Source: Lutibacter flavus
GTDB lineage: Bacteria; Bacteroidota; Bacteroidia; Flavobacteriales; Flavobacteriaceae
DNA length: 64,000 bases
Reading direction: 5' to 3'
Assembly (NCBI RefSeq): GCF_900188355.1
Contig: NZ_FZNX01000007.1
Location: forward strand, 62,001 to 126,000
The notes under the pieces are model-generated. The model had not been told where the DNA came from. It did no database searches and worked only from the letters and a program-made list of their open reading frames with translations. A program made the position numbers and the translations under genes. Within the stretch, counting starts at the first letter, position 1, and the number at the start of each line of letters is the position of its first letter. Positions 1-64,000 of this stretch are shown here, piece by piece.

Positions 1-1698
1 GCGCATTGTATTTCATCTTGGGGACATGATTTTAGACCTTCATATCAACAATTAGGGTTTTTAAAACAAACATTACCAAACACTCCAATTATTGCATTAA
101 CTGCTACTGCCGATAAAGCAACTAGAGCAGATATTGTTGAGCAACTAAATATTCCTTTAGCAAAACAATTTATTTCATCGTTTGACAGAAAGAATATTGA
201 GTTGGAAGTGCGTCCGGCAAATGATCGGATTTCTCAAATAATTAAATTTATTAGAAAACAACCTAACGAGTCTGGTATTATTTATTGTTTGAGTAGAAAA
301 GGGACGGAACAAACCGCTAGTAAATTAAAGCAGAATGGCATAAATGCGGCATCGTACCATGCTGGTTTAAATTTTGCTGAACGCTCAAAAACACAGGAAG
401 ATTTTATTTATGATAAAATAAAAGTAGTTTGTGCAACTATTGCTTTTGGAATGGGAATTGACAAATCCAATGTTAGGTGGGTAATTCATTATAATATGCC
501 TAAAAATATTGAAGGTTATTACCAGGAAATTGGGCGTAGTGGACGTGATGGATTAAAAGCAAATGCGTTATTATTTCATAGTTATTCTGATGTAATACAA
601 CTCAGAAAATTTATGAGTGGTGCTACTAATGAAGATGTTCAGGCTGCAAAATTAGATAGAATGAAGCAGTTTTCTGAAGCAAACACTTGCCGAAGAAAAA
701 TATTGTTAAGTTACTTTGGAGAATTATTAGCTGAAAACTGTGGGAATTGTGATGTTTGTAAAAATCCTCCGCAATTTTTTAACGGAACAATAATTGCTCA
801 AAAGGCACTTTCGGTAATATCAAGATTAAAAGAAACTGAAGCTACAGGAACAATAATAGATGTTTTAAGAGGAGCACATAATGCAACTGTTTTAGATAAA
901 GGATATGATAAATTAAAATCGCACGGAGTGGGAAGCGATATTTCCTGGAGAGATTGGCAACAGTACCTAATTCAATTAATGAATCAAGGGTATTGCGAAA
1001 TAGCATTTCACAAAAACAATGCGCTGCGATTAACCAGTTTTTCAAAAAAAGTGTTGTTTGATAAAGAACAAGTTAATTTAACGAAACCTGTTGAATACAA
1101 AGAACCAGTTACTTCTGAAAAATCAAGTAAAACAGCTAAAACAACAAAAGCTAAAAAGGATACTTTATTTGAGCGTTTAAGAAAATTACGACAAGAAATT
1201 GCTTTGGCCGAAAATATTCCTGCATATTTAGTGTTTAGTGATGCTGCTTTAAAAGAAATGGAACGAGCACGCCCAATGAGTGAATCTGACTTTTTAGATA
1301 TAAGTGGAGTAGGACAACGCAAATTGGAGGTTTATGGAGAAGATTTTATTGCTGAAATTGTTGCTTTTTCAAATGAAAAAATTAAAACAAGAAAAAAGAA
1401 AGACACACATAAAATAACTTACGACTTATACAAAGAAGGTTTTTCAATTGATGAAATTGCTGAAAAACGTAATTTAAAATCGACCACTATTTTTTCTCAT
1501 TTGGCATTATTATACACCGAGGGAAAGGATATTGATATCTACGATTTTGTATCAAAACAAGAAGTTGAAAAAGTGAGACTGGCTAAAGAAGAGTTAGAAA
1601 GTCCTCAAGCTTTAAAACCTTATTTTGAGCATTTAAATGCTGAAATTGAGTATTTTAAAATTAGATTGGCTTTAACAATTATAGATAGAGAAGGATAA
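1..1698 (+). CDS. recQ: ATP-dependent DNA helicase RecQ (5' end outside window)
   Basis: RecQ unwinds 3'-tailed and branched DNA during recombination and fork repair. The reading frame is open from base 1, so the start and the Walker A region lie upstream of the window. Seen here: the end of the first RecA-like lobe ([15 protein letters not shown]), the second lobe with helicase motif VI ([11 protein letters not shown]), the zinc-binding cysteines (CRRK, then CGNCDVC), an RQC winged helix, an HRDC domain (about [11 protein letters not shown] onward), and a C-terminal extra helix-turn-helix (about [20 protein letters not shown]), as is common in Bacteroidota RecQ. The Met codon at 202 is internal to the conserved lobe and is not the start. 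The gene is convergent with the Lrp gene, 6 bp away. Confidence 0.95.
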
Positions 1699-1704
1699 TT
1701 ATTG

Positions 1705-2154
1705 TTAATAATTTACTTTTTTTATAATTGGGTTGTTTTCAATTACATTTGATAAAACAATGTGTGTTCTTGTTTCTCCATAAGTAATTAATTGGTCTAT
1801 AAACTGTTCTAAATGTTTTTGATTTTTTAATACAACTTCCATTACAATGTTTTCATTACCAGTAATTCTATAGCAATTAACAACTTCATTAAAACTAGTA
1901 ACTGTTTGTAAAAAAGGTTTTAATCTTCCCATAAATGCTCTTAACGTTATAATTGCCTTTAGTTGATGGTCGGTTTCAATATGTGAAACTTTTGCATGGT
2001 AACCTTCAATCACTCCAGCATCTTCCATTTTACGAATTCGTTCTGCAACTGCAGGAGAAGTAACTCCAACAATTCTGGCAATTTCAGTATTAGATTGCCT
2101 GGCATTTTGCTGTAAACAACTTAATATTTTCCAGTTTATAGTGTCTAGTTTCAT
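1705..2154 (-). CDS. Lrp/AsnC family transcriptional regulator
   Basis: This 149-residue protein has the normal length and layout of the family. An N-terminal winged helix-turn-helix (residues about 5-60, with the recognition region NTEIARIVGVTSPAVAERIR) is followed by an AsnC/RAM ligand-binding and oligomerisation domain (about 65-145). Members usually respond to amino acids and often control neighbouring amino-acid genes, but neither neighbour gives a clear target here. The gene is divergent from the helical protein at 2273, and the 118-bp gap between them could hold both promoters. The ligand cannot be read from the sequence. Confidence 0.9.
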   Translation of the reverse strand: MKLDTINWKILSCLQQNARQSNTEIARIVGVTSPAVAERIRKMEDAGVIEGYHAKVSHIETDHQLKAIITLRAFMGRLKPFLQTVTSFNEVVNCYRITGNENIVMEVVLKNQKHLEQFIDQLITYGETRTHIVLSNVIENNPIIKKVNY

Positions 2155-2272
2155 TATTATAGATATATCGTATAAAAATATTAAAATTTAAATTAAATAG
2201 TGGGTTTTACTTTAATTATTAAATGTGAAAATTTAAATTACAAAGTAATTTTGTTAGTATTATTTTTAACAA

Positions 2273-2671
2273 ATGTTGGATTCTACTGAATATAATTTAA
2301 AACAGTCTGTGATTTATCAGAAGTCAATTGATATTTTTCGTTTAACACGTAGCATTGCTGCGTATGTTACAAATGAAAAAAGTATTCAATCCATGTATCT
2401 GTCAAAAAGGGAATCGGATAGATATGCAAATAATTTGGTAATGGATTCTTTGGGATTGGTTCCAAAAATTGCTGAGATTGAAATTCAACAAAATCCTATT
2501 TTAAAACTTAAATACGCAAAATCACTTCAATACTTTATCGATAATTTGTATAACAATTGCATGAAGTTAGAGGGTACTAAAATCCACGGAAAAGATTTTG
2601 TTAGAATGCTTCGTAAAGAATTAATTCTTTTAAGAAGAATGCACAAACGCTATGTGAAATCTTTATTGTAG
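2273..2671 (+). CDS. Predicted all-helical protein, four-helix-bundle-like
   Basis: A 132-residue protein with no signal peptide or membrane segment. It is rich in Leu, Ile, Lys and Arg and reads as four amphipathic helices. The layout (IYQKSIDIFRLTRSIAAYV, a basic stretch, LVMDSLGLVPKIAEIE, then two more helices) weakly resembles the S23/TIGR02436 four-helix-bundle family. That similarity is an inference from pattern only, and no function is assigned. It has its own promoter region, shared divergently with the Lrp-type regulator, so regulation by that protein is possible. Confidence 0.7.
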   Translation: MLDSTEYNLKQSVIYQKSIDIFRLTRSIAAYVTNEKSIQSMYLSKRESDRYANNLVMDSLGLVPKIAEIEIQQNPILKLKYAKSLQYFIDNLYNNCMKLEGTKIHGKDFVRMLRKELILLRRMHKRYVKSLL

Positions 2672-2723
2672 AATTATCTGCAAACTTCAAAATTCCTGAA
2701 GAGATTAATTTTGGGAATTGATT

Positions 2724-3338
2724 CTATGACCTTGTTTTAACAATTATAACACCATTAGAACCTCTAATGCCATATATACTTGTTTCCGGTCCTTTTAAAA
2801 CAGATAAAGATTTAATGTTATCAGGTCTAATTCCTCCAAATGTTTCTTTTGTAATTTCTATTCCGTTTAATATAAAAAGAGGAGTCATGTTGCGATTTAT
2901 CGAATTATAACCTCTAATCCTAATTATGTTATCAGAAGTAACATTTACTCCAGAAATTTGACCTCTTAAATAATCATATATTGTATTAAATTGACCTGAA
3001 TCTAAAATTACTTGTTTTGAAGTATTACCTGATAGATTTAAGTCATTTCCTTCCTTTATAATAATGGTTACATTATTTTTTCCATTATATTTTATTTTTT
3101 TAATACCAATATTTGGATGAAAAGCACTTATTTCCTTTGGATCAGATTTTATTTTTGTTTTAAACTCTCCATTTGAATTTGTCCAAATTTTTTGTTTCTT
3201 ATTATCAAAAAGAATGATGGCCCCAGCAACAGGTTTATTAAATACATCTTTTACTTTAATTGTGATTTTTTTTTCTTGAGAATGAATACTATTGTTAAAA
3301 AATAATATTCCTAATAGAATTATTATATACTTTTTCAT
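2724..3338 (-). CDS. Secreted carboxypeptidase-regulatory plus TonB plug domain protein, no barrel
   Basis: This 204-residue protein has a signal peptide (residues 1-20). A CarboxypepD_reg-like beta-sandwich follows (about 23-95, KDVFNKPVAGAIILFDN), then a TonB-receptor plug (about 105-203) ending in the usual plug signature (IRIRGYNSIN, SVLKGPETSIYGIRGSNGVIIV). In SusC-type transporters this end runs into a barrel of about 22 strands. Here a stop codon follows directly, so the protein is a free-standing periplasmic plug. It could be a real stand-alone plug or the remnant of a receptor; the frame is clean, with no leftover barrel sequence in the roughly 50 bp before the 2671 gene end. It lies downstream of the methyltransferase on the same strand. 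Confidence 0.8.
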   Translation of the reverse strand: MKKYIIILLGILFFNNSIHSQEKKITIKVKDVFNKPVAGAIILFDNKKQKIWTNSNGEFKTKIKSDPKEISAFHPNIGIKKIKYNGKNNVTIIIKEGNDLNLSGNTSKQVILDSGQFNTIYDYLRGQISGVNVTSDNIIRIRGYNSINRNMTPLFILNGIEITKETFGGIRPDNIKSLSVLKGPETSIYGIRGSNGVIIVKTRS

Positions 3339-3390
3339 AATTGTTGATTAGATATTACTAATATAATCAATTTTAGATAAACATAATCTC

Positions 3391-3446
3391 TTTTACATAT
3401 TCCTTTCTATACTGACCACCAACTTCAAAGAAGGCTTCTGTAATTT
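3391..3446 (-). repeat. Duplicated 3' end of the icmF gene
   Basis: These 56 bases repeat the last codons of icmF (4559-4613) with about 91 percent identity: three substitutions and one extra T. Read on the minus strand this copy encodes [14 protein letters not shown], against [14 protein letters not shown] in the intact gene. It overlaps the stop codon of the methyltransferase, so the two copies directly flank a segment of about 1.1 kb holding that gene. This is the pattern expected when DNA is inserted at the 3' end of a gene and the end is restored or duplicated. Confidence 0.85.
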
Positions 3447-4494
3447 AATTTTTTTCTACTTCAAGAGTGTAAGTTGGTGAAAACATAAGATTTTTAGTTC
3501 CTAATATTTTGATTATGAAGTTTAAAATGTTTTTAGGGATATTTAACACTTTATTATTTGAATAACTAAATAAAGAGTTTGTAAAAGTCACTTTTAAACC
3601 AATTGTTTCTATCATTTTCTTTAAATATTCTAAATCAATCAAATTCTCGGTCCAATTACCAGTGTAAGGATCACAAGTATTTGTAGGATGATTAATTTTA
3701 TATTTAATTTCCTTAAACTCAATGAAATGTTTTGCAACATTTATAATGTCATTTATTTGTAGTCCTCTTGTTTTATTAGATAGTAATTCAATTTCTGAGT
3801 TTTTTAAAAAAGGAAAGTTGTCTTTAATTATTTTTTTTCGAGCAGCTAAAAAGGAGGAATTTAAATCTCGGTTTTTCCATCCTGCTGTTTTAGATGAACC
3901 TTTGTATTCGGCTTTTATATGTAGTTTTTTTAATCTATTTACTACAAATGGATTTTTAGAATTGGCACTAGTCATAAATAGTAATGAATAATTAGTGGTT
4001 ATTTTGGATATATTTCTAAACCAATTTTCTAAATCGTATATATGTTCTAAAACATCAAAAGAGCAAATCAAATCAGGTTGGATTTCTAGTTTATTTATCT
4101 CACTAACAAAAACTTCAACATCACCTAATATAAAATAATCTATCTTGGTTTTTAATGCATTCGAAATTATTTGAACATCTTTTAAAGAAACATCGTAAAT
4201 ATCGTTGTAAACAATTTTTTTAAATCCTATTTCGGAAGCCAAATATGATAGCATTCCACATCCACCGCCATAATCAATAAAAACACTTTCAGATATAGGT
4301 CTTTTAAGTTTATTTATTGATTTTATTAAAAGCTGCTTATAAAGCGCCATATAAAATGTATAATTATTAATATATTTTTGTAAATAATTTTTATTGTATT
4401 CTGAAATATTTAAAGTATTTAAATCAATGCTTTTAATTTTGATAGCCAAATTTTCAATGCTTGCATTCACTAAATTATTTAAGCTTTTATTCAT
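3445..4494 (-). CDS. Class I SAM-dependent methyltransferase
   Basis: A 349-residue cytosolic protein. The glycine-rich SAM-binding motif I (VFIDYGGGCGMLSYLASEIG) lies at about residues 70-90. An acidic residue follows the second strand, and a later strand with SFDVLEHIYDLENW (about 145-160) is the motif typical of Methyltransf_11/23-like enzymes. There is no recognisable substrate domain, so the target is unknown; such enzymes in accessory spots often modify small molecules or glycans. The gene sits between two copies of the icmF 3' end (3391-3446 and 4559-4613), which suggests it arrived by insertion. It is very AT-rich even against its neighbours. Confidence 0.8.
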   Translation of the reverse strand: MNKSLNNLVNASIENLAIKIKSIDLNTLNISEYNKNYLQKYINNYTFYMALYKQLLIKSINKLKRPISESVFIDYGGGCGMLSYLASEIGFKKIVYNDIYDVSLKDVQIISNALKTKIDYFILGDVEVFVSEINKLEIQPDLICSFDVLEHIYDLENWFRNISKITTNYSLLFMTSANSKNPFVVNRLKKLHIKAEYKGSSKTAGWKNRDLNSSFLAARKKIIKDNFPFLKNSEIELLSNKTRGLQINDIINVAKHFIEFKEIKYKINHPTNTCDPYTGNWTENLIDLEYLKKMIETIGLKVTFTNSLFSYSNNKVLNIPKNILNFIIKILGTKNLMFSPTYTLEVEKN

Positions 4495-4558
4495 TTAATA
4501 CTTTATTATAATCTAAACGTTAATTCAAGATTTTAAGTTTCCTTCCTAAAGAAAATAA

Positions 4559-4613
4559 TTTTACATATTCCTTCTATATTGACCGCCAACTTCAAACAAG
4601 GCTTCTGTAATTT
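4559..4613 (-). repeat. Intact copy of the direct repeat, 3' end of icmF
   Basis: This is the partner of 3391-3446 and lies inside the final codons of icmF. The two copies are 1168 bp apart in the same orientation and bracket the methyltransferase gene. Confidence 0.85.
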
Positions 4614-7600
4614 GACCAATAGAACAAACTTTACAGGCTTCCATTAATTGCTCAAAAATATTTTCATTATTAATAGATTTTTCTTTCAACGATTTAATAT
4701 GCTCTTCAGCTTTTGAAGCATTTCCAAGATTTAAATTTTCAACTACTTTAATTTGATACTGTTTTTCTTCCTCAGTTGCTCTTATTACTTCTTGAGGTAA
4801 AACAGTTGGTGAACCTTTACTGCTTAAAAATGTATTTACTCCAATAATAGGAAATTTTCCGTTGTGTTTTAAAGTTTCATAATACAAACTTTCTTCCTGG
4901 ATTTTACTGCGTTGGTACATCGTTTCCATAGCGCCAAGCACTCCACCTCGTTCAGTAATCCTATCAAACTCTTTATAAATTGCCTCCTCAACTAAATCGG
5001 TTAATTCTTCAATAATAAACGAACCTTGTATTGGATTTTCGTTCTTAGCTAGTCCAAGTTCTTTATTTATAATTAACTGAATTGCCATTGCTCTTCGAAC
5101 ACTTTCTTCAGTAGGTGTTGTAATTGCTTCATCATAAGCATTGGTATGTAAACTGTTGCAATTATCGTAAATTGCATACAGTGCTTGTAATGTGGTTCTT
5201 ATATCGTTAAAGTCAATTTCTTGAGCATGCAAACTTCTACCAGATGTTTGAATATGATATTTTAACATTTGTGCTCTGGCATTTGCTCCATATTTATTTT
5301 TCATTGCTTTTGCCCAAATTTTACGGGCAACTCTTCCAATTACAGCATATTCAGGATCTACACCATTTGAGAAAAAGAAGGATAGATTTGGACCAAATTT
5401 ATTGATATCCATTCCCCTAGATAGATAATATTCAACATAGGTAAATCCATTTGCTAAAGTAAACGCTAATTGAGAAATTGGATTGGCGCCAGCTTCTGCA
5501 ATATGATATCCAGAGATTGAAACCGAATAAAAGTTACGCACATTTTTTTCAATGAAATATTCTTGAACATCACCCATTAAGCGAAGCGCAAATTCAGTTG
5601 AGAAAATACACGTATTTTGAGCTTGATCTTCTTTTAAAATGTCGGCTTGAACAGTTCCTCGTACTTTTGAAATTGTTTCAGTTTTAATTTTTTGATATAC
5701 TTCGTTTGGTAAAACCTCATCTCCGGTAACGCCTAATAGCAATAAACCTAACCCGCTATTTCCTTCAGGAAGTTCACCTTGATATTTTGGCTGCTCAACA
5801 CCTTTTTCTCTATAAATTGAAGAAATTTTCGCTTCAATTTCAGCTTTTAATCCATTTTTAAGGATGTATTTTTCACATTCCTGATCAATGGAGGCATTCA
5901 TAAAAAAGGCCAACATCATTGGAGCAGGACCATTAATGGTCATTGAAACGGAAGTCATTTCATTTGTCAAATCAAAACCGGAATACAGTTTTTTTGCGTC
6001 GTCTAAACAACAAATAGAAACTCCCGCATTACCAATTTTACCATAAATATCGGGTCTAATATGAGGATCATTTCCATATAAAGTTACTGAATCAAAAGCG
6101 GTAGATAAACGCTTTGCAGGCAAACCTAAACTTACGTAATGAAAACGTCTGTTTGTACGTTCTGGCCCACCTTCGCCAGCAAACATTCTTGTTGGATCTT
6201 CACCCGTTCTTTTAAAAGGAAAAAGCCCAGAAGTATATGGGAATTCGCCAGGAACGTTTTCTTCTAAAGACCACAATAAAATATCACCCCAAGCTTCATA
6301 TTTTGGTAATGAAATTTTCGGAATTTGAATATGAGAAAGCGATTCGCTATGCGTTTTAATATTGATTTCTTTATCACGAACTTTATAGGAATAAACCTCG
6401 TTTTTATAGGATTGTTTTTTTGTTTCCCAGTTTAAAATGATATTCCAGTTGTATGGATTTAAATCCATTTTTACTCGTGAAAATTCTTTAAGGAGTAGTG
6501 ATGCCAATATTTTGGTATCGTCATTCTGAACTTGTTTCAGAATCTCATCCTCATTTAATCCGATTTTAATTAATTCAGGTTTAATTGAACAAACAGATTC
6601 AATTGTTTTATAAATTCCAAATAATTTTTGAGCAATTTCTTTTTGCTCTAGACTTGTTTTGCTGTAAGCTCTATTATTTTCGGTTATTTCAGATAAATAT
6701 CGGGTTCTATTTGGTGGAATTATAAATTGTTTTTCACTTGTTTTTCCTGTGCTTTTAAAAGTGCTCTTAAAATTAGCCTGAGTTTTTTTGTTTAGTTTTT
6801 CAATTAAAACTTTATACAATTCATTGGTTCCTGGATCATTAAATTGAGATGCAATTGTGCCATAAACAGGCATTGTTTCAATAGCACTGTCCCATAAATT
6901 ATGATTGCGTTGATATTGTTTTTTAACATCACGTAAGGCATCTAAAGAGCCTCTTTTGTCGAATTTATTAAGTGCAATTACATCGGCAAAATCAATCATG
7001 TCAATTTTTTCCAATTGTGTTGCAGCACCGTATTCAGGAGTCATAACATATAAAGAAACATCAGAATGATCTAAAATTTCAGTATCACTTTGACCAATAC
7101 CCGAAGTTTCTAAAATCACCAAATCAAAACCAGCAACTTTTAATACAGAAACAGCATCACTAACATGTTTTGATAATGCCAAATTAGATTGACGCGTTGC
7201 CAATGATCGCATATAAACACGTTCATTTTTTATAGAATTCATTCTAATTCGATCACCTAATAATGCACCGCCAGTTTTTCGTTTTGAAGGATCAACAGAT
7301 ACAATTGCAATAGTTTTTTTAGGAAAATCAGTTAAAAATCGTCTAACTAATTCATCAACCGTTGATGATTTTCCAGAACCTCCGGTACCTGTAATTCCTA
7401 AAACAGGTATGTTTTTTCCTAATTCTATAAGAGGATAAAAAAGTTTTTGAAATTCTTCATTTCTGTTTTCAGCTATTGAAATTAGGCGAGCAATAGTATT
7501 TACGTCTTTATTTTTTAGGCTGTCAATAATTTCCTTCCCTTTGGGAAGGATTAAGGATGGGCTAGGAAAATCACTTTTTTCAATCATGTCATTTATCATT

Positions 7601-8001
7601 CCTTGTAAACCCATTTCTCTTCCATCGTCTGGAGAATAGATGCGAGTTACACCATAATCCATTAATTCCTTTATTTCAGTAGGAAGAATTACACCACCTC
7701 CACCGCCAAATATTTTTATATGAGAAGCACCTTTTTCTTTTAATAAATCGCACATATATTTAAAATACTCGTTGTGCCCACCTTGGTAAGAAGTCATCGC
7801 AATTGCATTTGCATCTTCCTGAATAGCACAATTAACAACTTCTTCAACGCTTCTGTCATGTCCTAAATGAATTACTTCAACTCCGGTTGCCTGAATAATT
7901 CTACGCATTATGTTTATTGCAGCATCATGTCCATCAAAAAGAGAAGCAGCAGTTACAATTCGGACTTTATTAATTGGTTTGTATGTGGTTATTTTTATCA
8001 T
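4561..8001 (-). CDS. icmF: Fused acyl-CoA mutase, IcmF type (B12 domain, G-protein chaperone, mutase)
   Basis: A 1146-residue adenosylcobalamin enzyme that interconverts isobutyryl-CoA and n-butyryl-CoA or a close relative. It has three parts. The N-terminal B12-binding domain (about 1-135) carries DGHDAA with the cobalt-ligand His25. A MeaI/ArgK-type GTPase (about 195-410) has the P-loop GTGGSGKSS near 205 and NKFDKRG. The C-terminal TIM-barrel mutase (about 560-1100) carries [16 protein letters not shown] and [13 protein letters not shown]. The Phe in GLFPF, where methylmalonyl-CoA mutase has Tyr, favours isobutyryl-CoA over methylmalonyl-CoA; this rests on family knowledge. Two small palindromic repeats are inserted in frame in the interdomain linkers (residues about 147-157 and 485-493). 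Automatic pipelines often call this protein methylmalonyl-CoA mutase. Confidence 0.93.
6523..6550 (-). repeat. Palindromic intergenic-type repeat inside icmF coding sequence
   Basis: Arms attctgaa (6523-6530) and ttcagaat (6536-6543) flank the loop cttgt and are followed by ctcatcc. The same layout, with cttgt loop and tctcaccc tail, occurs between genes at 14044-14070. Here it is translated as [10 protein letters not shown] at residues about 485-493, in the linker between the GTPase and mutase domains. Confidence 0.8.
7532..7562 (-). repeat. Palindromic repeat (ccttccc/gggaagg family) inside icmF coding sequence
   Basis: Perfect 8-bp arms, tccttccc (7532-7539) and gggaagga (7543-7550), lie around a ttt loop and are followed by ttaaggatgggc. 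The same arm-loop-arm plus gatgggc tail occurs inside hutU (11062-11093). It is translated as PSLILPKGK at residues about 147-157, in the linker between the B12 and GTPase domains. Confidence 0.75.
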
Positions 8002-8097
8002 TTCGTAAAATTAGCTCATATTTAGACTGCAATTTATGAAATTTTTAAAAATATTAAGTAATAATTGTTAAATGGATAAGAATTTTAAAAGTAGCGG

Positions 8098-8124
8098 TTG
8101 CCTTATGTTTTTTATCTAATTTTG
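8098..8124 (+). promoter_or_regulatory. Putative Bacteroidota promoter for purU
   Basis: TTG at 8098-8100 is followed after 16 bp by TAATTTTG (8117-8124), a perfect match to the -7 consensus TAnnTTTG. It would start transcription near 8131 and leave a leader of about 100 nt before purU. Confidence 0.4.
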
Positions 8125-8232
8125 ATACTTAAATTTTTTGAAATAAAACGAGCATGCTAAAAAGTTTATTTTACAAAGGGAATGACTGATAGCGAACTGC
8201 AAGTTATCGTTTAAAACAAATAATGTAGGCTC

Positions 8233-9087
8233 ATGAAAGGAATAACAATTCTAATAAATTGTAATGATAGCAAAGGAATAATTGCTTCAGTTACAAATTT
8301 TATTGCTCAGCAAGGGGGTAATATTGTATATATAGATCAACACGTTGATAGGGTAGATAATATGTTTTTTATGCGTTTGGAATGTGAATTTTCAAAAAGT
8401 ACATTTGCGGTACAAGCATTTCAAGACGTTTTTAGTGAAGTTATTGGTGATAAATTTGAAATGAATTGGCATTTGTATGATTCTGATGTAAAACCAAAAA
8501 TGGCAATCTTTGTTTCCAAATATGAACACTGTTTGTATGATATTTTAAGCAGATACAGTGCTAACGAATTAGAGGTAGATATCCCGTTAATTATAAGCAA
8601 TCACCCCGATTTAGAGCATATAGCTCAAAGCTTTAATATTCCATATTATTATATTAAAGTAACCAAAGAAACAAAAGAAGCAGCGGAAGATATACAATTA
8701 AATTTATTAAAAGAATTTAAAGTGAATTTTATTGTATTGGCTAGATATATGCAGATTGTATCTTCAAAATTAATTGAAGAATATCCAAATCATATCATTA
8801 ATATCCATCACTCATTTTTACCTGCATTTCCTGGTGCAAAACCTTATCATTCGGCTTATAAAAGAGGGGTTAAAATTATTGGTGCAACCAGTCATTATGT
8901 GACAGAAGATTTAGATGAAGGTCCTATAATTGAGCAGGATATTACACGTGTTTCGCATACACATACCATTAAAGATTTTATTTTAAAAGGTAGAGATTTA
9001 GAAAAAATAGTATTGTCAAGAGCATTAAAATTACATACTAAACGAAAAGTGTTAGTATTCAATAATAAAACGGTTGTTTTTAATTAA
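8233..9087 (+). CDS. purU: Formyltetrahydrofolate deformylase
   Basis: PurU hydrolyses 10-formyl-THF to formate and THF, feeding the purT route and balancing one-carbon pools. The 284 residues are the usual length. An N-terminal ACT domain (about 3-80, ITILINCNDSKGIIASVTNF) is followed by a formyl-transferase fold (about 90-280) with NIHHSFLPAFPGAKPYHSAY and VTEDLDEGPII, which carry the catalytic Asn, His and Asp. It stands alone, divergent from icmF. A 21-bp palindrome follows it. Confidence 0.93.
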   Translation: MKGITILINCNDSKGIIASVTNFIAQQGGNIVYIDQHVDRVDNMFFMRLECEFSKSTFAVQAFQDVFSEVIGDKFEMNWHLYDSDVKPKMAIFVSKYEHCLYDILSRYSANELEVDIPLIISNHPDLEHIAQSFNIPYYYIKVTKETKEAAEDIQLNLLKEFKVNFIVLARYMQIVSSKLIEEYPNHIINIHHSFLPAFPGAKPYHSAYKRGVKIIGATSHYVTEDLDEGPIIEQDITRVSHTHTIKDFILKGRDLEKIVLSRALKLHTKRKVLVFNNKTVVFN

Positions 9088-9137
9088 AACAGTTTGTTGG
9101 ATGTAATTCATTCTGAATGATAACACGATATAATTTT

Positions 9138-9195
9138 GTCAGTCTGAGCTTGTCGAAGTGTAAGTGAAAAATGTCTTCGACAAGCTCAGACTGAC
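9138..9195. repeat. Large perfect inverted repeat, intergenic (REP-like)
   Basis: Arms 9138-9158 and 9175-9195 are 21 bp each and perfectly complementary, separated by 16 bp. The core reads cttcgacaagctcagactga. It lies between convergent purU and the gene at 9253, so it may also end transcription from both sides, although there is no T tract. Repeats of this kind are widespread between flavobacterial genes. Confidence 0.85.
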
Positions 9196-9252
9196 ATTTA
9201 AAACTTAATTGACCTAACGAATATTTGAAGAATTCAATTATTTAATTGTACC

Positions 9253-9582
9253 CTACAACTTAAAATAAAAAATGAAATTAAAACTTTTTCTGTTATTTAG
9301 GTAAGCTAAATTTCCTTCGCTTTGGTAGGCTTCTTTTTCAAAACTAATATTTTTATAGGCTAAATAGTGGTTTTTATATTGAATAACTCTAACAAGATAT
9401 TCTGTAAAATACCATATAAAAAAGAAGATCCAAAGTAATTCTAGTTGTTGTTTTAAATGAATTTTTTCGTGATTCATTAAAATTTCATCTTTTTTTAAAG
9501 TTTTATTTTTTAAAAAAATAAAAGGATAAATGGTTAAGCCACAATAGTTATTTGGAATTATATATTTAAAAATTAGAATCAT
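9253..9582 (-). CDS. Small membrane protein with HExxH zincin-like motif
   Basis: A 109-residue protein. MNHEKIHLKQQLELL (about 36-50) contains HExxH, and an Asp/Glu-rich helix after the membrane segment (about 83-90, SFEKEAYQSE) could supply a third metal ligand. One clear membrane helix (about 50-66, LLWIFFFIWYFTEYLV) lies between them. This HExxH-TM-Glu layout recalls small M48/M56-like membrane proteases. Conservation of the metal motif suggests activity, but the function is unproven. It is convergent with purU. Confidence 0.65.
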   Translation of the reverse strand: MILIFKYIIPNNYCGLTIYPFIFLKNKTLKKDEILMNHEKIHLKQQLELLWIFFFIWYFTEYLVRVIQYKNHYLAYKNISFEKEAYQSEGNLAYLNNRKSFNFIFYFKL

Positions 9583-9782
9583 TACACTTAAACAATTTCA
9601 AAAATCAAACCAATTTGACTTATATTTGTGAAATACCAATTAAAAGTAACTATTTTGGATATTTTACATTTCAAATATAAAAAATGCATTGCATTAACTC
9701 ACTTTAGAGTTGATATAAGATATCCATAGTTTTTAATTTCTGGCATTAAGTTAATTGTTTCAAATTAAAAATATACTACCAA

Positions 9783-11831
9783 ATGACATTTAAAGAAATT
9801 ATAAAACAAGGTATTCCTTCTGAATTACCTTCAGTAAAAAAATACGATACTTTATTAAATCACGCACCTAAACGAAAAGATATCCTTTCTAAAAGCGAAA
9901 AGGAATTAGCGATTAGAAATGCCTTGCGTTATTTTGATATTAAACATCATGCTGTTTTAGCTAAAGAATTTGCTTCAGAATTAATGGAATACGGTAGAAT
10001 ATATATGTATCGTTTTCGGCCAGATTATAAAATGTATGCTCGGCCAATAAGTGAATATCCAGGGAAATGTGAACAGGCAAAAGCGATTATGCACATGATT
10101 CAAAACAACTTGGACTATGTTGTTGCTCAACATCCACATGAGTTAATTACCTATGGTGGAAATGGTGCTGTTTTTCAAAATTGGGCACAGTATTTATTAA
10201 CTATGAAGTATTTGTCCGAAATGGATGAAGAACAAACTTTGGCTATTTATTCTGGGCATCCAATGGGTTTATTTCCTTCACATAGAAATGCGCCGCGCGT
10301 TGTTGTTACAAATGGTATGATGATTCCAAATTATAGTAAACAGGACGATTGGGAGAAATATAATGCTTTAGGAGTAACCCAGTACGGACAAATGACAGCG
10401 GGGAGTTACATGTATATTGGGCCCCAAGGAATTGTACATGGTACAACTATTACGGTTTTAAATGCAGGTAGAAAAATTGCGAAAAATAATGAAGATTTAG
10501 CTGGAAAATTATTTTTAACATCTGGTTTAGGCGGTATGAGTGGAGCACAGCCAAAGGCTGGAAATATAGCTGGCTGTATTACTGTTTGTGCTGAAGTAAA
10601 TCCTAAAATTACTGAAATAAGACTTTCTCAAGGTTGGATTGATGAAAAATTTACGGATTTAGAGAAATTAGTTAGTAGAGTTAAAAAAGCTAAAGAAAAC
10701 AAAGAGGTTGTTTCTATTGCCTTTTTAGGGAACATTGTTGAGGTATGGGAAAAATTTGCAGAAGTTGAACTATATGTAGATTTAGGTTCCGATCAAACGT
10801 CGTTACATAATCCTTGGGCTGGAGGTTATTACCCAGTTGGAATTTCTTTTGAAGAAGCAAATGATATGATGTCTTCAAATCCAAAATTATTTAAACAAAA
10901 AGTTCAGGAAAGTTTACGAAGGCAAGTAACGGCAATAAATAAACACACCTCTAAAGGAACCTACTTTTTTGATTATGGAAATGCATTTTTGTTAGAAGCA
11001 AGTAGAGCAGGAGCCGATATATATTTAAACTCAAAAGGGAATTTTTGTAATAAAGAAATAATCTCTTCCCTTGGGGAAGAGACAGAGAGATGGGCTTACC
11101 CTTCATATGTTCAGGATATTATGGGACCTATGTGTTTCGATTATGGTTTTGGTCCTTTTCGATGGGTATGTACAAGTGCAAATCCTATTGATTTAGAAAA
11201 AACAGATAAAATTGCCTGTGACATTTTAGAAGAAATAAAAAAGCACTCTCCAATAGAAATTCAACAGCAAATGTCTGATAATATTCAATGGATTAAAGGG
11301 GCACAAGAAAATAAATTAGTTGTTGGATCTCAAGCACGCATTTTGTATGCTGATGCCGAAGGGAGAATGAAAATTGCTGAAGCTTTTAATAACGCAATAA
11401 AAAATAATGAGATTTCAGCTCCAATTGTTTTAGGAAGAGATCACCATGATGTTTCTGGAACAGATTCTCCTTATAGAGAAACATCGAATATTTACGATGG
11501 CTCTCAGTTTACCGCAGATATGGCTATACAAAATGTAATTGGAGATAGTTTTAGAGGTGCAACCTGGGTTTCTATTCACAACGGAGGTGGAGTAGGATGG
11601 GGAGAAGTAATAAACGGTGGTTTTGGTATGGTTCTTGATGGTAGTATAGAAGCAGAAAAGCGATTGAAAAGTATGCTTTTTTGGGATGTGAATAATGGTA
11701 TTTCAAGAAGAAATTGGGCTCGTAATGAAGGTGCAACTTTCGCAATTAAAAGAGCAATGGAAGTTAATTCTAAATTGAAAGTTACGTTACCGAACTTAGT
11801 TGATGATACCTTATTAAAAGATTTGTTTTAA
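9783..11831 (+). CDS. hutU: Urocanate hydratase
   Basis: HutU converts urocanate to imidazolone propionate, the second step of histidine breakdown, using tightly bound NAD. The 682 residues match the longer Bacteroidota form. Signatures seen are TYGGNGAVFQNWAQY, SGLGGMSGAQPKAG (NAD loop), SYVQDIMGPMCFDYGFGPFRW and the terminal DHHDVSGTDSPYRET. Between AGADIYLNSKGNF and YPSYVQDIMG, a junction that is normally short, about a dozen extra residues (near 427-439) are encoded by a palindromic repeat. No other hut gene lies in the window. The DUF4136 lipoprotein gene follows after 20 bp. Confidence 0.95.
   Translation: MTFKEIIKQGIPSELPSVKKYDTLLNHAPKRKDILSKSEKELAIRNALRYFDIKHHAVLAKEFASELMEYGRIYMYRFRPDYKMYARPISEYPGKCEQAKAIMHMIQNNLDYVVAQHPHELITYGGNGAVFQNWAQYLLTMKYLSEMDEEQTLAIYSGHPMGLFPSHRNAPRVVVTNGMMIPNYSKQDDWEKYNALGVTQYGQMTAGSYMYIGPQGIVHGTTITVLNAGRKIAKNNEDLAGKLFLTSGLGGMSGAQPKAGNIAGCITVCAEVNPKITEIRLSQGWIDEKFTDLEKLVSRVKKAKENKEVVSIAFLGNIVEVWEKFAEVELYVDLGSDQTSLHNPWAGGYYPVGISFEEANDMMSSNPKLFKQKVQESLRRQVTAINKHTSKGTYFFDYGNAFLLEASRAGADIYLNSKGNFCNKEIISSLGEETERWAYPSYVQDIMGPMCFDYGFGPFRWVCTSANPIDLEKTDKIACDILEEIKKHSPIEIQQQMSDNIQWIKGAQENKLVVGSQARILYADAEGRMKIAEAFNNAIKNNEISAPIVLGRDHHDVSGTDSPYRETSNIYDGSQFTADMAIQNVIGDSFRGATWVSIHNGGGVGWGEVINGGFGMVLDGSIEAEKRLKSMLFWDVNNGISRRNWARNEGATFAIKRAMEVNSKLKVTLPNLVDDTLLKDLF
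11062..11097 (+). repeat. Palindromic repeat inside hutU coding sequence
   Basis: Arms tctcttccc (11062-11070) and gggaagaga (11074-11082) are perfect around a ttg loop, and cagagagatgggc follows. It belongs to the same family as the element in icmF at 7532-7562. Translated in frame it gives SSLGEETERW, just before the conserved YPSYVQDIMG block. Confidence 0.8.
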
Positions 11832-11851
11832 TAATAAAAAATTTAAATAAA

Positions 11852-12379
11852 ATGAAAGCCATAAAATTACTTCCGTTAGTCTTACTTTTTTTAGTAGCTT
11901 CATGCAGTTCAGTTAGAGTTACATCTGATTATGATACCACAACAGATTTTTCAAAGTACAAAACTTTTGCATTTTATAAAAAAGGCATTGATAAAGTTGA
12001 AATTTCAGATTTAGATAAGCGCAGAATCTTAAAAGCTATAGAGTCCGAAATGTTAGCTAAAGGATTTACAAAATCTGAAAGTCCAGATGTTTTAGTAAAT
12101 ATTTTCACTAAGTCAAGACAGAAAGTCGATATTTACGAAAACAATAATTTTTATATGGGTTGGCATCCTTGGTATTATGGGCCAAATTTTGGGATGCGAA
12201 TTTCGAAATATACAGAAGGAACTTTGTTTGTTGATTTAATTGATGCACAAAAGAAAGAATTGGCATGGCAAGGAATTGGAAGTGGTGGTTTAACAACTAC
12301 TGGTAATGTTGCTAAAAAAGAAGAAAGAATAAAGGAATTTGTTGCTCAAATTATGGAAAATTACCCTCCTGCTTTATAA
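11852..12379 (+). CDS. DUF4136 lipoprotein
   Basis: A 175-residue lipoprotein with a lipobox ending at Cys19 (FLVASC). The DUF4136 domain covers about residues 22-172 (SDYDTTTDFSKYKTFAF, and a terminal stretch with a periodic NYPP). Members are outer-membrane-associated or periplasmic proteins of unknown function in Bacteroidota. It lies 20 bp after hutU on the same strand and probably shares its transcript, which ends at the strong hairpin at 12397-12430. Confidence 0.9.
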   Translation: MKAIKLLPLVLLFLVASCSSVRVTSDYDTTTDFSKYKTFAFYKKGIDKVEISDLDKRRILKAIESEMLAKGFTKSESPDVLVNIFTKSRQKVDIYENNNFYMGWHPWYYGPNFGMRISKYTEGTLFVDLIDAQKKELAWQGIGSGGLTTTGNVAKKEERIKEFVAQIMENYPPAL

Positions 12380-12396
12380 TTAAGATATTATTAAAT

Positions 12397-12430
12397 AAAA
12401 AAGAGCGACTTTTAAAAGTCGCTCTTTTTT
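12397..12430. terminator. Bidirectional intrinsic terminator
   Basis: agagcgactttt and aaaagtcgctct form a perfect 12-bp stem, flanked by A and T tracts on both sides. It serves the hutU-DUF4136 transcript and, from the other side, the catalase remnant. Confidence 0.9.
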
Positions 12431-12432
12431 GT

Positions 12433-12910
12433 TTAAAGACAATAAGCTTGTTTTAATAAACTTGGATCTATTTCAACACCTAAACCTTTGGAAATCCTCA
12501 TTCCTAATTGGGCGTCATCTCTAAACCAGTGACATAATTGTCTGTTTACAATTTCATCCTTTTTAATACCAGAAATTCCGTTCATAGCTCCTACAATATT
12601 GCTTATAATATTTAATTTAACTTTGGGAGACATAATTCTAAAAAGATTTCCTGGCTGAGTAAAGTAATCATCATCGTTTTCATTTTAATTTAGCTCGTGT
12701 GAATTTTTTGAAATATCATGCGTTTCGTTAAAATTTCAATAAGCACCAGATCCTTTCGCATTTACAATTCTCTCTGGAATTCTTTTTCTATTAAAATGTG
12801 CCAGTTTTTCTTGTAAGAAGTAATCTTGCAATAAAAGCGGGCCTCTTGCTCCAACACTTTGAGAATCTTCATAATGTTTAATTGGAGCTCCGGCAGCAGT
12901 TGTTACTATT
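12433..12910 (-). pseudogene. Catalase pseudogene with internal deletion
   Basis: Read on the minus strand, the segment starts with a catalase N-terminus ([47 protein letters not shown] in two adjoining stretches) and then has a TGA where Gly is expected. NFNETHDISK follows, then a TAA, then directly the C-terminal part (DDDYFTQPGNLFRIMSPKVK, ending GLGVEIDPSLL). About 340 residues between THDISK and DDDYF, including the haem pocket and the catalytic His and Asn, are missing. All parts share one frame, so the deletion kept phase. No start codon is seen before TTAAGAP. The short open frame at 12433-12633 is only the tail of this dead gene. Confidence 0.88.
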
Positions 12911-13068
12911 TTTTTATTTTTATATAATAAATTTGTTTTATAAATTTTAGATAATCTTAAATGCTGTATTTTATCGTAATGAAATACTAATTAATCTTTA
13001 ATTTTAATAAATTTCTAACTAATATTGGTTGAAATCATTAGAAATAATTGATTATTATTGCAAAATCT

Positions 13069-13239
13069 ATGAATAATAAAAATTTTTCAGAATTAGAGTC
13101 AGACGAATTCTACTTGTCCAAAGAAGGTTATCGAGTTTTTACGGAAAAATACCATTTAAAAAGAGGTTATTGTTGTAAAAATGGTTGTAGGCATTGCCCC
13201 TTTGGATTTAACAAAAAAACTGGAAATACTTCCAAATAA
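13069..13239 (+). CDS. DUF5522 small cysteine-rich protein
   Basis: A 56-residue protein from the ATG at 13069; a TTG at 13048 would add seven residues and is less likely. The core reads FTEKYHLKRGYCCKNGCRHCPFGF. The CC..GC..CP cysteine set suggests a bound metal or cluster, as in the DUF5522 family of Bacteroidota. Its function is unknown. It lies 35 bp before the DUF4197 gene and may be cotranscribed with it. Confidence 0.85.
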   Translation: MNNKNFSELESDEFYLSKEGYRVFTEKYHLKRGYCCKNGCRHCPFGFNKKTGNTSK

Positions 13240-13274
13240 AAGCTATTATCTAAACTAAATTCAAAAATTAAACT

Positions 13275-13979
13275 ATGAAAAAAAGAATCCTATTATTAGT
13301 TGTTGTATTTCAATTAACTTCTTGTTCAGAATTGCAGCAAGTTTTAAATCAGTTACCAAATGGAGTGATTACAAATGACCAAATAGCTGGTGGTTTAAAA
13401 GAAGCTTTAAATAACGGAATTACAAATCAAGTAACTAAACTTACAGTTGAAGATGGTTTCTTCAAAAATGAATTGACAAGAATTTTATTACCGGAAGAAC
13501 TACAAAAAGTTGATAACACGTTACGTTCTATCGGTTTATCAAAATTGGCTGATGAAGGTTTAAAAGTATTAAATAGAGCAGCGGAAGATGCGGTTGGAGA
13601 AGCAATTCCAATTTTTGTTGATGCAATTAAAGAAATGTCTTTTACCGATGCAAAAAATATTTTATTAGGTGATAAAAATGCAGCAACCATATATTTACAA
13701 AATGCAACTTCAGAAGTATTGTATCAAAAATTTCATCCTATTATTAATAATTCATTTCAAAAAGTTGGTGCTGATAAAATTTGGAATGATTTAATTACAA
13801 AATACAACAGTATTCCTTTAACAAACAATGTAAATCCTGATTTAACGGATTATGTAACTGGAGAGGCTTTAAAAGGAGTTTTTACTATGGTAGAAGTTGA
13901 GGAAAAGGAAATAAGAGAAAAGGTAAGTAGTAGAACCTCAGATTTATTGAAGAAGGTATTTGCATTACAAGACAAATAG
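13275..13979 (+). CDS. DUF4197 lipoprotein
   Basis: A 234-residue protein with a lipobox (QLTSCSE, Cys at about 17) and a helical DUF4197 domain over almost the whole length (GGLKEALNNGI, ILLPEELQKV, then NNVNPDLTDYVTGEALKGVF near the end). It is a conserved envelope protein of Bacteroidota and Proteobacteria with no known role. It is followed by a terminator at 13997. Confidence 0.92.
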   Translation: MKKRILLLVVVFQLTSCSELQQVLNQLPNGVITNDQIAGGLKEALNNGITNQVTKLTVEDGFFKNELTRILLPEELQKVDNTLRSIGLSKLADEGLKVLNRAAEDAVGEAIPIFVDAIKEMSFTDAKNILLGDKNAATIYLQNATSEVLYQKFHPIINNSFQKVGADKIWNDLITKYNSIPLTNNVNPDLTDYVTGEALKGVFTMVEVEEKEIREKVSSRTSDLLKKVFALQDK

Positions 13980-13996
13980 AATTTCTTAATAAGTTA

Positions 13997-14035
13997 AAAG
14001 CCTCTCAAATTTTTGAAAGGCTTTTAATTTTTTTT
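13997..14035 (+). terminator. Intrinsic terminator after DUF4197 gene
   Basis: aaaagcctctcaaa pairs with tttgaaaggctttt (one mismatch) and is followed by a run of T. Confidence 0.85.
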
Positions 14036-14043
14036 TCTCGTTA

Positions 14044-14117
14044 TGCTGAACTTGTTTCAGCATCTCACCCATATTTTATGAGTTCAATATTATGTGAACC
14101 TGAAATAAATTCAGGTT
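14044..14117. repeat. Doublet of palindromic repeats, intergenic
   Basis: The first palindrome is tgctgaa/ttcagca (14044-14050, 14056-14062) with cttgt loop and tctcaccc tail. The second is aacctgaa/ttcaggtt (14097-14104, 14110-14117). The pair resembles a REP doublet. The first belongs to the same family as the element inside icmF at 6523-6550. Confidence 0.8.
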
Positions 14118-14145
14118 GACGGGTTTTTTTGTTCTAACTTATTTT

Positions 14146-14967
14146 TTAAAAATGACTTTCCAATTTTTTATGTAATTCTTTAAAATAGTCAAAAGCTAAA
14201 AGCAATCTGGATCCGTGCCAACTAAACATTTCACCATCTCCAAAAACAGTTATGGAGCGATTTGTATAAGTTCCAATTTCCATAGCATGTTCATCTTTAA
14301 AGGGAAAAGGTTCTGACGATAAAATTATAACATCCGGATCGCCTTCATATCTAATTTTTTCAATTTCAACTTTTGGATAGCGACTCATGTTAGCATAAAT
14401 ATTTTCAAACTTATTAAGTTTTAACATTTCATTTATATAAGTGTCGTTTCCCGCAACCATCCAAGGTTTTGCCCAAATGAAATAAGCTGTTTTTCTTGAA
14501 GGTTTATCTTTTATAAAATGTTTAAAATCTACTAATTTAAATTCTATTTTATGAGCCAGATTATCGCTTTCTGTTCTTCTGTTTAAGATGGATCCCAACC
14601 TTAATATTAAATCTATAGAATCTTGAATTGAAATTACATCTGAAAAATAAGTTGGGGCAATTTTCTCTAATTCAGGAAGAAAATCATACGTGTTTTCTTC
14701 TTTATTGCACAGTATAAAATCTGGATTGAGTGCTTTTATTTTTTCAATATCTACTTTTTTGGTGCCTCCAACTATTGTTTTCGTAGATTTTAAATGATAT
14801 GGATGTACACAAAATTTAGTGATGCCAACCAATTCATTTTCTAATGCTAATTCACATAATAATTCTGTTTGAGATGGAACCAAAGAGATGATTCTTTTTG
14901 GTACGGATTTTAAAGTAATTTCTCTTCCTAATTGATCTTTTATGATACTCATTCTTGCTTTTATCAT
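14146..14967 (-). CDS. Helical-backbone metal receptor, BtuF-like
   Basis: A 273-residue protein with the BtuF/periplasmic-binding type III fold: PKRIISLVPSQTELLCEL in the first lobe, DFILCNKEENTYDFLPEL, a long backbone helix (about 120-150), then ISEPFPF-like ILSSEPFPFKDEH in the second lobe. Relatives bind cobalamin or iron complexes for ABC import. It lacks a signal peptide and lipobox, as many stand-alone Bacteroidota members do, so its location is uncertain. No BtuC/BtuD genes are adjacent. A cobalamin role would fit with icmF 6 kb away, but that link is only inferred. Confidence 0.8.
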   Translation of the reverse strand: MIKARMSIIKDQLGREITLKSVPKRIISLVPSQTELLCELALENELVGITKFCVHPYHLKSTKTIVGGTKKVDIEKIKALNPDFILCNKEENTYDFLPELEKIAPTYFSDVISIQDSIDLILRLGSILNRRTESDNLAHKIEFKLVDFKHFIKDKPSRKTAYFIWAKPWMVAGNDTYINEMLKLNKFENIYANMSRYPKVEIEKIRYEGDPDVIILSSEPFPFKDEHAMEIGTYTNRSITVFGDGEMFSWHGSRLLLAFDYFKELHKKLESHF

Positions 14968-15008
14968 ATAAAAAATAAAAGTACCGAAACTATTTCAAAT
15001 AGAGAAAA

Positions 15009-15467
15009 TTAGTGTTTATTCTTTTTTAAAGCATTAAAAATTATATTATAAGATTCCGTAGCGTTTGAAAGTTTTGCCCATTTTAAAGCTGTATGTCCTT
15101 TATTGTCTTTTATTTTAAGATTAGCACCATTATCTATAAGTAATTTAACAATTTCTATTCTATTATGTCTTGCAGCATACATTAAAGGTGTTAATCTAAT
15201 TGACTCTTCATTAATGTCAAACCCTTTTTTAATACATTTTTTAACAGCATCATAATTTCCAGCTTGGATCAATCTGCAAAATGTATTTAACTTATAAGGA
15301 TTACTAAAATGAATGAATGAATTGTTTTTAATTGTTTTTTTAGAACTGGATTTAACCTTTTTTGTTGGTTGAGTATTTGAAATTATATTTAAAGTGTCAT
15401 TGTCATTATTTGCATTAACTGTTGAACTAAGCAATAGGAAAATAAAAAAATAAATATAATTTCTCAT
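15009..15467 (-). CDS. Secreted ankyrin-repeat protein
   Basis: A 152-residue protein with a signal peptide (1-19) and then a basic, Ser/Thr-rich linker. About three ankyrin repeats follow (about 60-150: LIQAGNYDAVKKCIKKGFDI, TPLMYAARHNRIEIVKLLID, GHTALKWAKLSN). It is probably periplasmic and binds a protein partner. It lies 41 bp upstream of the BtuF-like gene on the same strand. Confidence 0.85.
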   Translation of the reverse strand: MRNYIYFFIFLLLSSTVNANNDNDTLNIISNTQPTKKVKSSSKKTIKNNSFIHFSNPYKLNTFCRLIQAGNYDAVKKCIKKGFDINEESIRLTPLMYAARHNRIEIVKLLIDNGANLKIKDNKGHTALKWAKLSNATESYNIIFNALKKNKH

Positions 15468-15595
15468 GATAAACTTTTTCGGTTAGTTAAATGTATAATA
15501 GAAAGACGATTTTACTAAATTTATGTGACACAATTAACAGAATATTAACTGTGTTTTAACAAAAATAAATGATTTTATTCGAAAAAAAATACAAT

Positions 15596-16684
15596 TTACT
15601 TTGTTGACATTAAAGGAATTACAATTTTTGTGACTACCCCTTCTTTATTTTTAAGGTTTTTCATAGAATATGAAAAGTGATTATTATAAAGTATTTTTAA
15701 TCTATCAATAGTATTTTGTAATCCGTTGCTATATTTTATTCTTTTAGTTTTTATAGGAGCCCCGTTATTTTCAATTGTAAATATTATTTTATCATTTTTT
15801 TTAATAATTGAAAGTTGTATTTTTAAATTGGTAATATCGTAAGAATATCCATGTTTAATAGAGTTTTCTACTATAGGAAGCAAAATTAAACTAGGAATTA
15901 AAATATTATTTAACGACTCGTCATAATTTATATTAATTGTTAAATGGTCTGAAAAACGTAAGGTCATAATATCTAAATACCTTTTTGAAATTGAAATTTC
16001 TTCTTTTAAAGGAATTAAGTTGGTATCTTTTAAGTCTAACAAATCTCTTAATAAATCACCAAAATCAGCAACCGTATTTTGAGCAAGTTTTGTGTCGGTT
16101 TCAATAAGAGAAGAAATGCTGTTAAGTGTATTAAATAAAAAGTGAGGGTGAAGTTTGTATTTTAACACATTCATTTTGGCATTTGTAAGTTGATTTGCCA
16201 ATTGAGATTTTTCTAATTCTATTTTCTTGGTTTTTTCAAAATAGTAAAAAGAATATACAATACTAATCATTGAAAAGTAAATAAGAAAGTTTAAATCCAC
16301 CACAGATACGATACCTGCAAAATGACTTTTAATGTCTATTTCTGCGAGTGAGATTTGTCCGGTAATCAAATAAACAATAGAAGAAAAAAAGTAAATTGCA
16401 ACACCTAAAAATAAAGAGAAAAAGAGATGAATAGAGATAATAAATTTCCATTTCATTTCTTGATTAATCATCATTTTGGTAGTAATTGCGATTAAACTCA
16501 TAAAAAGGATTACAATCACCCAATCTAATAGAAAACCTTCCAGAATTATATCTTTCCATTCTGCATACTGATAGCTGTAACCATTAACCTTTAAATAAAC
16601 TTTTTTTAAGAGGGAAATTATTGAGGTGATTGTATAAAATAGAATTAAAATTTTAAGTAATTTAATGTCAATGTTTTTTTTCAT
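15596..16684 (-). CDS. LytS-type sensor histidine kinase
   Basis: A 362-residue inner-membrane kinase with four predicted membrane helices in residues 8-150. A short coiled linker (about 150-170) leads to a His_kinase domain of the LytS/YehU class (KYKLHPHFLFNTLNSISSL, phosphorylated His in HPHFLFN near 179) and an ATPase domain with ILLPIVENSIKHG (N box) and NGLQNTIDRL (G box). The stop codon is about 1 kb from the next gene. It lies 4 bp after the LytTR regulator gene, so the two form one operon and a cognate pair. Confidence 0.92.
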   Translation of the reverse strand: MKKNIDIKLLKILILFYTITSIISLLKKVYLKVNGYSYQYAEWKDIILEGFLLDWVIVILFMSLIAITTKMMINQEMKWKFIISIHLFFSLFLGVAIYFFSSIVYLITGQISLAEIDIKSHFAGIVSVVDLNFLIYFSMISIVYSFYYFEKTKKIELEKSQLANQLTNAKMNVLKYKLHPHFLFNTLNSISSLIETDTKLAQNTVADFGDLLRDLLDLKDTNLIPLKEEISISKRYLDIMTLRFSDHLTININYDESLNNILIPSLILLPIVENSIKHGYSYDITNLKIQLSIIKKNDKIIFTIENNGAPIKTKRIKYSNGLQNTIDRLKILYNNHFSYSMKNLKNKEGVVTKIVIPLMSTK

Positions 16685-16688
16685 AATG

Positions 16689-17456
16689 TTATAATCCCAT
16701 TTTTGTTAAAAACATTTTTTTATAACTTTTACTTACTCTAAATAATTTTTTGTCATTCATTTTAACATCAATTTCACCATAATTGGAATGAATTAATTCC
16801 CCAATTTCTTTTAAATTAATTATTGTAGATCTATGAATTCGTATGAATTTATTTGGGTCTAAAGATTCAATTAAATTACTTAACGATTCTCTTAATAAAT
16901 GTTTTTTGTCATTTGTAATTATTTCGGCGTAATAGCCTGATGCTATAATATATTTGATGTCATTTAAATCAATGAAATAAACTTTATTTCCAAGTTTTAT
17001 AGGTAGTTTTTGAGAATAATTACTTGTTTCAGTTATTTTTATATACTTAAGTAAATCATTAATTTTTTCATCAAAAGGATTGTAATTTTTATTATTTGTG
17101 AAGTTTATTATATTTTCAATTGATTTAAAAAAACGCTCATCTTTGTATGGTTTTAATAAGTAATCAAAAGCAAAAAAGTCGAATGCTTTAAGCGCGTATT
17201 CATTATATGCTGTTACGAAAACTACCAGAGGCTTTTTGTTTACGGTAATTTTTTGAAGTACATCAAATCCATTTAGATCTTTCATTTGAATATCTAAAAA
17301 AATCACATCAGGTTCATATTCATTTATGGCAGAAATTGCTTCTTTACCAGTCGAACACTCTCCAATTAATTCTAATTCAGGTACATCATTTACCAGATTA
17401 ATTAGGCGCTGTCTTGCTAAAGCTTCATCATCAATTATTAGGGTGTTTATTTTCAT
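16689..17456 (-). CDS. LytTR-type response regulator
   Basis: 255 residues. The receiver domain (1-120) has the acidic pair DDE near 9, the phospho-acceptor Asp in VIFLDIQMKDLNGF near 56, and Lys in LLKPYKDERF. A LytTR DNA-binding domain (about 155-253) has IKYIIASGYYAEIIT and FIRIHRSTIINL. LytTR proteins bind pairs of direct repeats spaced by two helical turns. Five sites of that type exist at 39-61 kb in this window, but whether this regulator binds them is unknown. The gene is first in the operon with the kinase and divergent from susC. Confidence 0.92.
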   Translation of the reverse strand: MKINTLIIDDEALARQRLINLVNDVPELELIGECSTGKEAISAINEYEPDVIFLDIQMKDLNGFDVLQKITVNKKPLVVFVTAYNEYALKAFDFFAFDYLLKPYKDERFFKSIENIINFTNNKNYNPFDEKINDLLKYIKITETSNYSQKLPIKLGNKVYFIDLNDIKYIIASGYYAEIITNDKKHLLRESLSNLIESLDPNKFIRIHRSTIINLKEIGELIHSNYGEIDVKMNDKKLFRVSKSYKKMFLTKMGL

Positions 17457-17543
17457 AAAATAAGATAATATTGATGTTTAAATTGATAGAATTAATTACA
17501 AAATAAAGACTTAAATTATATTTAATGGACTGTTTAATGTTAA

Positions 17544-17569
17544 TTTAAACCTAAAAAAGCAGGTTTAAA
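17544..17569. promoter_or_regulatory. Inverted repeat in the 391-bp lytTR-susC intergenic region
   Basis: tttaaacct and aggtttaaa are perfect 9-bp arms around 8 bp. The element sits between the divergent regulator and susC genes, where an operator would be expected. It has no T tract fitting a terminator. The rest of 17457-17847 is AT-rich with no gene, and I could not place a convincing susC promoter. Confidence 0.45.
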
Positions 17570-17847
17570 ATCATAAAAACCGTTGTTCAAATCAATATTG
17601 GTATCTTTTAAATCTTTTTTTAGCAATTTGAAAAGTACTATATCTAGTTACTTTATAACCAAAATAGCCCATATATTGAAAATCATTAAAAAAAACCATT
17701 TCAAATGGGACGTGAAAAATGATTAATAATTAATAATGTTTTTCATACAGACTCTCATATATACTTACATCAAAATAGTGTCAACTCACTTCACTAGAAA
17801 GTTACAGCCTCAATTACCGTGATATATTAGCTTAATATTAATTTAAA

Positions 17848-20800
17848 ATGAAATTCATGAATCGAGGTTACAAAATTTTAGTTTCTCTGATGCTTCTGTT
17901 GGGTACTTGTATAAGTATGTATGCACAAGAGAGAACAATATCAGGTACTGTAGTGTCTGATGAAACGGGTCCTTTACCTGGAGTTAACGTCATAATAAAA
18001 GGCACAACAAATGGTACCTTAACAGATTTTGACGGAAACTATACAGTAAAAGCTAATTTAGGAGATATTTTAATTTTTAGTTACGTTGGAATGATTCCTA
18101 TCGAACGAACGGTTACAACTTCTAATGTAATTAACGTTGCTTTAAAAGTGGATAGTAATTTATTAGAAGAAGTCGTTATTGTAGCTTATGGATCTCAATC
18201 TAGAAATTCACTTACTGGATCTGTAAGTGTAATAGACCAAGAGCAAGTAGAAAATGCAACTTTCTCTAATCCTGTAAAAAGTTTAGAAGGTTTAGTTTCC
18301 GGATTGAGAGTAATTCAAGCTAGTGGTCAACCTGGTTCTGATCCTATAATTAGAATTAGAGGGTTTGGTTCTATAAATGCTGATAGTTCTCCACTTATTG
18401 TTTTAGATGGTGTTCCTTATTCCGGAAGTTTAAGCAGTATAAATCCTAAAGATATTGAGTCAACTTCTATTTTAAAAGATGCTTCTTCAACTTCTTTATA
18501 TGGTAATAAAGCTTCTAATGGTGTTTTATTAATTACCACAAAAAAAGGTTCTAGTGGCACAACAAAAATAAGTATAGATAGTAGGTTTGGGACAACGCAG
18601 AGAGGTGCTAAGGAATATAACATTATCAAAACACCAGGTGAATTTTATGAATCTTATCATAGTGTATTAGCTAATTCTGAATTTTACGCGCAAAATGTTG
18701 CCGGAACTCCTATAACTATCCAGCAAGCTAGACAATTTGCATCTGATAATTTAATTGATCGATTAGGGAATTATAATTTATATGATGTTCCAAATAATCA
18801 ATTAGTTGATCCTTCAACTGGAAAACTAAATAGCTCGGCAAATCTTTTAGTAAATGATAAATGGGAAGATGCTCTATTTAGAGATGCAGCTACTTTTAGT
18901 TCTAATAATTTTAGTCTTTCAGGAGGCTCAGATGATGTAACTTACTATTTATCATTAGGTACAGAGACTAATAATGGATATACTGTTCGAAGTAGTTTTA
19001 AAAGACATACAGCTCGTTTAAAAGCTAGTTCTGCTAAGATATTTAATGTACTAACATTAAGTGGTGATGTTTCATATGCAAAATCTAAAAGTCAAGCAGT
19101 TCCTGGTACTTTAACTATGGCTGGTGTTCCTACAACAAATTTTGCTAACGCTTTCTTTTGGAATAGAAGAATTGCTCCAATTTATCCTGTTTATCAATAT
19201 GATGAGAATTGGAATCCCATTGAAGATCCTAATAATCCTGGTGGATTGGCTTACGACTTTGGTGCTCCGCAATTTTTCCCTGATGGAACCAGTAGAGGAG
19301 CAAGAAATTATGCTGTAGGAGAACACCCTCTTGCTGTAATTGAAAACACTATAGATGAGAATGTAAGAGATAATTTTAATGGTGGTTTAAGGGCTAAATT
19401 TGATTTGCTTTTTGGGTTCAAGTTTGAGTATGTTATGAACTATTTAACCCAAATAGATCAAGGAACTGATTTCACAAAGCCAGGTGCTGGAGCTTTTGCT
19501 GCAGCCCAAAATGGACTTTTAGAAAATAATAGAGATAATTTTTCTGCTTTCACAAATCAACAATTATTAACTTGGAAAAAAGATAATGATAGGCATAGCT
19601 TCGATGTACTTTTAGGACATGAAACCTATGAAGAAAAATTTACAACTCTATCTCTTTCAAAAAGAAATCTAATTGGAGATTTAAGCCCAATATTAGATAA
19701 TACTGCTGTATATGCATCAGCTAGTAATTACAACACTAACTATACAACCGAGGGGTATTTTTCTAGGTTTATTTACGGGTTAGATAATACTTATTACTTA
19801 AATTTAACTGGCAGATATGATGCTTCTTCTGTTTTTCATCCAGACGAACGTTGGGGTGCATTTTGGTCTGCCGGTGCTTCATGGGTTATGAGTAATGAAG
19901 ATTTCATGGAAGATTCTGAAATCATAGATTATGCAAAATTAGTCGCAAACTATGGTACTACTGGTAACGATAGAATATTTTATGAAGGTACTGTAGTTCG
20001 AAATCTTGTAGCTTACGAAAACCAATATATTATAGATGAAAATAATGGTGCATTAACACAAACATTATCGTTTTTAGGTAATGAAGATCTGACTTGGGAA
20101 AAGTCAGCCAGTCTTGATATTGCTTATGAAATGAGTTTATTTGATAACGTAAACCTTTCTTTAGGTTATTACAGAAAAAAATCTAATGACCTTTTATTTA
20201 ATACTCCATTACCTATATCAACAGGGCAAGCTTCTAGACCAAAAAATTCAGGATCTATGGTTAATAGTGGAATTGAAACCGAAATTTCATGGAATGCTAT
20301 AAAAAAGGAAAACATTAATGTTAATTTTTATGCAAACCTTTCTACACTTAATAATGAAATAACTGCACTGCCTGATGATAATGAACCAATACAAGTAGGT
20401 AATTATCGTAGAGAAGTAGGTAAAAGTATTTTTGATTACTATATGAGAAAATCGGCTGGTGTAAATCCTGAAAATGGTAATGCTCAATGGTACACAGAAG
20501 ATGAAGCAACTGGTGAAGACATAATTACAGAAGACTTCTCTGAAGCTGATAGATATTTCCTTGGTAAACAAGCAATACCAGATATAACAGGAGGGTTTGG
20601 TGCTAATGTAAAAGTAGGTGATTTTTCATTAGGGCTACAGTTTGCATACCAAGTAGGAGGTTATGGTATTGATAATGAGTATTTTGGATTGCTGGGTGCT
20701 ACTCAAAATGTTACCAATTTCGCAGATTATGATAAAACGTGGACTGTAGATAACCCTACAGCTAGTTTACCTAGAGTTGACCCTTTAAGTTCAAACCAAT

Positions 20801-21060
20801 ATAATATTTCGGATATTTATTTAGTAGACTTAAGTTACTTGAGTTTGAGTAATATTAACTTGGCTTACACGATTAATAATGAAGATATTAAAAAATACCA
20901 CATCGATAATATCCGATTTTATGGAACTATAGGTAACGCATTTTTATTATATAGTGCAAGACAAGGTTATGACCCTCGTTTGAATTCGGTAGGATCGTCT
21001 TCTGCTGAATATGGTGCCAATAGAACTATTGCTTTTGGAGTAAATATAAATCTTAATTAA
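17848..21060 (+). CDS. SusC/RagA-type TonB-linked outer-membrane transporter
   Basis: A 1070-residue outer-membrane porin that imports a substrate captured by its SusD partner, powered by TonB. A signal peptide (1-26, ending MYAQ) is followed by a CarboxypepD_reg-like domain (about 29-110, ISGTVVSDETGPLPGVNVII), a plug (about 115-235, with GSDPIIRIRGFGSIN and SILKDASSTSLYGNKASNGV), and then the 22-strand barrel ending in an aromatic-poor IAFGVNINLN. It is followed after 10 bp by susD. No glycosidase or protease is adjacent, so the substrate is not evident. A LytS/LytTR pair is divergent upstream and may control it. Confidence 0.95.
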   Translation: MKFMNRGYKILVSLMLLLGTCISMYAQERTISGTVVSDETGPLPGVNVIIKGTTNGTLTDFDGNYTVKANLGDILIFSYVGMIPIERTVTTSNVINVALKVDSNLLEEVVIVAYGSQSRNSLTGSVSVIDQEQVENATFSNPVKSLEGLVSGLRVIQASGQPGSDPIIRIRGFGSINADSSPLIVLDGVPYSGSLSSINPKDIESTSILKDASSTSLYGNKASNGVLLITTKKGSSGTTKISIDSRFGTTQRGAKEYNIIKTPGEFYESYHSVLANSEFYAQNVAGTPITIQQARQFASDNLIDRLGNYNLYDVPNNQLVDPSTGKLNSSANLLVNDKWEDALFRDAATFSSNNFSLSGGSDDVTYYLSLGTETNNGYTVRSSFKRHTARLKASSAKIFNVLTLSGDVSYAKSKSQAVPGTLTMAGVPTTNFANAFFWNRRIAPIYPVYQYDENWNPIEDPNNPGGLAYDFGAPQFFPDGTSRGARNYAVGEHPLAVIENTIDENVRDNFNGGLRAKFDLLFGFKFEYVMNYLTQIDQGTDFTKPGAGAFAAAQNGLLENNRDNFSAFTNQQLLTWKKDNDRHSFDVLLGHETYEEKFTTLSLSKRNLIGDLSPILDNTAVYASASNYNTNYTTEGYFSRFIYGLDNTYYLNLTGRYDASSVFHPDERWGAFWSAGASWVMSNEDFMEDSEIIDYAKLVANYGTTGNDRIFYEGTVVRNLVAYENQYIIDENNGALTQTLSFLGNEDLTWEKSASLDIAYEMSLFDNVNLSLGYYRKKSNDLLFNTPLPISTGQASRPKNSGSMVNSGIETEISWNAIKKENINVNFYANLSTLNNEITALPDDNEPIQVGNYRREVGKSIFDYYMRKSAGVNPENGNAQWYTEDEATGEDIITEDFSEADRYFLGKQAIPDITGGFGANVKVGDFSLGLQFAYQVGGYGIDNEYFGLLGATQNVTNFADYDKTWTVDNPTASLPRVDPLSSNQYNISDIYLVDLSYLSLSNINLAYTINNEDIKKYHIDNIRFYGTIGNAFLLYSARQGYDPRLNSVGSSSAEYGANRTIAFGVNINLN

Positions 21061-21070
21061 ATAACTAATT

Positions 21071-22558
21071 ATGAAACAAAATAAATTTTTAAATGTGCAA
21101 TTAAGCAAATATTTTGTCTTTATCTTCTCAATAACATTTTTTATTTCTTGTGCTGATTTAGATCAAGATTTTGCAGAGGAAAGATACCATACCTCATCAC
21201 ATGCTACAGCAATTTCAGCTGCTGGTGGTACTCAAGGTCTTAAAGCGTTAGATGCTGCCATTTTATCTTATCTTAGAGATGGTGAAGCTTCTGAAGATGA
21301 ATTCGGATTAAAAGCTGTGGATCTTGGTATGGATTTAAGAAGTAATGACATGGATATGAGTAGAAATACTTGGTTTGGTGCTTACAATAATTATGATAAT
21401 GTAGGTTTAACCTATAATGATAATGATTTTCTTTGGGAGTTCTTTTATAAAGTTATTAATAATGCTAATGGAATAATAAATACTATACCTGATGATGCCC
21501 CTGAAGAAGTATTAGTTTTTAAATATAAATCTTATACTTATAGAGCCATAGCTTACTTCTATCTAATCAGAATTTATCAGCATACTAGAGCTGATGATTC
21601 AACAGATGCTATACCTATAGATTTTGGAGATTTTGTTGGAGAACCGAAATCTACTGTGGGTGAAGTAAAACAACTAATTCTTGATGATTTAACATTGGCT
21701 TATAATGGGTTGGAAACATATTCCAGAGCTTCAAAAGAAGAGATTGATGCTAGTGTAGTAGCGGCATACCTTGCCAGGTATCATTTAACTTATGAAAATT
21801 GGCTGGAAGCTGAAAATTTTGCAGACATTGCAATGAATGCAGGTAGCATAAGTGATGATGTTATTCACGGTTTTGACGAGCTTTCGTTATCAGAAGCTAT
21901 ATGGGGGGCTGTGGTTACAGATGCAACATCTGAAATATACGCTTCATTCTTTTCGCACATAAGCCAAATAAATGATGGGTATAGTGGTTGGAATCATTTC
22001 AAGACAGTAAATTCTAATTTGTATGATATGATACCAGCAACCGACAAAAGACTAGCTTGGTTTGCTGATCAGGAGTATCCTCCAGGAACAATATTAGTTC
22101 CGGGTACATGGGGGCATTATAATATAACACCAAAGTATACAAGTCTAAAATTTATAGCACAACCTGGACCTGGTGAATTTATTGGAGATTATATATACCT
22201 AAGGAATACAGAGTTTTACTTAGCTAAAGCAGAAGCTTTAGCTAGACAAGGCAAAGACGCTGAGGCTCAACAAGTATTATTTGATTTAAATACTGTTAGA
22301 GACCTTTCTTATGTAAAATCAACGAATACAGGTCAAGATTTAATTGATGAAATTCTAATCTATAGAAGAATTGAATTGTGGGGTGATGGTGTTGCTTCTT
22401 TTGATATGGCTAGAACTGGAGTAGGGTTAAATAGAAAAGATGGTAGATTAAACCTTGTAATGCCTGGTGCCGACCTTGAAATACCAGCATTTGGTGATAG
22501 GATGATTTATCAAATACCTCAAAGAGAAGTTGATGCTAATTCTAATTTTGACAATTAA
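21071..22558 (+). CDS. SusD/RagB-type substrate-binding lipoprotein
   Basis: A 495-residue surface lipoprotein with a lipobox at FFISC (Cys27). The SusD helical TPR-like core is recognisable by AYFYLIRIYQH (about 160), AAYLARYHLTYENWLEAENF, LRNTEFYLAKAEALARQGK (about 380) and the terminal IYQIPQREVDANSN. It acts as the lid of the SusC transporter. It is cotranscribed with susC and ends at a terminator at 22604. Confidence 0.95.
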   Translation: MKQNKFLNVQLSKYFVFIFSITFFISCADLDQDFAEERYHTSSHATAISAAGGTQGLKALDAAILSYLRDGEASEDEFGLKAVDLGMDLRSNDMDMSRNTWFGAYNNYDNVGLTYNDNDFLWEFFYKVINNANGIINTIPDDAPEEVLVFKYKSYTYRAIAYFYLIRIYQHTRADDSTDAIPIDFGDFVGEPKSTVGEVKQLILDDLTLAYNGLETYSRASKEEIDASVVAAYLARYHLTYENWLEAENFADIAMNAGSISDDVIHGFDELSLSEAIWGAVVTDATSEIYASFFSHISQINDGYSGWNHFKTVNSNLYDMIPATDKRLAWFADQEYPPGTILVPGTWGHYNITPKYTSLKFIAQPGPGEFIGDYIYLRNTEFYLAKAEALARQGKDAEAQQVLFDLNTVRDLSYVKSTNTGQDLIDEILIYRRIELWGDGVASFDMARTGVGLNRKDGRLNLVMPGADLEIPAFGDRMIYQIPQREVDANSNFDN

Positions 22559-22603
22559 TTATTACAATAATATTTAGTTTATTTTCAAACTAAAAATTTT
22601 TAC

Positions 22604-22633
22604 AAAACCAGAGAAATCTTTTTCTCTGGTTTT
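22604..22633 (+). terminator. Intrinsic terminator after susD
   Basis: aaaaccagagaaa and tttctctggtttt form a perfect stem around tctt and are followed by a short T-rich tail. Confidence 0.85.
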
Positions 22634-22980
22634 AATTCAGTTGTATTCTATCCCAAAATTTAATGTGTAATTGTTAAAGAGTCAAAGACCAATTTACTAA
22701 GAGGGTTGTCAACTTTTTTGAATATTTATTGTCAGAATTTTTGTTGCAAGTCCTTTATTGCTTTGCATTTGGAATATGGACAGTAAATCACAGCAACAGA
22801 AAGGTGTTGAGGATAGCTTACACTTAAAATAAAAGGCTTTGGATGGCCGGTCTATTAGCCAAATTAATAAAATAAACCCTACTTTCAATTTTTCTAATGC
22901 ATAATTTGGGTTTAACTTTAAAAACAAAACTTAAAAAAATCGCCTAAAAATTACCTTTTTAGACGACCTCTTTTTTTTAC
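22634..22980 (+). other. Noncoding region ending in a second terminator-like hairpin
   Basis: I see no gene between the susD terminator and pyrF. At 22940-22966 tcgcctaaaaa pairs with tttttagacga (one mismatch), followed by a nine-T tract, so it looks like a functional + strand terminator. Nothing upstream within 300 bp explains it, which leaves room for a small RNA or a decayed gene in 22650-22940. A 72-codon minus-strand frame at 22709-22927 has no recognisable domain and an odd composition, and I do not call it a gene. Confidence 0.5.
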
Positions 22981-23134
22981 TTCATAAAATAAGTAGTTCG
23001 TATCAAAATTATAAGTTGGACTTATATTTCTAGCTAGTTTAGATATCAAATTACAAAACTTTGTTTTCGATTATATAATTATTTGAATTAATTTATAAAA
23101 TTGAAAAACAGCAATGTAATTGTTTGAATTATAT

Positions 23135-23165
23135 AAGCCAAGGAGTCATTAACCTTGGCTTTTTA
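23135..23165. terminator. Hairpin at the pyrF 3' end
   Basis: aagccaagg (23135-23143) and ccttggctt (23153-23161) are perfect 9-bp arms. The T tract is on the + side, and the pyrF side is only A/T-rich. It is placed directly after the pyrF stop codon. Confidence 0.65.
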
Positions 23166-23978
23166 TTTTGAAAGAATTTGTGCCATTTCTTGTTGTAATA
23201 TATAAGCTGCTTTTTGAGCTGCTTTAACAAAGTTTTCATCATTGCCAGCATAAATAATTCCTCTTGAAGAATTAATTAGTAAGCCACATTCTTTAGTTAA
23301 ACCGTATTTACAAACATCTTGTAAATTACCACCTTGTGCACCAACTCCAGGCACTAATAAAAAGTGATTTGGAACAATTTTTCTAATTTCTGCAAAGTAT
23401 TCAGCTTTTGTAGCACCAACAACAAACATTAAATTTTCTGAATTTTTCCAAGTTAATGCAGTTTTTAAAACTTCCTTATATAACTCATTATTTCCAGTTT
23501 TTAATCCTTGAAAATCTAAACCTCCTTTATTAGATGTTAAAGCTAATAAAATGGTTGTTTTATTTTCAAATGCTAAAAATGGTTCAACGGAATCACTTCC
23601 CATATAAGGAGCAACAGTTATAGAATCAAAATTTAAATCTTCAAAAAAAGCTTTTGCATACATAGATGAAGTATTTCCAATATCACCACGTTTTGCATCG
23701 GCAATGGTAAAGATTTCAGGATAATTTTCATTTATATAATTAATGGTTTTTTCCAAGGCTTTCCAACCTTTTAAGCCATAAGCTTCGTAAAAAGCCGTAT
23801 TTGGTTTAAATGCAACTGCTAAATGATGTGTAGCGTCAATAATTTGTTTGTTAAACTCAAAAATCGGATCTTCTTCTGTTAATAAATGCGTTGGAATTTT
23901 TGCTAAATCTACATCTAAACCAATGCATAAAAATGATTTTTTTTGTTGAATTTGAGTAATTAGTTCTTGTTTGTTCAT
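23163..23978 (-). CDS. pyrF: Orotidine 5'-phosphate decarboxylase (type 2)
   Basis: PyrF removes CO2 from OMP to give UMP, the last step of de novo pyrimidine synthesis. The ATG at 23978 gives 271 residues, the usual length for the type 2 family; the frame extends 8 codons further only with a TTG. Signatures are [33 protein letters not shown] (catalytic Lys-Asp) and [11 protein letters not shown]. It is divergent from the permease gene at 24053, with 74 bp between them. Confidence 0.95.
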
Positions 23979-24052
23979 GTTTTCAAATAAAGAATTACGC
24001 AAAAGTAGTAATTTTAATAGTTTAAGTTATATTTGTTTTCAAATTATCAATA

Positions 24053-25129
24053 TTGTTTAGCTATATAATTAATAAAATATTTTACGGGTTATTAACGCTT
24101 TTTGGCGTGGTAACAGTTATTTTCTTTTTATTTAATATATTACCTGGTGATCCCGCTAGAATGATGTTAGATCAGCGAGAGGATAGTGAGCAGTTAGAGA
24201 ATATTAGAAAAAAATATGGATTTGATCAGTCAATTTCAACTCAGTATTTGTATTATTTAAACGATTTATCTCCAGTTTCTATTCATAGTAAAAGGCCAGA
24301 TAATTACACTTATTTAAGTAAGGACAAATATGCATACACAAGTTTGTTTTCTACTAATAATAAAGAGTTGGTTCTTAAATATCCTTATTTAAGAAAGTCA
24401 TTTCAAAAAAATGATAAAGATGTATCTGAAATTATATCAGAAACTATGCCCAATACAGCTATTTTAGCTGTTTCAGCTATTACAATTGCTATTATTATTG
24501 GTGTTTTTTTTGGGGTTATTTCAGCGTTGTATAAAGATACTTTTTTCGATAGAATAATTTCCATAATTAGCACTTTAGGAATGAGTGTTCCATCATTTTT
24601 CTCTGCTATTTTATTTGCGTGGTTATTTGGTTTTGTACTACATAAATACACGAATTTAAATATGACTGGTAGCCTATATGAAGTTGATGATTTTGGTGAG
24701 GAAATTTACATTCAATGGAAAAACTTATTATTACCGTCAATAGTATTGGGTATTAGACCTTTAGCGGTTGTGATTCAACTTACAAGAAATTCATTGTTAG
24801 AAGTTCTAAATCAAGACTATATAAGAACGGCAAGAGCAAAAGGACTTTCTACCTTTAAGGTAATTAAAACGCATGCCTTAAAAAACTCTTTAAATCCAGT
24901 TGTCACAGCTATATCCGGCTGGTTTGCATCTATGTTGGCGGGTGCAGTTTTTGTTGAATACATTTTTAATTGGAATGGCTTAGGGAAAGAAATTGTAAAT
25001 GCTTTAAACTCTTTAGATTTACCAGTAATTATGGGCAGTGTTTTAATAATTGCTTCTATGTTTATTTTAATTAATATTTTAGTTGATGTTATTTATGGTC
25101 TTTTAGATCCAAGAATACGTTTAAAATAA
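24053..25129 (+). CDS. ABC transporter permease, OppB/DppB type
   Basis: A 358-residue inner-membrane permease for peptides or related solutes. It has an N-terminal membrane helix followed by LPGDPARMMLDQ, a long periplasmic insert (about 45-130), and then five helices with the EAA loop (IRTARAKGLSTFKVIKTHAL, about 262-282). The start is a TTG; no ATG is available upstream of the first helix. No binding protein, second permease or ATPase is adjacent, so it is a lone permease at this locus, as often seen in flavobacteria. The substrate is not evident. Confidence 0.88.
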   Translation: MFSYIINKIFYGLLTLFGVVTVIFFLFNILPGDPARMMLDQREDSEQLENIRKKYGFDQSISTQYLYYLNDLSPVSIHSKRPDNYTYLSKDKYAYTSLFSTNNKELVLKYPYLRKSFQKNDKDVSEIISETMPNTAILAVSAITIAIIIGVFFGVISALYKDTFFDRIISIISTLGMSVPSFFSAILFAWLFGFVLHKYTNLNMTGSLYEVDDFGEEIYIQWKNLLLPSIVLGIRPLAVVIQLTRNSLLEVLNQDYIRTARAKGLSTFKVIKTHALKNSLNPVVTAISGWFASMLAGAVFVEYIFNWNGLGKEIVNALNSLDLPVIMGSVLIIASMFILINILVDVIYGLLDPRIRLK

Positions 25130-25254
25130 AGATTTTAAGTTGTTTATGCATCGAAAACGATTGCGGAAACATTCCATTTTTTACGATGTTTTTAAAGCAT
25201 AATAATGTATTTTTGTGATGTTAAAAAGATAGATTAAAAGTAAAATAATATACC

Positions 25255-26013
25255 ATGAGAAAACAAATAGTTGCAGGTAACTGGAAAATGAATAATGATT
25301 TAGATGCGTCTAAATCTTTAGTAAAAAAAATTGCTAAAGGAATTAAGAAGGAGAAACTTAAAAAAACAAGAGTAATTGTTGCCCCAACATTTGTTAGTTT
25401 GGCAAAAGTTGCTGATAAAGCAAAAGGAACAAAAGTAGAGGTAGCTGCTCAAAATATGCATTTTGAAAAAAGTGGAGCTTTTACAGGTGAAATTTCAGCA
25501 GATATGTTGAAGTCAGTTGGAGTAGAAATTGTTATTTTAGGTCACTCTGAAAGAAGAGAATATTTTGGTGAAACAGATGAAATATTAGCAAAAAAAGTAG
25601 ATACTGCTTTGGCGAATAAAATGGAAGTTATTTTCTGTTTTGGAGAAGTTTTAGAAGATAGAAAATCTGAGAATCATTTTAAAGTTGTTGAAAGTCAAAT
25701 TAAAAATGGATTGTTTCATTTAGAAGCAAATGCTTGGAAAAATATTGTATTAGCTTACGAACCAGTTTGGGCAATTGGAACTGGAGAAACTGCTTCACCA
25801 GAACAAGCTCAAGAAATGCATGCTTTTATTCGTAAAATAGTTGCTGATAAATACAATGCTGAAGTTGCCGAAAATGTTTCAATTTTATATGGAGGAAGTG
25901 TTAAACCTTCAAATGCCAAAGAAATTTTTTCAAAAGAAGATGTTGATGGAGGATTAATTGGTGGGGCTGCTTTAAATGCTGATGATTTTTTAGCATTGGT
26001 AAAATCATTCTAA
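25255..26013 (+). CDS. tpiA: Triosephosphate isomerase
   Basis: TpiA interconverts DHAP and glyceraldehyde 3-phosphate in glycolysis and gluconeogenesis. The 252 residues are standard. Active-site features are AGNWKMNND (Asn and Lys near the start), ILGHSERREYFGE (His), AYEPVWAIGTGETA (Glu) and LYGGSVKPSNA. TATTTTTG at 25208-25215 fits a -7 box about 40 bp upstream of the ATG. A strong hairpin follows, so it is probably monocistronic. Confidence 0.97.
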   Translation: MRKQIVAGNWKMNNDLDASKSLVKKIAKGIKKEKLKKTRVIVAPTFVSLAKVADKAKGTKVEVAAQNMHFEKSGAFTGEISADMLKSVGVEIVILGHSERREYFGETDEILAKKVDTALANKMEVIFCFGEVLEDRKSENHFKVVESQIKNGLFHLEANAWKNIVLAYEPVWAIGTGETASPEQAQEMHAFIRKIVADKYNAEVAENVSILYGGSVKPSNAKEIFSKEDVDGGLIGGAALNADDFLALVKSF

Positions 26014-26043
26014 GTAAAATTTAAATTACTTATAAAATTTAAG

Positions 26044-26083
26044 ATACGGTTTTCTTTCAATTTGAAAGGAAACCGTATTTTTG
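26044..26083 (+). terminator. Intrinsic terminator after tpiA
   Basis: atacggttttcttt pairs with aaaggaaaccgtat, followed by tttttg. The same bases hold a -7-like TATTTTTG (26076-26083) that could serve prmA. Confidence 0.8.
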
Positions 26084-26104
26084 CATTTGGAAATAATTGT
26101 ACAC

Positions 26105-26935
26105 ATGATAAAATATATTGGTTATACATTTAAAGTAGCTCCTAAAGAACCAGCAACAGAAATTTTGATTGCACAATTGGGCTTTGCAGGCTTTGAGAGC
26201 TTTGTGGAAAATGAAGATGGAGTTACAGCATATATTCAAGAAGACGATTGGAATTCAACTATGTTAGACGATATTCAAATTTTAAACTCAAATGAGTTTG
26301 AAATTTCTTATAAAGAAGAAGTTATAGAACAGACTAACTGGAATAGCGAATGGGAAAAGAATTTCAATCCTATTCAAGTGGATAATTTGGTTAGTATTAG
26401 AGCACCATTTCACGAAAATCCAAATTTAAAATACGATATTGTTATTGAGCCAAAAATGAGTTTTGGTACGGGACATCATGAAACTACCCATATGATGGTT
26501 CAGCAATTATTAGAACTTGATTTAACGGATAAAAAAGTTTTAGATATGGGTTGTGGAACTGGAATTTTAGCAATTTTTGCTGAAATGAAAGGCGCAAAAC
26601 TAATTGATGCAATTGATATTGATAATTGGTGTTATTTAAATTCTGTTGAAAATGTAGAACGTAATAATTGCAGTAATATTTCCGTATTTGAAGGCGATGC
26701 TTCGTTATTATTAAATAAAAAATATGATGTAATTATAGCCAATATAAATAGAAATATTTTGTTGAATGATATGCAAGCCTATATGAATTGTTTAAATGAA
26801 GAAGGAACTATTTTATTTAGCGGTTTTTATCAAGAGGATATTCCAATTATTGATGCGGAAGTATCTAAATATGGATTAAAAATTGATAAAATATTTGAAC
26901 GAAATAATTGGGTTTCATTGCGATATAAAAAATAA
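26105..26935 (+). CDS. prmA: Ribosomal protein L11 methyltransferase
   Basis: PrmA trimethylates ribosomal protein L11. From the ATG at 26105 the protein has 276 residues; the frame runs 8 codons further to a TTG. An N-terminal substrate-recognition domain (about 1-110) is followed by SAM motif KVLDMGCGTGILAIFAEMKG (about 160-180), DIDNWCYLNSVENVERNN and DVIIANINRNI (catalytic-loop equivalent NxNR). It lies 16 bp before clpS on the same strand, an order common in flavobacteria. Confidence 0.95.
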   Translation: MIKYIGYTFKVAPKEPATEILIAQLGFAGFESFVENEDGVTAYIQEDDWNSTMLDDIQILNSNEFEISYKEEVIEQTNWNSEWEKNFNPIQVDNLVSIRAPFHENPNLKYDIVIEPKMSFGTGHHETTHMMVQQLLELDLTDKKVLDMGCGTGILAIFAEMKGAKLIDAIDIDNWCYLNSVENVERNNCSNISVFEGDASLLLNKKYDVIIANINRNILLNDMQAYMNCLNEEGTILFSGFYQEDIPIIDAEVSKYGLKIDKIFERNNWVSLRYKK

Positions 26936-26951
26936 TTTTTACATTAGCAAA

Positions 26952-27227
26952 ATGAGTACAAAAAAGAAAATACAAGAAGAAGTTGATACATTAGAAAAAG
27001 AAACCAATCAAAATGAGATTGTTTTATTTAATGATGATGTAAATACGTTTGACCATGTAATTGATTCTTTGGTTGAAATTTGTGACCATACTTTGGAGCA
27101 GGCTGAGCAATGTGCTATTCTTGTGCATTATAAAGGGAAATGTACCGTTAAAACAGGTGAGTATAATGATTTAAAGCCAAGATGTTCTAGTCTGTTAACT
27201 AAAGGATTATCGGCTGAGATAGTATAA
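26952..27227 (+). CDS. clpS: ATP-dependent Clp protease adaptor ClpS
   Basis: ClpS delivers N-degron substrates to ClpAP (or ClpC) protease. The protein has 91 residues from the ATG at 26952. The core has VLFNDDVNTFDHVIDSL (Asn-Asp substrate-pocket motif), QAEQCAILVHYKGKCTVKTG and a terminal helix. The sequence upstream of the ATG overlaps the end of prmA and is not coding in this frame. It ends at a perfect hairpin. Confidence 0.95.
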   Translation: MSTKKKIQEEVDTLEKETNQNEIVLFNDDVNTFDHVIDSLVEICDHTLEQAEQCAILVHYKGKCTVKTGEYNDLKPRCSSLLTKGLSAEIV

Positions 27228-27257
27228 AAAAAGTCAATATCATAAATATTGACTTTT
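27226..27257. terminator. Intrinsic terminator after clpS
   Basis: aaaagtcaatat pairs perfectly with atattgactttt around cataa, with A and T tracts on both sides, so it could also end transcripts from the minus side. Confidence 0.88.
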
Positions 27258-27395
27258 CCAAAGAGTTACGTTAATCAAAGAACATTAATAACTATTTATA
27301 AAAAAAGAAAATAACTCTTTAATAGTTTGACGTAATAAACTTAGAATAATTACAAAAATTCCAAATCTAATCTAGATTTTTCAGAATATAAAAAA

Positions 27396-28949
27396 CTATA
27401 AAGGAATGTTTCCATGTTTTCTTTTAGGTCTGTTAATTTCTTTTCCTTCAAGCATTTGAAAAGCTTTTATTAATTTTCTTCTGGTGTTTTTAGGGTAAAT
27501 AACTTCATCTATAAACCCACGTCTGGCAGCTCTATACGGATCTGCAAATTTGCTCGCATAATCGGCTTCTTTTTCTTTTAACTTTTCTTCTGGGTTTTTA
27601 GCTTCGGCAATTTCTTTTTTAAAAATAATTTCTACAGCACCTTTAGGACCCATAACTGCTATTTCGGCAGTTGGCCAAGCAAAATTCATATCTGCTCCAA
27701 TGTGTTTTGAGTTCATTACATCATAGGCGCCACCGTAGGCTTTACGTGTAATTACGGTTATTTTTGGTACTGTAGCTTCACTTAGTGCGTATAATAATTT
27801 TGCTCCATTTTTAATAATTCCATTCCATTCCTGATCAGTTCCAGGCAAGAAACCGGGAACATCTACTAAAACAAGTAAAGGGATATTAAAGCAATCACAA
27901 AAGCGGGTAAAACGGGCCGCTTTAATAGAGCTATTTGAATCTAAACAACCGGCAAGTTGCATAGGTTGGTTGGCAATGATACCAATACTTCTTCCGGCTA
28001 ACCTTCCAAAACCAACAATAATATTTTCAGCATAATTTTTATGAATTTCAAAGAAAGATTCTTCGTCGATAATACCCTCAATAATGGTATGCATATCATA
28101 TGGTTTATGAGTGTCCTCTGGAATTAGATTAATTAATTGTGGACGTAATTCTTCACCTAATTCATATGGAATTTTTTTAGTAGTTTCTCTATTGTTTTGA
28201 GGGATGTAGCTCAATAATTTCTTAAGATCCTCTAAACATTGTATGTCATTTGCAGAGGTTATATGTGTTACACCAGATTTTGTTGAATGTGCATTAGCGC
28301 CTCCTAATTCTTCGGCGGTTACTTCTTCATTGGTTACTGTTTTAACTACGTTTGGACCTGTAACAAACATATAACTAGTGTCTTCAACCATTAAAGTGAA
28401 GTCGGTCATTGCAGGTGAGTAAACAGCTCCACCAGCGCAAGGACCCATAATTGCAGAAAGTTGTGGGATAACTCCAGACGCTTGCACATTTCTATGGAAA
28501 ATATCCGCATATCCTCCAAGAGATTTAACTCCTTCCTGAATTCTAGCGCCACCCGAATCATTCAATCCAATTACTGGAGCACCAACCTTAACAGCCTGAT
28601 CCATTATTTTACAAATTTTTTCAGCATGGGTTTCAGATAAAGCACCGCCAAAAACGGTAAAATCCTGAGCAAAAATATATATTAATCTTCCATTAATGGT
28701 TCCATAACCAGTTACAACACCATCACCAAAAAAGAGTTGGTTTTCCATTCCAAAATCAGTTGCACGGTGTGTTACCAAAACTCCCATTTCTTCAAATGAA
28801 CCTTCATCTAATAAATATTCTATGCGTTCACGAGCAGTTAATTTTTTCTTGGCATGTTGTTTTTTAATACGGTTTTCTCCGCCACCTAATAGTGCTAATG
28901 CCACTCTTTTATCCAATTTTGCAATTTTTGAATTCATTTTATTTTCCAT
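27396..28949 (-). CDS. pccB: Acyl-CoA (propionyl-CoA) carboxylase carboxyltransferase subunit
   Basis: A 517-residue carboxyltransferase that moves CO2 from carboxybiotin to acyl-CoA. It has two crotonase-fold halves: the N half with [19 protein letters not shown] and [20 protein letters not shown], and the C half with [19 protein letters not shown] and [18 protein letters not shown]. The length and the Asp of DVPGFLPG fit propionyl-CoA or general acyl-CoA carboxylases rather than the split AccA/AccD. It is third in an operon with the biotin carboxylase (24 bp upstream) and the BCCP gene. Confidence 0.92.
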
Positions 28950-28972
28950 TCGATTAAAATAATTATAGGCGA

Positions 28973-30415
28973 TTAATTAAGGGGAATTCTAAGTTGTTTC
29001 TGATCTTCAAGATAAATTTTCAATGCAATTAGGGCTGCTAACTTTGCTTCTTCATTTAATTTAGTTTGAAGTTTTTTAGGTGAGTAATAATTTTTCACAA
29101 AGTGCGTATCAAAATTACCAGTCCTAAATGCTTCGTGTTCACAAACAAATTTTCCAAAAGGTAATGTTGTAAATACACCTTCAATTTTATAGTTATCAAT
29201 AGCTTCAATCATTAATTGAATGGCTTCTTCACGGGTTTTTCCATAAGTAATTAACTTTGATAACATTGGATCATAATATATTGGGATATCCATTCCTTCT
29301 TCAAAACCATTATCAACTCTTATTCCATCACCAACAGGAATTTTATAGGTATTTAAAGTGCCAACACTTGGTAAAAAATCATCCATTGAATTTTCGGCAT
29401 AAACACGAAGTTCTAAAGCATGTCCATTAATTTTTAAATCTTCTTGTTTGATGTCCATTTTTTCTCCTCGGGCAATTTTTATTTGTAGTTCAACCAAATC
29501 TAATCCAGTAATTAGTTCAGTAACTGGATGTTCAACTTGTAAGCGCGTATTCATTTCTAAAAAGTAGAAATTTAGGCTGCTATCAACTAAAAACTCTACA
29601 GTACCAGCACCTAAATAATCACAGGATTTCGCAACCATGATAGCAGCTTGGCCCATTTTTTCTCTTAATTCTGGAGTTAAAATACAAGATGGAGCCTCTT
29701 CTATAACTTTTTGATGACGACGTTGAATGCTACATTCTCTTTCAAAAAAATGTACGACATTACCATGGCTGTCAGCAAATACCTGAATTTCAATATGTCT
29801 AGGTGATGTTATATATTTTTCAATAAAAACAGATCCATCTCCAAATGCTGCTGTTGCCTCACTTATAGCACGAGACATCTGTTCTTCAATAGCAGATTCT
29901 TTTTCAACAATTCTCATGCCTTTTCCACCTCCACCAGCCGCAGCTTTAATTAAAATGGGAAAACCTATTTGATGAGCTAATTCTGAGGCTTCTAAAGGGT
30001 TTGAAATCGCTCTATCTATTCCAGGAACCATTGGAATGTTGTAATCTTTTACAGCATCTTTAGCGGCTAATTTATTTCCCATCATACTTATGGCCTTTGA
30101 TCTTGGTCCAATAAAAATTATATTGTTTTTTTCGCATAATTCAGCAAAACTTGCATTTTCACTTAAGAAACCATAGCCAGGATGAATTGCATCGGCATTT
30201 AATTCTTTAGCTACTTTAACTATTTTACTACCTAACAAATAAGATTTAGTTGAAGGAGCTTCACCTATGCATACTGACTCGTCTGCGAATCTAACATGTG
30301 GTGAATTTCTATCCGCTTCCGAATATACTGCAACGGTTTTAATTCCCATTTTACGAGCAGTTTTCATTACTCTAATGGCAATTTCACCTCTGTTTGCTAT
30401 CAATATTTTTTTCAT
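28973..30415 (-). CDS. pccA: Biotin carboxylase subunit of acyl-CoA carboxylase
   Basis: A 480-residue subunit that carboxylates biotin with ATP and bicarbonate. The ATG at 30415 gives the standard [16 protein letters not shown] start; a GTG two codons upstream is less likely. ATP-grasp features are [52 protein letters not shown] and [14 protein letters not shown]. The biotin carrier is a separate gene 11 bp upstream. AccC of fatty-acid synthesis is the close alternative. The linked pccB-type subunit argues for propionyl-CoA carboxylase. Confidence 0.9.
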
Positions 30416-30426
30416 ATTCACTTATT

Positions 30427-30912
30427 TTAGCCCATTTCAACCATTAATTCACCTTTTTCTACAGTAGCGCCTTGTTTAATATTTATGGATTTTATTTTTC
30501 CATCTTTTGGAGCGGCAATTATATTTTCCATTTTCATTGCTTCTAAAATCAATAATGATTGACCTTCAACAACTTCTTGTCCCTCTTTTACATTTACGCT
30601 TAAAATTAATCCAGGCATAGGGGCTTTAATATCATTTTCTTTTTTTGAAGTACTCACAGAGAATCCCATTTTTTTTATGAGAAGGTCAAGTTGAGTTTCA
30701 ATTTTTACAATGTATTGGTTTGAATTAATTTTTAATTCATATTCTTTATTATTGAAATCAGTTTGCTCGAGTACTACATTAAAAGATTTGTTGTTTTTAA
30801 TTACGTGAAATTTTGTTGGAGATAACTTAATTAGGTTCAAAATTTCGTGGTCTGAAATTTTTAAGTTGTATTCGAATGATTCATTAACTTTTACTTTAAA
30901 ATATTTTTCCAT
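30427..30912 (-). CDS. Biotin carboxyl carrier subunit
   Basis: A 161-residue protein. The biotinyl domain (about 92-160) carries the biotinylation motif LILEAMKMENIIAAP with the target Lys in MKM. The N-terminal part (1-85) is a beta-rich segment resembling the BT or linker domain that joins the carrier to the other subunits in propionyl-CoA carboxylase alpha. First gene of the carboxylase operon. Together with IcmF-type mutase chemistry the operon serves propionyl- or related acyl-CoA metabolism. Confidence 0.9.
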   Translation of the reverse strand: MEKYFKVKVNESFEYNLKISDHEILNLIKLSPTKFHVIKNNKSFNVVLEQTDFNNKEYELKINSNQYIVKIETQLDLLIKKMGFSVSTSKKENDIKAPMPGLILSVNVKEGQEVVEGQSLLILEAMKMENIIAAPKDGKIKSINIKQGATVEKGELMVEMG

Positions 30913-31118
30913 AATGGTTAAAATTATTTTTGTAGTTCAAAAGGTTCTGAATAGTAAAGTTTTAAATATTTTAGAAGAATATATATGACATAAATCATTA
31001 TTCTCAATAAATTTTTAAAAATGAAATATATTCTATTAAGATAAAGAATAATTTAAAAAAGGCAGAGGATAGTTGATTAGGTTAATATACTTTAAATTTT
31101 AAAGAGAGTCATATTTGT

Positions 31119-31221
31119 TTAATATTAACCTAAATTAGATAACTTTACTAATATGAGTTAATATAGATTATATATATGGAAATAGAGTTGTATAATATTA
31201 ACCCAAACTAATTTAATTTTG
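31119..31221 (+). promoter_or_regulatory. Tandem duplicated promoter-like segment before the CBM48 gene
   Basis: The downstream copy reads TTG (31188-31190), 23 bp, TAATTTTG (31214-31221), a perfect Bacteroidota -7 box 28 bp before the ATG. About 73 bp upstream a diverged copy of the same block (aatattaacctaaa at 31121) retains TAACTTTA. The rest of 30913-31249 is very AT-rich, with no gene seen. Confidence 0.5.
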
Positions 31222-31249
31222 TACTATTAATTTAAATATATAGATTATT

Positions 31250-31561
31250 ATGAGTTTAAAAAAGCAATATTTGAAAAGCAAGCCAGTTTGTAAAGTTACA
31301 TTTTTAATGAAAAAGGATGATTCTTTTGGAGCTGGAAGAGTTGATTTGTTGGGAGAATTCAATAATTGGAATACTGCAGAGCCAATTAGTATGAAAAAGT
31401 TAAAAAATGGATCTTTTAAAGTGACAATTGATTTGCCAGCTGAAAAAGAATTCCAATTCAAATATTTATTAGATGGAGAAAAGTGGGTAAATGATGCGGG
31501 TGCTGATAAATATGTTGGAAGCGGATTAGGAACAGAAGAAAATTCAGTGGTATTATTATAA
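31250..31561 (+). CDS. Isoamylase early-set (CBM48-like) glycan-binding protein
   Basis: A 103-residue single-domain protein with no signal peptide. The whole protein is an E_set/AMPK glycogen-binding fold: VTFLMKKDD, then DLLGEFNNWNTAEPISMKK and FQFKYLLDGEKWVNDAGAD, whose aromatic residues form the glycan-binding face. Such small cytosolic proteins are usual in Bacteroidota and probably bind glycogen or starch-like chains. It stands alone between a promoter and a terminator. Confidence 0.9.
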   Translation: MSLKKQYLKSKPVCKVTFLMKKDDSFGAGRVDLLGEFNNWNTAEPISMKKLKNGSFKVTIDLPAEKEFQFKYLLDGEKWVNDAGADKYVGSGLGTEENSVVLL

Positions 31562-31593
31562 TATTTTTGTTAAAATAGTTAACTGTAAAACAT

Positions 31594-31632
31594 AAAAAAA
31601 GAGAATTTAAAGTTTAAATTCTCTTTTTTTTT
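31594..31632. terminator. Intrinsic terminator after the CBM48 gene
   Basis: gagaatttaaa pairs perfectly with tttaaattctc, with A and T tracts on the two sides. Confidence 0.9.
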
Positions 31633-31775
31633 ACTACTAACTAAAAAAATCAAAAACATTACTTATTTCAGGTAAGTAATGAAATATAGGTCAAATGTAT
31701 TGCTAATCTTTAGTTATTATTATGACTTTTATCAGGATTTTGAAAAAAAATATAAAATTTTTATTTAGTAAAATT

Positions 31776-31816
31776 AAAAATGCAATTATCTAAAATAAGA
31801 TAATTGCATTTTTTTT
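31776..31816. terminator. Second strong hairpin with T tract
   Basis: aaaaatgcaattatct pairs perfectly with agataattgcattttt, about 150 bp after the CBM48 terminator. No gene lies between the two. It stands directly beside the tRNA 3' remnant and probably belonged to that tRNA gene. Confidence 0.75.
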
Positions 31817-31817
31817 G

Positions 31818-31838
31818 TGACCTCGACTGGATTCAAAC
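31818..31838 (-). other. tRNA 3'-end remnant, likely integration scar
   Basis: Read on the minus strand this gives GTTTGAATCCAGTCGAGGTCA, the form of a tRNA T-loop, 3' T-stem and acceptor strand. The 5' partner of the T-stem and the rest of the tRNA are absent. A 3' tRNA piece of about 20 nt is the usual trace of an att site left by an integrated element. About 170 bp beyond it (31840-32005) no gene is seen. Confidence 0.45.
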
Positions 31839-32005
31839 TCTTTAGAGTTTTCCTATTAGTTTAAGGGCTTGGCGATACCTTGTATTTTTATGTTGACCGA
31901 TTTGTTGACTTAAGCATTAATACCCATTAATCGATTTTAGGTTTCAATCTTAACTCAAATATACAATTTTTAGCCCTATAAACAGTATCAAAAAAACATC
32001 AAATA

Positions 32006-32209
32006 TTATGATACGTTTTGTAAATAATCTGTTACAATTTCAATGTTGATTCGACTATATTCTGCGCATTCTTCTGAAGTAATAAATTGATGTGGCTCTT
32101 TTCCAAAATGTTCTTTTATTACATTGAGTAATTTACGTCCATAGCGTTCACTTCTGCCAGTGATGCACTGAATGTCTTTTGGATATATACAAGCTCTTAT
32201 TATTTTCAT
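32006..32209 (-). CDS. Small hypothetical protein, HTH-like
   Basis: 67 residues from the ATG at 32209 (a GTG lies three codons upstream). It is charged, with no signal peptide. The sequence KDIQCITGRSERYGRKLLNV followed by FITSEECAEYSRINIEIV reads as helices compatible with a DNA-binding fold. Similar short proteins occur near mobile elements in flavobacteria; this comes from memory and I could not check it. It may be an orphan gene of the element whose scar is at 31818. Confidence 0.55.
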   Translation of the reverse strand: MKIIRACIYPKDIQCITGRSERYGRKLLNVIKEHFGKEPHQFITSEECAEYSRINIEIVTDYLQNVS

Positions 32210-32367
32210 TTGATACACTATCCATACTTTATCCTACCAGTATCTATACTTTATCTATATGCGATAATTCGGAACAAAAAGTTTGTTTCGGAATGGTTGG
32301 ATGTTGATTTTTTAAATTCTATTTAAAGATACTTTCATTTGTTGAGAATTAAAAATTATAAATAATT

Positions 32368-32667
32368 ATGGCTAGACAAAATGGTATTATTAAACTAAAA
32401 GGAACTATTGGAGGTATTTCTTTTTACAAAACTGCAGATGGACATCTTGCTCGCGAAAAAGGCGGTGTGGATAAATCCAGAATTGCAAACGATCCTGCGT
32501 TTCAAAGAACACGTGAAAACGGTGTTGAATTTAGAACTGCTGGTAAAGGTGGGAAATTAGTTAGAAATGCAATTCGTATTCTTTTGCAAAATGCAAAAGA
32601 TAAAAGAGTGGTTAATAGATTAACTACTGAACTTTTGAAAATTGTAATAACTGATACCACAAATTAA
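32368..32667 (+). CDS. Conserved Bacteroidota protein, apparently truncated
   Basis: 99 residues with a highly basic, glycine-rich N-terminus (MARQNGIIKLKGTIGGISFY, then REKGGVDKSRIANDPAFQRT). The family, as I recall it, has a longer C-terminal part after the helical KRVVNRLTTELLKI segment. Here a stop codon follows ITDTTN, and the DNA beyond is repeat-rich with no continuation in any frame that I can see. It is therefore probably a 3'-truncated gene, possibly still expressed. The function of the family is not known to me. Confidence 0.6.
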   Translation: MARQNGIIKLKGTIGGISFYKTADGHLAREKGGVDKSRIANDPAFQRTRENGVEFRTAGKGGKLVRNAIRILLQNAKDKRVVNRLTTELLKIVITDTTN

Positions 32668-32729
32668 TCTACTAAAAGAATGCTTCTTTCGCAGGTAATC
32701 GAGAATAAAAATGCGATAGCATTTAGTTG

Positions 32730-32822
32730 AGCCGCCTAGCGAGTTGAGCGAGGGTGTTGGGGCATAAGTACGTGCAACAACTACGTGGTACACGCAAGGT
32801 TGGCGGAGTTTTTGAGGCGGCT
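32730..32822. repeat. GC-richer inverted-repeat element
   Basis: agccgcct (32730-32737) and aggcggct (32815-32822) are perfect arms enclosing 77 bp that includes tacgtgcaacaactacgtgg, itself partly repetitive. It is distinct in composition from the AT-rich flanks. Confidence 0.6.
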
Positions 32823-32865
32823 GGAAAGGCAAGGGCAATTTATGTAGTGGTTATTCTTTACTTTA

Positions 32866-32895
32866 TGTTCATTTTGCCTTGATGCAAAATGAACA
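32866..32895. repeat. Perfect 12-bp hairpin
   Basis: tgttcattttgc and gcaaaatgaaca lie around cttgat. There is no adjoining gene that it could terminate. Confidence 0.75.
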
Positions 32896-33293
32896 TAAAA
32901 ATCAAGACTTATTAAAATAGCTTTGAATACTTCGTTATCTTACTTTCAAACCCAGACCGCTACGCTCTTTGGGTCGCTCAGACGTTTCAACAACTTGTTT
33001 TACTACAGCAATTTTATAGGTCGTTTTGGTGAGTTGGGTTATAAAGAAAATGTTGTTTTGAAAGTATAATTTAAACGGAATATATTGCTCTTGTTCGCGT
33101 TTGCAATATGTAATAAATCCGCTATTGTTTACTTTAATTATACTGAATTAATTTACATTAAATAAACATTCATAAGAACCCCTCTTTCATGAGGAAAGGC
33201 AGTTTATTTTATATGCAAAATGGCTGCTATCAAAAACTGTGACACCCTTTTTTTTAGCCCGAAGTGAGCAGCAGGCGAGCCAAAATTGTGTAA

Positions 33294-33359
33294 TAGCCGG
33301 TTTGCCCCTAATAATTATGAATTTATACTTAAATGGATTTTAGGGGCAAAAGACTGCTA
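33294..33359. repeat. Inverted-repeat element with tagc ends
   Basis: Perfect 11-bp arms tttgcccctaa (33301-33311) and ttaggggcaaa (33340-33350) are extended outward by tagc/gcta after short unpaired bases. The outer gtgtaatagccggttt resembles the arm of the elements at 50133 and 53711. Confidence 0.6.
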
Positions 33360-33610
33360 TGCGTGAGCAATATGTGTATTGTGTGTAGTAAAATAAATAA
33401 ATTGTGCTAAATGAGGACTGTGGACGATTAGTGTAATTATATTTTATGGAACAAAATGGAGCATATTGTGAACACCTTATTACCTGCATGGATGTTTGTG
33501 CTTTGTTCTATAGTTTCTTATGGAAACGGATTTCAAAAGGTTTTAATAAATTTAAATTTTTTCTTACTCTATAGGCTTTCAGATATCTTATTATTTTAAC
33601 CAACTACTTT

Positions 33611-34504
33611 TTATGCAGTAAAATATTTTTGATGCTCTTTTTCAACTTTAAATTCGCTTAAATTTTTATTTGTAATAAATTCTGATTGAATACATAATCC
33701 AGCAGTAATTGTACCAAATTGCATACACTTCTTAATTGAGTATCCTTTTGAAAAACCATATAAAAAACCTAAAAAGAAAGAATCACCTGCACCATTTGTA
33801 TTTTTCATTTTATAAGCATCTATTATTGGAACTTCAATCCATTTTCTTTCCTTGGTAAAAGCTGTTGCACCTCCTTTACCGTGTGTGCAAACTACTATTT
33901 TTTTCCCATTATTTATTTGTGCAATCATAAATTCTCTATAATTTTTCAGATTATCTGAACTTAAAAAAATATAATCTGACTCATTTATAAAATCTTGATG
34001 GTATTTATTTTTACCATCATAATCGTGTAAATCAGTCCAAATTTCTTTTTTAAGTAGTTTACATAATGGTAGTATGTATCTACAATAATTAGCAATATTT
34101 ATTATAATATAATCTGAAGCAACAAGCTGGTCTTTAAATTTTGTATAATCAATATTAGGCACATCAGAACTTGGATTTGTAAATATTGAAATTCTCTCAC
34201 CATTTCTATTCATTATATTTAAATGTCTTTCAGTTCCCAACGGGTCTGCATCATTTATAAAATTTAGGTTTGGTTCTTGTAGAAAAGAACTTACCTTTTC
34301 TCCAAAAGAATCATTTCCTATTAAAGCGTGAAATGTAGTGTCAAAACCGAGTTTAGCTGATGTAAGTGCTTTGCCAGCACCTGTATTACCAATAGTCTCA
34401 TTAAAATGACAATTATGAATTGTCGTAGGTACTGGTTGTGGAAATTCATCTAAGGTAATTACCGAATTGTAAGATGCACCTCCCATTATAAATATATTTT
34501 TCAT
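33611..34504 (-). CDS. PfkB-family carbohydrate kinase
   Basis: A 297-residue cytosolic sugar kinase. The N-terminal part has the glycine pair of the sugar site (ETIGNTGAGKALTSAKLGFD, about 35-55). The C-terminal ATP and catalytic motif NTNGAGDSFFLGFLYGF (about 235-251) holds the base Asp of the GAGD signature. It could be a fructokinase, ribokinase or nucleoside kinase; the substrate cannot be read. Its start overlaps the stop codon of the GH13 gene by one base (TAATG), so the two are translationally coupled. A role in using a sugar released by that amylase is inferred. Confidence 0.88.
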   Translation of the reverse strand: MKNIFIMGGASYNSVITLDEFPQPVPTTIHNCHFNETIGNTGAGKALTSAKLGFDTTFHALIGNDSFGEKVSSFLQEPNLNFINDADPLGTERHLNIMNRNGERISIFTNPSSDVPNIDYTKFKDQLVASDYIIINIANYCRYILPLCKLLKKEIWTDLHDYDGKNKYHQDFINESDYIFLSSDNLKNYREFMIAQINNGKKIVVCTHGKGGATAFTKERKWIEVPIIDAYKMKNTNGAGDSFFLGFLYGFSKGYSIKKCMQFGTITAGLCIQSEFITNKNLSEFKVEKEHQKYFTA

Positions 34505-36351
34505 TATCTCTGTAATTTTATAATTAATGCTGAGTTTTCTTTTAGATTTACTTTCTTCAAAGAAGAAAAATGAGTGTTTGTAATAATATCCTTGCCCTTT
34601 GAATAACCTCTTAAAGATTCATTGAAGCGTTCTAAACTAAATTCATCAACTTTAAAATTGTTATTATTAATAATTATCATAGTGCTTTCTGTTTTTGTAT
34701 ATCTAAAATATACATATATATTTTTCAATGGTTGATAATGTTTTAATTTACCCTCATGAATTTCTTTAGCATTTTTTCTCCAATTTAATATTGTATTTAC
34801 ATAGTTATATGCGTCGTTTTCTAATTTGGTTCTTCCATTCTTTGAAAAGGCATTTTTTGTATCGGTATCCCAACCACCTGGAAAATCTTTTCTTAATATA
34901 CCGTCTGGTTTATCTCCTTTAAAAAGTATTTCATCACCATAATACAATTGAGGAATGCCTCTAGTAGTTAAAATGAAAGCCATACTTAATTTAAGTTTTG
35001 AAATATCTTCATTTAATAAGGTAAATAATCTTGCAACGTCATGGTTACCATTGAAAATTTTATTATTATAAGGGTTTCCATAAATAAAATCATCAGCTAA
35101 TGTCTCGTAAAGTTTATAAACATCTCCTTCGTTCCCGAATGCTTCAAGCATTGCATAATATATCGGGTAATCACTCACACTCATTAAGTGAGGGTTATAC
35201 CCATCAGCATTAGGTGTGTTTCTATTCCAATAGGAGAGGGATGAAGATTTAGACACCCAAGTTTCAGCTACAACAAAAAGATTCGGATATTCTAACTTTA
35301 GCCGCTGTGTCCATTGAGCCATTACATTTTTATTTGGGTAAGGATATGTGTCCATACGGATACCATCTAAATTAGCAAACTCTACCCACCAGATTGAATT
35401 TTGAATTAAATAGGTTGCTAAAAACGTATTATCTAAATTTAAATCCGGTAAATTACTATCAAACCAACCTCTTGTTAGTAAGTCATAATCGCTTTGCGAA
35501 ACATGAGGATCAGAAGCTACTATATTTGTGAAATTACTTCTAGTAAATTTATCCCATTGATTTAACCAATCTTTTGAAGGTAAATCATTCATCCACCAAT
35601 GTCCAGTACCACAGTGATTGAAAACTTGATCCATAATAACTTTCATCCCTTTATTGTGGCTTAGAACTACTAAATCACTAAAATCTTTATTGGTTCCAAA
35701 TCTTGAATCAGTTTTATAAAAATCTGATATTCCGTAACCATGATAAGAATATTTAGGTTGATTATTTTCTAAAAAAGGATTTAACCATAATGTAGTAATA
35801 CCTAAGTTTTGAATATAGTCTAAATGATTTATAACACCTTGTAGATCCCCACCATGTCTACCATCAATATTTTTACGGTTTACCTTTTCTAAGGTATCAT
35901 CAGTTGAATCATTTTTAGTGTTTCCGTTAGCAAAACGATCTGGAGTAATTAAATAAATTACATCTGACGGATCTATTAATTGCTTCTTGTTATTTTTTAT
36001 ACGTTTGTTTTTTAATTTATAATTATACTTTAAAACATTGCCATTTGCATTTTCAAATTGAATATTTAATGTTCCGCTTTTTGCTTTTTTTTCTATTGTT
36101 AAATCTATAAAAAGATAATTTGGACTCGTTAAAGTTGAAACGCTTTGAATAGTAACTCCAGGATAATTAATTACGGGTTTTGTTAGACTTATATTTTTAC
36201 CATATACTAATAATTGCAAATCCGTATTTTCCATACCCACCCACCAGAAAGGTGGTTCTACTTTTTTCAAAGAGATATTTTGAGCATTACAAATTAAATT
36301 AGGAATGACTATTAAACCTAAAAGGAAAACGTTTTTAATTAATTTATTCAT
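34504..36351 (-). CDS. Periplasmic GH13 alpha-amylase family enzyme (cyclomaltodextrinase/neopullulanase-like)
   Basis: A 615-residue enzyme with a signal peptide (1-23). An N-terminal Ig-like domain (about 25-120) precedes the (beta/alpha)8 barrel. The four GH13 regions are complete: DQVFNHCG (I), DGIRMDTYPY with the nucleophile Asp (II), VVAETW with the acid Glu (III) and FNGNHDVARL with the stabilising Asp (IV). A C-terminal beta domain closes the protein. The layout matches SusA-like neopullulanases that cut maltodextrins in the periplasm. It is coupled to the PfkB gene. The susCD pair of this window is 12 kb away. Confidence 0.93.
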   Translation of the reverse strand: MNKLIKNVFLLGLIVIPNLICNAQNISLKKVEPPFWWVGMENTDLQLLVYGKNISLTKPVINYPGVTIQSVSTLTSPNYLFIDLTIEKKAKSGTLNIQFENANGNVLKYNYKLKNKRIKNNKKQLIDPSDVIYLITPDRFANGNTKNDSTDDTLEKVNRKNIDGRHGGDLQGVINHLDYIQNLGITTLWLNPFLENNQPKYSYHGYGISDFYKTDSRFGTNKDFSDLVVLSHNKGMKVIMDQVFNHCGTGHWWMNDLPSKDWLNQWDKFTRSNFTNIVASDPHVSQSDYDLLTRGWFDSNLPDLNLDNTFLATYLIQNSIWWVEFANLDGIRMDTYPYPNKNVMAQWTQRLKLEYPNLFVVAETWVSKSSSLSYWNRNTPNADGYNPHLMSVSDYPIYYAMLEAFGNEGDVYKLYETLADDFIYGNPYNNKIFNGNHDVARLFTLLNEDISKLKLSMAFILTTRGIPQLYYGDEILFKGDKPDGILRKDFPGGWDTDTKNAFSKNGRTKLENDAYNYVNTILNWRKNAKEIHEGKLKHYQPLKNIYVYFRYTKTESTMIIINNNNFKVDEFSLERFNESLRGYSKGKDIITNTHFSSLKKVNLKENSALIIKLQR

Positions 36352-36373
36352 TTTATTTTATTTTTATTACTAT

Positions 36374-36928
36374 TTACAATATTTCAAGTTTTTGTTGATT
36401 TTTTCTATTTTGTAAAATTATTATTGTTACTATATAAATTACAACAATAGCAAATGGTATGGATACAAATCTATATTCAGGCAATATGTACCAAAGAAAA
36501 AGAATAATAATTGTTCTAAATATTGAATGAAAAATGCCAACCCAATGTTTAATAATCCAAGAAAAGGGCAACCACATAGTACCAGTTAAAATTCCAATAG
36601 TCATTGGTAAGGATGAATAATCTATCATAAAAAAAGGAATAGCAATTGAATAAACTAAAACTGATTGTCCAACTGTAAAAAGGAATAAACTATCAAATGT
36701 ATTTTTTGATTTCTTTTTATCAAGAAAATTTTCACTCGTGAATTTAGAAATAAAAATTCCTAAATAAACAATGCTTCCTGTTCCAATAAATAACACCCAT
36801 ACAGTAGCTTTAACTGGCAAAACAATCCCAGAAATTCCAATTATAAGCCATACTACTAATCCAGCCAAAGGTGTTGCAAGAAATTTTCTATTGGCAAATT
36901 CAATACGTTGTTGTTCTAGTGATTCCAT
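36374..36928 (-). CDS. Multi-pass membrane protein (DUF7010-like)
   Basis: 184 residues with about six membrane helices (first at 19-38, last at 155-172) and a basic C-terminus. The N-terminal EQQRIEFANRKFLATPLAGLVVW resembles the DUF7010 family by pattern only. Function unknown. It lies 22 bp upstream of the amylase gene on the same strand, so it may be cotranscribed. Confidence 0.65.
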   Translation of the reverse strand: MESLEQQRIEFANRKFLATPLAGLVVWLIIGISGIVLPVKATVWVLFIGTGSIVYLGIFISKFTSENFLDKKKSKNTFDSLFLFTVGQSVLVYSIAIPFFMIDYSSLPMTIGILTGTMWLPFSWIIKHWVGIFHSIFRTIIILFLWYILPEYRFVSIPFAIVVIYIVTIIILQNRKNQQKLEIL

Positions 36929-36966
36929 TCGTGTAGTAATTTTTAATAATTATATATAGGTTTTCA

Positions 36967-37389
36967 TTAAATACTATCTGTGTTTTTCTCAATTGCAATT
37001 CTTAGAAAAAGAAAGGATAAAAGGCCTGTCGCAATTGCAAACAACCTCTCAAAAGTGTTTGTAGCCATTACGTTTCCAATGGTGTTTAATAAAAACAAGA
37101 CAAATACTACCCACATAGCAGTTCTTGCGACACCTAATAGTTTTAATAGGTTTAACCACTTTATTCTTATTAATAAAAGAAAAAAGAATATGCACGAACT
37201 TAGTAATGAGACTATTTCAAAATTCAGTAATTGTGTTACTGACTTCATTTTACCTCCCCATAAAAAATCTGTTGGCGCATAATCAAAAAATAGTATTCCA
37301 ATTAAAATATTCACATGAAATAGAATAAGTATTCCAAGTAGAAATAAGCTTAATAAGACCGAAGTATTAAAATTTATTATTCTTTTCAC
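36967..37389 (-). CDS. Four-helix membrane protein, hypothetical
   Basis: 140 residues with four hydrophobic helices (about 8-30, 52-75, 85-105, 108-128) and no recognised domain. The start is a GTG at 37389, as no ATG precedes the first helix. It lies 38 bp upstream of the DUF7010-like gene. A small tight hairpin (ctacg/cgtag near 37495-37512) lies before it in the 160-bp gap to the DUF5916 gene. Confidence 0.6.
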   Translation of the reverse strand: MKRIINFNTSVLLSLFLLGILILFHVNILIGILFFDYAPTDFLWGGKMKSVTQLLNFEIVSLLSSCIFFFLLLIRIKWLNLLKLLGVARTAMWVVFVLFLLNTIGNVMATNTFERLFAIATGLLSFLFLRIAIEKNTDSI

Positions 37390-37548
37390 GAAAGCTGTTT
37401 GGTTTTTAAAGTTTTAATTACAATATGATAAATTTTATTTCGATAATTATTGGATCTCTAAAATGGATAATAATTCTTTAGGAACTAAAAATTAGCTACG
37501 TCCTCTTTCGTAGTACAATTTTTCCGTTTATTGTTTTCTAAACTAATT

Positions 37549-39738
37549 TTAAATGTCTAGCCAGTAATTTATTTTTAGCGCTACTCCATAACTCTTTTTT
37601 TTTAAATTATCTGTATAATAACTATTAGAAAATACAAGATATACATAAGAAAGTGGTTTAAATTCCCATTGGAGTCGGGCATTCATACTAATGTCATTCT
37701 GTCTTGTACTATAACTCATATTTGCTGAAGTCATTAACTTAGTATTGAAGAATACTTTACCAGAAAAATTGAATGTATGTATGGTTTCTTTTCCATATTC
37801 ATATAGATTTATTAAATTTAAATTATAATTAAAATCCATACTTGCCCATGGTTGCAAACGAACATTACCTACTACTTCCCAGTTAAATCTAGTACCGTTA
37901 TAAAATGTACCGTATAAAAGTCTATTTTGGTGTGAAAATATTTTATTCCCAAATGGTGATATATAACCTATTCTAACGTTCATATCATTGTAATTGTTAG
38001 GAGGTAAAGGTTTATTTGAGTTAATAATATTTGTAGCAAACTTTAAATTATTATAGTTGTAATTAACATTGGCAAAGAAATAACTCAAATCCTTTTTTCT
38101 CCAAATATTAACAAATTCTATATTTTCCTCAACTAGCTCAAGATTTGAATTTAAAAAAGTATTTACTCTGAGTTTATGTTCGTTTTTATCTTTGATTTCG
38201 TCATTAGGGGAATAATTATTGTAGATAATTTCGGTATAATTTGCCCAATAACCTTTTCTAATATATTGATCTAGACCTGCATCATAATTTTTTATTCTAG
38301 GAGTGAACCCAACACTTGTAACGAAATTCTTTTCTGTTCGCATCATACTTGTTGATCCTATCCATTTTCGGGTTGAGTATGACAAGTTTGTACTGTAAAA
38401 GTTGTTTTTATTGTCAAGCAAAGAGGTGAAACTTTTCCCGTAATTTAATTGCCCAAGCCATTTTTTATTTTGAGACTTATAATTCATGTTTAAACCTAAT
38501 ACCCTATTATAATCAATAACAGATTCTTTGGTATTCAAATTTTGCTTATTTATAATATACCCAGTTGTTGTTATGCTTTTTGTAACTGATTTTTTTGCAA
38601 CTAAAGCGCTAAAGTTATAACCTGACAAAGAATCAATCGACTCTGTTTGAGTGTTTAACAATCCTACTCGAAGATTTTTAGATAACTCTCCAGATAATTT
38701 CACACCATAAATAATTTCTGAATCTAAACCAATTTTTCTTGAATAAAATGGATTTACACCTCGAGCTCCTAGATTGTTGAATAAATCTCCGTTTTCTAAA
38801 AAGAAGTTTCTTTTTTCAGGCAAACTGATATCGAACCTAGTAAGATTGGCAATTTGATCATCTTGTTCTATTTGAGAGAAATCCGGATTAATAGCAACAT
38901 CCAATTTTAAGGACGAGGTTACGTTATACTTTGCATCTAATCCAAAATTTAGCTGATTTCTTCTTTGTGAATTAATTACATCCTTGGTATAAGAAAATGA
39001 AGTAGATGGTATTAAAGATAATTTAGAACTCTTCCTTTTTGGGAGATTTACTATTTCTACCTTTTGGGTAAAACGTAAATCAATTAAATCATAATTTCTA
39101 GAAAATGAAGTTAGTGTAGAATATTGAGATGTTTTAGCATCAACACTAGCAAAATTAATGTTCCAATTGCTTTTATTTAAATCATATGCTATTGCGTTTA
39201 AAGGAATCGCAATTTCAAAAAATCGTAAATTCCCTTCTATTTTTACCTGAGAATTCCATTTTGTATTCCATCCAATATCCGGTGAATAATTTTCGCTATT
39301 AATTGCTATAAGTCCATCGGTTTGAGCCCCTAATACATTAACTACGAAAAAAATTCCAGAACTTTGATTTTCAAATGTGTCTAAAATTATTACAAAGCTA
39401 TCTTCCTTTAGAAAATCTTGAACAGCCATATCTCTATTCATTGAATTGACTAAATATTTATCAGTTTTTTCGTGGATTACCACTCCAAAATATAAGTTTT
39501 CACCATCGTGAAAAGCCTTAACAATTACAGGCTTTTCAGTTGTACCTGTGTCATTAGGAAAATGATTAAAAAAGTGATCAAAAGAAATTAAACACTTCCA
39601 AACAGGCTCATTTAAATTACCATCTATACTGATTTTTTCTTTTACAAATTCAATTTTTTTATTCCCGTCTTGAGAATACGTATTAAAAATTGTAAGTAAT
39701 GTAATAATTAATATATTACCTAAAAGTCGCCTATGCAT
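37549..39738 (-). CDS. DUF5916 outer-membrane protein with CBM9-like domain
   Basis: A CBM9-like sandwich lies at the N-terminus (KEKISIDGNLNEPVWK), followed by a DUF5916 beta-barrel that runs to a terminal aromatic strand. The Met at 39738 is preferred, giving 729 residues and a clean signal peptide (MHRRLLGNILIITLL). The upstream Met at 39774 would leave only a few bases after the -7 box at 39781-39788. Such proteins are outer-membrane components of Bacteroidota with unproven substrate roles. The promoter carries the LytTR-like operator (39809-39843). Confidence 0.85.
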   Translation of the reverse strand: MHRRLLGNILIITLLTIFNTYSQDGNKKIEFVKEKISIDGNLNEPVWKCLISFDHFFNHFPNDTGTTEKPVIVKAFHDGENLYFGVVIHEKTDKYLVNSMNRDMAVQDFLKEDSFVIILDTFENQSSGIFFVVNVLGAQTDGLIAINSENYSPDIGWNTKWNSQVKIEGNLRFFEIAIPLNAIAYDLNKSNWNINFASVDAKTSQYSTLTSFSRNYDLIDLRFTQKVEIVNLPKRKSSKLSLIPSTSFSYTKDVINSQRRNQLNFGLDAKYNVTSSLKLDVAINPDFSQIEQDDQIANLTRFDISLPEKRNFFLENGDLFNNLGARGVNPFYSRKIGLDSEIIYGVKLSGELSKNLRVGLLNTQTESIDSLSGYNFSALVAKKSVTKSITTTGYIINKQNLNTKESVIDYNRVLGLNMNYKSQNKKWLGQLNYGKSFTSLLDNKNNFYSTNLSYSTRKWIGSTSMMRTEKNFVTSVGFTPRIKNYDAGLDQYIRKGYWANYTEIIYNNYSPNDEIKDKNEHKLRVNTFLNSNLELVEENIEFVNIWRKKDLSYFFANVNYNYNNLKFATNIINSNKPLPPNNYNDMNVRIGYISPFGNKIFSHQNRLLYGTFYNGTRFNWEVVGNVRLQPWASMDFNYNLNLINLYEYGKETIHTFNFSGKVFFNTKLMTSANMSYSTRQNDISMNARLQWEFKPLSYVYLVFSNSYYTDNLKKKSYGVALKINYWLDI

Positions 39739-39780
39739 CCTGTAAATTTTGTTTATTTTATAAATCATAATCATCTTCTA

Positions 39781-39843
39781 CAAAATTCATGATAATTAAC
39801 TCAGGTGATTTGTCTTAAAGGAAGTGTAATTTGTTCAAAAAGG
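39781..39843 (-). promoter_or_regulatory. LytTR-like direct-repeat operator and -7 box, site 1
   Basis: tttgtcttaaagg (39809) and tttgttcaaaaagg (39830) repeat at exactly 21 bp. The gene-strand -7 box GAATTTTG lies at 39781-39788, 20 bp from the operator. It serves the DUF5916 gene. Confidence 0.7.
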
Positions 39844-39897
39844 ATTATTGTATAAATATTGTTTGTTTATATATTTATTTAACAAGTCCTAAAATAA

Positions 39898-41112
39898 CTA
39901 TACAGGTTTATACGTTAATTTTTTAAATTTATAATTTTCATTCAAATTCGGAAGGAAAAAGCACCCTATGCCTAGGATAGGAAGAAATGAGCATAGTTGA
40001 TATACAAAATATATTGAGGTTTCATCAGCTAGAACGCCTAATAATGTTGATCCAATGGCTGCAATTCCAAAAGCAAAACCGTAAAAAAGTCCTGAGATCA
40101 TTCCGAGTTTATGTGGAACCAATTCTTGTGCATAAGATATGATAGCTGGAAAAGCCGATGACATTATTAAACCAATAATAATTATTAAAACATCCGTATA
40201 AAAAAGATTAGCATATGGTAACATTAGACAAAATGGTGCTGCTCCTAAAACTGAAAACCATATAATATATATACGCCCAAATTTATCCCCTAACGGACCT
40301 CCTATTAAAGTACCAATAACATAGGAAAAAAGATAAATCGACATATGAATTTGTGCTTGTTGTATTGTTAGATTAAACTTCTCAATTAAATAAAAGCTAT
40401 AATATGTAGACAAACTTGCAGCATATATAAATTTAGAAAAAATTATGGTCAATAAAACCCCCAATACTAATTGTATTTTTCTTTTCGGAAAGTTATTGAC
40501 TGCATTCGTTAAAATTAACCTCTTAGATTGGTTTGATAAAATATGTTGTTTATACCAGTGTGAAATTTTTTTCAGAAAGATAAAACCAATAAACGAAGGT
40601 AGAATTAAGACAATAATTAACTTTTGAGAATAAGGTAAAACAATTAATGCTACCATTAATGGAGCAATAGCAGAACCCAAATTACCTCCAATTTGAAATA
40701 TAGATTGTGCTACCCCAATTTTACCACCGGAAGCTAGATTGGCAATACGGCTTGATTCTGGATGAAAAATAGCAGAACCTATACCAATTAAAATACAAGA
40801 AGCTATTATTAAAGAAAATCCATTTGCATAAGCTAACAATACGACACCAACCGTTGAAAACACTAACCCATATATTTGAGAATGAATTTTTGGTGATTTA
40901 TCAGTATAATAACCAATTAAAGGTTGCAAAACAGAAGCACTAAATTGATATGCAAATGTAATAAACCCAACTTGTAAAAATGAAAGTTCATAATTTTGTT
41001 TTAACAAAGGATAAACTGCTGGTATAATCCCTTGGAGAAAATCATTAACGAGATGAGAAAAACTAATAAAATAAAGAATTTTAAAAGTTGTTTTAGAAAT
41101 TTTAGGTTCCAT
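39898..41112 (-). CDS. MFS transporter, fosmidomycin-resistance (Fsr) type
   Basis: A 404-residue protein with 12 membrane helices in two halves. HLVNDFLQGIIPAVYPLLKQ in helix 1 and GIGSAIFHPESSRIANLASG after helix 4 are the hallmarks of the Fsr group. A central cytosolic loop (about 190-205) separates the halves. Fsr exporters remove fosmidomycin and other small molecules; the natural substrate is unknown. It has a 160-bp upstream gap to the DUF5916 operator on one side, and the GNAT gene follows on the other. Confidence 0.9.
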   Translation of the reverse strand: MEPKISKTTFKILYFISFSHLVNDFLQGIIPAVYPLLKQNYELSFLQVGFITFAYQFSASVLQPLIGYYTDKSPKIHSQIYGLVFSTVGVVLLAYANGFSLIIASCILIGIGSAIFHPESSRIANLASGGKIGVAQSIFQIGGNLGSAIAPLMVALIVLPYSQKLIIVLILPSFIGFIFLKKISHWYKQHILSNQSKRLILTNAVNNFPKRKIQLVLGVLLTIIFSKFIYAASLSTYYSFYLIEKFNLTIQQAQIHMSIYLFSYVIGTLIGGPLGDKFGRIYIIWFSVLGAAPFCLMLPYANLFYTDVLIIIIGLIMSSAFPAIISYAQELVPHKLGMISGLFYGFAFGIAAIGSTLLGVLADETSIYFVYQLCSFLPILGIGCFFLPNLNENYKFKKLTYKPV

Positions 41113-41153
41113 TATTTAATAAATGAATATTATGAAGTGAGTTTTAAAAATAT

Positions 41154-41660
41154 TCATGATTTCAATTCAAATTTTCTCTCAATTAAATTTTTACCAAAAG
41201 AATTGGTATTTAACTCTTCGGTAAGTCTATATCCATGTTTTGTATATAAAGCCGTAGCGGTACCAAGCTCATGAGTTGTCCATAAATAAGATGAATCATA
41301 GCCGCATTTCATATAAAAATCCATATACAGATTCATCAATAATTTTCCTAGTCCAATGCCGCGATATTCCTTTTCTAAATAAAAATATCGTAACTGAGCA
41401 GTATTCTTTTCTCTATGTTGAAGTACTAATGAACCAATAATTTTGTTGTTATGTTCACATATCCAAATTCTATCTTTAACGGGGTTGTAATTGGAGTAAA
41501 ATTCGAAGATTCCTTGAGCTACATAAGCTTCAAAAGAAACACCATGGTTATATTCTTCAGAATAAATTACTCCATGTTTATGAATAATGTAACCTAAATC
41601 TCCAGGTTTTAGATTGGTTTTAATTTTTATATCTTTTAAAATTGGTGATTGATGTATCAT
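41154..41660 (-). CDS. GNAT N-acetyltransferase
   Basis: 168 residues. The acetyl-CoA-binding motif A is RYFYLEKEYRGIGLGKLLMN (about 90-110), preceded by IIGSLVLQHRE. The terminal strand-helix ALYTKHGYRLTEE is typical. It resembles the acetyltransferase half of MarR-GNAT fusions, without the MarR half. The substrate is unknown. It lies 41 bp upstream of the MFS gene and may be cotranscribed. Confidence 0.88.
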   Translation of the reverse strand: MIHQSPILKDIKIKTNLKPGDLGYIIHKHGVIYSEEYNHGVSFEAYVAQGIFEFYSNYNPVKDRIWICEHNNKIIGSLVLQHREKNTAQLRYFYLEKEYRGIGLGKLLMNLYMDFYMKCGYDSSYLWTTHELGTATALYTKHGYRLTEELNTNSFGKNLIERKFELKS

Positions 41661-41723
41661 TTTTTGTGTTTGTTTTTAATCATTGAAATAGCTTTTATCT
41701 CAATGGGTTGGATATAATAGGTT

Positions 41724-41840
41724 AGTATGAGAAAAGTTGCGGTTGCAAAACCATAATTTTCCGATATTTTCGTTTCGTTTAAACGTCTGTCGGATTACTC
41801 TAATCAGTATATTCAGTAATTTTTCTCAGATAGTGTTGGC
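41724..41840 (-). repeat. attC-like inverted-repeat element, copy F
   Basis: Left arm tatgagaaaagttgcgg (about 41726-41742) pairs with cagtaatttttctcaga (41814-41830), mostly with G.T wobbles on the + strand. The right end tgttggc stops 8 bp from the stop codon of the GNAT gene at 41849. Confidence 0.6.
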
Positions 41841-41848
41841 TGAAGTTT

Positions 41849-42292
41849 TTACTTTTTTAACTCCATATGTAAAGTAGGGTAAGGTTTTCCAGAAGAATCC
41901 AATTCAGAACGCCCTATTGTTTCAAATCCGCAGTGCTTGTAAAATCCAACAGCTTGTTCATTCTGTTCATTCACGTCAACTTTACTTACATTAAATTTGT
42001 CAATAGAATAGTTTAATAATGCTTTACCAATACTTTTTCCTCTATATCCTGAATGAATAAATAGCATTTCTAAATTCTGTTCAGCAACACCAAGGAAAGC
42101 AATAATTTTTTTATCATTATTCCTGATGCATCGTAATTCAACAGCGTCTAAATATGTGTTTAAAATAAGTGATTTAAAATATTCAATATCTTTTTCTCGT
42201 AAAAAGTAATGTGTGGCCCTAACTGAGGACTCCCATACATCTACCACTTCTTTATACTCCGATTTGTTTATTTTATCTATTTCGTGTTTCAT
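41849..42292 (-). CDS. GNAT N-acetyltransferase
   Basis: 147 residues. Motif A is MLFIHSGYRGKSIGKALLNY (about 75-94) with the terminal AVGFYKHCGFETIGRSELD. The N-terminal WESSVRATHYFLREKDIEYF matches the YjaB/PhnO-like acyltransferase group. The substrate is unknown. It is a single-gene unit bounded by element F downstream and a dead gene upstream. Confidence 0.9.
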   Translation of the reverse strand: MKHEIDKINKSEYKEVVDVWESSVRATHYFLREKDIEYFKSLILNTYLDAVELRCIRNNDKKIIAFLGVAEQNLEMLFIHSGYRGKSIGKALLNYSIDKFNVSKVDVNEQNEQAVGFYKHCGFETIGRSELDSSGKPYPTLHMELKK

Positions 42293-42325
42293 TTTTTTAA
42301 TTGTAAATAAACATTAATGATAATC

Positions 42326-42540
42326 TTAATCAGGTGCAACCCAATCCAGCACCTGCTTTGGCATAATTACACCTTCATTAAGGTTATAGTTTTGAATTCT
42401 TCCAACTTCACTTTTAAACCAATCTGAAAAATCACTTTTATCATTTTGAAATTTCTCAGAAAAATTTTGATTATTAGCCTCTGTGTAGACCATAATTTCA
42501 AAGTCTTTTTTGTCTTCTTTGAGATACCAGCTCTCTTTTG
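42326..42540 (-). pseudogene. Truncated paralogue of the protein encoded at 57719-58063
   Basis: Read from about 42540 down to the stop at 42326, the frame gives KESWYLKEDKKDFEIMVYTE, then QNFSEKFQNDKSDFSDWFK and NYNLNEGVIMPKQVLDW. This is clearly the C-terminal two-thirds of the 114-residue protein at 57719-58063. The N-terminal third is missing and replaced by another gene's start, so no Met begins this frame. The short open frame at 42367-42561 is a different frame and not a gene. Confidence 0.85.
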
Positions 42541-42759
42541 AGTAACTGTTCTTCCTTCCATTATATTTACGAAAATGTGAATGAAATCATCTTTTGAACC
42601 TCCAATGTTGTAGTGTTCAAAAGGGTTAATTCTTACTTTAATATCACCTTCATCAAATAGGTTAGTAGATTATACTGTATTAAATACTTTTTACATAATC
42701 TTCTTTGGAGATTTAAGATTCAGTATATTTTCGGAACAATCAATTACAAAATGTGGCAT
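42533..42759 (-). pseudogene. 5-carboxymethyl-2-hydroxymuconate isomerase fragment
   Basis: From the ATG at 42759 the frame reads MPHFVIDCSENILNLKSP, two stop codons appear (after KKIM and after FNTV, where Gln and Glu codons are expected), then STNLFDEGDIKVRINPFEHY and FVNIMEGRTVTQK. This is the N-terminal half of a tautomerase-fold CHMI protein. At ctcttttg (42533-42540) it joins directly to the truncated paralogue, giving a chimeric dead gene. Confidence 0.8.
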
Positions 42760-42788
42760 AATTTATATGTATTTATTTATGAAATGGG

Positions 42789-44009
42789 TTAGTTTTTCTT
42801 GAGTTTGTTGATTTCATTTTTAAAATCTTCCTCTTGTCCTAATTTTAATTTTTTTGAAAGTTTAATTGCCAATTTATAGGTCTCTATAGCTTTTTTTTCT
42901 TGTTTTGTTTTTTCGTATAATTTAGCCAAATTAGTCATGAGACCAATATATTTAGGATATGCTTCTATAGCTCTATTAAGCACAACAATGGCTCCTAAAT
43001 CATTTTCTTCTTTTAACAATTTAAATGCAATGTCTACATAATTACTTACAGGTCTTCTAGCATGTTTTCCATATTTGTTCATCAACTCACGCTCTCCTTT
43101 TAAAAATGCCAAATCGCTATAGTCATTGATTAATTCTTCAGGAGCGATTAAATCTGAAAACACAAACTTTAAGCCATAATAATTTAGCAATAATCTAGAA
43201 GTGTCATGGTCTTCATCTCCAACTTCTTCAAGTTTCCATCGTAGATTTTGGGGAGGATTCTTATCAATAACTTGAACGTATCGTTTGAGTTCCTGCTGCA
43301 TTCCCCAGCCATCACCACCACCAATTCCAAAATATATAGCTTTTTTCAAGTTGGAATTTGATTTGAAAAATCCTTTAGCTTTCTCCGTCATTTCTTCTTT
43401 GTTCCACCAAAGCGCTGGAGCCTGAATAATGAATGCGTCAAAAATATCTGGCTTTTCCATAAGTGCGTATGTGCTAAATAAACCTCCAAACGAATGTCCT
43501 TCTAAAAGACGGTATGGGTGAGTTCGAAAGTGTGATTCTACGAAAGGAATTAATTCTTCTTCCAAAAACTGAAGAAATTTAGGGGCACCTCCACTTTGCG
43601 TTATTCCTGCATCACCTACTCCTCCATAAACATCTTGCCCTGCATTTGAGGGTGTTAAATCTCTTGACCTATCTAAACTCTCTATACCAACAATAATCAT
43701 TGGAGGAATAATTCCTGAGTCTGTTAATAATTCTACGGTACCAATTTCATGTTTTATGTTTCCTAAACCATCTAAAAGATAAAGTACAGGATAGTTAGCA
43801 CTACTATTTTCATATCCAAGAGGTAATGAAATAATAACGGGACGTTGTTCTTGTAATATTTTAGATTTTAAAATATACTGAGTTCCTAATCCTAAAAGTT
43901 TATTGCCTTTAGTTAACTCAATTTTTTCTGATATTTGGGCACTTACATTAAATTGCAAGAAGATAATGAAAAGGACTGAAAGTGAATTTTTGAATATTTT
44001 TGTGTTCAT
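42789..44009 (-). CDS. Secreted esterase (enterochelin esterase/EstD-like) with TPR tail
   Basis: A 406-residue protein with a signal peptide (1-24, ending VSA). An alpha/beta-hydrolase of the putative-esterase (PF00756) family spans about 45-290, with nucleophile motif LLEGHSFGGLF near residue 170, an upstream acidic loop, and a His in EVGDEDHDTSRLL. The C-terminal part (about 325-400) has two to three TPR helices (AIVVLNRAIEAYPKYIGLMT). It is probably periplasmic and hydrolyses an ester. It is a single gene with about 240 bp of AT-rich noncoding DNA before it. Confidence 0.88.
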   Translation of the reverse strand: MNTKIFKNSLSVLFIIFLQFNVSAQISEKIELTKGNKLLGLGTQYILKSKILQEQRPVIISLPLGYENSSANYPVLYLLDGLGNIKHEIGTVELLTDSGIIPPMIIVGIESLDRSRDLTPSNAGQDVYGGVGDAGITQSGGAPKFLQFLEEELIPFVESHFRTHPYRLLEGHSFGGLFSTYALMEKPDIFDAFIIQAPALWWNKEEMTEKAKGFFKSNSNLKKAIYFGIGGGDGWGMQQELKRYVQVIDKNPPQNLRWKLEEVGDEDHDTSRLLLNYYGLKFVFSDLIAPEELINDYSDLAFLKGERELMNKYGKHARRPVSNYVDIAFKLLKEENDLGAIVVLNRAIEAYPKYIGLMTNLAKLYEKTKQEKKAIETYKLAIKLSKKLKLGQEEDFKNEINKLKKN

Positions 44010-44246
44010 TTTTATATATTTAATTATAGTTTTGTGTGTTGTATACTAATGACTTTCTTCAATTAAAAATGTTACCATTAAACAAAATTTAATTTATTTT
44101 AGATTTTTATCTATATTTTTCTAATCTGCTTTAAAAAAATCAAATGCTTAAAAAAGTTTTATTTTTAAAAAATAATTTTACTAGTGTTTAAACTTAGGAT
44201 GAATACTACGAGGATTTTAAGATATTATTTGTGCAAATAGTTAATT

Positions 44247-44708
44247 CTATGAACTAATTAAATACATCTTCATTCCTTCGTGAGAGTCTATAAAACCTAG
44301 CTTTTTATAAAAATTCAAGGCCTCTGATCTTTTTTTGTCTGTTGTTAATTGTAACACATGTGCCTTCCGGTGTTTAGCCTGTTCAATTGCCCATTCAAAC
44401 ATTTTAGTTCCTAAACCTGTTCCTCTTTGTTCTTTTCTAATTCTTACTGCTTCAATTTGCGCTCTTATACCTCCTTGGTATGTTAAATATTGGATAAAAG
44501 ATAACTGCATAGTCCCAACAATCTCTAACTCATCATTTTCAACAACTATGAGTTCCTGATTATCATCATTGTTTATGTTTTTAAATGCGCTATAGTATTC
44601 TTTAGGTAATGGAATTTGAAAATTTTCTCTTGCTTTACCTAGCACATCATCAGCAATCATTTCTACAATTGCTATAACATCCTTTTCTGTTGCTTTTCTA
44701 AAATTCAT
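44247..44708 (-). CDS. GNAT N-acetyltransferase
   Basis: 153 residues. The acetyl-CoA motif AVRIRKEQRGTGLGTKMFEW lies at about 88-107 and LNFYKKLGFIDSHEGMKMYL ends the domain. It is similar in length to the PaiA/RimI-type group. The substrate is unknown. It is the third GNAT gene within 3.6 kb. Confidence 0.9.
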   Translation of the reverse strand: MNFRKATEKDVIAIVEMIADDVLGKARENFQIPLPKEYYSAFKNINNDDNQELIVVENDELEIVGTMQLSFIQYLTYQGGIRAQIEAVRIRKEQRGTGLGTKMFEWAIEQAKHRKAHVLQLTTDKKRSEALNFYKKLGFIDSHEGMKMYLISS

Positions 44709-44808
44709 TATTTTATTGACTTATTAAATAGACCCTCTATAATCAATACATTATGTCTTAGCGGCTTATTCTTCATTTTCAATAGTATACAACTTTTTAC
44801 AACAATGA

Positions 44809-45864
44809 TTATTGAATTTCTGCTCTGTAAACGCCACCCTTCCATAATCCAAGATATAATACGGTTTTTCCATTTTCTTGTCTTTGTAACATATCTCTTG
44901 TTCCGCCAAAAATCAATGGAATATTAGGTGTTATGATACTCCAAGTCTCGCCATTATCTTCTGAAATATGTAACATTAAAGGTTGGGGTCTCTCAAAGTT
45001 TTTATCCCAGCTCGCCGCGATTATTTTTTCTGAATCTAAGTTGTCATAAACCAAACCATAATAAAACCTGGCAGATACTGTATCATTAGAATATATATTT
45101 TTCCATGAATTACCATTGTCCTCTGTTAGTAAAATTCCATCTTCGCAACCCAATATTATTCTATTAGAATCATTATTGAATGCGAATTTCTCTACCGTAC
45201 TCGGTGAAGGAAGAACATTTATCCATTGATTAATTTCCTCTCTATCAGAATCTAATTGAACAATTACTTGACTTTCTATTGCATTTTGACCTCCTGCCCA
45301 AACTTGATTATTAGCAGGATTAATCTCAAGTGCCCACAAACCCTTAGTGAATGCATTCCAGAAACCGAATTGAATTACCCAAGTTTTACCTTCATCAAAT
45401 GAACTTGCAATTACTCCTTTACCAGATGCGAGTAGCTCGTTTGAACTAGAATTATACCTTAACTCGAAAATAATTTCAGGTGTTTCTCCCCCAAAGTTAC
45501 TTTCAACCACGGACCAACTCTGTCCGAAATCTAATGATTTTAGTAGTTGAGGATTCTGAAATTGATCATCATCTGTAACTGAACATACAATTGTATTTGA
45601 ATCAATAATTGAAATTGCAATTACATTCTTTTTTTGTAATCCCATTAAAGTCCAATTTGAAGAAAAATCACTTTTGTATACACCTTGGTCTGTAGCAGCA
45701 ATTAATATTGAATCAGTAGCAATTATTTGATGTACTATTTTTCCTTCTAATCCCAAGGATTCAAAAGAAATGATTTCGTCTTGTGGGTTATCTGGCATGT
45801 TCTCAACTTCTTTAGAGCATGAAAAAAGAGTTAATATGAGACTGATGACTATAATTTTTTTCAT
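44809..45864 (-). CDS. Lipoprotein with BNR/sialidase-like beta-propeller repeats
   Basis: A 351-residue protein with a lipobox LFSCSKE (Cys at about 16). Repeated blades carry Asp-box-like motifs: KSLDFGQSWSVV, SSFDEGKTWVIQ, LTEDNGNSWKNI and ISEDNGETWSII, the pattern of YCF48/BNR propellers. No catalytic residues of sialidase are apparent, so a binding role on the cell surface is more likely. The promoter has LytTR-like site 3. An (ATT)n tract lies just before the start codon. Confidence 0.82.
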   Translation of the reverse strand: MKKIIVISLILTLFSCSKEVENMPDNPQDEIISFESLGLEGKIVHQIIATDSILIAATDQGVYKSDFSSNWTLMGLQKKNVIAISIIDSNTIVCSVTDDDQFQNPQLLKSLDFGQSWSVVESNFGGETPEIIFELRYNSSSNELLASGKGVIASSFDEGKTWVIQFGFWNAFTKGLWALEINPANNQVWAGGQNAIESQVIVQLDSDREEINQWINVLPSPSTVEKFAFNNDSNRIILGCEDGILLTEDNGNSWKNIYSNDTVSARFYYGLVYDNLDSEKIIAASWDKNFERPQPLMLHISEDNGETWSIITPNIPLIFGGTRDMLQRQENGKTVLYLGLWKGGVYRAEIQ

Positions 45865-45875
45865 TTTTTTTAATT

Positions 45876-45897
45876 TATTATTATTATTATTATTATT
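45876..45897. repeat. Trinucleotide (TTA)n tract before a start codon
   Basis: About seven units of tta lie at 45876-45897, between 12 and 33 bp upstream of the ATG of the BNR lipoprotein at 45864. They sit in the untranslated leader predicted from site 3. Confidence 0.9.
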
Positions 45898-45999
45898 GCT
45901 TGTTTTTTTTTAATTCTACTTAAACTTTTTAATTTTCATTAAATTCTTATTAAAAATTTAAATACTTCATCATAGTTATTTGAGAACTAATTTCTAATA

Positions 46000-46062
46000 C
46001 AAAAATAAGATGCAAAGCGTGAATTTTTTTGTTCGAAAAGCAGTAAGAATTGTTCAAAAAGG
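46000..46062 (-). promoter_or_regulatory. LytTR-like direct-repeat operator and -7 box, site 3
   Basis: tttgttcgaaaag (46028) and attgttcaaaaagg (46049) repeat at 21 bp. The gene-strand -7 box TATTTTTG lies at 46000-46007, 20 bp away, a full match to TAnnTTTG. It serves the BNR lipoprotein. The rest of 46063-46305 shows no gene. Confidence 0.75.
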
Positions 46063-46305
46063 ATTTTTATTCAAATCAAGTAAATGTTATAATCAACAAA
46101 CTATACTCTAATCAACGGACTAATTATAAGACTGTAAATAACCTTAACATTCATATGAAAACTTGAAACAATTGAGTGTGCAAGGTTTTTTATTTACGTT
46201 ATCTAATGGGTATTCTTTTGAAATCTCACTTGATCGCTCATAGGGTTTGACCTAATCTTCAGGAACTAAATTTTTGATGGCCAGTAATAAGTATTTTTAT
46301 ATGAA

Positions 46306-47205
46306 TTAATATTTGGGCCTGAATGTTTCAATAATCTTAGCATCTACCCAAAATATATCTACATTTTCGTAGTTGTTTGTACCCATATTCCTGCTGAAGA
46401 AAAGATATTTTCCATCCGGCGTCACACTCGCAGATGCTTCCCATGCTTCCGTATTTATTTTGTCTGCCAAATTAATGGCATCACCCCACGAGCCATCTTG
46501 CTGTTTAAAGCTAATATAAATATCAGAACTACCATATCCATCTTCTCTTTTAGCATCCCATATCAAATAGGATTCGTCGGGTGCAATGAATGGATGACTC
46601 AGATTTGTTCCCGTATTAATTGCTTTGCTCAATGCTTTGGGTTTTTCATATTTTTCATCTATGATTCGTGAATAACGAATTGGAAAGTTTGGATTATTTT
46701 TTTTATAGGTGTCAAAATAATATGTTCCATTAGCAGAAGACGAAAGCCTCATGATGAACATATCTGAGCTATCTTTAAATGGAGCTTCAAGATGTTTTAA
46801 GTCAGACCATCCTGTTTTGGTTCGTTCCATATATCGTCCGCCCAAATGCATCGTCTTGCCATCCGAAGAGAACATGGGCTGACCTACCCGTTTTGATACA
46901 AAAGACTCGACCCATTGATTATTTTTATATTGAAAAACAACAAATGTAGATTTCTCGTATTTCCCACCACTTCTAATAAAATAGAACTCTTTCATATCGG
47001 GCGTGAAAGTTCCGCTATATTCATAATGCTCTGTAGAAACAATACCTGGAGCGAAAGATTCAGGTATTAAACCCGGTGGCCTTTGTCCAAGATAGGGGCT
47101 TTCTATAGTTGGTGAATCACTATCTTTTAAATTCTGTTTTTTAGTATTGCATGCATTTAAAAATAGTATCAATACAAGTGTTAAAATAAAATAGGCTTTT
47201 TTCAT
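46306..47205 (-). CDS. PD40/TolB-like propeller lipoprotein, paralogue A
   Basis: A 299-residue protein with a lipobox (LFLNACN, Cys near 19). A six-bladed WD40-like PD40 propeller covers about 60-290, with repeats such as [35 protein letters not shown] and [13 protein letters not shown]. It is about 60 percent similar by eye to the protein at 62090-63001, including the shared [20 protein letters not shown] start. It probably binds a partner in the periplasm. Downstream of the 4-TM gene in the transcript from site 4. Confidence 0.88.
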
Positions 47206-47239
47206 TGTTTAAAAGTTTTTAATTGCTATGAGTGGTAAT

Positions 47240-47641
47240 TTAGATTTCATTATTTTTTGTTGCACTTTTTAGCATTATGCTCAACAACATTAAAAATGCT
47301 AAACCGAATCCTAAAACACCAATATTAATTCCGAAAAGTGTTTTTTCACTCCCATCTAAATATTTCATGGAGCCACCATAATATTCTTGTAAAATAAATG
47401 CTAATAAGAAGCCTCCTGTAATGAGTAAACTTAAAATAGTACTGATTTTGGTCTCCTTTTTTACCCAAACAAGCCATAAGCAAAGAATACCTATCCCTGA
47501 ATTTGTAAGTAATTGCCATACTTCATGGATGCGAACATGTGGTGTCCAATCTGGATTAAAAACATGAGTGGCATTAATCTCCAAATAGGGAACTATGACA
47601 GCATAAAGAATGACGCTGAATGTAATGGCAAAATTTTTCAT
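47240..47641 (-). CDS. Small 4-TM membrane protein, paralogue A
   Basis: 133 residues with four membrane helices (about 4-22, 45-65, 70-88, 103-124) and a conserved loop HVFNPDWTPHVRIHEVWQL between helices 1 and 2. It is nearly identical in layout to the protein at 55733-56134, and a third truncated copy lies at 55092-55205. The family is unknown to me. It lies between a serine hydrolase and a PD40 gene, the same setting in which its paralogue is found. Confidence 0.75.
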   Translation of the reverse strand: MKNFAITFSVILYAVIVPYLEINATHVFNPDWTPHVRIHEVWQLLTNSGIGILCLWLVWVKKETKISTILSLLITGGFLLAFILQEYYGGSMKYLDGSEKTLFGINIGVLGFGLAFLMLLSIMLKSATKNNEI

Positions 47642-47740
47642 TTCTTCTTGATTATTGTTTTTACTTTGCTAAAGTACCCGTCTTTATATCTAAATTCTAA
47701 AACATTTATATTTTCCTTTTGAATTTGAAAGTTTCTATTC

Positions 47741-47861
47741 CTCGTGTATGAGTAGTAGCGGATTTCTACTAACTAACTTTTTAGTTTTACCCAGACCTTA
47801 GTTTTATGTTTATTCTTTTCGTTCTAGCACCTTAACTGCTATTACTTATACACACTGTTAC
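47741..47861 (-). repeat. attC-like inverted-repeat element, copy A
   Basis: Left arm gtgtatgagtagtagcgg (47744-47761) and right arm ctgctattacttatacac (47836-47853) pair with only G.T wobbles on the + strand. The right end actgtta stops 15 bp from the stop codon of the serine hydrolase at 47876. Confidence 0.7.
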
Positions 47862-47875
47862 AAAACATAATATTA

Positions 47876-48976
47876 TTAATCTCCTAATACCATACTTGCG
47901 ATTTGTGAATTAATTTGATTTGGTCTGACTATCCAATTAAAAGCACCATTGGTTAACAAAATAACTGTAACTTTTTTATTCGTTTTTTCGTTCCAATAAT
48001 GACGAAAGGATGAAATTCCAGCACCTCCATGACCAACCATTTTGTAATTATCTTGTAACCTGTATGCTTCCCAACCTAATCCAAAGTAACCGTCTTTTCC
48101 ATCAGTTAATTTTACAGGAGTCCAGATTTTATCAAGTTGTTCTTTGGTTAAGATTTCCTCATTTTGCAAATATTGAAACCATATTATCAAATCATTGATT
48201 TTAATATTCAATCCAGCTCCAGCATACATTGGTGAAGAATAATTTAATGGAAACATTTCCAGGCTATTATTAACATTCTGATAGCAAGTTACTCTGTTAG
48301 GAATAACTTTTTTAAATCCACCATATTTGGCCGAATTCAATCCGAATTTATCGAAATACTGTTCTTGCATATATGATTCAAAATCTTGGTTTGCAAGTTT
48401 TTCTATGATTATGCGAATTAATAAAAAGCCAGTGGCATTGTATTTCGATTCAGTTCCAGACTTTGAACTAAATGGCTTGTCTTTTAATGCATCAATAACA
48501 AACTTTTCATTTTCTGGAGCTAGGTAGATTTGATAGTCTATCTGGTCTGGAATTTCAGAAGTATGGGATAACAATTGTTTCAAAGTTAATTTACGCCATG
48601 ATTCAGGTAAGTCTTTTCTCTTCGGAAGAAAATCTTCAACGGTTTCATTTACATTCCGATTGTATATGTTTAATAGATTATGGAGCGCGATGGAACTAAA
48701 TAATTTAGAAATTGAAGCTACTGGAAATGAATTCTCCAATGTCATTGGTACTTGAAGTTGAGTATTAGCTAAACCAAATGATTTTTCATGGACTACTTCA
48801 TTGTCTATTAGTATCGCATAGTTAAGCCCAACTATTTTTAAGCTATCAATCATACTTTCCAAATAATCGTCTGTCTTATTAAAAACTTCTTTATCTACGG
48901 ATATTGATTTTTCTTGACAATAAAATCTTGTAAACAAAGTGTTTGCTAAAAATATTATTAGGACAATTTTTTTCAT
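47876..48976 (-). CDS. Secreted class-C beta-lactamase-like serine hydrolase, altered YxN motif
   Basis: A 366-residue protein with a signal peptide (1-20). The nucleophile motif SISK lies in FPVASISKLF (about 92), and the HxG-type motif VGHGGAG is near 322. The second motif reads KYNATGF, so where relatives have Y-x-N there is Y-N-A and the catalytic Asn is lost. It may act on other substrates or be impaired. It has the LytTR-like site 4 and a 270-nt leader that contains the remains of another gene. Confidence 0.88.
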   Translation of the reverse strand: MKKIVLIIFLANTLFTRFYCQEKSISVDKEVFNKTDDYLESMIDSLKIVGLNYAILIDNEVVHEKSFGLANTQLQVPMTLENSFPVASISKLFSSIALHNLLNIYNRNVNETVEDFLPKRKDLPESWRKLTLKQLLSHTSEIPDQIDYQIYLAPENEKFVIDALKDKPFSSKSGTESKYNATGFLLIRIIIEKLANQDFESYMQEQYFDKFGLNSAKYGGFKKVIPNRVTCYQNVNNSLEMFPLNYSSPMYAGAGLNIKINDLIIWFQYLQNEEILTKEQLDKIWTPVKLTDGKDGYFGLGWEAYRLQDNYKMVGHGGAGISSFRHYWNEKTNKKVTVILLTNGAFNWIVRPNQINSQIASMVLGD

Positions 48977-49049
48977 AATTGTAATTCTGATTTTGTGCTT
49001 TATTTTTTGTAACTCGTAATCTATCTAACTTAATTTCTCCTTAATTTAT

Positions 49050-49185
49050 AGAGTTTTGTAATAGATGAAAGCCATATCTACTAAAAGAAAGCATTGCTTA
49101 TCTAACTATTCATCACATCCTTTTTTTGCTGAATTATTTAGATAACTAATTTCAACTTGACTATGTAATTACAGGCTAGTATCTA
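49050..49185 (-). pseudogene. Remnant of a paralogue of the 57414-57722 gene
   Basis: The minus strand reads KMLDTS, a stop, LHSQVEISYLNNSAKKGCDE, a stop, LDKQCFLLVDMAF. This matches KIIDTSWELHSKVETSYLN and LDKQRLLLADMS of the protein at 57414-57722. Two stops and loss of both ends mark it as dead. It lies in the leader of the serine hydrolase at 47876, the same relative place as the intact gene before the hydrolase at 56156. Confidence 0.8.
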
Positions 49186-49251
49186 ACATTTTTAATTTTA
49201 GTCCAATTAGAACCAAAAATACTTAACCTAAAACTTTATAAGTTTCTAATG

Positions 49252-49314
49252 CAAAGATGAGGTGTCATCCTCGATTTTTTTTGTCCGAGAAGCAGTAAAA
49301 TTTGTTCTAAAAGG
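49252..49314 (-). promoter_or_regulatory. LytTR-like direct-repeat operator and -7 box, site 4
   Basis: tttgtccgagaag (49280) and tttgttctaaaagg (49301) repeat at 21 bp. The gene-strand -7-like box CATCTTTG lies at 49252-49259, 20 bp away. It serves the dead small gene and the hydrolase at 47876. Confidence 0.7.
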
Positions 49315-49350
49315 ATTTTACTTTCTATTATGAAATCATCTTTTTCAATT

Positions 49351-49505
49351 CTACCAATATTCGAAAATTTTAGAGATCCTACCTTCTCTAAACTCAATAA
49401 GAGTCATATTAATATCTCCTTCTACAGTTTTAACATTCTCCTTTTTAATATATCGCTTATACACCGCAATTGCAATAAGTCCAACTATCTTACTATAGGT
49501 TGAAA
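49351..49505 (-). pseudogene. Possible remnant of an NTF2/SnoaL-like gene
   Basis: The minus-strand frame ending at 49351 reads TVEGDINMTLIEFREGRISK, then IFEYW and a stop. This resembles the last two strands of NTF2/SnoaL-like proteins. Upstream the frame is short and has no start. It begins about 40 bp after LytTR-like site 5, which may once have driven it. Weak evidence. Confidence 0.3.
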
Positions 49506-49542
49506 TACTAAGTCTTAGTTTTTTTATAACTAATTTCTATTA

Positions 49543-49604
49543 CAAAGATGAATTGTAAACGTGATTATATTAGTTCAAAAAGCAATAAGATTTGTTCAAA
49601 AAGG
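49543..49604 (-). promoter_or_regulatory. LytTR-like direct-repeat operator and -7 box, site 5
   Basis: ttagttcaaaaag (49570) and tttgttcaaaaagg (49591) repeat at 21 bp. The gene-strand -7-like box CATCTTTG lies at 49543-49550, 19 bp away. No intact gene starts close to it. Confidence 0.65.
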
Positions 49605-49689
49605 ATTTTACTTTAATTAAAGAAAAGAATGGTGATAGACAAACAAACACTAATAATATATGTAATAAATAATGAGGAATAAAAAAAAT

Positions 49690-49740
49690 TACTTTTCGAT
49701 TAAGCACCCTAAACACACATTAAAAGTAGCCATTGTTAGC
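49690..49740 (-). repeat. attC-like element, copy G (right end only clear)
   Basis: ttaagcaccctaaac then attgttagc aligns with the right ends of the other copies. It stops 12 bp from the stop codon of the cupin gene at 49753. A left arm is not clear. Confidence 0.45.
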
Positions 49741-49752
49741 TGCTGGCTTTTA

Positions 49753-50118
49753 TTAAATTTCCTCCAGTTTCTTAACAGTGAATTCGTTTTCAGTATTTCC
49801 AGTATTTATAGTGGTGTTGGGTTCAAAAAGAAGTACTTTAACTTCACCAACTGCTATAGGCTTATGATTCGTTCCTCTAGGAATAACAACAAATTCCCCC
49901 GAGTTTATTTCTAACGTTTCATTGTCTAATTCCATTAACAATTTCCCTTCTATTACGAGAAACATTTCGTCTTCATTATCGTGCTTATGAAGAACGAATT
50001 CATCTTTAAATTTTGCTGCTTTTACAAGTTGTCCATTTAATTCTCCAACAATTTTGGGACTCCAATAATCAGTAAAGGAGTCAAACTTGCTATTAAGGTT
50101 TACTGTTTTTATTCCCAT
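49753..50118 (-). CDS. Cupin-domain protein
   Basis: A 121-residue single cupin_2 barrel. Metal-binding motif 1 reads VLHKHDNEDEMFLVIEGKLL (about 43-62, His-His-Glu type pattern HKHDNEDE) and motif 2 has FVVIPRGTNHKPIAVGE (about 80-96). There is no signal peptide. Such proteins are mostly of unknown role, isomerase- or dioxygenase-like. It is a single gene between elements G and B. Confidence 0.88.
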   Translation of the reverse strand: MGIKTVNLNSKFDSFTDYWSPKIVGELNGQLVKAAKFKDEFVLHKHDNEDEMFLVIEGKLLMELDNETLEINSGEFVVIPRGTNHKPIAVGEVKVLLFEPNTTINTGNTENEFTVKKLEEI

Positions 50119-50132
50119 ATTTATTTTTGGCT

Positions 50133-50255
50133 GTCTTGTATATGAAAAGTAGTGGGCTTTTATGCACTAATTTTCGGTTTATAACTAACCTTTATTTTAT
50201 TAATTATCTTTAGTTTAAGCCCTAAAACCGCTATTACTTTTACACCTTGTTGTGT
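50133..50255 (-). repeat. attC-like inverted-repeat element, copy B
   Basis: Left arm cttgtatatgaaaagtagtg (50135-50154) pairs with ccgctattacttttacacc (50228-50246). The right end ttgttgtg overlaps the stop codon of the panE-like gene at 50240. Confidence 0.65.
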
Positions 50256-51187
50256 GTAGCTTTTATTTCCAGAAATATTTTTTCAGAAAAAGGAGTATTT
50301 ACATTTATTTCTTTTCCATAATTAATGATTGCACCAGCGAACAGTTCTAGTTCATTATTTTCTTTTCCTGAATTTACATCAAGCTGTAAAGAAGTTGGTG
50401 TTTTCGGAGGAAACGTTGATGCTTTTTTAAATGTTTTTTGAATAATATCATCTTGTAGATGAATTCCTTTTTTATCTGCAATTGATTTTATTTCAATCAT
50501 AATTTTAGTTGCTTCTTCTTTCTGTAATTCAATTGAGCAAACGTCTCCAATAGATGAATTATGTTTAGCCGTTACTAAACCAAAACTTGCAATAAAAATA
50601 AACTTCGTCCAAATATCAGCTTGAGAATTCTCTTTAAAGTCAAAATTTATCTTACTTACTTCTATTAAATTTAGAATCCAATCAATATTTTCAGACGTAT
50701 GTTCTGGGTCTTTACCGAAAATTAATTGTCCTGCTTTTCCTTTATGTTCAATGATTCCTTTTTCTTTTATATGTGAAGCAACATAAACACAAGAAGGCAA
50801 AATAATATTGTTAGGTATTACTTTACGAATTCGATCATAAATATCAGCTCCATTCATCATTGGTAGTAAAACTGTGTTTTTTGTAATTACTTTGTATAGT
50901 TGGCTACAAATATTCTCTAAATCATATTCTTTAACACAGATAAAGACCAAATCTGGGTTTTTAATTTTCGAAATGCTCTGATAAATAGCATCAGGATTTG
51001 TTATGCTATTTTTGTGTTCAGAAGAGAGCAATGTAAGACCTCTTTCTTTAACCGTTTCATATGTTTTAGCTCTGGCAATAAATGAGATTTGATTTTGTTT
51101 ATTTGTTACGTTATTCTGGCATATCTTAAATCCAAAATAACCACCAACACCTCCAAAACCTATAATAACAATGTGTTTTTTATCCAT
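50240..51187 (-). CDS. Ketopantoate reductase family protein (ApbA/PanE)
   Basis: 315 residues. The N-terminal Rossmann fold with IIGFGGVGGYFG (residues about 7-18) binds NADP; the central strand with FICVKEYD is typical. The C-terminal helical ApbA_C domain starts at about 185 and contains ADIWTKFIFIASFGLVTA with the Lys of the active site. It reduces 2-dehydropantoate or a similar 2-oxo acid. A housekeeping panE elsewhere cannot be excluded. It lies among single accessory genes, so I leave the symbol off. Confidence 0.85.
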   Translation of the reverse strand: MDKKHIVIIGFGGVGGYFGFKICQNNVTNKQNQISFIARAKTYETVKERGLTLLSSEHKNSITNPDAIYQSISKIKNPDLVFICVKEYDLENICSQLYKVITKNTVLLPMMNGADIYDRIRKVIPNNIILPSCVYVASHIKEKGIIEHKGKAGQLIFGKDPEHTSENIDWILNLIEVSKINFDFKENSQADIWTKFIFIASFGLVTAKHNSSIGDVCSIELQKEEATKIMIEIKSIADKKGIHLQDDIIQKTFKKASTFPPKTPTSLQLDVNSGKENNELELFAGAIINYGKEINVNTPFSEKIFLEIKATHNKV

Positions 51188-51250
51188 TTTTATTTTTTTT
51201 ACAAATATTAAAACTCTTGATTAGATAAGCACTTGATAAATGACAAGAAA

Positions 51251-51832
51251 TTATATTTTACTAATTTCTTTTCTAATTCTACTTAATGAACTGTCAGTAA
51301 TACCTAGAAAGGAAGCTATAACTTTGAGAGGAACGTTTTGGAAAATATTAGATTGCTGCTTTAAAAGATTTAAATACCTTGTTTCTGCTTTTTTACTTGC
51401 CATTTCAATTACTCTATCGTTTAATTTAGAATAATTTATAACAAATAAAAGCCTACTGAACTCCCTGAATTCAGGAATATTATGAAAGTTTTTCTGTACG
51501 TTTTCTAGGCTTGTTTCCCAGAATGAGCAGTGAGTTATAGTTTGATAGATTACTTTTGTAGGTTGTTTTTTGAAAAAAGATAAAAAGTCATTTACAAAGC
51601 AAGGGGCTGAATAAATGTTGGTTGTAATTTCTTGATTATCTTCATTTAGAATATATGAACGCATATATCCTTTCTCTAAAAAATATGTTTTTGTACTAAT
51701 AGCATCTTTATTTAGTAACGTTGTATTCTTATCTAATGTAAAACCACAAAATGTTTCCGTAATTTTCCCCACAATTTCTTTTTGAATAGGAAACAAAGAA
51801 TGGAAATAATTATTAAGTTTTGATTTGTCCAT
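51251..51832 (-). CDS. Crp/Fnr-family transcriptional regulator
   Basis: 193 residues with a cyclic-nucleotide-binding-like beta-barrel (about 20-115, FLEKGYMRSYILNEDNQEIT) and a C-terminal HTH (about 150-190, PLKVIASFLGITDSSLSRIRK). There are no cysteines for an Fe-S cluster in Fnr positions. This is the short type abundant in flavobacteria. The signal and targets are unknown. Gap of 63 bp to the PanE-like gene start. Confidence 0.9.
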   Translation of the reverse strand: MDKSKLNNYFHSLFPIQKEIVGKITETFCGFTLDKNTTLLNKDAISTKTYFLEKGYMRSYILNEDNQEITTNIYSAPCFVNDFLSFFKKQPTKVIYQTITHCSFWETSLENVQKNFHNIPEFREFSRLLFVINYSKLNDRVIEMASKKAETRYLNLLKQQSNIFQNVPLKVIASFLGITDSSLSRIRKEISKI

Positions 51833-51850
51833 TAGTTAGTTTTTTTTAGC

Positions 51851-52007
51851 TACACATAACGTCTCGCTATGGTTAGTGCGTGATTAAAAGGAACTGACCT
51901 TTTGATTAAGCACTTAGCCAAATTTACAAATTTGGCGGACTTTGTTAAAATCTACCAATTTTGGGTTTGGTACTTAACCCTTATTATTTTTATACTTTGT
52001 TATACCC
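51851..52007 (-). repeat. attC-like element, copy D
   Basis: The left end acataacg (about 51854-51861) and the right end tttgttatacc (51996-52006) are inverted at ataac/gttat. The inner tacttaacccttattatttt aligns with the right ends of copies A-C. A perfect inner hairpin gccaaattt/aaatttggc lies at 51927-51946. It stops 5 bp from the stop codon of the AlkC-type gene at 52012. Confidence 0.6.
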
Positions 52008-52011
52008 TTTT

Positions 52012-53121
52012 TTATTTTTTAATTAATTCAAAATCAATTTTATCGAATTCTTTTCCGTTAATGATTATTGACAATTGATGTTGTCCAATATGAAATTTTC
52101 GAGTTGTAATTATTTTAAAAGATTGTTTTCGCTTAATTCGAGTTGTTGAATTTCCAGAATATTGTTTTTCACTTATTTTAAACACTTTCTTTGACAAAGT
52201 ACCGTTTGATTTTTGGTAATAAAGTCCATATTCCAACCTTATTCTTGATGCTAAATTGTTTGTGTTTTTAATTTCAAATGTAAATTCTAAAAAAGATCCT
52301 ATTTTAACTTTAGGTGTAAGAGTTTCAAAGTTGTCAATTTTGATTTTATCTATTGCTCCAAATCCAAATAATTTCAATACTTCTAAATTGCCTTGTTTTA
52401 AAAGTGTTCTACAAGCGTGTTTTATCAACCAGTCTGTTTCTGTTGTTTTTCCTTGCCAACTTTTCACAAGTTTAATGACCGTATTTGGGTTGTCTTTTGA
52501 AATGTCATTTAGATTATTTGCAACACTTCTTCTAACACTTTCCGATTTATCATTTTTTAACTGTTCAAGAATAGGAATAATTGGTGTAGGATTATTTTTC
52601 AATGAAGGTATTGCCATTGCCCAAGGCAATCTTGGTCTACAACCTTCCGTTGCAAGTCGTCTAACCATTGGGTGTTTATGCTTTGACCATAGGTTCATTT
52701 TTTTTATCATTTCAATTTCATATTTAATGATAAATGGTCTAACAGCAAATTCACAACTTGTGAATTGCGTTATTCGTTCAAATGCTTTTATTGATGTATT
52801 GTAATTTTCTAAACCATATAGTTCAATAAAATCAGGAAGAAACATAAATTCAATACCTTCTTCCCTAATTCCATTTTTTTTTAATTGTGAAATTAATATT
52901 AGAATTGTTTCTACATTTTCACCGAAATTTTCGGACAAATGATTTTTCAGCACAATTGAAATGTGCCTCATTCGTTGTTTTAATTCTCTGTTTTTCCATT
53001 CATTATCATAGATGCAGTTCAAAAATGCCTTTTTATCAAAATCGGATTTTACTTGTTGTACTACATCTATGAAAGAATCAAAGAATTTTTGATTATAAAT
53101 ATTCTTAAATAATTCAGCCAT
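52012..53121 (-). CDS. DNA alkylation repair protein, AlkC type
   Basis: A 369-residue DNA glycosylase of the HEAT-like-repeat AlkD superfamily that removes N-alkylated bases such as 3-methyladenine. HEAT-like helices cover about 20-255 and include KHKHPMVRRLATEGCRPRLPW (two stretches) and SESVRRSVANNLNDISKDNP, which carry the DNA-facing Arg residues and Trp. A C-terminal Ig-like domain (about 265-365) marks the AlkC branch. It is a single gene bounded by elements D and, one gene later, C. Confidence 0.9.
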   Translation of the reverse strand: MAELFKNIYNQKFFDSFIDVVQQVKSDFDKKAFLNCIYDNEWKNRELKQRMRHISIVLKNHLSENFGENVETILILISQLKKNGIREEGIEFMFLPDFIELYGLENYNTSIKAFERITQFTSCEFAVRPFIIKYEIEMIKKMNLWSKHKHPMVRRLATEGCRPRLPWAMAIPSLKNNPTPIIPILEQLKNDKSESVRRSVANNLNDISKDNPNTVIKLVKSWQGKTTETDWLIKHACRTLLKQGNLEVLKLFGFGAIDKIKIDNFETLTPKVKIGSFLEFTFEIKNTNNLASRIRLEYGLYYQKSNGTLSKKVFKISEKQYSGNSTTRIKRKQSFKIITTRKFHIGQHQLSIIINGKEFDKIDFELIKK

Positions 53122-53241
53122 TCATTACTTTTCTTTAACTCACATATTATACTGAAATAGGTTGACCTTTTTTACAGGTTAATTCGATTTTTATTTACTC
53201 AGTTAAATCATTTTTTTAGCCTTTGACTGGCGAAAAATGCT

Positions 53242-53601
53242 TTACCTTAAAATTTTCTCCATCTTACGTCCTTTTGCTAATTCATCCACTATTTTATCCA
53301 AGTATCTTACTTGTTGTGTCAAAGGGGTTTCTATTTCTTCTATCCTATAACCACATATTACTCCTGTAATTAGGTGAGCATTTGGATTTAATTTTGCTTT
53401 CTGAAAAAATGTTTCAAATGTTACTTTATCATTAATGAGTTCTTGCAATAAATTATCATCAAAACTGGTCAACCATTCAATTACTTGATGCACTTCCTCT
53501 TTTGTTCTACCTTTCTTTTCCACTTTTGTGATATAATGTGGATAAACCGAAGCGAATGTCATTTTCGCTATCCGTTCATCGTGTTCAGATGTTGTTTTCA
53601 T
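53242..53601 (-). CDS. DUF2200 protein
   Basis: 119 residues, a whole-length DUF2200 domain: ERIAKMTFASVYPHYITKVE near the start, then EVHQVIEWLTSFDDNLL and the terminal YLDKIVDELAKGRKMEKIL. A soluble helical protein family of unknown function found in accessory loci across phyla. Confidence 0.92.
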   Translation of the reverse strand: MKTTSEHDERIAKMTFASVYPHYITKVEKKGRTKEEVHQVIEWLTSFDDNLLQELINDKVTFETFFQKAKLNPNAHLITGVICGYRIEEIETPLTQQVRYLDKIVDELAKGRKMEKILR

Positions 53602-53710
53602 ATCTTACACTTTAATGCTACTCATTTTAATTAATTTGTCTTTATAAACCTCATTTTTTCTTGTTTCTTTATAAATCATTATCATTTTGAGCAGTGTTCT
53701 AACATTTCCT

Positions 53711-53841
53711 ACAACGGTCTTGAATATGAAAAGTAGCGGAATTTTAAGCGCAAACTTTTCAGCTTGGTACTGACCTTTAAATTATAAAATTCATTTTCGT
53801 TTTAGCACTTAAACTGCTATTTTTCATATACAATATTAGCC
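53711..53841 (-). repeat. attC-like inverted-repeat element, copy C
   Basis: Left arm ttgaatatgaaaagtagcgg (53720-53739) pairs with ctgctatttttcatatacaa (53814-53833), with mostly G.T wobbles on the + strand. The left end has acaacg, the right end attagcc. It stops 4 bp from the stop codon of the S41 peptidase at 53846. This is the clearest copy. Confidence 0.75.
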
Positions 53842-53845
53842 ACTG

Positions 53846-55087
53846 CTATTTGATTCGAATGTCATTAATAACCCATTCCATCATATTGTCAATTCCTTTA
53901 GAGTAACTTTTCCAATCATATTCAATCAAAACATCAGGTTGAACTCCTTGAGTGCCTTTGTCTTGAAATCTAAATAGTCTTTTTGAATATGTAACAATCA
54001 TTCCAGAATTTGGAAGTGTAAACTGTCCCATATCTTGATAACCTGTTGGATTTGAACCCGTTGGCTCTCCAACAATCTTTGCATTGAGGATTTGTCTAAA
54101 TTGTGAAGCATTACTTGTCCCAGCAGAAAAAGTTACTTTGTCTGTTAAAACATAAACTCCAGATTTCCAATCAATACTATCAGCCAAATTCAGATAATAA
54201 GCCAAAAAAGTTCCGACAAAAAAATCTCCACCTCCATTATTCCTCATATCAATTACTACTTGTTTTACTTGATTTTCATTGACATAATTTAGAACTGATT
54301 CTCCAAACTTTTCCATTTCTTCAAATGAAGGATAACTCTCAAATTTGATATAAATTCCTTTAGTGTCTTTTATAGAACCAAACCAAAGATAATCGTGTTT
54401 TAAATCAATTGGTTTTTGAATTTCTGGAATTATAATTTTAAATGTATGGAAGTCGGTATTCTCATAATAATTTTTATTGTTGATAGCGTTTAGCAATACT
54501 TTTGATTCTTTATTACTATCGTCTAAAAAAGAAAATTCTGCTTTAAATTCATTATTTGTTAATTGTAACCCAAACAACAATTCAGATATCATCAAATATT
54601 CACCAGTTCTAATGATTTCAGATTGTTCATTTTCCACGTACTGTGCAACTTTACTCACCTCCTTTGCTATTTTATTTATTGATTTTCCATCAATTTTTGT
54701 CAATATTTTACCCAAAAGATTCTTATGATTGTTAGTCGTTCTGATAACTCTCCATTGTCCGCTTACTTTATAAATTTCAATTGGAAATAAGTATGTTTCG
54801 ACACCTCTTAATGAAAATGCTGTATGACCATCTCCAATTTTTCGAGTTAATCGCATTAAGTCTATAATAATCTCTACATCACTTTTTTTATTTAAAGTTG
54901 ATTTAATTTGCTTTATTTCCTTTTCAAATTCCACTTTGCTAATCGTATTGTATAAGTCAATATGATTTTGTTCAAGATTGGTCTTATAAAAATCAATGTC
55001 TCTAGTCCAACTTTCTATATCTATTGATTGTGAAAATGTATTAGAACTAATTAAAAAACTTAATGTTGCTATTAAAAATCTTCTCAT
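53846..55087 (-). CDS. S41-family peptidase (C-terminal-processing type), secreted
   Basis: A 413-residue protein with a signal peptide (1-19, ending TFS). The N-terminal helical part (about 25-90) precedes a TSPc catalytic core (about 240-400). The catalytic Ser is in VTFSAGTSNASQ (about 325) and the substrate-binding strand is VVIDMRNNGGGDFFVGT. No PDZ domain is clear. It is a periplasmic or secreted protease of the tricorn/CtpA group. Confidence 0.88.
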   Translation of the reverse strand: MRRFLIATLSFLISSNTFSQSIDIESWTRDIDFYKTNLEQNHIDLYNTISKVEFEKEIKQIKSTLNKKSDVEIIIDLMRLTRKIGDGHTAFSLRGVETYLFPIEIYKVSGQWRVIRTTNNHKNLLGKILTKIDGKSINKIAKEVSKVAQYVENEQSEIIRTGEYLMISELLFGLQLTNNEFKAEFSFLDDSNKESKVLLNAINNKNYYENTDFHTFKIIIPEIQKPIDLKHDYLWFGSIKDTKGIYIKFESYPSFEEMEKFGESVLNYVNENQVKQVVIDMRNNGGGDFFVGTFLAYYLNLADSIDWKSGVYVLTDKVTFSAGTSNASQFRQILNAKIVGEPTGSNPTGYQDMGQFTLPNSGMIVTYSKRLFRFQDKGTQGVQPDVLIEYDWKSYSKGIDNMMEWVINDIRIK

Positions 55088-55091
55088 ATTT

Positions 55092-55205
55092 CTATTTTGT
55101 ATTATAATCTCTTTTAATTGTGGCTAACAATAGTATAAATGCTAAACCAAATCCTAAAACACCAATATTAACTCCTAATAGGTTTTTTTTACTTTCACCA
55201 AATAT
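55092..55205 (-). pseudogene. C-terminal remnant of a third 4-TM paralogue
   Basis: The minus strand reads GESKKNLLGVNIGVLGFGLA, then FILLLATIKRDY and a stop at 55092. This matches the last third of the proteins at 47240-47641 and 55733-56134. The rest of the gene is absent. Confidence 0.8.
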
Positions 55206-55220
55206 TCTTTTTAAGAATTC

Positions 55221-55682
55221 TCAACTGTGATGTCTTCTTAAATGTGTTATCAATCCATTTTCGTCGTACTCAATTGACATTATTTGGCTTGAAGTATGCT
55301 CAACAATTTTATCCATATGAAATGGTTTGACTTTGGCTTTAATAGTAATTTTTACAAAGGCTGCATTTTTTCCTATCATAATGTCATCTATAGATACTTG
55401 ATGATAATATACCTTATTCTGAAGTTTGTCAATCAATCCCTTTCTGAATTCTTCTTTACTACTTATAATTACATTGTACTTAATATGCTCGTCAACAAAA
55501 TCATCAGCAAAAAAGGATAAAAATCGATCGACATCTTTTGAATCACTGTTTGGTTGCTGCTTGCAGTTATAAGCGTTTATAAATGACTCTGTCTTTTTGA
55601 GCAATTTTTGAGAATCTGTCTCTTGTGCCGAAATGGACAGTGTAAATAAGATGATGAAGGGAATAATTGCTTTGGATAACAT
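55221..55682 (-). CDS. Secreted NTF2/SnoaL-like protein
   Basis: A 153-residue protein with a signal peptide (1-18). A cone-shaped NTF2-like fold covers about 25-150 (ESFINAYNCKQ, DVDRFLSFFADDF, FVKITIKAKVKPF and the terminal YDENGLITHLRRH). The family binds small ligands or catalyses simple reactions; nothing more can be read. Last gene of the serine hydrolase operon, 50 bp after the 4-TM gene. Confidence 0.85.
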   Translation of the reverse strand: MLSKAIIPFIILFTLSISAQETDSQKLLKKTESFINAYNCKQQPNSDSKDVDRFLSFFADDFVDEHIKYNVIISSKEEFRKGLIDKLQNKVYYHQVSIDDIMIGKNAAFVKITIKAKVKPFHMDKIVEHTSSQIMSIEYDENGLITHLRRHHS

Positions 55683-55732
55683 AAATAATAATGATTTTTT
55701 AAAATAAATTAACTGTGCTTTAATAATTATAA

Positions 55733-56134
55733 CTAGCTGATTTTAGGCTTTTGCTTAGCGGCTATTAGGGTAAGTAATAGAAGTATAAATGCTATTCCAA
55801 AGCCTAACACGCCAATATTAATTCCTAACAATGTTTTCTCACTTCCATCCAGGTATTTCATTGAGCCTCCATAAAAATCTTGCAGTATATAAGCCAGTAA
55901 AAACCCACCTATGATGATCAAACTTAAAACAGTACTGATTTTGGTTTCATTTTTCACCCAAACCAACCATAAACAAAGTATACCTATAGCTGAATTGGTA
56001 ATGAGCTGCCAAACTTCATGGATACGAACATGAGGTGTCCAATCTGGATTAAAAACATGCGTGTTGTTAATTTCTAGAAATGGAACAGTTACAGCATAAA
56101 GAATGATACTGAATGTGATTATTGATTTTTTCAT
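55733..56134 (-). CDS. Small 4-TM membrane protein, paralogue B
   Basis: 133 residues, with four membrane helices and the loop HVFNPDWTPHVRIHEVWQL. It is about 80 percent identical to the protein at 47240-47641, and the DNA is also clearly alike, so the duplication is recent relative to the flanking decay. It sits 21 bp after the hydrolase gene at 56156, and the paralogue also follows a hydrolase gene. Confidence 0.78.
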   Translation of the reverse strand: MKKSIITFSIILYAVTVPFLEINNTHVFNPDWTPHVRIHEVWQLITNSAIGILCLWLVWVKNETKISTVLSLIIIGGFLLAYILQDFYGGSMKYLDGSEKTLLGINIGVLGFGIAFILLLLTLIAAKQKPKIS

Positions 56135-56155
56135 TTTTAAATTTGTATTAAGTTT

Positions 56156-57322
56156 TTATTGTATAAGTTTATATAAATCCTCTTCAAATTTTTTATAGGT
56201 TTCTTCATACCTGTTATTACTTAAGATCACAAGAAATTCATTAGTCTCCGGTAAATATAATATCATTGTTTTAGCACCTCCCCAACTACCATTATGATAC
56301 ACCCATTTACCTTTGCTTTCGGTATCGTAAATAGCCACACCAAATCCATACTTTTTAGAAACTTCATCTGTAGAAAACATCAATTGTTTGCTTTCTTCAG
56401 TGATTAAAATGTTATTTCTTAACGCTTGTTTCCATTTTTCAAGATCCAGAATAGAAGTATAAATACCTGTGTCACCTATAATGGCTTTCATCCAATTTAG
56501 GTGCTTGTGGTTTTTATCTTCATTTGCTCTTTGATGTCTTTTTTTACGTTTGTTGTAGGTATGGCCAATGGCAACATTCTCGTCTTGCTCTAGATTATTG
56601 TCAACAGCGCTGACTTTTGAAGATTGCATTCCTGCTGGAGTAAAAATATATTCCTTTATATACTCTGCGTAGGATTGTTGACTTACTTTTTCAATAATTA
56701 CACCTAATACAACATAACCTGTGTTATCATATTCATAACGGCCTCCTGGTTCAAAACTTAACTTCAAATTTAATTTATTTAAAAGATCAACTACATCTTG
56801 AGCGGTAGCCATTTTTTTTCGGTTCCAATGCTTCTTGTTATAAAATAACTTCTGATAGTCTGGAAGTCCTGATTGATGTCTTAGTAAATGTTCTACAGTA
56901 ATATGCTGATATGGAAAATCAGGAATTATCTCTTGTACTTTAGTATTGTAACGAATCAATTGTTTTTCGACCAACTGAGTGATGGCTAGTGCCGTAAATT
57001 GTTTAGAACAAGACGCTAATTCAAATACTGTTGCCTCGTTAAGGGGTTTCCTAGATTCAAAGTCAATATATCCATAACTCCCGGTAAAAATGATGGAATC
57101 ATTTTTAGAATATAACACATTACCATTAAATCCTTTTGATTGATGAACCTTTGCTAAACTATCTATACGTTGTGCTATTTGAGCATTCAAAACGTTCGAC
57201 ATTAGAGTGCTTAACATATAAATTCCTATTAGTAATTTAATTTTAAAATTCGTTTTATTATTTATTTTATCAATTGGATTTGTATCAAGGATATCAGTGA
57301 ATATATTTAGTGATTTTTCCAT
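56156..57322 (-). CDS. Class-C beta-lactamase-like serine hydrolase
   Basis: 388 residues. A cytosolic lead of about 27 residues precedes a signal-anchor (about 28-48, LLIGIYMLSTLMSNVLNA). The catalytic motifs are complete: SCSK in FELASCSKQF (about 103), Y-D-N in YEYDNTGY (about 205) and HNG in VYHNGSWGG (about 345). Such enzymes include D-aminopeptidases, esterases and penicillin-binding-like proteins. A shorter start at Met36 would give an ordinary signal peptide. Part of the operon read from site 2. Confidence 0.9.
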   Translation of the reverse strand: MEKSLNIFTDILDTNPIDKINNKTNFKIKLLIGIYMLSTLMSNVLNAQIAQRIDSLAKVHQSKGFNGNVLYSKNDSIIFTGSYGYIDFESRKPLNEATVFELASCSKQFTALAITQLVEKQLIRYNTKVQEIIPDFPYQHITVEHLLRHQSGLPDYQKLFYNKKHWNRKKMATAQDVVDLLNKLNLKLSFEPGGRYEYDNTGYVVLGVIIEKVSQQSYAEYIKEYIFTPAGMQSSKVSAVDNNLEQDENVAIGHTYNKRKKRHQRANEDKNHKHLNWMKAIIGDTGIYTSILDLEKWKQALRNNILITEESKQLMFSTDEVSKKYGFGVAIYDTESKGKWVYHNGSWGGAKTMILYLPETNEFLVILSNNRYEETYKKFEEDLYKLIQ

Positions 57323-57413
57323 AATGTTTAATCTTTTTGTATCGATATTCTGCTTCTTTTTTAATTTTTATAATTTGTTGTCTTATTTATATCATGATGC
57401 TTTTAAGCCTACA

Positions 57414-57722
57414 TTAATTGCATTTGTACAATTTTTCAGTTGCCTTTTTAAGATCTGCCAAAGGTAAAAATTGATCTGTTATAGTTAAGATTGCATGTAA
57501 GTTATCTCGTAACCGATTTAATTTAATTTCGCCTGGTTTGATTGATGTTTGCAATAAATGAATAGACATATCAGCTAAAAGAAGGCGTTGTTTATCTAAC
57601 CAAGCTTCATCTTCTTGTTTTGCTGGATGATTTAAGTAACTAGTTTCAACTTTACTGTGTAATTCCCAGCTAGTGTCAATTATTTTTTGTCGTTCTTCTT
57701 TAGTAATTGTTTTATATATCAT
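57414..57722 (-). CDS. Small helical protein of unknown family
   Basis: 102 residues, no signal peptide, several amphipathic helices (ERQKIIDTSWELHSKVE, then LDKQRLLLADMSIHLLQ). A dead paralogue lies at 49050-49185, also next to a hydrolase. Its start overlaps the stop of the upstream gene by 4 bp (ATGA), which means translational coupling. Function unknown. Confidence 0.7.
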   Translation of the reverse strand: MIYKTITKEERQKIIDTSWELHSKVETSYLNHPAKQEDEAWLDKQRLLLADMSIHLLQTSIKPGEIKLNRLRDNLHAILTITDQFLPLADLKKATEKLYKCN

Positions 57723-58063
57723 TGTGATTCATCCCAATCTAATACAAGCTTTGGCATCTTTACAGCTTCATTGAGATTATAATTTTGAATTCTAGTGACT
57801 TCGCTTTTAAACCAATCTGAAAATTCACTTTTATCATTTTGAAATTTTTCAGAAAAACCCTGGCTATTAGCTTCTGTATAGACCATAACTTCGAAATCGT
57901 TTTCATTTTCTTTGAGATACCAACTCTCTTTGGTTACTCCAATTCTTTCATGCATTTTTGTAAACTCACAATTTCTAGTTGTATTAACCTCTTCAACAAA
58001 CTTTAACCATTCTTGCACCATATCTTTTGAAAGCGGAAAACTGTAGACGTATTTTAACTTCAT
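57719..58063 (-). CDS. Small protein, possibly ferredoxin-fold (DUF6176-like)
   Basis: 114 residues, soluble, with two beta-alpha-beta halves (KLKYVYSFPLSKDMVQEWLK, then NDFEVMVYTEANSQGFSEKF), which suggests a dimeric alpha-beta barrel such as DUF6176. The assignment is by pattern only. A truncated copy lies at 42326-42540. It lies 2 bp after the hydrolase gene at 58066 and overlaps the following gene. Confidence 0.65.
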   Translation of the reverse strand: MKLKYVYSFPLSKDMVQEWLKFVEEVNTTRNCEFTKMHERIGVTKESWYLKENENDFEVMVYTEANSQGFSEKFQNDKSEFSDWFKSEVTRIQNYNLNEAVKMPKLVLDWDESQ

Positions 58064-58065
58064 AA

Positions 58066-59565
58066 TTAATTTTTAAGTGATTCTATTCTTTCTTGAGAAT
58101 TCTTGCACCAATTACAATTATTTTCAGATTTTAATTCTAAAGCTTTACTAAAGGCCTTAATTGCATTTTCTTTCTGATTATATTCAAAATAAGCATCGCC
58201 AAGGGAATCATAAAGATTGCCATCATTTGGAAACAACTCTACATTTAATTTCAATAGTTCCAATCCCCAAGCTGGATTCCCCTCTTTTGCAATACGTTTG
58301 AAACCAATTCGGTTGAATACTGCTTTGTCATTGAATTTAGAACCTAAATTTTCATCTAAAAACGATACTAATTTACTTGCTTTATCAGTGTCATGAGTAC
58401 TTATAAAATCATATACTAATTCGTATGACAATTTTGTTACAGGTTTTGGCGTAAAATTAGAGTCAAAAACCATGTTTCCAATATTCCAAGATACATCTTC
58501 AGAATCTCTATTTAGAATGGTGTTTGACAATACAATAACAACCAGATCATCTTCAACATACCTGATGAAATTGGCAAAATAAATACCGTTACTACCATTA
58601 TGTGTTACTATTTTTGTTCCATTTTTACTTTTAAATATTGCCCATCCATAACCATAATGAGATGATCCTTCATCATTTTCTACAACATGTGGTGTTTCAA
58701 TCATTTTTAATGACTTATTACTTAAAACTTTGTTATGTTGCAAAGCGAGGTGCCATTTATAAAGATCTTCTGTAGTTGAATAAATATCTCCCTTTCCAAT
58801 ACTATACCAATGGTTATTATTATAAGGAAGATGTTCCTGTGTTATTCCCCAATCCATCCAAACGCCATCTGTGTAATTAAAATAATACCCATGAGAAAGT
58901 TGCTCACTATTAAATGAGATACTTTTATAACCTGTCTTATTCATTGATAGAGGATCCCAAAAATTTTCTTTTAAAAAAGTAGTATAATCTTGTTTAGAGA
59001 CTAACTCTATAATAGCCGCGAGCATGATATAATTTGCATTAGCATATTGATGATTTGTTCCAAGTGTTGATTGCAATTCTGCCTCAAAGAATTCTTTTAG
59101 AAACTGTTCCTTACTAGCTTCATCATATCTAAATCCGCCAGTTCTCGGTGAAACACCTGTTGTATGCGTTAGTAATTGATGAATAGTAATATCTTTTTTA
59201 TCAATAGGGGCTTCATTGTAAAATAGACCAATTTTATCTGAAGTATTAAGTTTTCCTTGTTCAACCAATTTTAAAATAGCTGCAGCTGTAAATTGTTTAG
59301 TTACTGAACCAATATTGAAAATTGATGACGACGTATTGACAATTTTCTTCTTTCTATCAGACCAACCATAGCCTTTTGATAAAATAACATCTCCTTTTTT
59401 GGCAACTAGCACGGATGCTGAATAGCCATTGGCTACACTATTATTTAAATAGGTGTCAATTTTAGCTTTAAGTTCTTCAACACTTTGTTTTTCTTGACCA
59501 TATAAAGTATATGTTCCAAATACAAATAGAATAATAAGGGCAATGGGAAAAAGATTTTTTTTCAT
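58066..59565 (-). CDS. Secreted serine hydrolase (class-C beta-lactamase-like) with TPR tail
   Basis: A 499-residue protein with a signal peptide (1-23). Motifs: SVTK in FNIGSVTKQF (about 88), Y-A-N in HQYANANYI (about 183), HNG in VTHNGSNGI (about 322). A C-terminal extension (about 425-495) has two TPR units (NLYDSLGDAYFEYNQKENAI). It follows the lipoprotein hydrolase gene by 6 bp. It may process a cell-wall peptide, ester or small-molecule amide; the substrate is unknown. Confidence 0.9.
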   Translation of the reverse strand: MKKNLFPIALIILFVFGTYTLYGQEKQSVEELKAKIDTYLNNSVANGYSASVLVAKKGDVILSKGYGWSDRKKKIVNTSSSIFNIGSVTKQFTAAAILKLVEQGKLNTSDKIGLFYNEAPIDKKDITIHQLLTHTTGVSPRTGGFRYDEASKEQFLKEFFEAELQSTLGTNHQYANANYIMLAAIIELVSKQDYTTFLKENFWDPLSMNKTGYKSISFNSEQLSHGYYFNYTDGVWMDWGITQEHLPYNNNHWYSIGKGDIYSTTEDLYKWHLALQHNKVLSNKSLKMIETPHVVENDEGSSHYGYGWAIFKSKNGTKIVTHNGSNGIYFANFIRYVEDDLVVIVLSNTILNRDSEDVSWNIGNMVFDSNFTPKPVTKLSYELVYDFISTHDTDKASKLVSFLDENLGSKFNDKAVFNRIGFKRIAKEGNPAWGLELLKLNVELFPNDGNLYDSLGDAYFEYNQKENAIKAFSKALELKSENNCNWCKNSQERIESLKN

Positions 59566-59571
59566 GATTAT

Positions 59572-60936
59572 TTAACTATTTTTATTCAAGTTATTCATTT
59601 TAATATAATTCCAAGTATTGCCACCTTGCTCAAAAACCATTTGTTTGCCATCAGCAGAAAAAGTGAATGATATAGACTCTGCGTACATTTGCTCTAAAAC
59701 AAACCGATTTTCTCCTTTATAAATTAAAGGAGCCTTAAATTCGTTTTTTATAAAATTAATTAAAGTATTATTTTCTTGTATAAATACAGACTTATCGTTT
59801 GGATCATTTTGAGAAATATAAACACCAACAAATTTCTTCAACTCATTTTCTGATATTGCTACAGGTGCATCTCCTAGAAACAATTTTAGTATTTCAGTAT
59901 ATATTTCGTTAATATCAATTTTAGAACCGTTTGAAATTAATGTAAAAGATAATTTATCCTTAGAAAAATAAATTGAAGTAGCTCTGAATTCATCAATGCG
60001 TCCACGATGCCCAAATCCCTGTCTGTCATTAGTTGTATATCGAAAAAGCCCCATTCCATATCTGTCTTTTATAGTTTTCATTAATGTTAGGCTTTCTGTT
60101 GAGAGTACTTTCCCTGTAAGCAAGCCTTCAAAAAAACTATTTAGATTTTTTGGTGTTGATACAATTGAGCCAGTTCCTTTAGCGCTAGACAAATCTGTTT
60201 CAGGAAATTCATTCCATTTCTTATCATATTTGTATGAATATGATTCATTATCATTTATATTTATTCCTTTTCCTGAGTATGTATTGTTTAAGTTGAGTGG
60301 CTTGCAAATTTTCTCTTGCAAAAGGTTTTCATAAGAAGTGTTATACGTTTTCTCAAGAATTAGTGCTAATAAAAAGTAATTAGAATTACTATATTCTCCT
60401 TTACTATTTGGCTCAAAGTCGCTTTCATACTTAGAAATTTTAGATAACATTTCTGTAGATGATATATATTTAGTGCGATTGTCAAAAAACCATTTATCTT
60501 TTGTAAAACTGTGAATACCGCTTCTGTGTTGCAATAACTGAGCAATGGTTATCTTATTCGCGTTTTTTACATTGGTAAAATAGTACCCTATCGTTTTGTT
60601 TAAATCTAGCTTATTTTCTTCAATAGCCTTAAAAATTAACGTTGCTGTAAATGATTTAGTAACAGAACCTATACGATATTTGGTATCTGTACTCGCTTTC
60701 TTGTTTGTTTTAACATCACTAAATCCAACAGTATTTTCATATACAGTTTCTCCATTTTGAGATAGTATAATACTCCCCATAAATTCATCATTCTTATCAT
60801 AAGCATCTAATAAGCTGTCGATTTTAACTTGATAAGTATCAGCTTTTTGCTTTATTGATTGAGTAGATTTTTTGTTTTGTGAACAAGAAGATAGTAGTGT
60901 TATGAATGCTACTATTATTAAAGTTGATTTTTTCAT
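59572..60936 (-). CDS. Serine hydrolase lipoprotein (class-C beta-lactamase-like)
   Basis: 454 residues. Lipobox ITLLSSCSQ (Cys at about 18). Motifs are complete: SVTK in YRIGSVTKSF (about 93), Y-S-N in GEYSNSNYF (about 188), HRG in FGHRGRIDEF (about 308). The last 90 residues form an extra beta domain (LKKFVGVYIS) like DUF3471. It is the first gene of a tight operon running to 55221, behind LytTR-like site 2. It is anchored in the membrane facing the periplasm. Confidence 0.9.
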   Translation of the reverse strand: MKKSTLIIVAFITLLSSCSQNKKSTQSIKQKADTYQVKIDSLLDAYDKNDEFMGSIILSQNGETVYENTVGFSDVKTNKKASTDTKYRIGSVTKSFTATLIFKAIEENKLDLNKTIGYYFTNVKNANKITIAQLLQHRSGIHSFTKDKWFFDNRTKYISSTEMLSKISKYESDFEPNSKGEYSNSNYFLLALILEKTYNTSYENLLQEKICKPLNLNNTYSGKGININDNESYSYKYDKKWNEFPETDLSSAKGTGSIVSTPKNLNSFFEGLLTGKVLSTESLTLMKTIKDRYGMGLFRYTTNDRQGFGHRGRIDEFRATSIYFSKDKLSFTLISNGSKIDINEIYTEILKLFLGDAPVAISENELKKFVGVYISQNDPNDKSVFIQENNTLINFIKNEFKAPLIYKGENRFVLEQMYAESISFTFSADGKQMVFEQGGNTWNYIKMNNLNKNS

Positions 60937-60964
60937 TTTTTGATTGACTTATAAATGTATGTCA

Positions 60965-61027
60965 CAAATGTCTCTTAAAATACTTGAGATAATTTGTCTT
61001 AAATGGAATTAGATTTGTTCGAAAAGA
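60965..61027 (-). promoter_or_regulatory. LytTR-like direct-repeat operator and -7 box, site 2
   Basis: tttgtcttaaatgg (60993) and tttgttcgaaaaga (61014) repeat at 21 bp. The gene-strand -7-like box GACATTTG lies at 60965-60972, 20 bp away, 29 bp before the ATG of the hydrolase operon. Confidence 0.72.
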
Positions 61028-61163
61028 ATTTATACGACAAATTAAAGACAGATTGAAGTTAAAAATAAGGATATATGTCTTATTGATTATAAAAATGCAC
61101 TAGAAGTAATTAAAAAACTACTCATAATTTTATTTTATCTATGAGAATTGTAAACAACTGGCT

Positions 61164-61973
61164 TTATTTGTCATAGTTTTTAGATGTAAAGGATTTATGA
61201 ATTATTTTCCATTCATTTTTAATTTTCAATAACAATAAATAATCAATTGCTATCCTATTACGGTCAGGCATTAGAACTTGTACTTTGGCAAGACCTGCAT
61301 TATTTTCATAATCTAATGATAAAATATTCCCTATTCGATTGTTTTTTTTGCCTTCTTTAAAATTTCCAATGTATTGCTTTCCTGGAATGATACTCAGGCT
61401 GTCATCTTTTATATAGTATAGATTAAAATCTTGGTGAAATGCCTTTTCTAATTTTATAGGTTCTCCATTTGCTGTTCCGTCAATGTAATTTGACAAGGTT
61501 TCTTTGATTTCTTTTAATCCCTTTTTTTCATTAGAAACTAAATCTTCTATTTTTTGATAATTTTTTAGGTTAATTATCTTATGTAATATTTTCCACTGCC
61601 CTTTTATTTTAAGAAGCAAAAGATAATCCGTCGCTATTCTTTTTGTGTCTGGAAAGTAAACTTCAACTTTTACAGAGGCCGCATCGTTTTCACAATCAAT
61701 AGATATGATTCGTCCTATTCTGTTATATTTTTTTCCCTTTTCAATTCTTTCAATATAACCTTTGCCATCTATAACTCTTAACGTATCTTCCTGTATTAGG
61801 AAGAGATTAAAATCTTTATGAAATGCTTCTCTTACTTTGTCTGGATTACCATTTGCTGTGCCCTCTGTGTATTTCATCACAGTAGCGTTAATTTGCTCTA
61901 CTTCTGTTTGTGCATTTAGTTTTAATACTAAAATAAAGTTAAGTGTAAGAAATATTATTAATGCTTTTTTCAT
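61164..61973 (-). CDS. Secreted tandem NTF2-like (putative lumazine-binding) protein
   Basis: A 269-residue protein with a signal peptide (1-21). Two copies of a PF12893-type NTF2-like domain lie at about 23-145 and 152-268. Each has the pattern TEGTANGNPDKVREAFHKDF and RIATDYLLLLKIKGQWKILH (second copy DGTANGEPIKLEKAFHQDF). The internal duplication is clear. Ligand unknown. It is transcribed toward the hydrolase operon and ends 136 bp before site 2. Confidence 0.88.
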   Translation of the reverse strand: MKKALIIFLTLNFILVLKLNAQTEVEQINATVMKYTEGTANGNPDKVREAFHKDFNLFLIQEDTLRVIDGKGYIERIEKGKKYNRIGRIISIDCENDAASVKVEVYFPDTKRIATDYLLLLKIKGQWKILHKIINLKNYQKIEDLVSNEKKGLKEIKETLSNYIDGTANGEPIKLEKAFHQDFNLYYIKDDSLSIIPGKQYIGNFKEGKKNNRIGNILSLDYENNAGLAKVQVLMPDRNRIAIDYLLLLKIKNEWKIIHKSFTSKNYDK

Positions 61974-62089
61974 GTTTTCTTCTTTTTGACATTGTACTGG
62001 TAATGGTCTGATTTATTTATAGCTAAGCTATTTGCACTTAAGACGATTTGCTAATCCTTTTATCTGTGTTGATGCATTTGCTATATGGA

Positions 62090-63001
62090 TTATTGTTTAG
62101 ACCTGAGCGTTTCAATAATCTGCGCATCCACCCAAAATATATCTATATCAGAATATGGATCATCAATTGTTGACGCAACAACTCTAACAAAGAAAAGGTA
62201 TTTTCCGTCTGGCGTGACCTTTGCCCCCGCTTCATATGCATCTGTATTTATCTTATCACCCATGTTAATAGCAGTGCCCCATGAGCTATCTTGCTGTCGA
62301 AAACTTATATAGAGGTCTACATTACCAAATCCGCTGTCTTTTATGCCGTCCCAAATAATATAGGATTCATCTGGTGCGATGAAGGGGTGTGAATTCCTTG
62401 TTCCGCTGTTAATCTCTTTGCTGAATGGTCTTGGTGCTTCACGCTTGCCATTTACCAGCCGAGAATATCGAAGAATACCATCGTCGTCTGGACGCCTTTC
62501 GTCAAAAGCATAGGTTCCTTTCGATGAAGCAGAAAGGCTCATGATATCTATTTCTTCGAAAGAAGAGCCAAGGCTTTTTATCTCTGACCAGCCAGTGTCT
62601 GTACGCTCTTTATATCGCTTGCCCAAATGCATAGTCTTACCATCTGGTGAGAAGAAAGGGTAGAAAGTCTGGGCGTCTCTTCCCAAAATGACTGTCTCAA
62701 GCCATCGATTATTTTTTTGTTTATAAATGACAGATTCAATTTTTTTATTATCCTGTCGCATTCTAATAAAATAAAACTCATCCATATCGGGTGAAAAAAC
62801 GCCACCATCCTCAAGACCCTTTGTTGTAACAATGCCAGGGGCAAAAGGTTCTGGGGTTAAGCCCGGTGGCTTTTGACCGAGATAAGATCCTTCTAAGGTA
62901 GGATGGCTAGCATCGTTTTTAATTATTTCTTGAGCAAAGACAGTGTTTTGCGATATAGCACAAGCCAATATTAATAATTTCGTTGTTTTCATGTACTTCA
63001 A
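62090..63001 (-). CDS. PD40/TolB-like propeller protein, paralogue B
   Basis: 303 residues with a signal peptide ending NTVFAQ (about 24). The propeller repeats are [34 protein letters not shown] and [12 protein letters not shown]. It is a paralogue of 46306-47205 but has an ordinary signal peptide rather than a lipobox. The Met at residue 4 (62992) is an equally good start. It lies 53 bp after the partial hydrolase gene. Confidence 0.88.
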   Translation of the reverse strand: MKYMKTTKLLILACAISQNTVFAQEIIKNDASHPTLEGSYLGQKPPGLTPEPFAPGIVTTKGLEDGGVFSPDMDEFYFIRMRQDNKKIESVIYKQKNNRWLETVILGRDAQTFYPFFSPDGKTMHLGKRYKERTDTGWSEIKSLGSSFEEIDIMSLSASSKGTYAFDERRPDDDGILRYSRLVNGKREAPRPFSKEINSGTRNSHPFIAPDESYIIWDGIKDSGFGNVDLYISFRQQDSSWGTAINMGDKINTDAYEAGAKVTPDGKYLFFVRVVASTIDDPYSDIDIFWVDAQIIETLRSKQ

Positions 63002-63054
63002 TTTTTGTTGATTTTAAATTAAATGTGTTTTTTGATGTTTTGCAATTATTAATT

Positions 63055-64000
63055 TTAAGACCATAACCTAAAAGGAATTAGATTCCAAAATAATAAAACT
63101 ATTGCCCATTGCAAGGCAAATAATACTCCTAGAACATCTATTAATGATGGTTTATTTTTCCTAATTTTCATAAGCCCAAAAATCATTGCTATTGGAAATA
63201 TTCCAGTGACGACTGCCAATAATATATTTGCGAATGTTAAGTCTCCTAAGTTTAGAAAAGACTGATTTATAAGAAAAGGAAATGGTAAAAAGAGTAAAAT
63301 AATGGAAACAAAAGGAACAAATAAAGCTTGATTACCAGCAAATAACTTCTTTTTAACCAACAAATAAAAACCTCTGATAACGATAGTTATAATACCCATA
63401 AGACCTAGGGTTAGGCTTAACCACATTAGTCCAAGATAAAATACATTTACTTTTTCGTAAGTTGCTAACCCATCACTAATTAACTGAGTATTATTTTTTT
63501 GATACAAAACATGGGAGTCTCTAAGCCTGTCCTCTTTTCTAAACAAGTTTTCACCAACTGGTAAAAGAGAATAACTATCGCTTTGAATTGATTTAACAAT
63601 TAGCTTATTATCCATTTTAATTACTTTAATTGAGTTAAAAAGTAAATCTAAATAAGCAAACTTCTCAAATCGAATAGGGTTTAATTTATAGAAGCCTTCA
63701 TACTTTTCTATCTTCCTAGGTAAACTGTCATTTGCATTTGTTTTTTCTATTTTTTCGATTCCTAAGTGTTCGATAAACACTTCGTTAAACTTTTGATAAT
63801 TTGCAGTTTCGCTATCGGTATTGAAACTGATAAAAAACGCATTATTCTCTTCAGGAAATAGATAAAATGTAGATCTAAAACCAATGGTATTACCACGGTG
63901 AAAATAACCTGTGACTCCATATCTGTCTCTATAGCTAAGCCCAAATTGATAACCTGTATTTAGTCCATTTATATTTGATTCTGTTGATTCAGGCTTCCCC
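63055..64000 (-). CDS. Serine hydrolase with C-terminal membrane domain (5' end outside window)
   Basis: One frame is open from the window end (first full codon at 63999) to the stop at 63055. The N-terminal motifs lie outside. Seen here are the HxG motif in VTGYFHRGNTIGF and then TFYLFPEENNAFFISFNTD, which places it in the class-C beta-lactamase-like group. The last 130 residues hold four or five membrane helices (LGLMWLSLTLGLMGIITIVI onward), a common layout for flavobacterial members. The GTG at 63780 is internal, so the reading frame should not be started there. Confidence 0.85.
   Translation of the reverse strand, partial: GKPESTESNINGLNTGYQFGLSYRDRYGVTGYFHRGNTIGFRSTFYLFPEENNAFFISFNTDSETANYQKFNEVFIEHLGIEKIEKTNANDSLPRKIEKYEGFYKLNPIRFEKFAYLDLLFNSIKVIKMDNKLIVKSIQSDSYSLLPVGENLFRKEDRLRDSHVLYQKNNTQLISDGLATYEKVNVFYLGLMWLSLTLGLMGIITIVIRGFYLLVKKKLFAGNQALFVPFVSIILLFLPFPFLINQSFLNLGDLTFANILLAVVTGIFPIAMIFGLMKIRKNKPSLIDVLGVLFALQWAIVLLFWNLIPFRLWS

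What the first reader, a model, noticed from the sequence alone, without database searches (positions are those of the whole stretch)
39781..61027. Shared direct-repeat operator with exact 21-bp period at five promoters: a LytTR-type regulon of secreted hydrolases
Seen: a TTTGTTC(N)AAAAG-like half-site is repeated at exactly 21 bp at 39809/39830, 46028/46049, 49280/49301, 49570/49591 and 60993/61014. In each case a (T/C/G)AnnTTTG -7-like box follows toward the gene at 20 bp (19 bp at one site). No separate -33 box fills the gap. Known: LytTR proteins bind two 9-bp direct repeats separated by 12-13 bp and activate promoters lacking a good -35. Inference: a LytTR regulator switches on a DUF5916 outer-membrane protein, a BNR lipoprotein and two sets of serine hydrolases. 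The LytTR pair at 15.6-17.5 kb is a candidate, not a proven, partner.
Basis: partly seen in the sequence, partly recalled or inferred. Interest (0 to 1): 0.82.

Follow-up and report, generated by a model that had tools for sequence, protein, structure and literature searches.

The report
AraC-type regulon with direct-repeat operators
Five promoters in this bacterial genome stretch carry the same paired DNA tag, and comparison with related bacteria ties the tag to a nearby AraC-family switch protein rather than to the LytTR protein first suspected.

Summary
In detail: five minus-strand direct repeats with 21-bp period lie at the stated places (shuffle mean 0.09); the genome has seven, all within 32 kb. 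The LytTR reading fails. The seventh site lies 2 nt behind an AraC-family gene, 7.5 kb past the window. In 78 of 80 relatives of that gene the same two 15-bp repeats recur downstream; in 79 of 82 such sites a TTTG box follows at exactly 24 nt. A matrix trained only on relatives scores the window sites 32-40 bits (4-Mb background maximum 9.4). Motif-first, 38 of 39 motif-bearing genomes hold the AraC gene; 1 of 342 genomes without it has the motif. Three genomes with LytTR orthologs lack the motif. A variable half-site base co-varies best with recognition-helix residue 216 among 189 variable residues. The architecture is that of an AraC/XylS class II activator (inferred). In other genera such sites precede orthologs of window hydrolases, so the hydrolase regulon is supported. 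Binding and ligand are untested. New member of a known kind.

The parts
39809..39844 (-). Operator 1: two 15-bp direct repeats (distal 39830-39844, proximal 39809-39823)
   Evidence: 32.4 bits with a matrix trained only on other species
39781..39788 (-). -7-like box GAATTTTG, TTTG 24 nt after the repeat; predicted start site near 39776
   Evidence: start site inferred by taking the -7 box as -12..-5 (PMC9723704 passage)
37549..39774 (-). DUF5916 protein downstream of operator 1; true start probably ATG 39738 (signal-peptide-like MHRRLLGN...), giving a 5' UTR of about 38 nt
   Evidence: PF19313, 1.5e-20; start choice read from the sequence
46028..46063 (-). Operator 2 (distal 46049-46063, proximal 46028-46042)
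   Evidence: 38.3 bits
46000..46007 (-). -7 box TATTTTTG, TTTG 24 nt after the repeat
44809..45864 (-). BNR/sortilin-type repeat protein downstream of operator 2
49280..49315 (-). Operator 3 (distal 49301-49315, proximal 49280-49294)
   Evidence: 38.7 bits
49252..49259 (-). -7-like box CATCTTTG, TTTG 24 nt after the repeat
49570..49605 (-). Operator 4, tandem to operator 3 (distal 49591-49605, proximal 49570-49584)
   Evidence: 32.8 bits
49543..49550 (-). -7-like box CATCTTTG, TTTG 23 nt after the repeat
47876..48976 (-). Serine hydrolase (PF00144 beta-lactamase fold), next gene downstream of operators 3 and 4
   Evidence: 1e-44
60993..61028 (-). Operator 5 (distal 61014-61028, proximal 60993-61007)
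   Evidence: 39.6 bits
60965..60972 (-). -7-like box GACATTTG, TTTG 24 nt after the repeat; predicted start near 60960
59572..60936 (-). Lipoprotein-like serine hydrolase (PF00144) downstream of operator 5; an 84%-identical gene has the same kind of operator in Psychroserpens jangbogonensis (G101)
58066..59565 (-). Serine hydrolase with TPR, 6 nt behind 59572-60936, probably co-transcribed; its 70%-identical relative in G308 has its own operator

Best explanation
The repeats are the operator of an AraC/XylS-family activator encoded at C2:133509-134363 (window-equivalent 71509-72363, beyond the window). Two monomers are proposed to sit side by side, each gripping one 15-bp half-site with its two helix-turn-helix motifs. 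The half-sites lie at about -68 to -54 and -47 to -33 of housekeeping-sigma promoters that have a -7 box but no -33 TTG, so the bound pair takes the place of the -33 element and recruits RNA polymerase (class II activation). The ancestral target is the operon directly behind the regulator gene (DUF5367, anthrone-oxygenase-like, NmrA). In this genome six further sites stand in front of other genes of the same neighbourhood, including serine hydrolases, a BNR protein and a DUF5916 protein; at least three of them (46028, 49280, 49570) descend from one another by duplication. Shown: motif, geometry, linkage, co-variation. Inferred: binding, activation, dimer, inducing ligand.
For: Site 1-2 nt behind the araC stop in the window's genome, G043 and G046. 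Sites in 78 of 80 ortholog loci; TTTG at exactly 24 nt in 79 of 82 sites; -33 TTG in 0 of 82. Matrix from 73 of the 80 loci scores all seven own sites 32.2-50.7 bits; next hit in 124 kb apart from half-register shifts is 6.0, Markov 4-Mb maximum 9.4. 28 of 29 fetched motif loci hold AraC. Residue 216 (first recognition helix) is rank 1 of 189 variable columns for the 12th base of the proximal half-site (5 of 7 base changes fall on the same branches, p 1.2e-6); residue 266 (second recognition helix) is rank 1 of 189 for the 12th base of the distal half-site (2 of 3, p 9.5e-4, not significant after correction). HTH_18 at 1.1e-16; the predicted model has a beta-rich N-domain plus two HTHs and its best Foldseek matches are ToxT and Rns, about 1e-9.
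Against: No binding or expression data. 17 of 55 genomes with the AraC gene have no motif at the strict pattern; G043 and G046 carry a GAATAAA variant, the other 15 were not looked at one by one. In the 100-genome scan, four genomes without a close AraC relative also had one match each (G014, G020, G051, G065) against two reversed-control hits. The own araC site has T at the 12th base of the proximal half although residue 216 is F, an exception to the co-variation. The two base positions tested were picked. Genes whose orthologs carry a site elsewhere (61164-61973, 42789-44009) have none of their own here. The -7 boxes at four of five window sites depart from TAnnTTTG. Full-length Foldseek TM-scores are low (about 0.33).
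Confidence: 0.94

Rival explanations
1. The LytTR response regulator at 16689-17456 with its kinase at 15596-16684 binds the repeats.
For: Some LytTR regulators use direct repeats of 9 bp with 12 bp between, i.e. a 21-bp period (PMC6193735 passages); the pair lies in the window.
Against: No relative of LytTR or the kinase within about 1.5 kb of the 29 fetched motif loci. LytTR orthologs at 60-81% in G008, G029 and G035, which have no motif. Repeat unit 15 bp, not 9; the proximal copy reaches -33 instead of ending upstream of -35. The nearest site is 22 kb from the LytTR gene, while one site is 2 nt from the araC gene.
Confidence: 0.02
2. Another local regulator binds the sites: the cNMP-binding (Crp-like) protein at 51251-51832 or the second, 189-residue AraC-family protein at C2:138135-138704.
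For: Both lie in or near the cluster.
Against: Neither has a relative at E <= 1e-10 in the 29 motif loci; Crp-type sites are palindromes, not direct repeats (recalled).
Confidence: 0.02
3. Most of the window's sites are inert relics of duplicated promoter segments, and only the copy behind araC works.
For: Extended similarity of three window sites; decayed gene copies in the region; imperfect -7 boxes.
Against: The half-site bases and the 24-nt spacing are kept at 39809 and 60993, which are not in the extended 77-nt family; such sites stand before an 84%-identical hydrolase in Psychroserpens and before orthologs of other window genes in G308, G317, Flagellimonas and Arenibacter.
Confidence: 0.1

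Closest known systems
AraC/XylS-family class II activators (example CphR)
   Same: Two 15-bp direct repeats; CphR's lie at -35 to -69 and overlap the -35 hexamer by two bases (PMC6205950, abstract and passages read), here about -68 to -33; regulator gene next to the target operon.
   Different: Half-site sequence differs (about TCCTTTTnGAACAAA, not TGCA-N6-GGNTA); the promoter is of the Bacteroidota -7 type; here seven clustered sites in one genome.
ToxT / Rns (full-length AraC-family structures)
   Same: Best structural matches to the predicted model: beta-rich N-terminal domain plus AraC-type double HTH.
   Different: 10-14% identity and low full-length TM-score; no evidence of the same ligand or role.
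LytTR-type direct-repeat operators
   Same: Direct repeats with a 21-bp period.
   Different: 9-bp units upstream of -35 (PMC6193735 passages); the motif here is not linked to LytTR genes.

Membership tests
AraC/XylS-family regulator (the protein) | C-terminal AraC-type double HTH domain | tested here: met
   HTH_18 1.1e-16, above the curated cut-off; solved AraC-family DNA-binding domains matched down to 9.1e-11
AraC/XylS-family regulator (the protein) | N-terminal ligand/dimer domain of cupin-like fold | tested here: inconclusive
   beta-rich in the model; matches include ToxT, Rns, the ExsA regulatory domain and BgaR; no Pfam hit for this part
AraC/XylS class II operator | Two direct half-sites about 21 bp apart, the proximal one reaching the -35 position | tested here: met
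   period 21; proximal half ends at about -33 if the -7 box is -12..-5; TTTG at the same distance in 79 of 82 ortholog sites. Start sites themselves were not mapped
AraC/XylS class II operator | Bound and activated by the adjacent regulator | not testable with these tools
   only linkage and co-variation
LytTR regulon | LytTR gene linked to the motif | tested here: not met
   0 of 29 fetched motif loci; orthologs without motif in G008, G029, G035
LytTR regulon | 9-bp repeats, 11-13 bp apart, upstream of -35 | tested here: not met
   conserved unit is 15 bp with a 6-bp spacer, reaching about -33

The most novel reading that the evidence does not exclude
A portable regulon: across Flavobacteriaceae one AraC-type regulator keeps a cluster of co-regulated genes around it that is reshuffled from genome to genome, partly by duplicating its promoter, and serves to sense and dispose of an unknown (perhaps aromatic or lactone-like) compound; residues 216 and 266 act as a two-position code that sets C or T in the two half-sites.
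Probability: 0.3. Interest if true: 0.62.

Novelty: new member of a known kind. Interest (0 to 1): 0.48.

Why it matters
It pairs a regulator with its operator for a large group of bacteria in which few such pairs are defined (my judgement, not searched exhaustively), and gives a matrix that predicts target genes in other genomes. The number of sites ranges from one to seven per genome and extra sites often lie near the regulator, so it is a usable case of a regulon growing in place. The co-variation at residue 216 (and perhaps 266) gives a directly testable specificity rule for AraC-type proteins.

Tried and rejected
First pattern was misaligned by one base in the second half-site; corrected. 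Integron-cassette idea: same-strand genes, GNATs and hairpin-like intergenic repeats suggested attC sites. A covariance model of the three repeats found only those three at E <= 0.001, but just 150 of 1,501 first-look candidates were scored; Rfam had no match at gathering scores; no integrase was searched for. Not supported, not excluded. LytTR, Crp-like and second AraC proteins as binders: not supported. A special sigma factor: thought unlikely because the ortholog sites mostly carry the housekeeping-type box (58 of 81 begin TA, 79 have TTTG). Literature: DUF5367 gave 0 papers; at least 3 of anthrone oxygenase, DUF1772, NmrA, AraC gave 0; AraC family + Flavobacteriaceae + regulon + binding motif gave 1, whose passages describe XylRA of Vibrio; AraC + direct repeat + 21 bp + class II + XylS gave 0. 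So I found no published description of this operator in those searches, which cover open-licence PMC papers only.

Dropped rows and parts: one search kept the best 80 of 150 relatives. 7 of 80 loci were left out of matrix training because nothing scored above 12 in the 400 bases behind the gene; 5 of them have a site farther down (L068, L082, L083, L095, L098), 2 have none (L076 and L092, whose held sequence ends 84 and 741 bases behind the gene). Of the 3 of 82 sites without TTTG at 24 nt, one (L042:9766) is cut by the end of its contig. I gave 33 of 80 loci to the whole-genome search. One search aligned 42 of the 80 orthologs with the own protein. The co-variation used 98 distinct proteins out of 103 with a site, out of 106 with a readable gene, from 110 loci.
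Full report
WHAT IS THERE. The five repeats are real and at the stated coordinates. The genes behind them run on the minus strand, so the motif is best read there: two copies of about TCCTTTTnGAACAAA, 15 bp each, 6 bp apart, period 21. In the window the pattern, drawn from these sites, gives 5 hits against a shuffle mean of 0.09. In the 3.89-Mb genome there are seven good sites: the five, plus C2:128956 and C2:133471 just past the window's end, all on the minus strand within 32 kb; three further hits at 3 mismatches on other contigs look like background (reversed control 1). Three of the five window sites are copies of one promoter (70-79% identical over 77 nt).

THE REGULATOR. Site C2:133471 starts 2 nt behind the stop codon of a 284-residue AraC-family gene, with a DUF5367 gene next. 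In a search of 100 genomes (own plus 99 relatives), only G043 and G046, of other genera of the family, have a close ortholog (61%). None of the 37 same-genus genomes has one; four have matches at 33-39%. In G043 and G046 the same repeat, in a GAATAAA variant, lies 1-2 nt behind the araC stop. A scan of named public genomes kept the best 80 of 150 relatives, at 62-89% identity, mostly Flavobacteriaceae and other Bacteroidota. 78 of these 80 loci have at least one site; in the two without, the held sequence ends 84 and 741 bases behind the gene. Across the 82 sites, TTTG lies exactly 24 nt behind the repeat in 79, and no site has a TTG 19-22 nt before the -7 box.

INDEPENDENT TESTS. (a) A matrix trained only on other species (73 of the 80 loci, 68 distinct sites) scores the seven own sites 32.2, 32.4, 32.8, 38.3, 38.7, 39.6 and 50.7 bits. 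The next hit in 124 kb that is not a half-register shift of a site is 6.0, and 4 Mb of first-order Markov sequence peaks at 9.4. (b) Starting from the motif instead of the gene: of 397 genomes of the family (own included), 39 have the motif, 56 matches in all against 1 reversed-control hit. 38 of the 39 hold the AraC relative at E <= 1e-80, which 55 of the 397 have; among the 342 without it, 1 has the motif (G482). Fisher gives 1.5e-38, not corrected for relatedness. The search fetched loci for 29 of the 49 matches outside the own genome: 28 hold AraC within about 1.5 kb; none holds a relative of the window's LytTR, its kinase, the Crp-like protein at 51251-51832 or the second AraC-family protein. 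The pattern was drawn from ortholog sites loosened to admit own sites, so it knows the motif but not the gene. Against this, 17 of the 55 AraC genomes have no motif at that strictness. In the earlier 100-genome scan with an own-site pattern, G046 was hit at its araC gene, but G014, G020, G051 and G065 had one match each without a close AraC relative, with two reversed-control hits. (c) LytTR orthologs exist in three of 36 same-genus genomes (G008, G029, G035), and these three have no motif. (d) Co-variation over 98 distinct proteins: residues 216/266 and the 12th bases of the distal and proximal half-sites fall into F/S with C,C (50), N/G with T,T (16), T/S with C,T (12), Y/S with C,T (11) and six minor classes (9 proteins in all). 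On a tree from residues 1-190 only, residue 216 is rank 1 of 189 variable columns for the proximal base (5 of 7 base changes on the same branches; p 1.2e-6), and residue 266 rank 1 of 189 for the distal base (2 of 3; p 9.5e-4, which does not survive correction). The two bases were chosen after the look. Aligned to Rob, the two residues fall on the W of the first recognition helix and the second Q of the second one; that the matching MarA/Rob residues touch DNA is recalled, not tested. The own araC site is an exception at the proximal base; the other six own sites have C there and fit (read).

HOW IT MOST LIKELY WORKS. Flavobacterial housekeeping promoters have a TAnnTTTG box at -12 to -5 (PMC9723704, passage). 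With that ruler the half-sites fall at -68 to -54 and -47 to -33. CphR, an AraC/XylS-type activator, uses two 15-bp direct repeats at -35 to -69 that overlap the -35 hexamer by two bases (PMC6205950, abstract and passages). The match in unit length, orientation and position is close. The LytTR autoregulatory repeats of PMC6193735 (passages) are 9 bp, mostly 12 bp apart, with a bias to lie 10 bp upstream of -35. So I read this as a class II AraC-type activator that stands in for the missing -33 contact. Activation, dimerisation and ligand are inferred.

THE REGULON. Of 33 ortholog genomes searched whole, 23 have one match, 6 have two or three, 4 have none at that pattern; 37 matches against 3 reversed-control hits. 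Clusters like the window's recur: G308 has four pattern sites in 26 kb (five by matrix in the stretches read), G317 three in 31 kb (four by matrix), G141 two in 21 kb. Sites stand before: a serine hydrolase 84% identical to 59572-60936 (Psychroserpens jangbogonensis), an esterase 62% identical to 42789-44009 (Flagellimonas beolgyonensis), CHMI-like proteins 75-80% identical to L011:3505-3849 (two Arenibacter), a Lumazine_bd_2 protein 87% identical to 61164-61973 (G308 and G317), a hydrolase 70% identical to 58066-59565 (G308), and, some 330-345 nt downstream of the site, a small protein 71-77% identical to L011:15307-15732 (G308, G141). The genes 61164-61973, 42789-44009 and L011:15307-15732 have no site directly in front of them in the window's genome. 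The shared gene kinds suggest disposal or conversion of a small organic compound; that is a guess.

VERDICT. Observation confirmed; the shared-operator and hydrolase-regulon parts of the interpretation hold; the LytTR part does not. It is a new regulon of a known kind.

Noticed in passing
window 47735-47862, 50129-50254, 53713-53840 (minus strand): Three 126-128-nt hairpin-like repeats near stop codons, about 70-75% identical; attC-like at first sight. A covariance model found only these three at E <= 0.001 in the genome, with 150 of 1,501 candidates scored.
   Followed up: partly
window 42337-42761: Decayed copies: 42548-42761 is 78% identical to the CHMI-like gene region L011:3638-3851, and 42337-42538 is 83% identical to 57730-57931. 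The region is rich in duplications.
   Followed up: partly
window about 49341-49500 and L011:3027-3542: The stretch between the tandem operators 3 and 4 holds what looks like the 3' end of the gene that stands upstream of the C2:128956 site (by eye), so a segment with its promoter was probably duplicated.
   Followed up: no
window 46306-47205 and 62090-62992; 47240-47641 and 55733-56134: Paralog pairs: PD40 proteins 52% identical, 133-residue proteins without a Pfam match 85% identical.
   Followed up: no
L095:8034 and 8260, L098:8036 and 8262: Lentiprolixibacter aurantiacus and Flavobacteriaceae bacterium D16 have two tandem operators 226 bp apart before the DUF5367-like gene, recalling 49280/49570.
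   Followed up: no
C2:133509-134363: The araC gene has no close relative in the 37 same-genus genomes tested but is 86-89% identical to genes of other genera, so it was probably acquired laterally or lost in its relatives.
   Followed up: no
L011:9806-12704: Heavy-metal P-type ATPase with a second, short (189 aa) AraC-type protein beside it.
   Followed up: no
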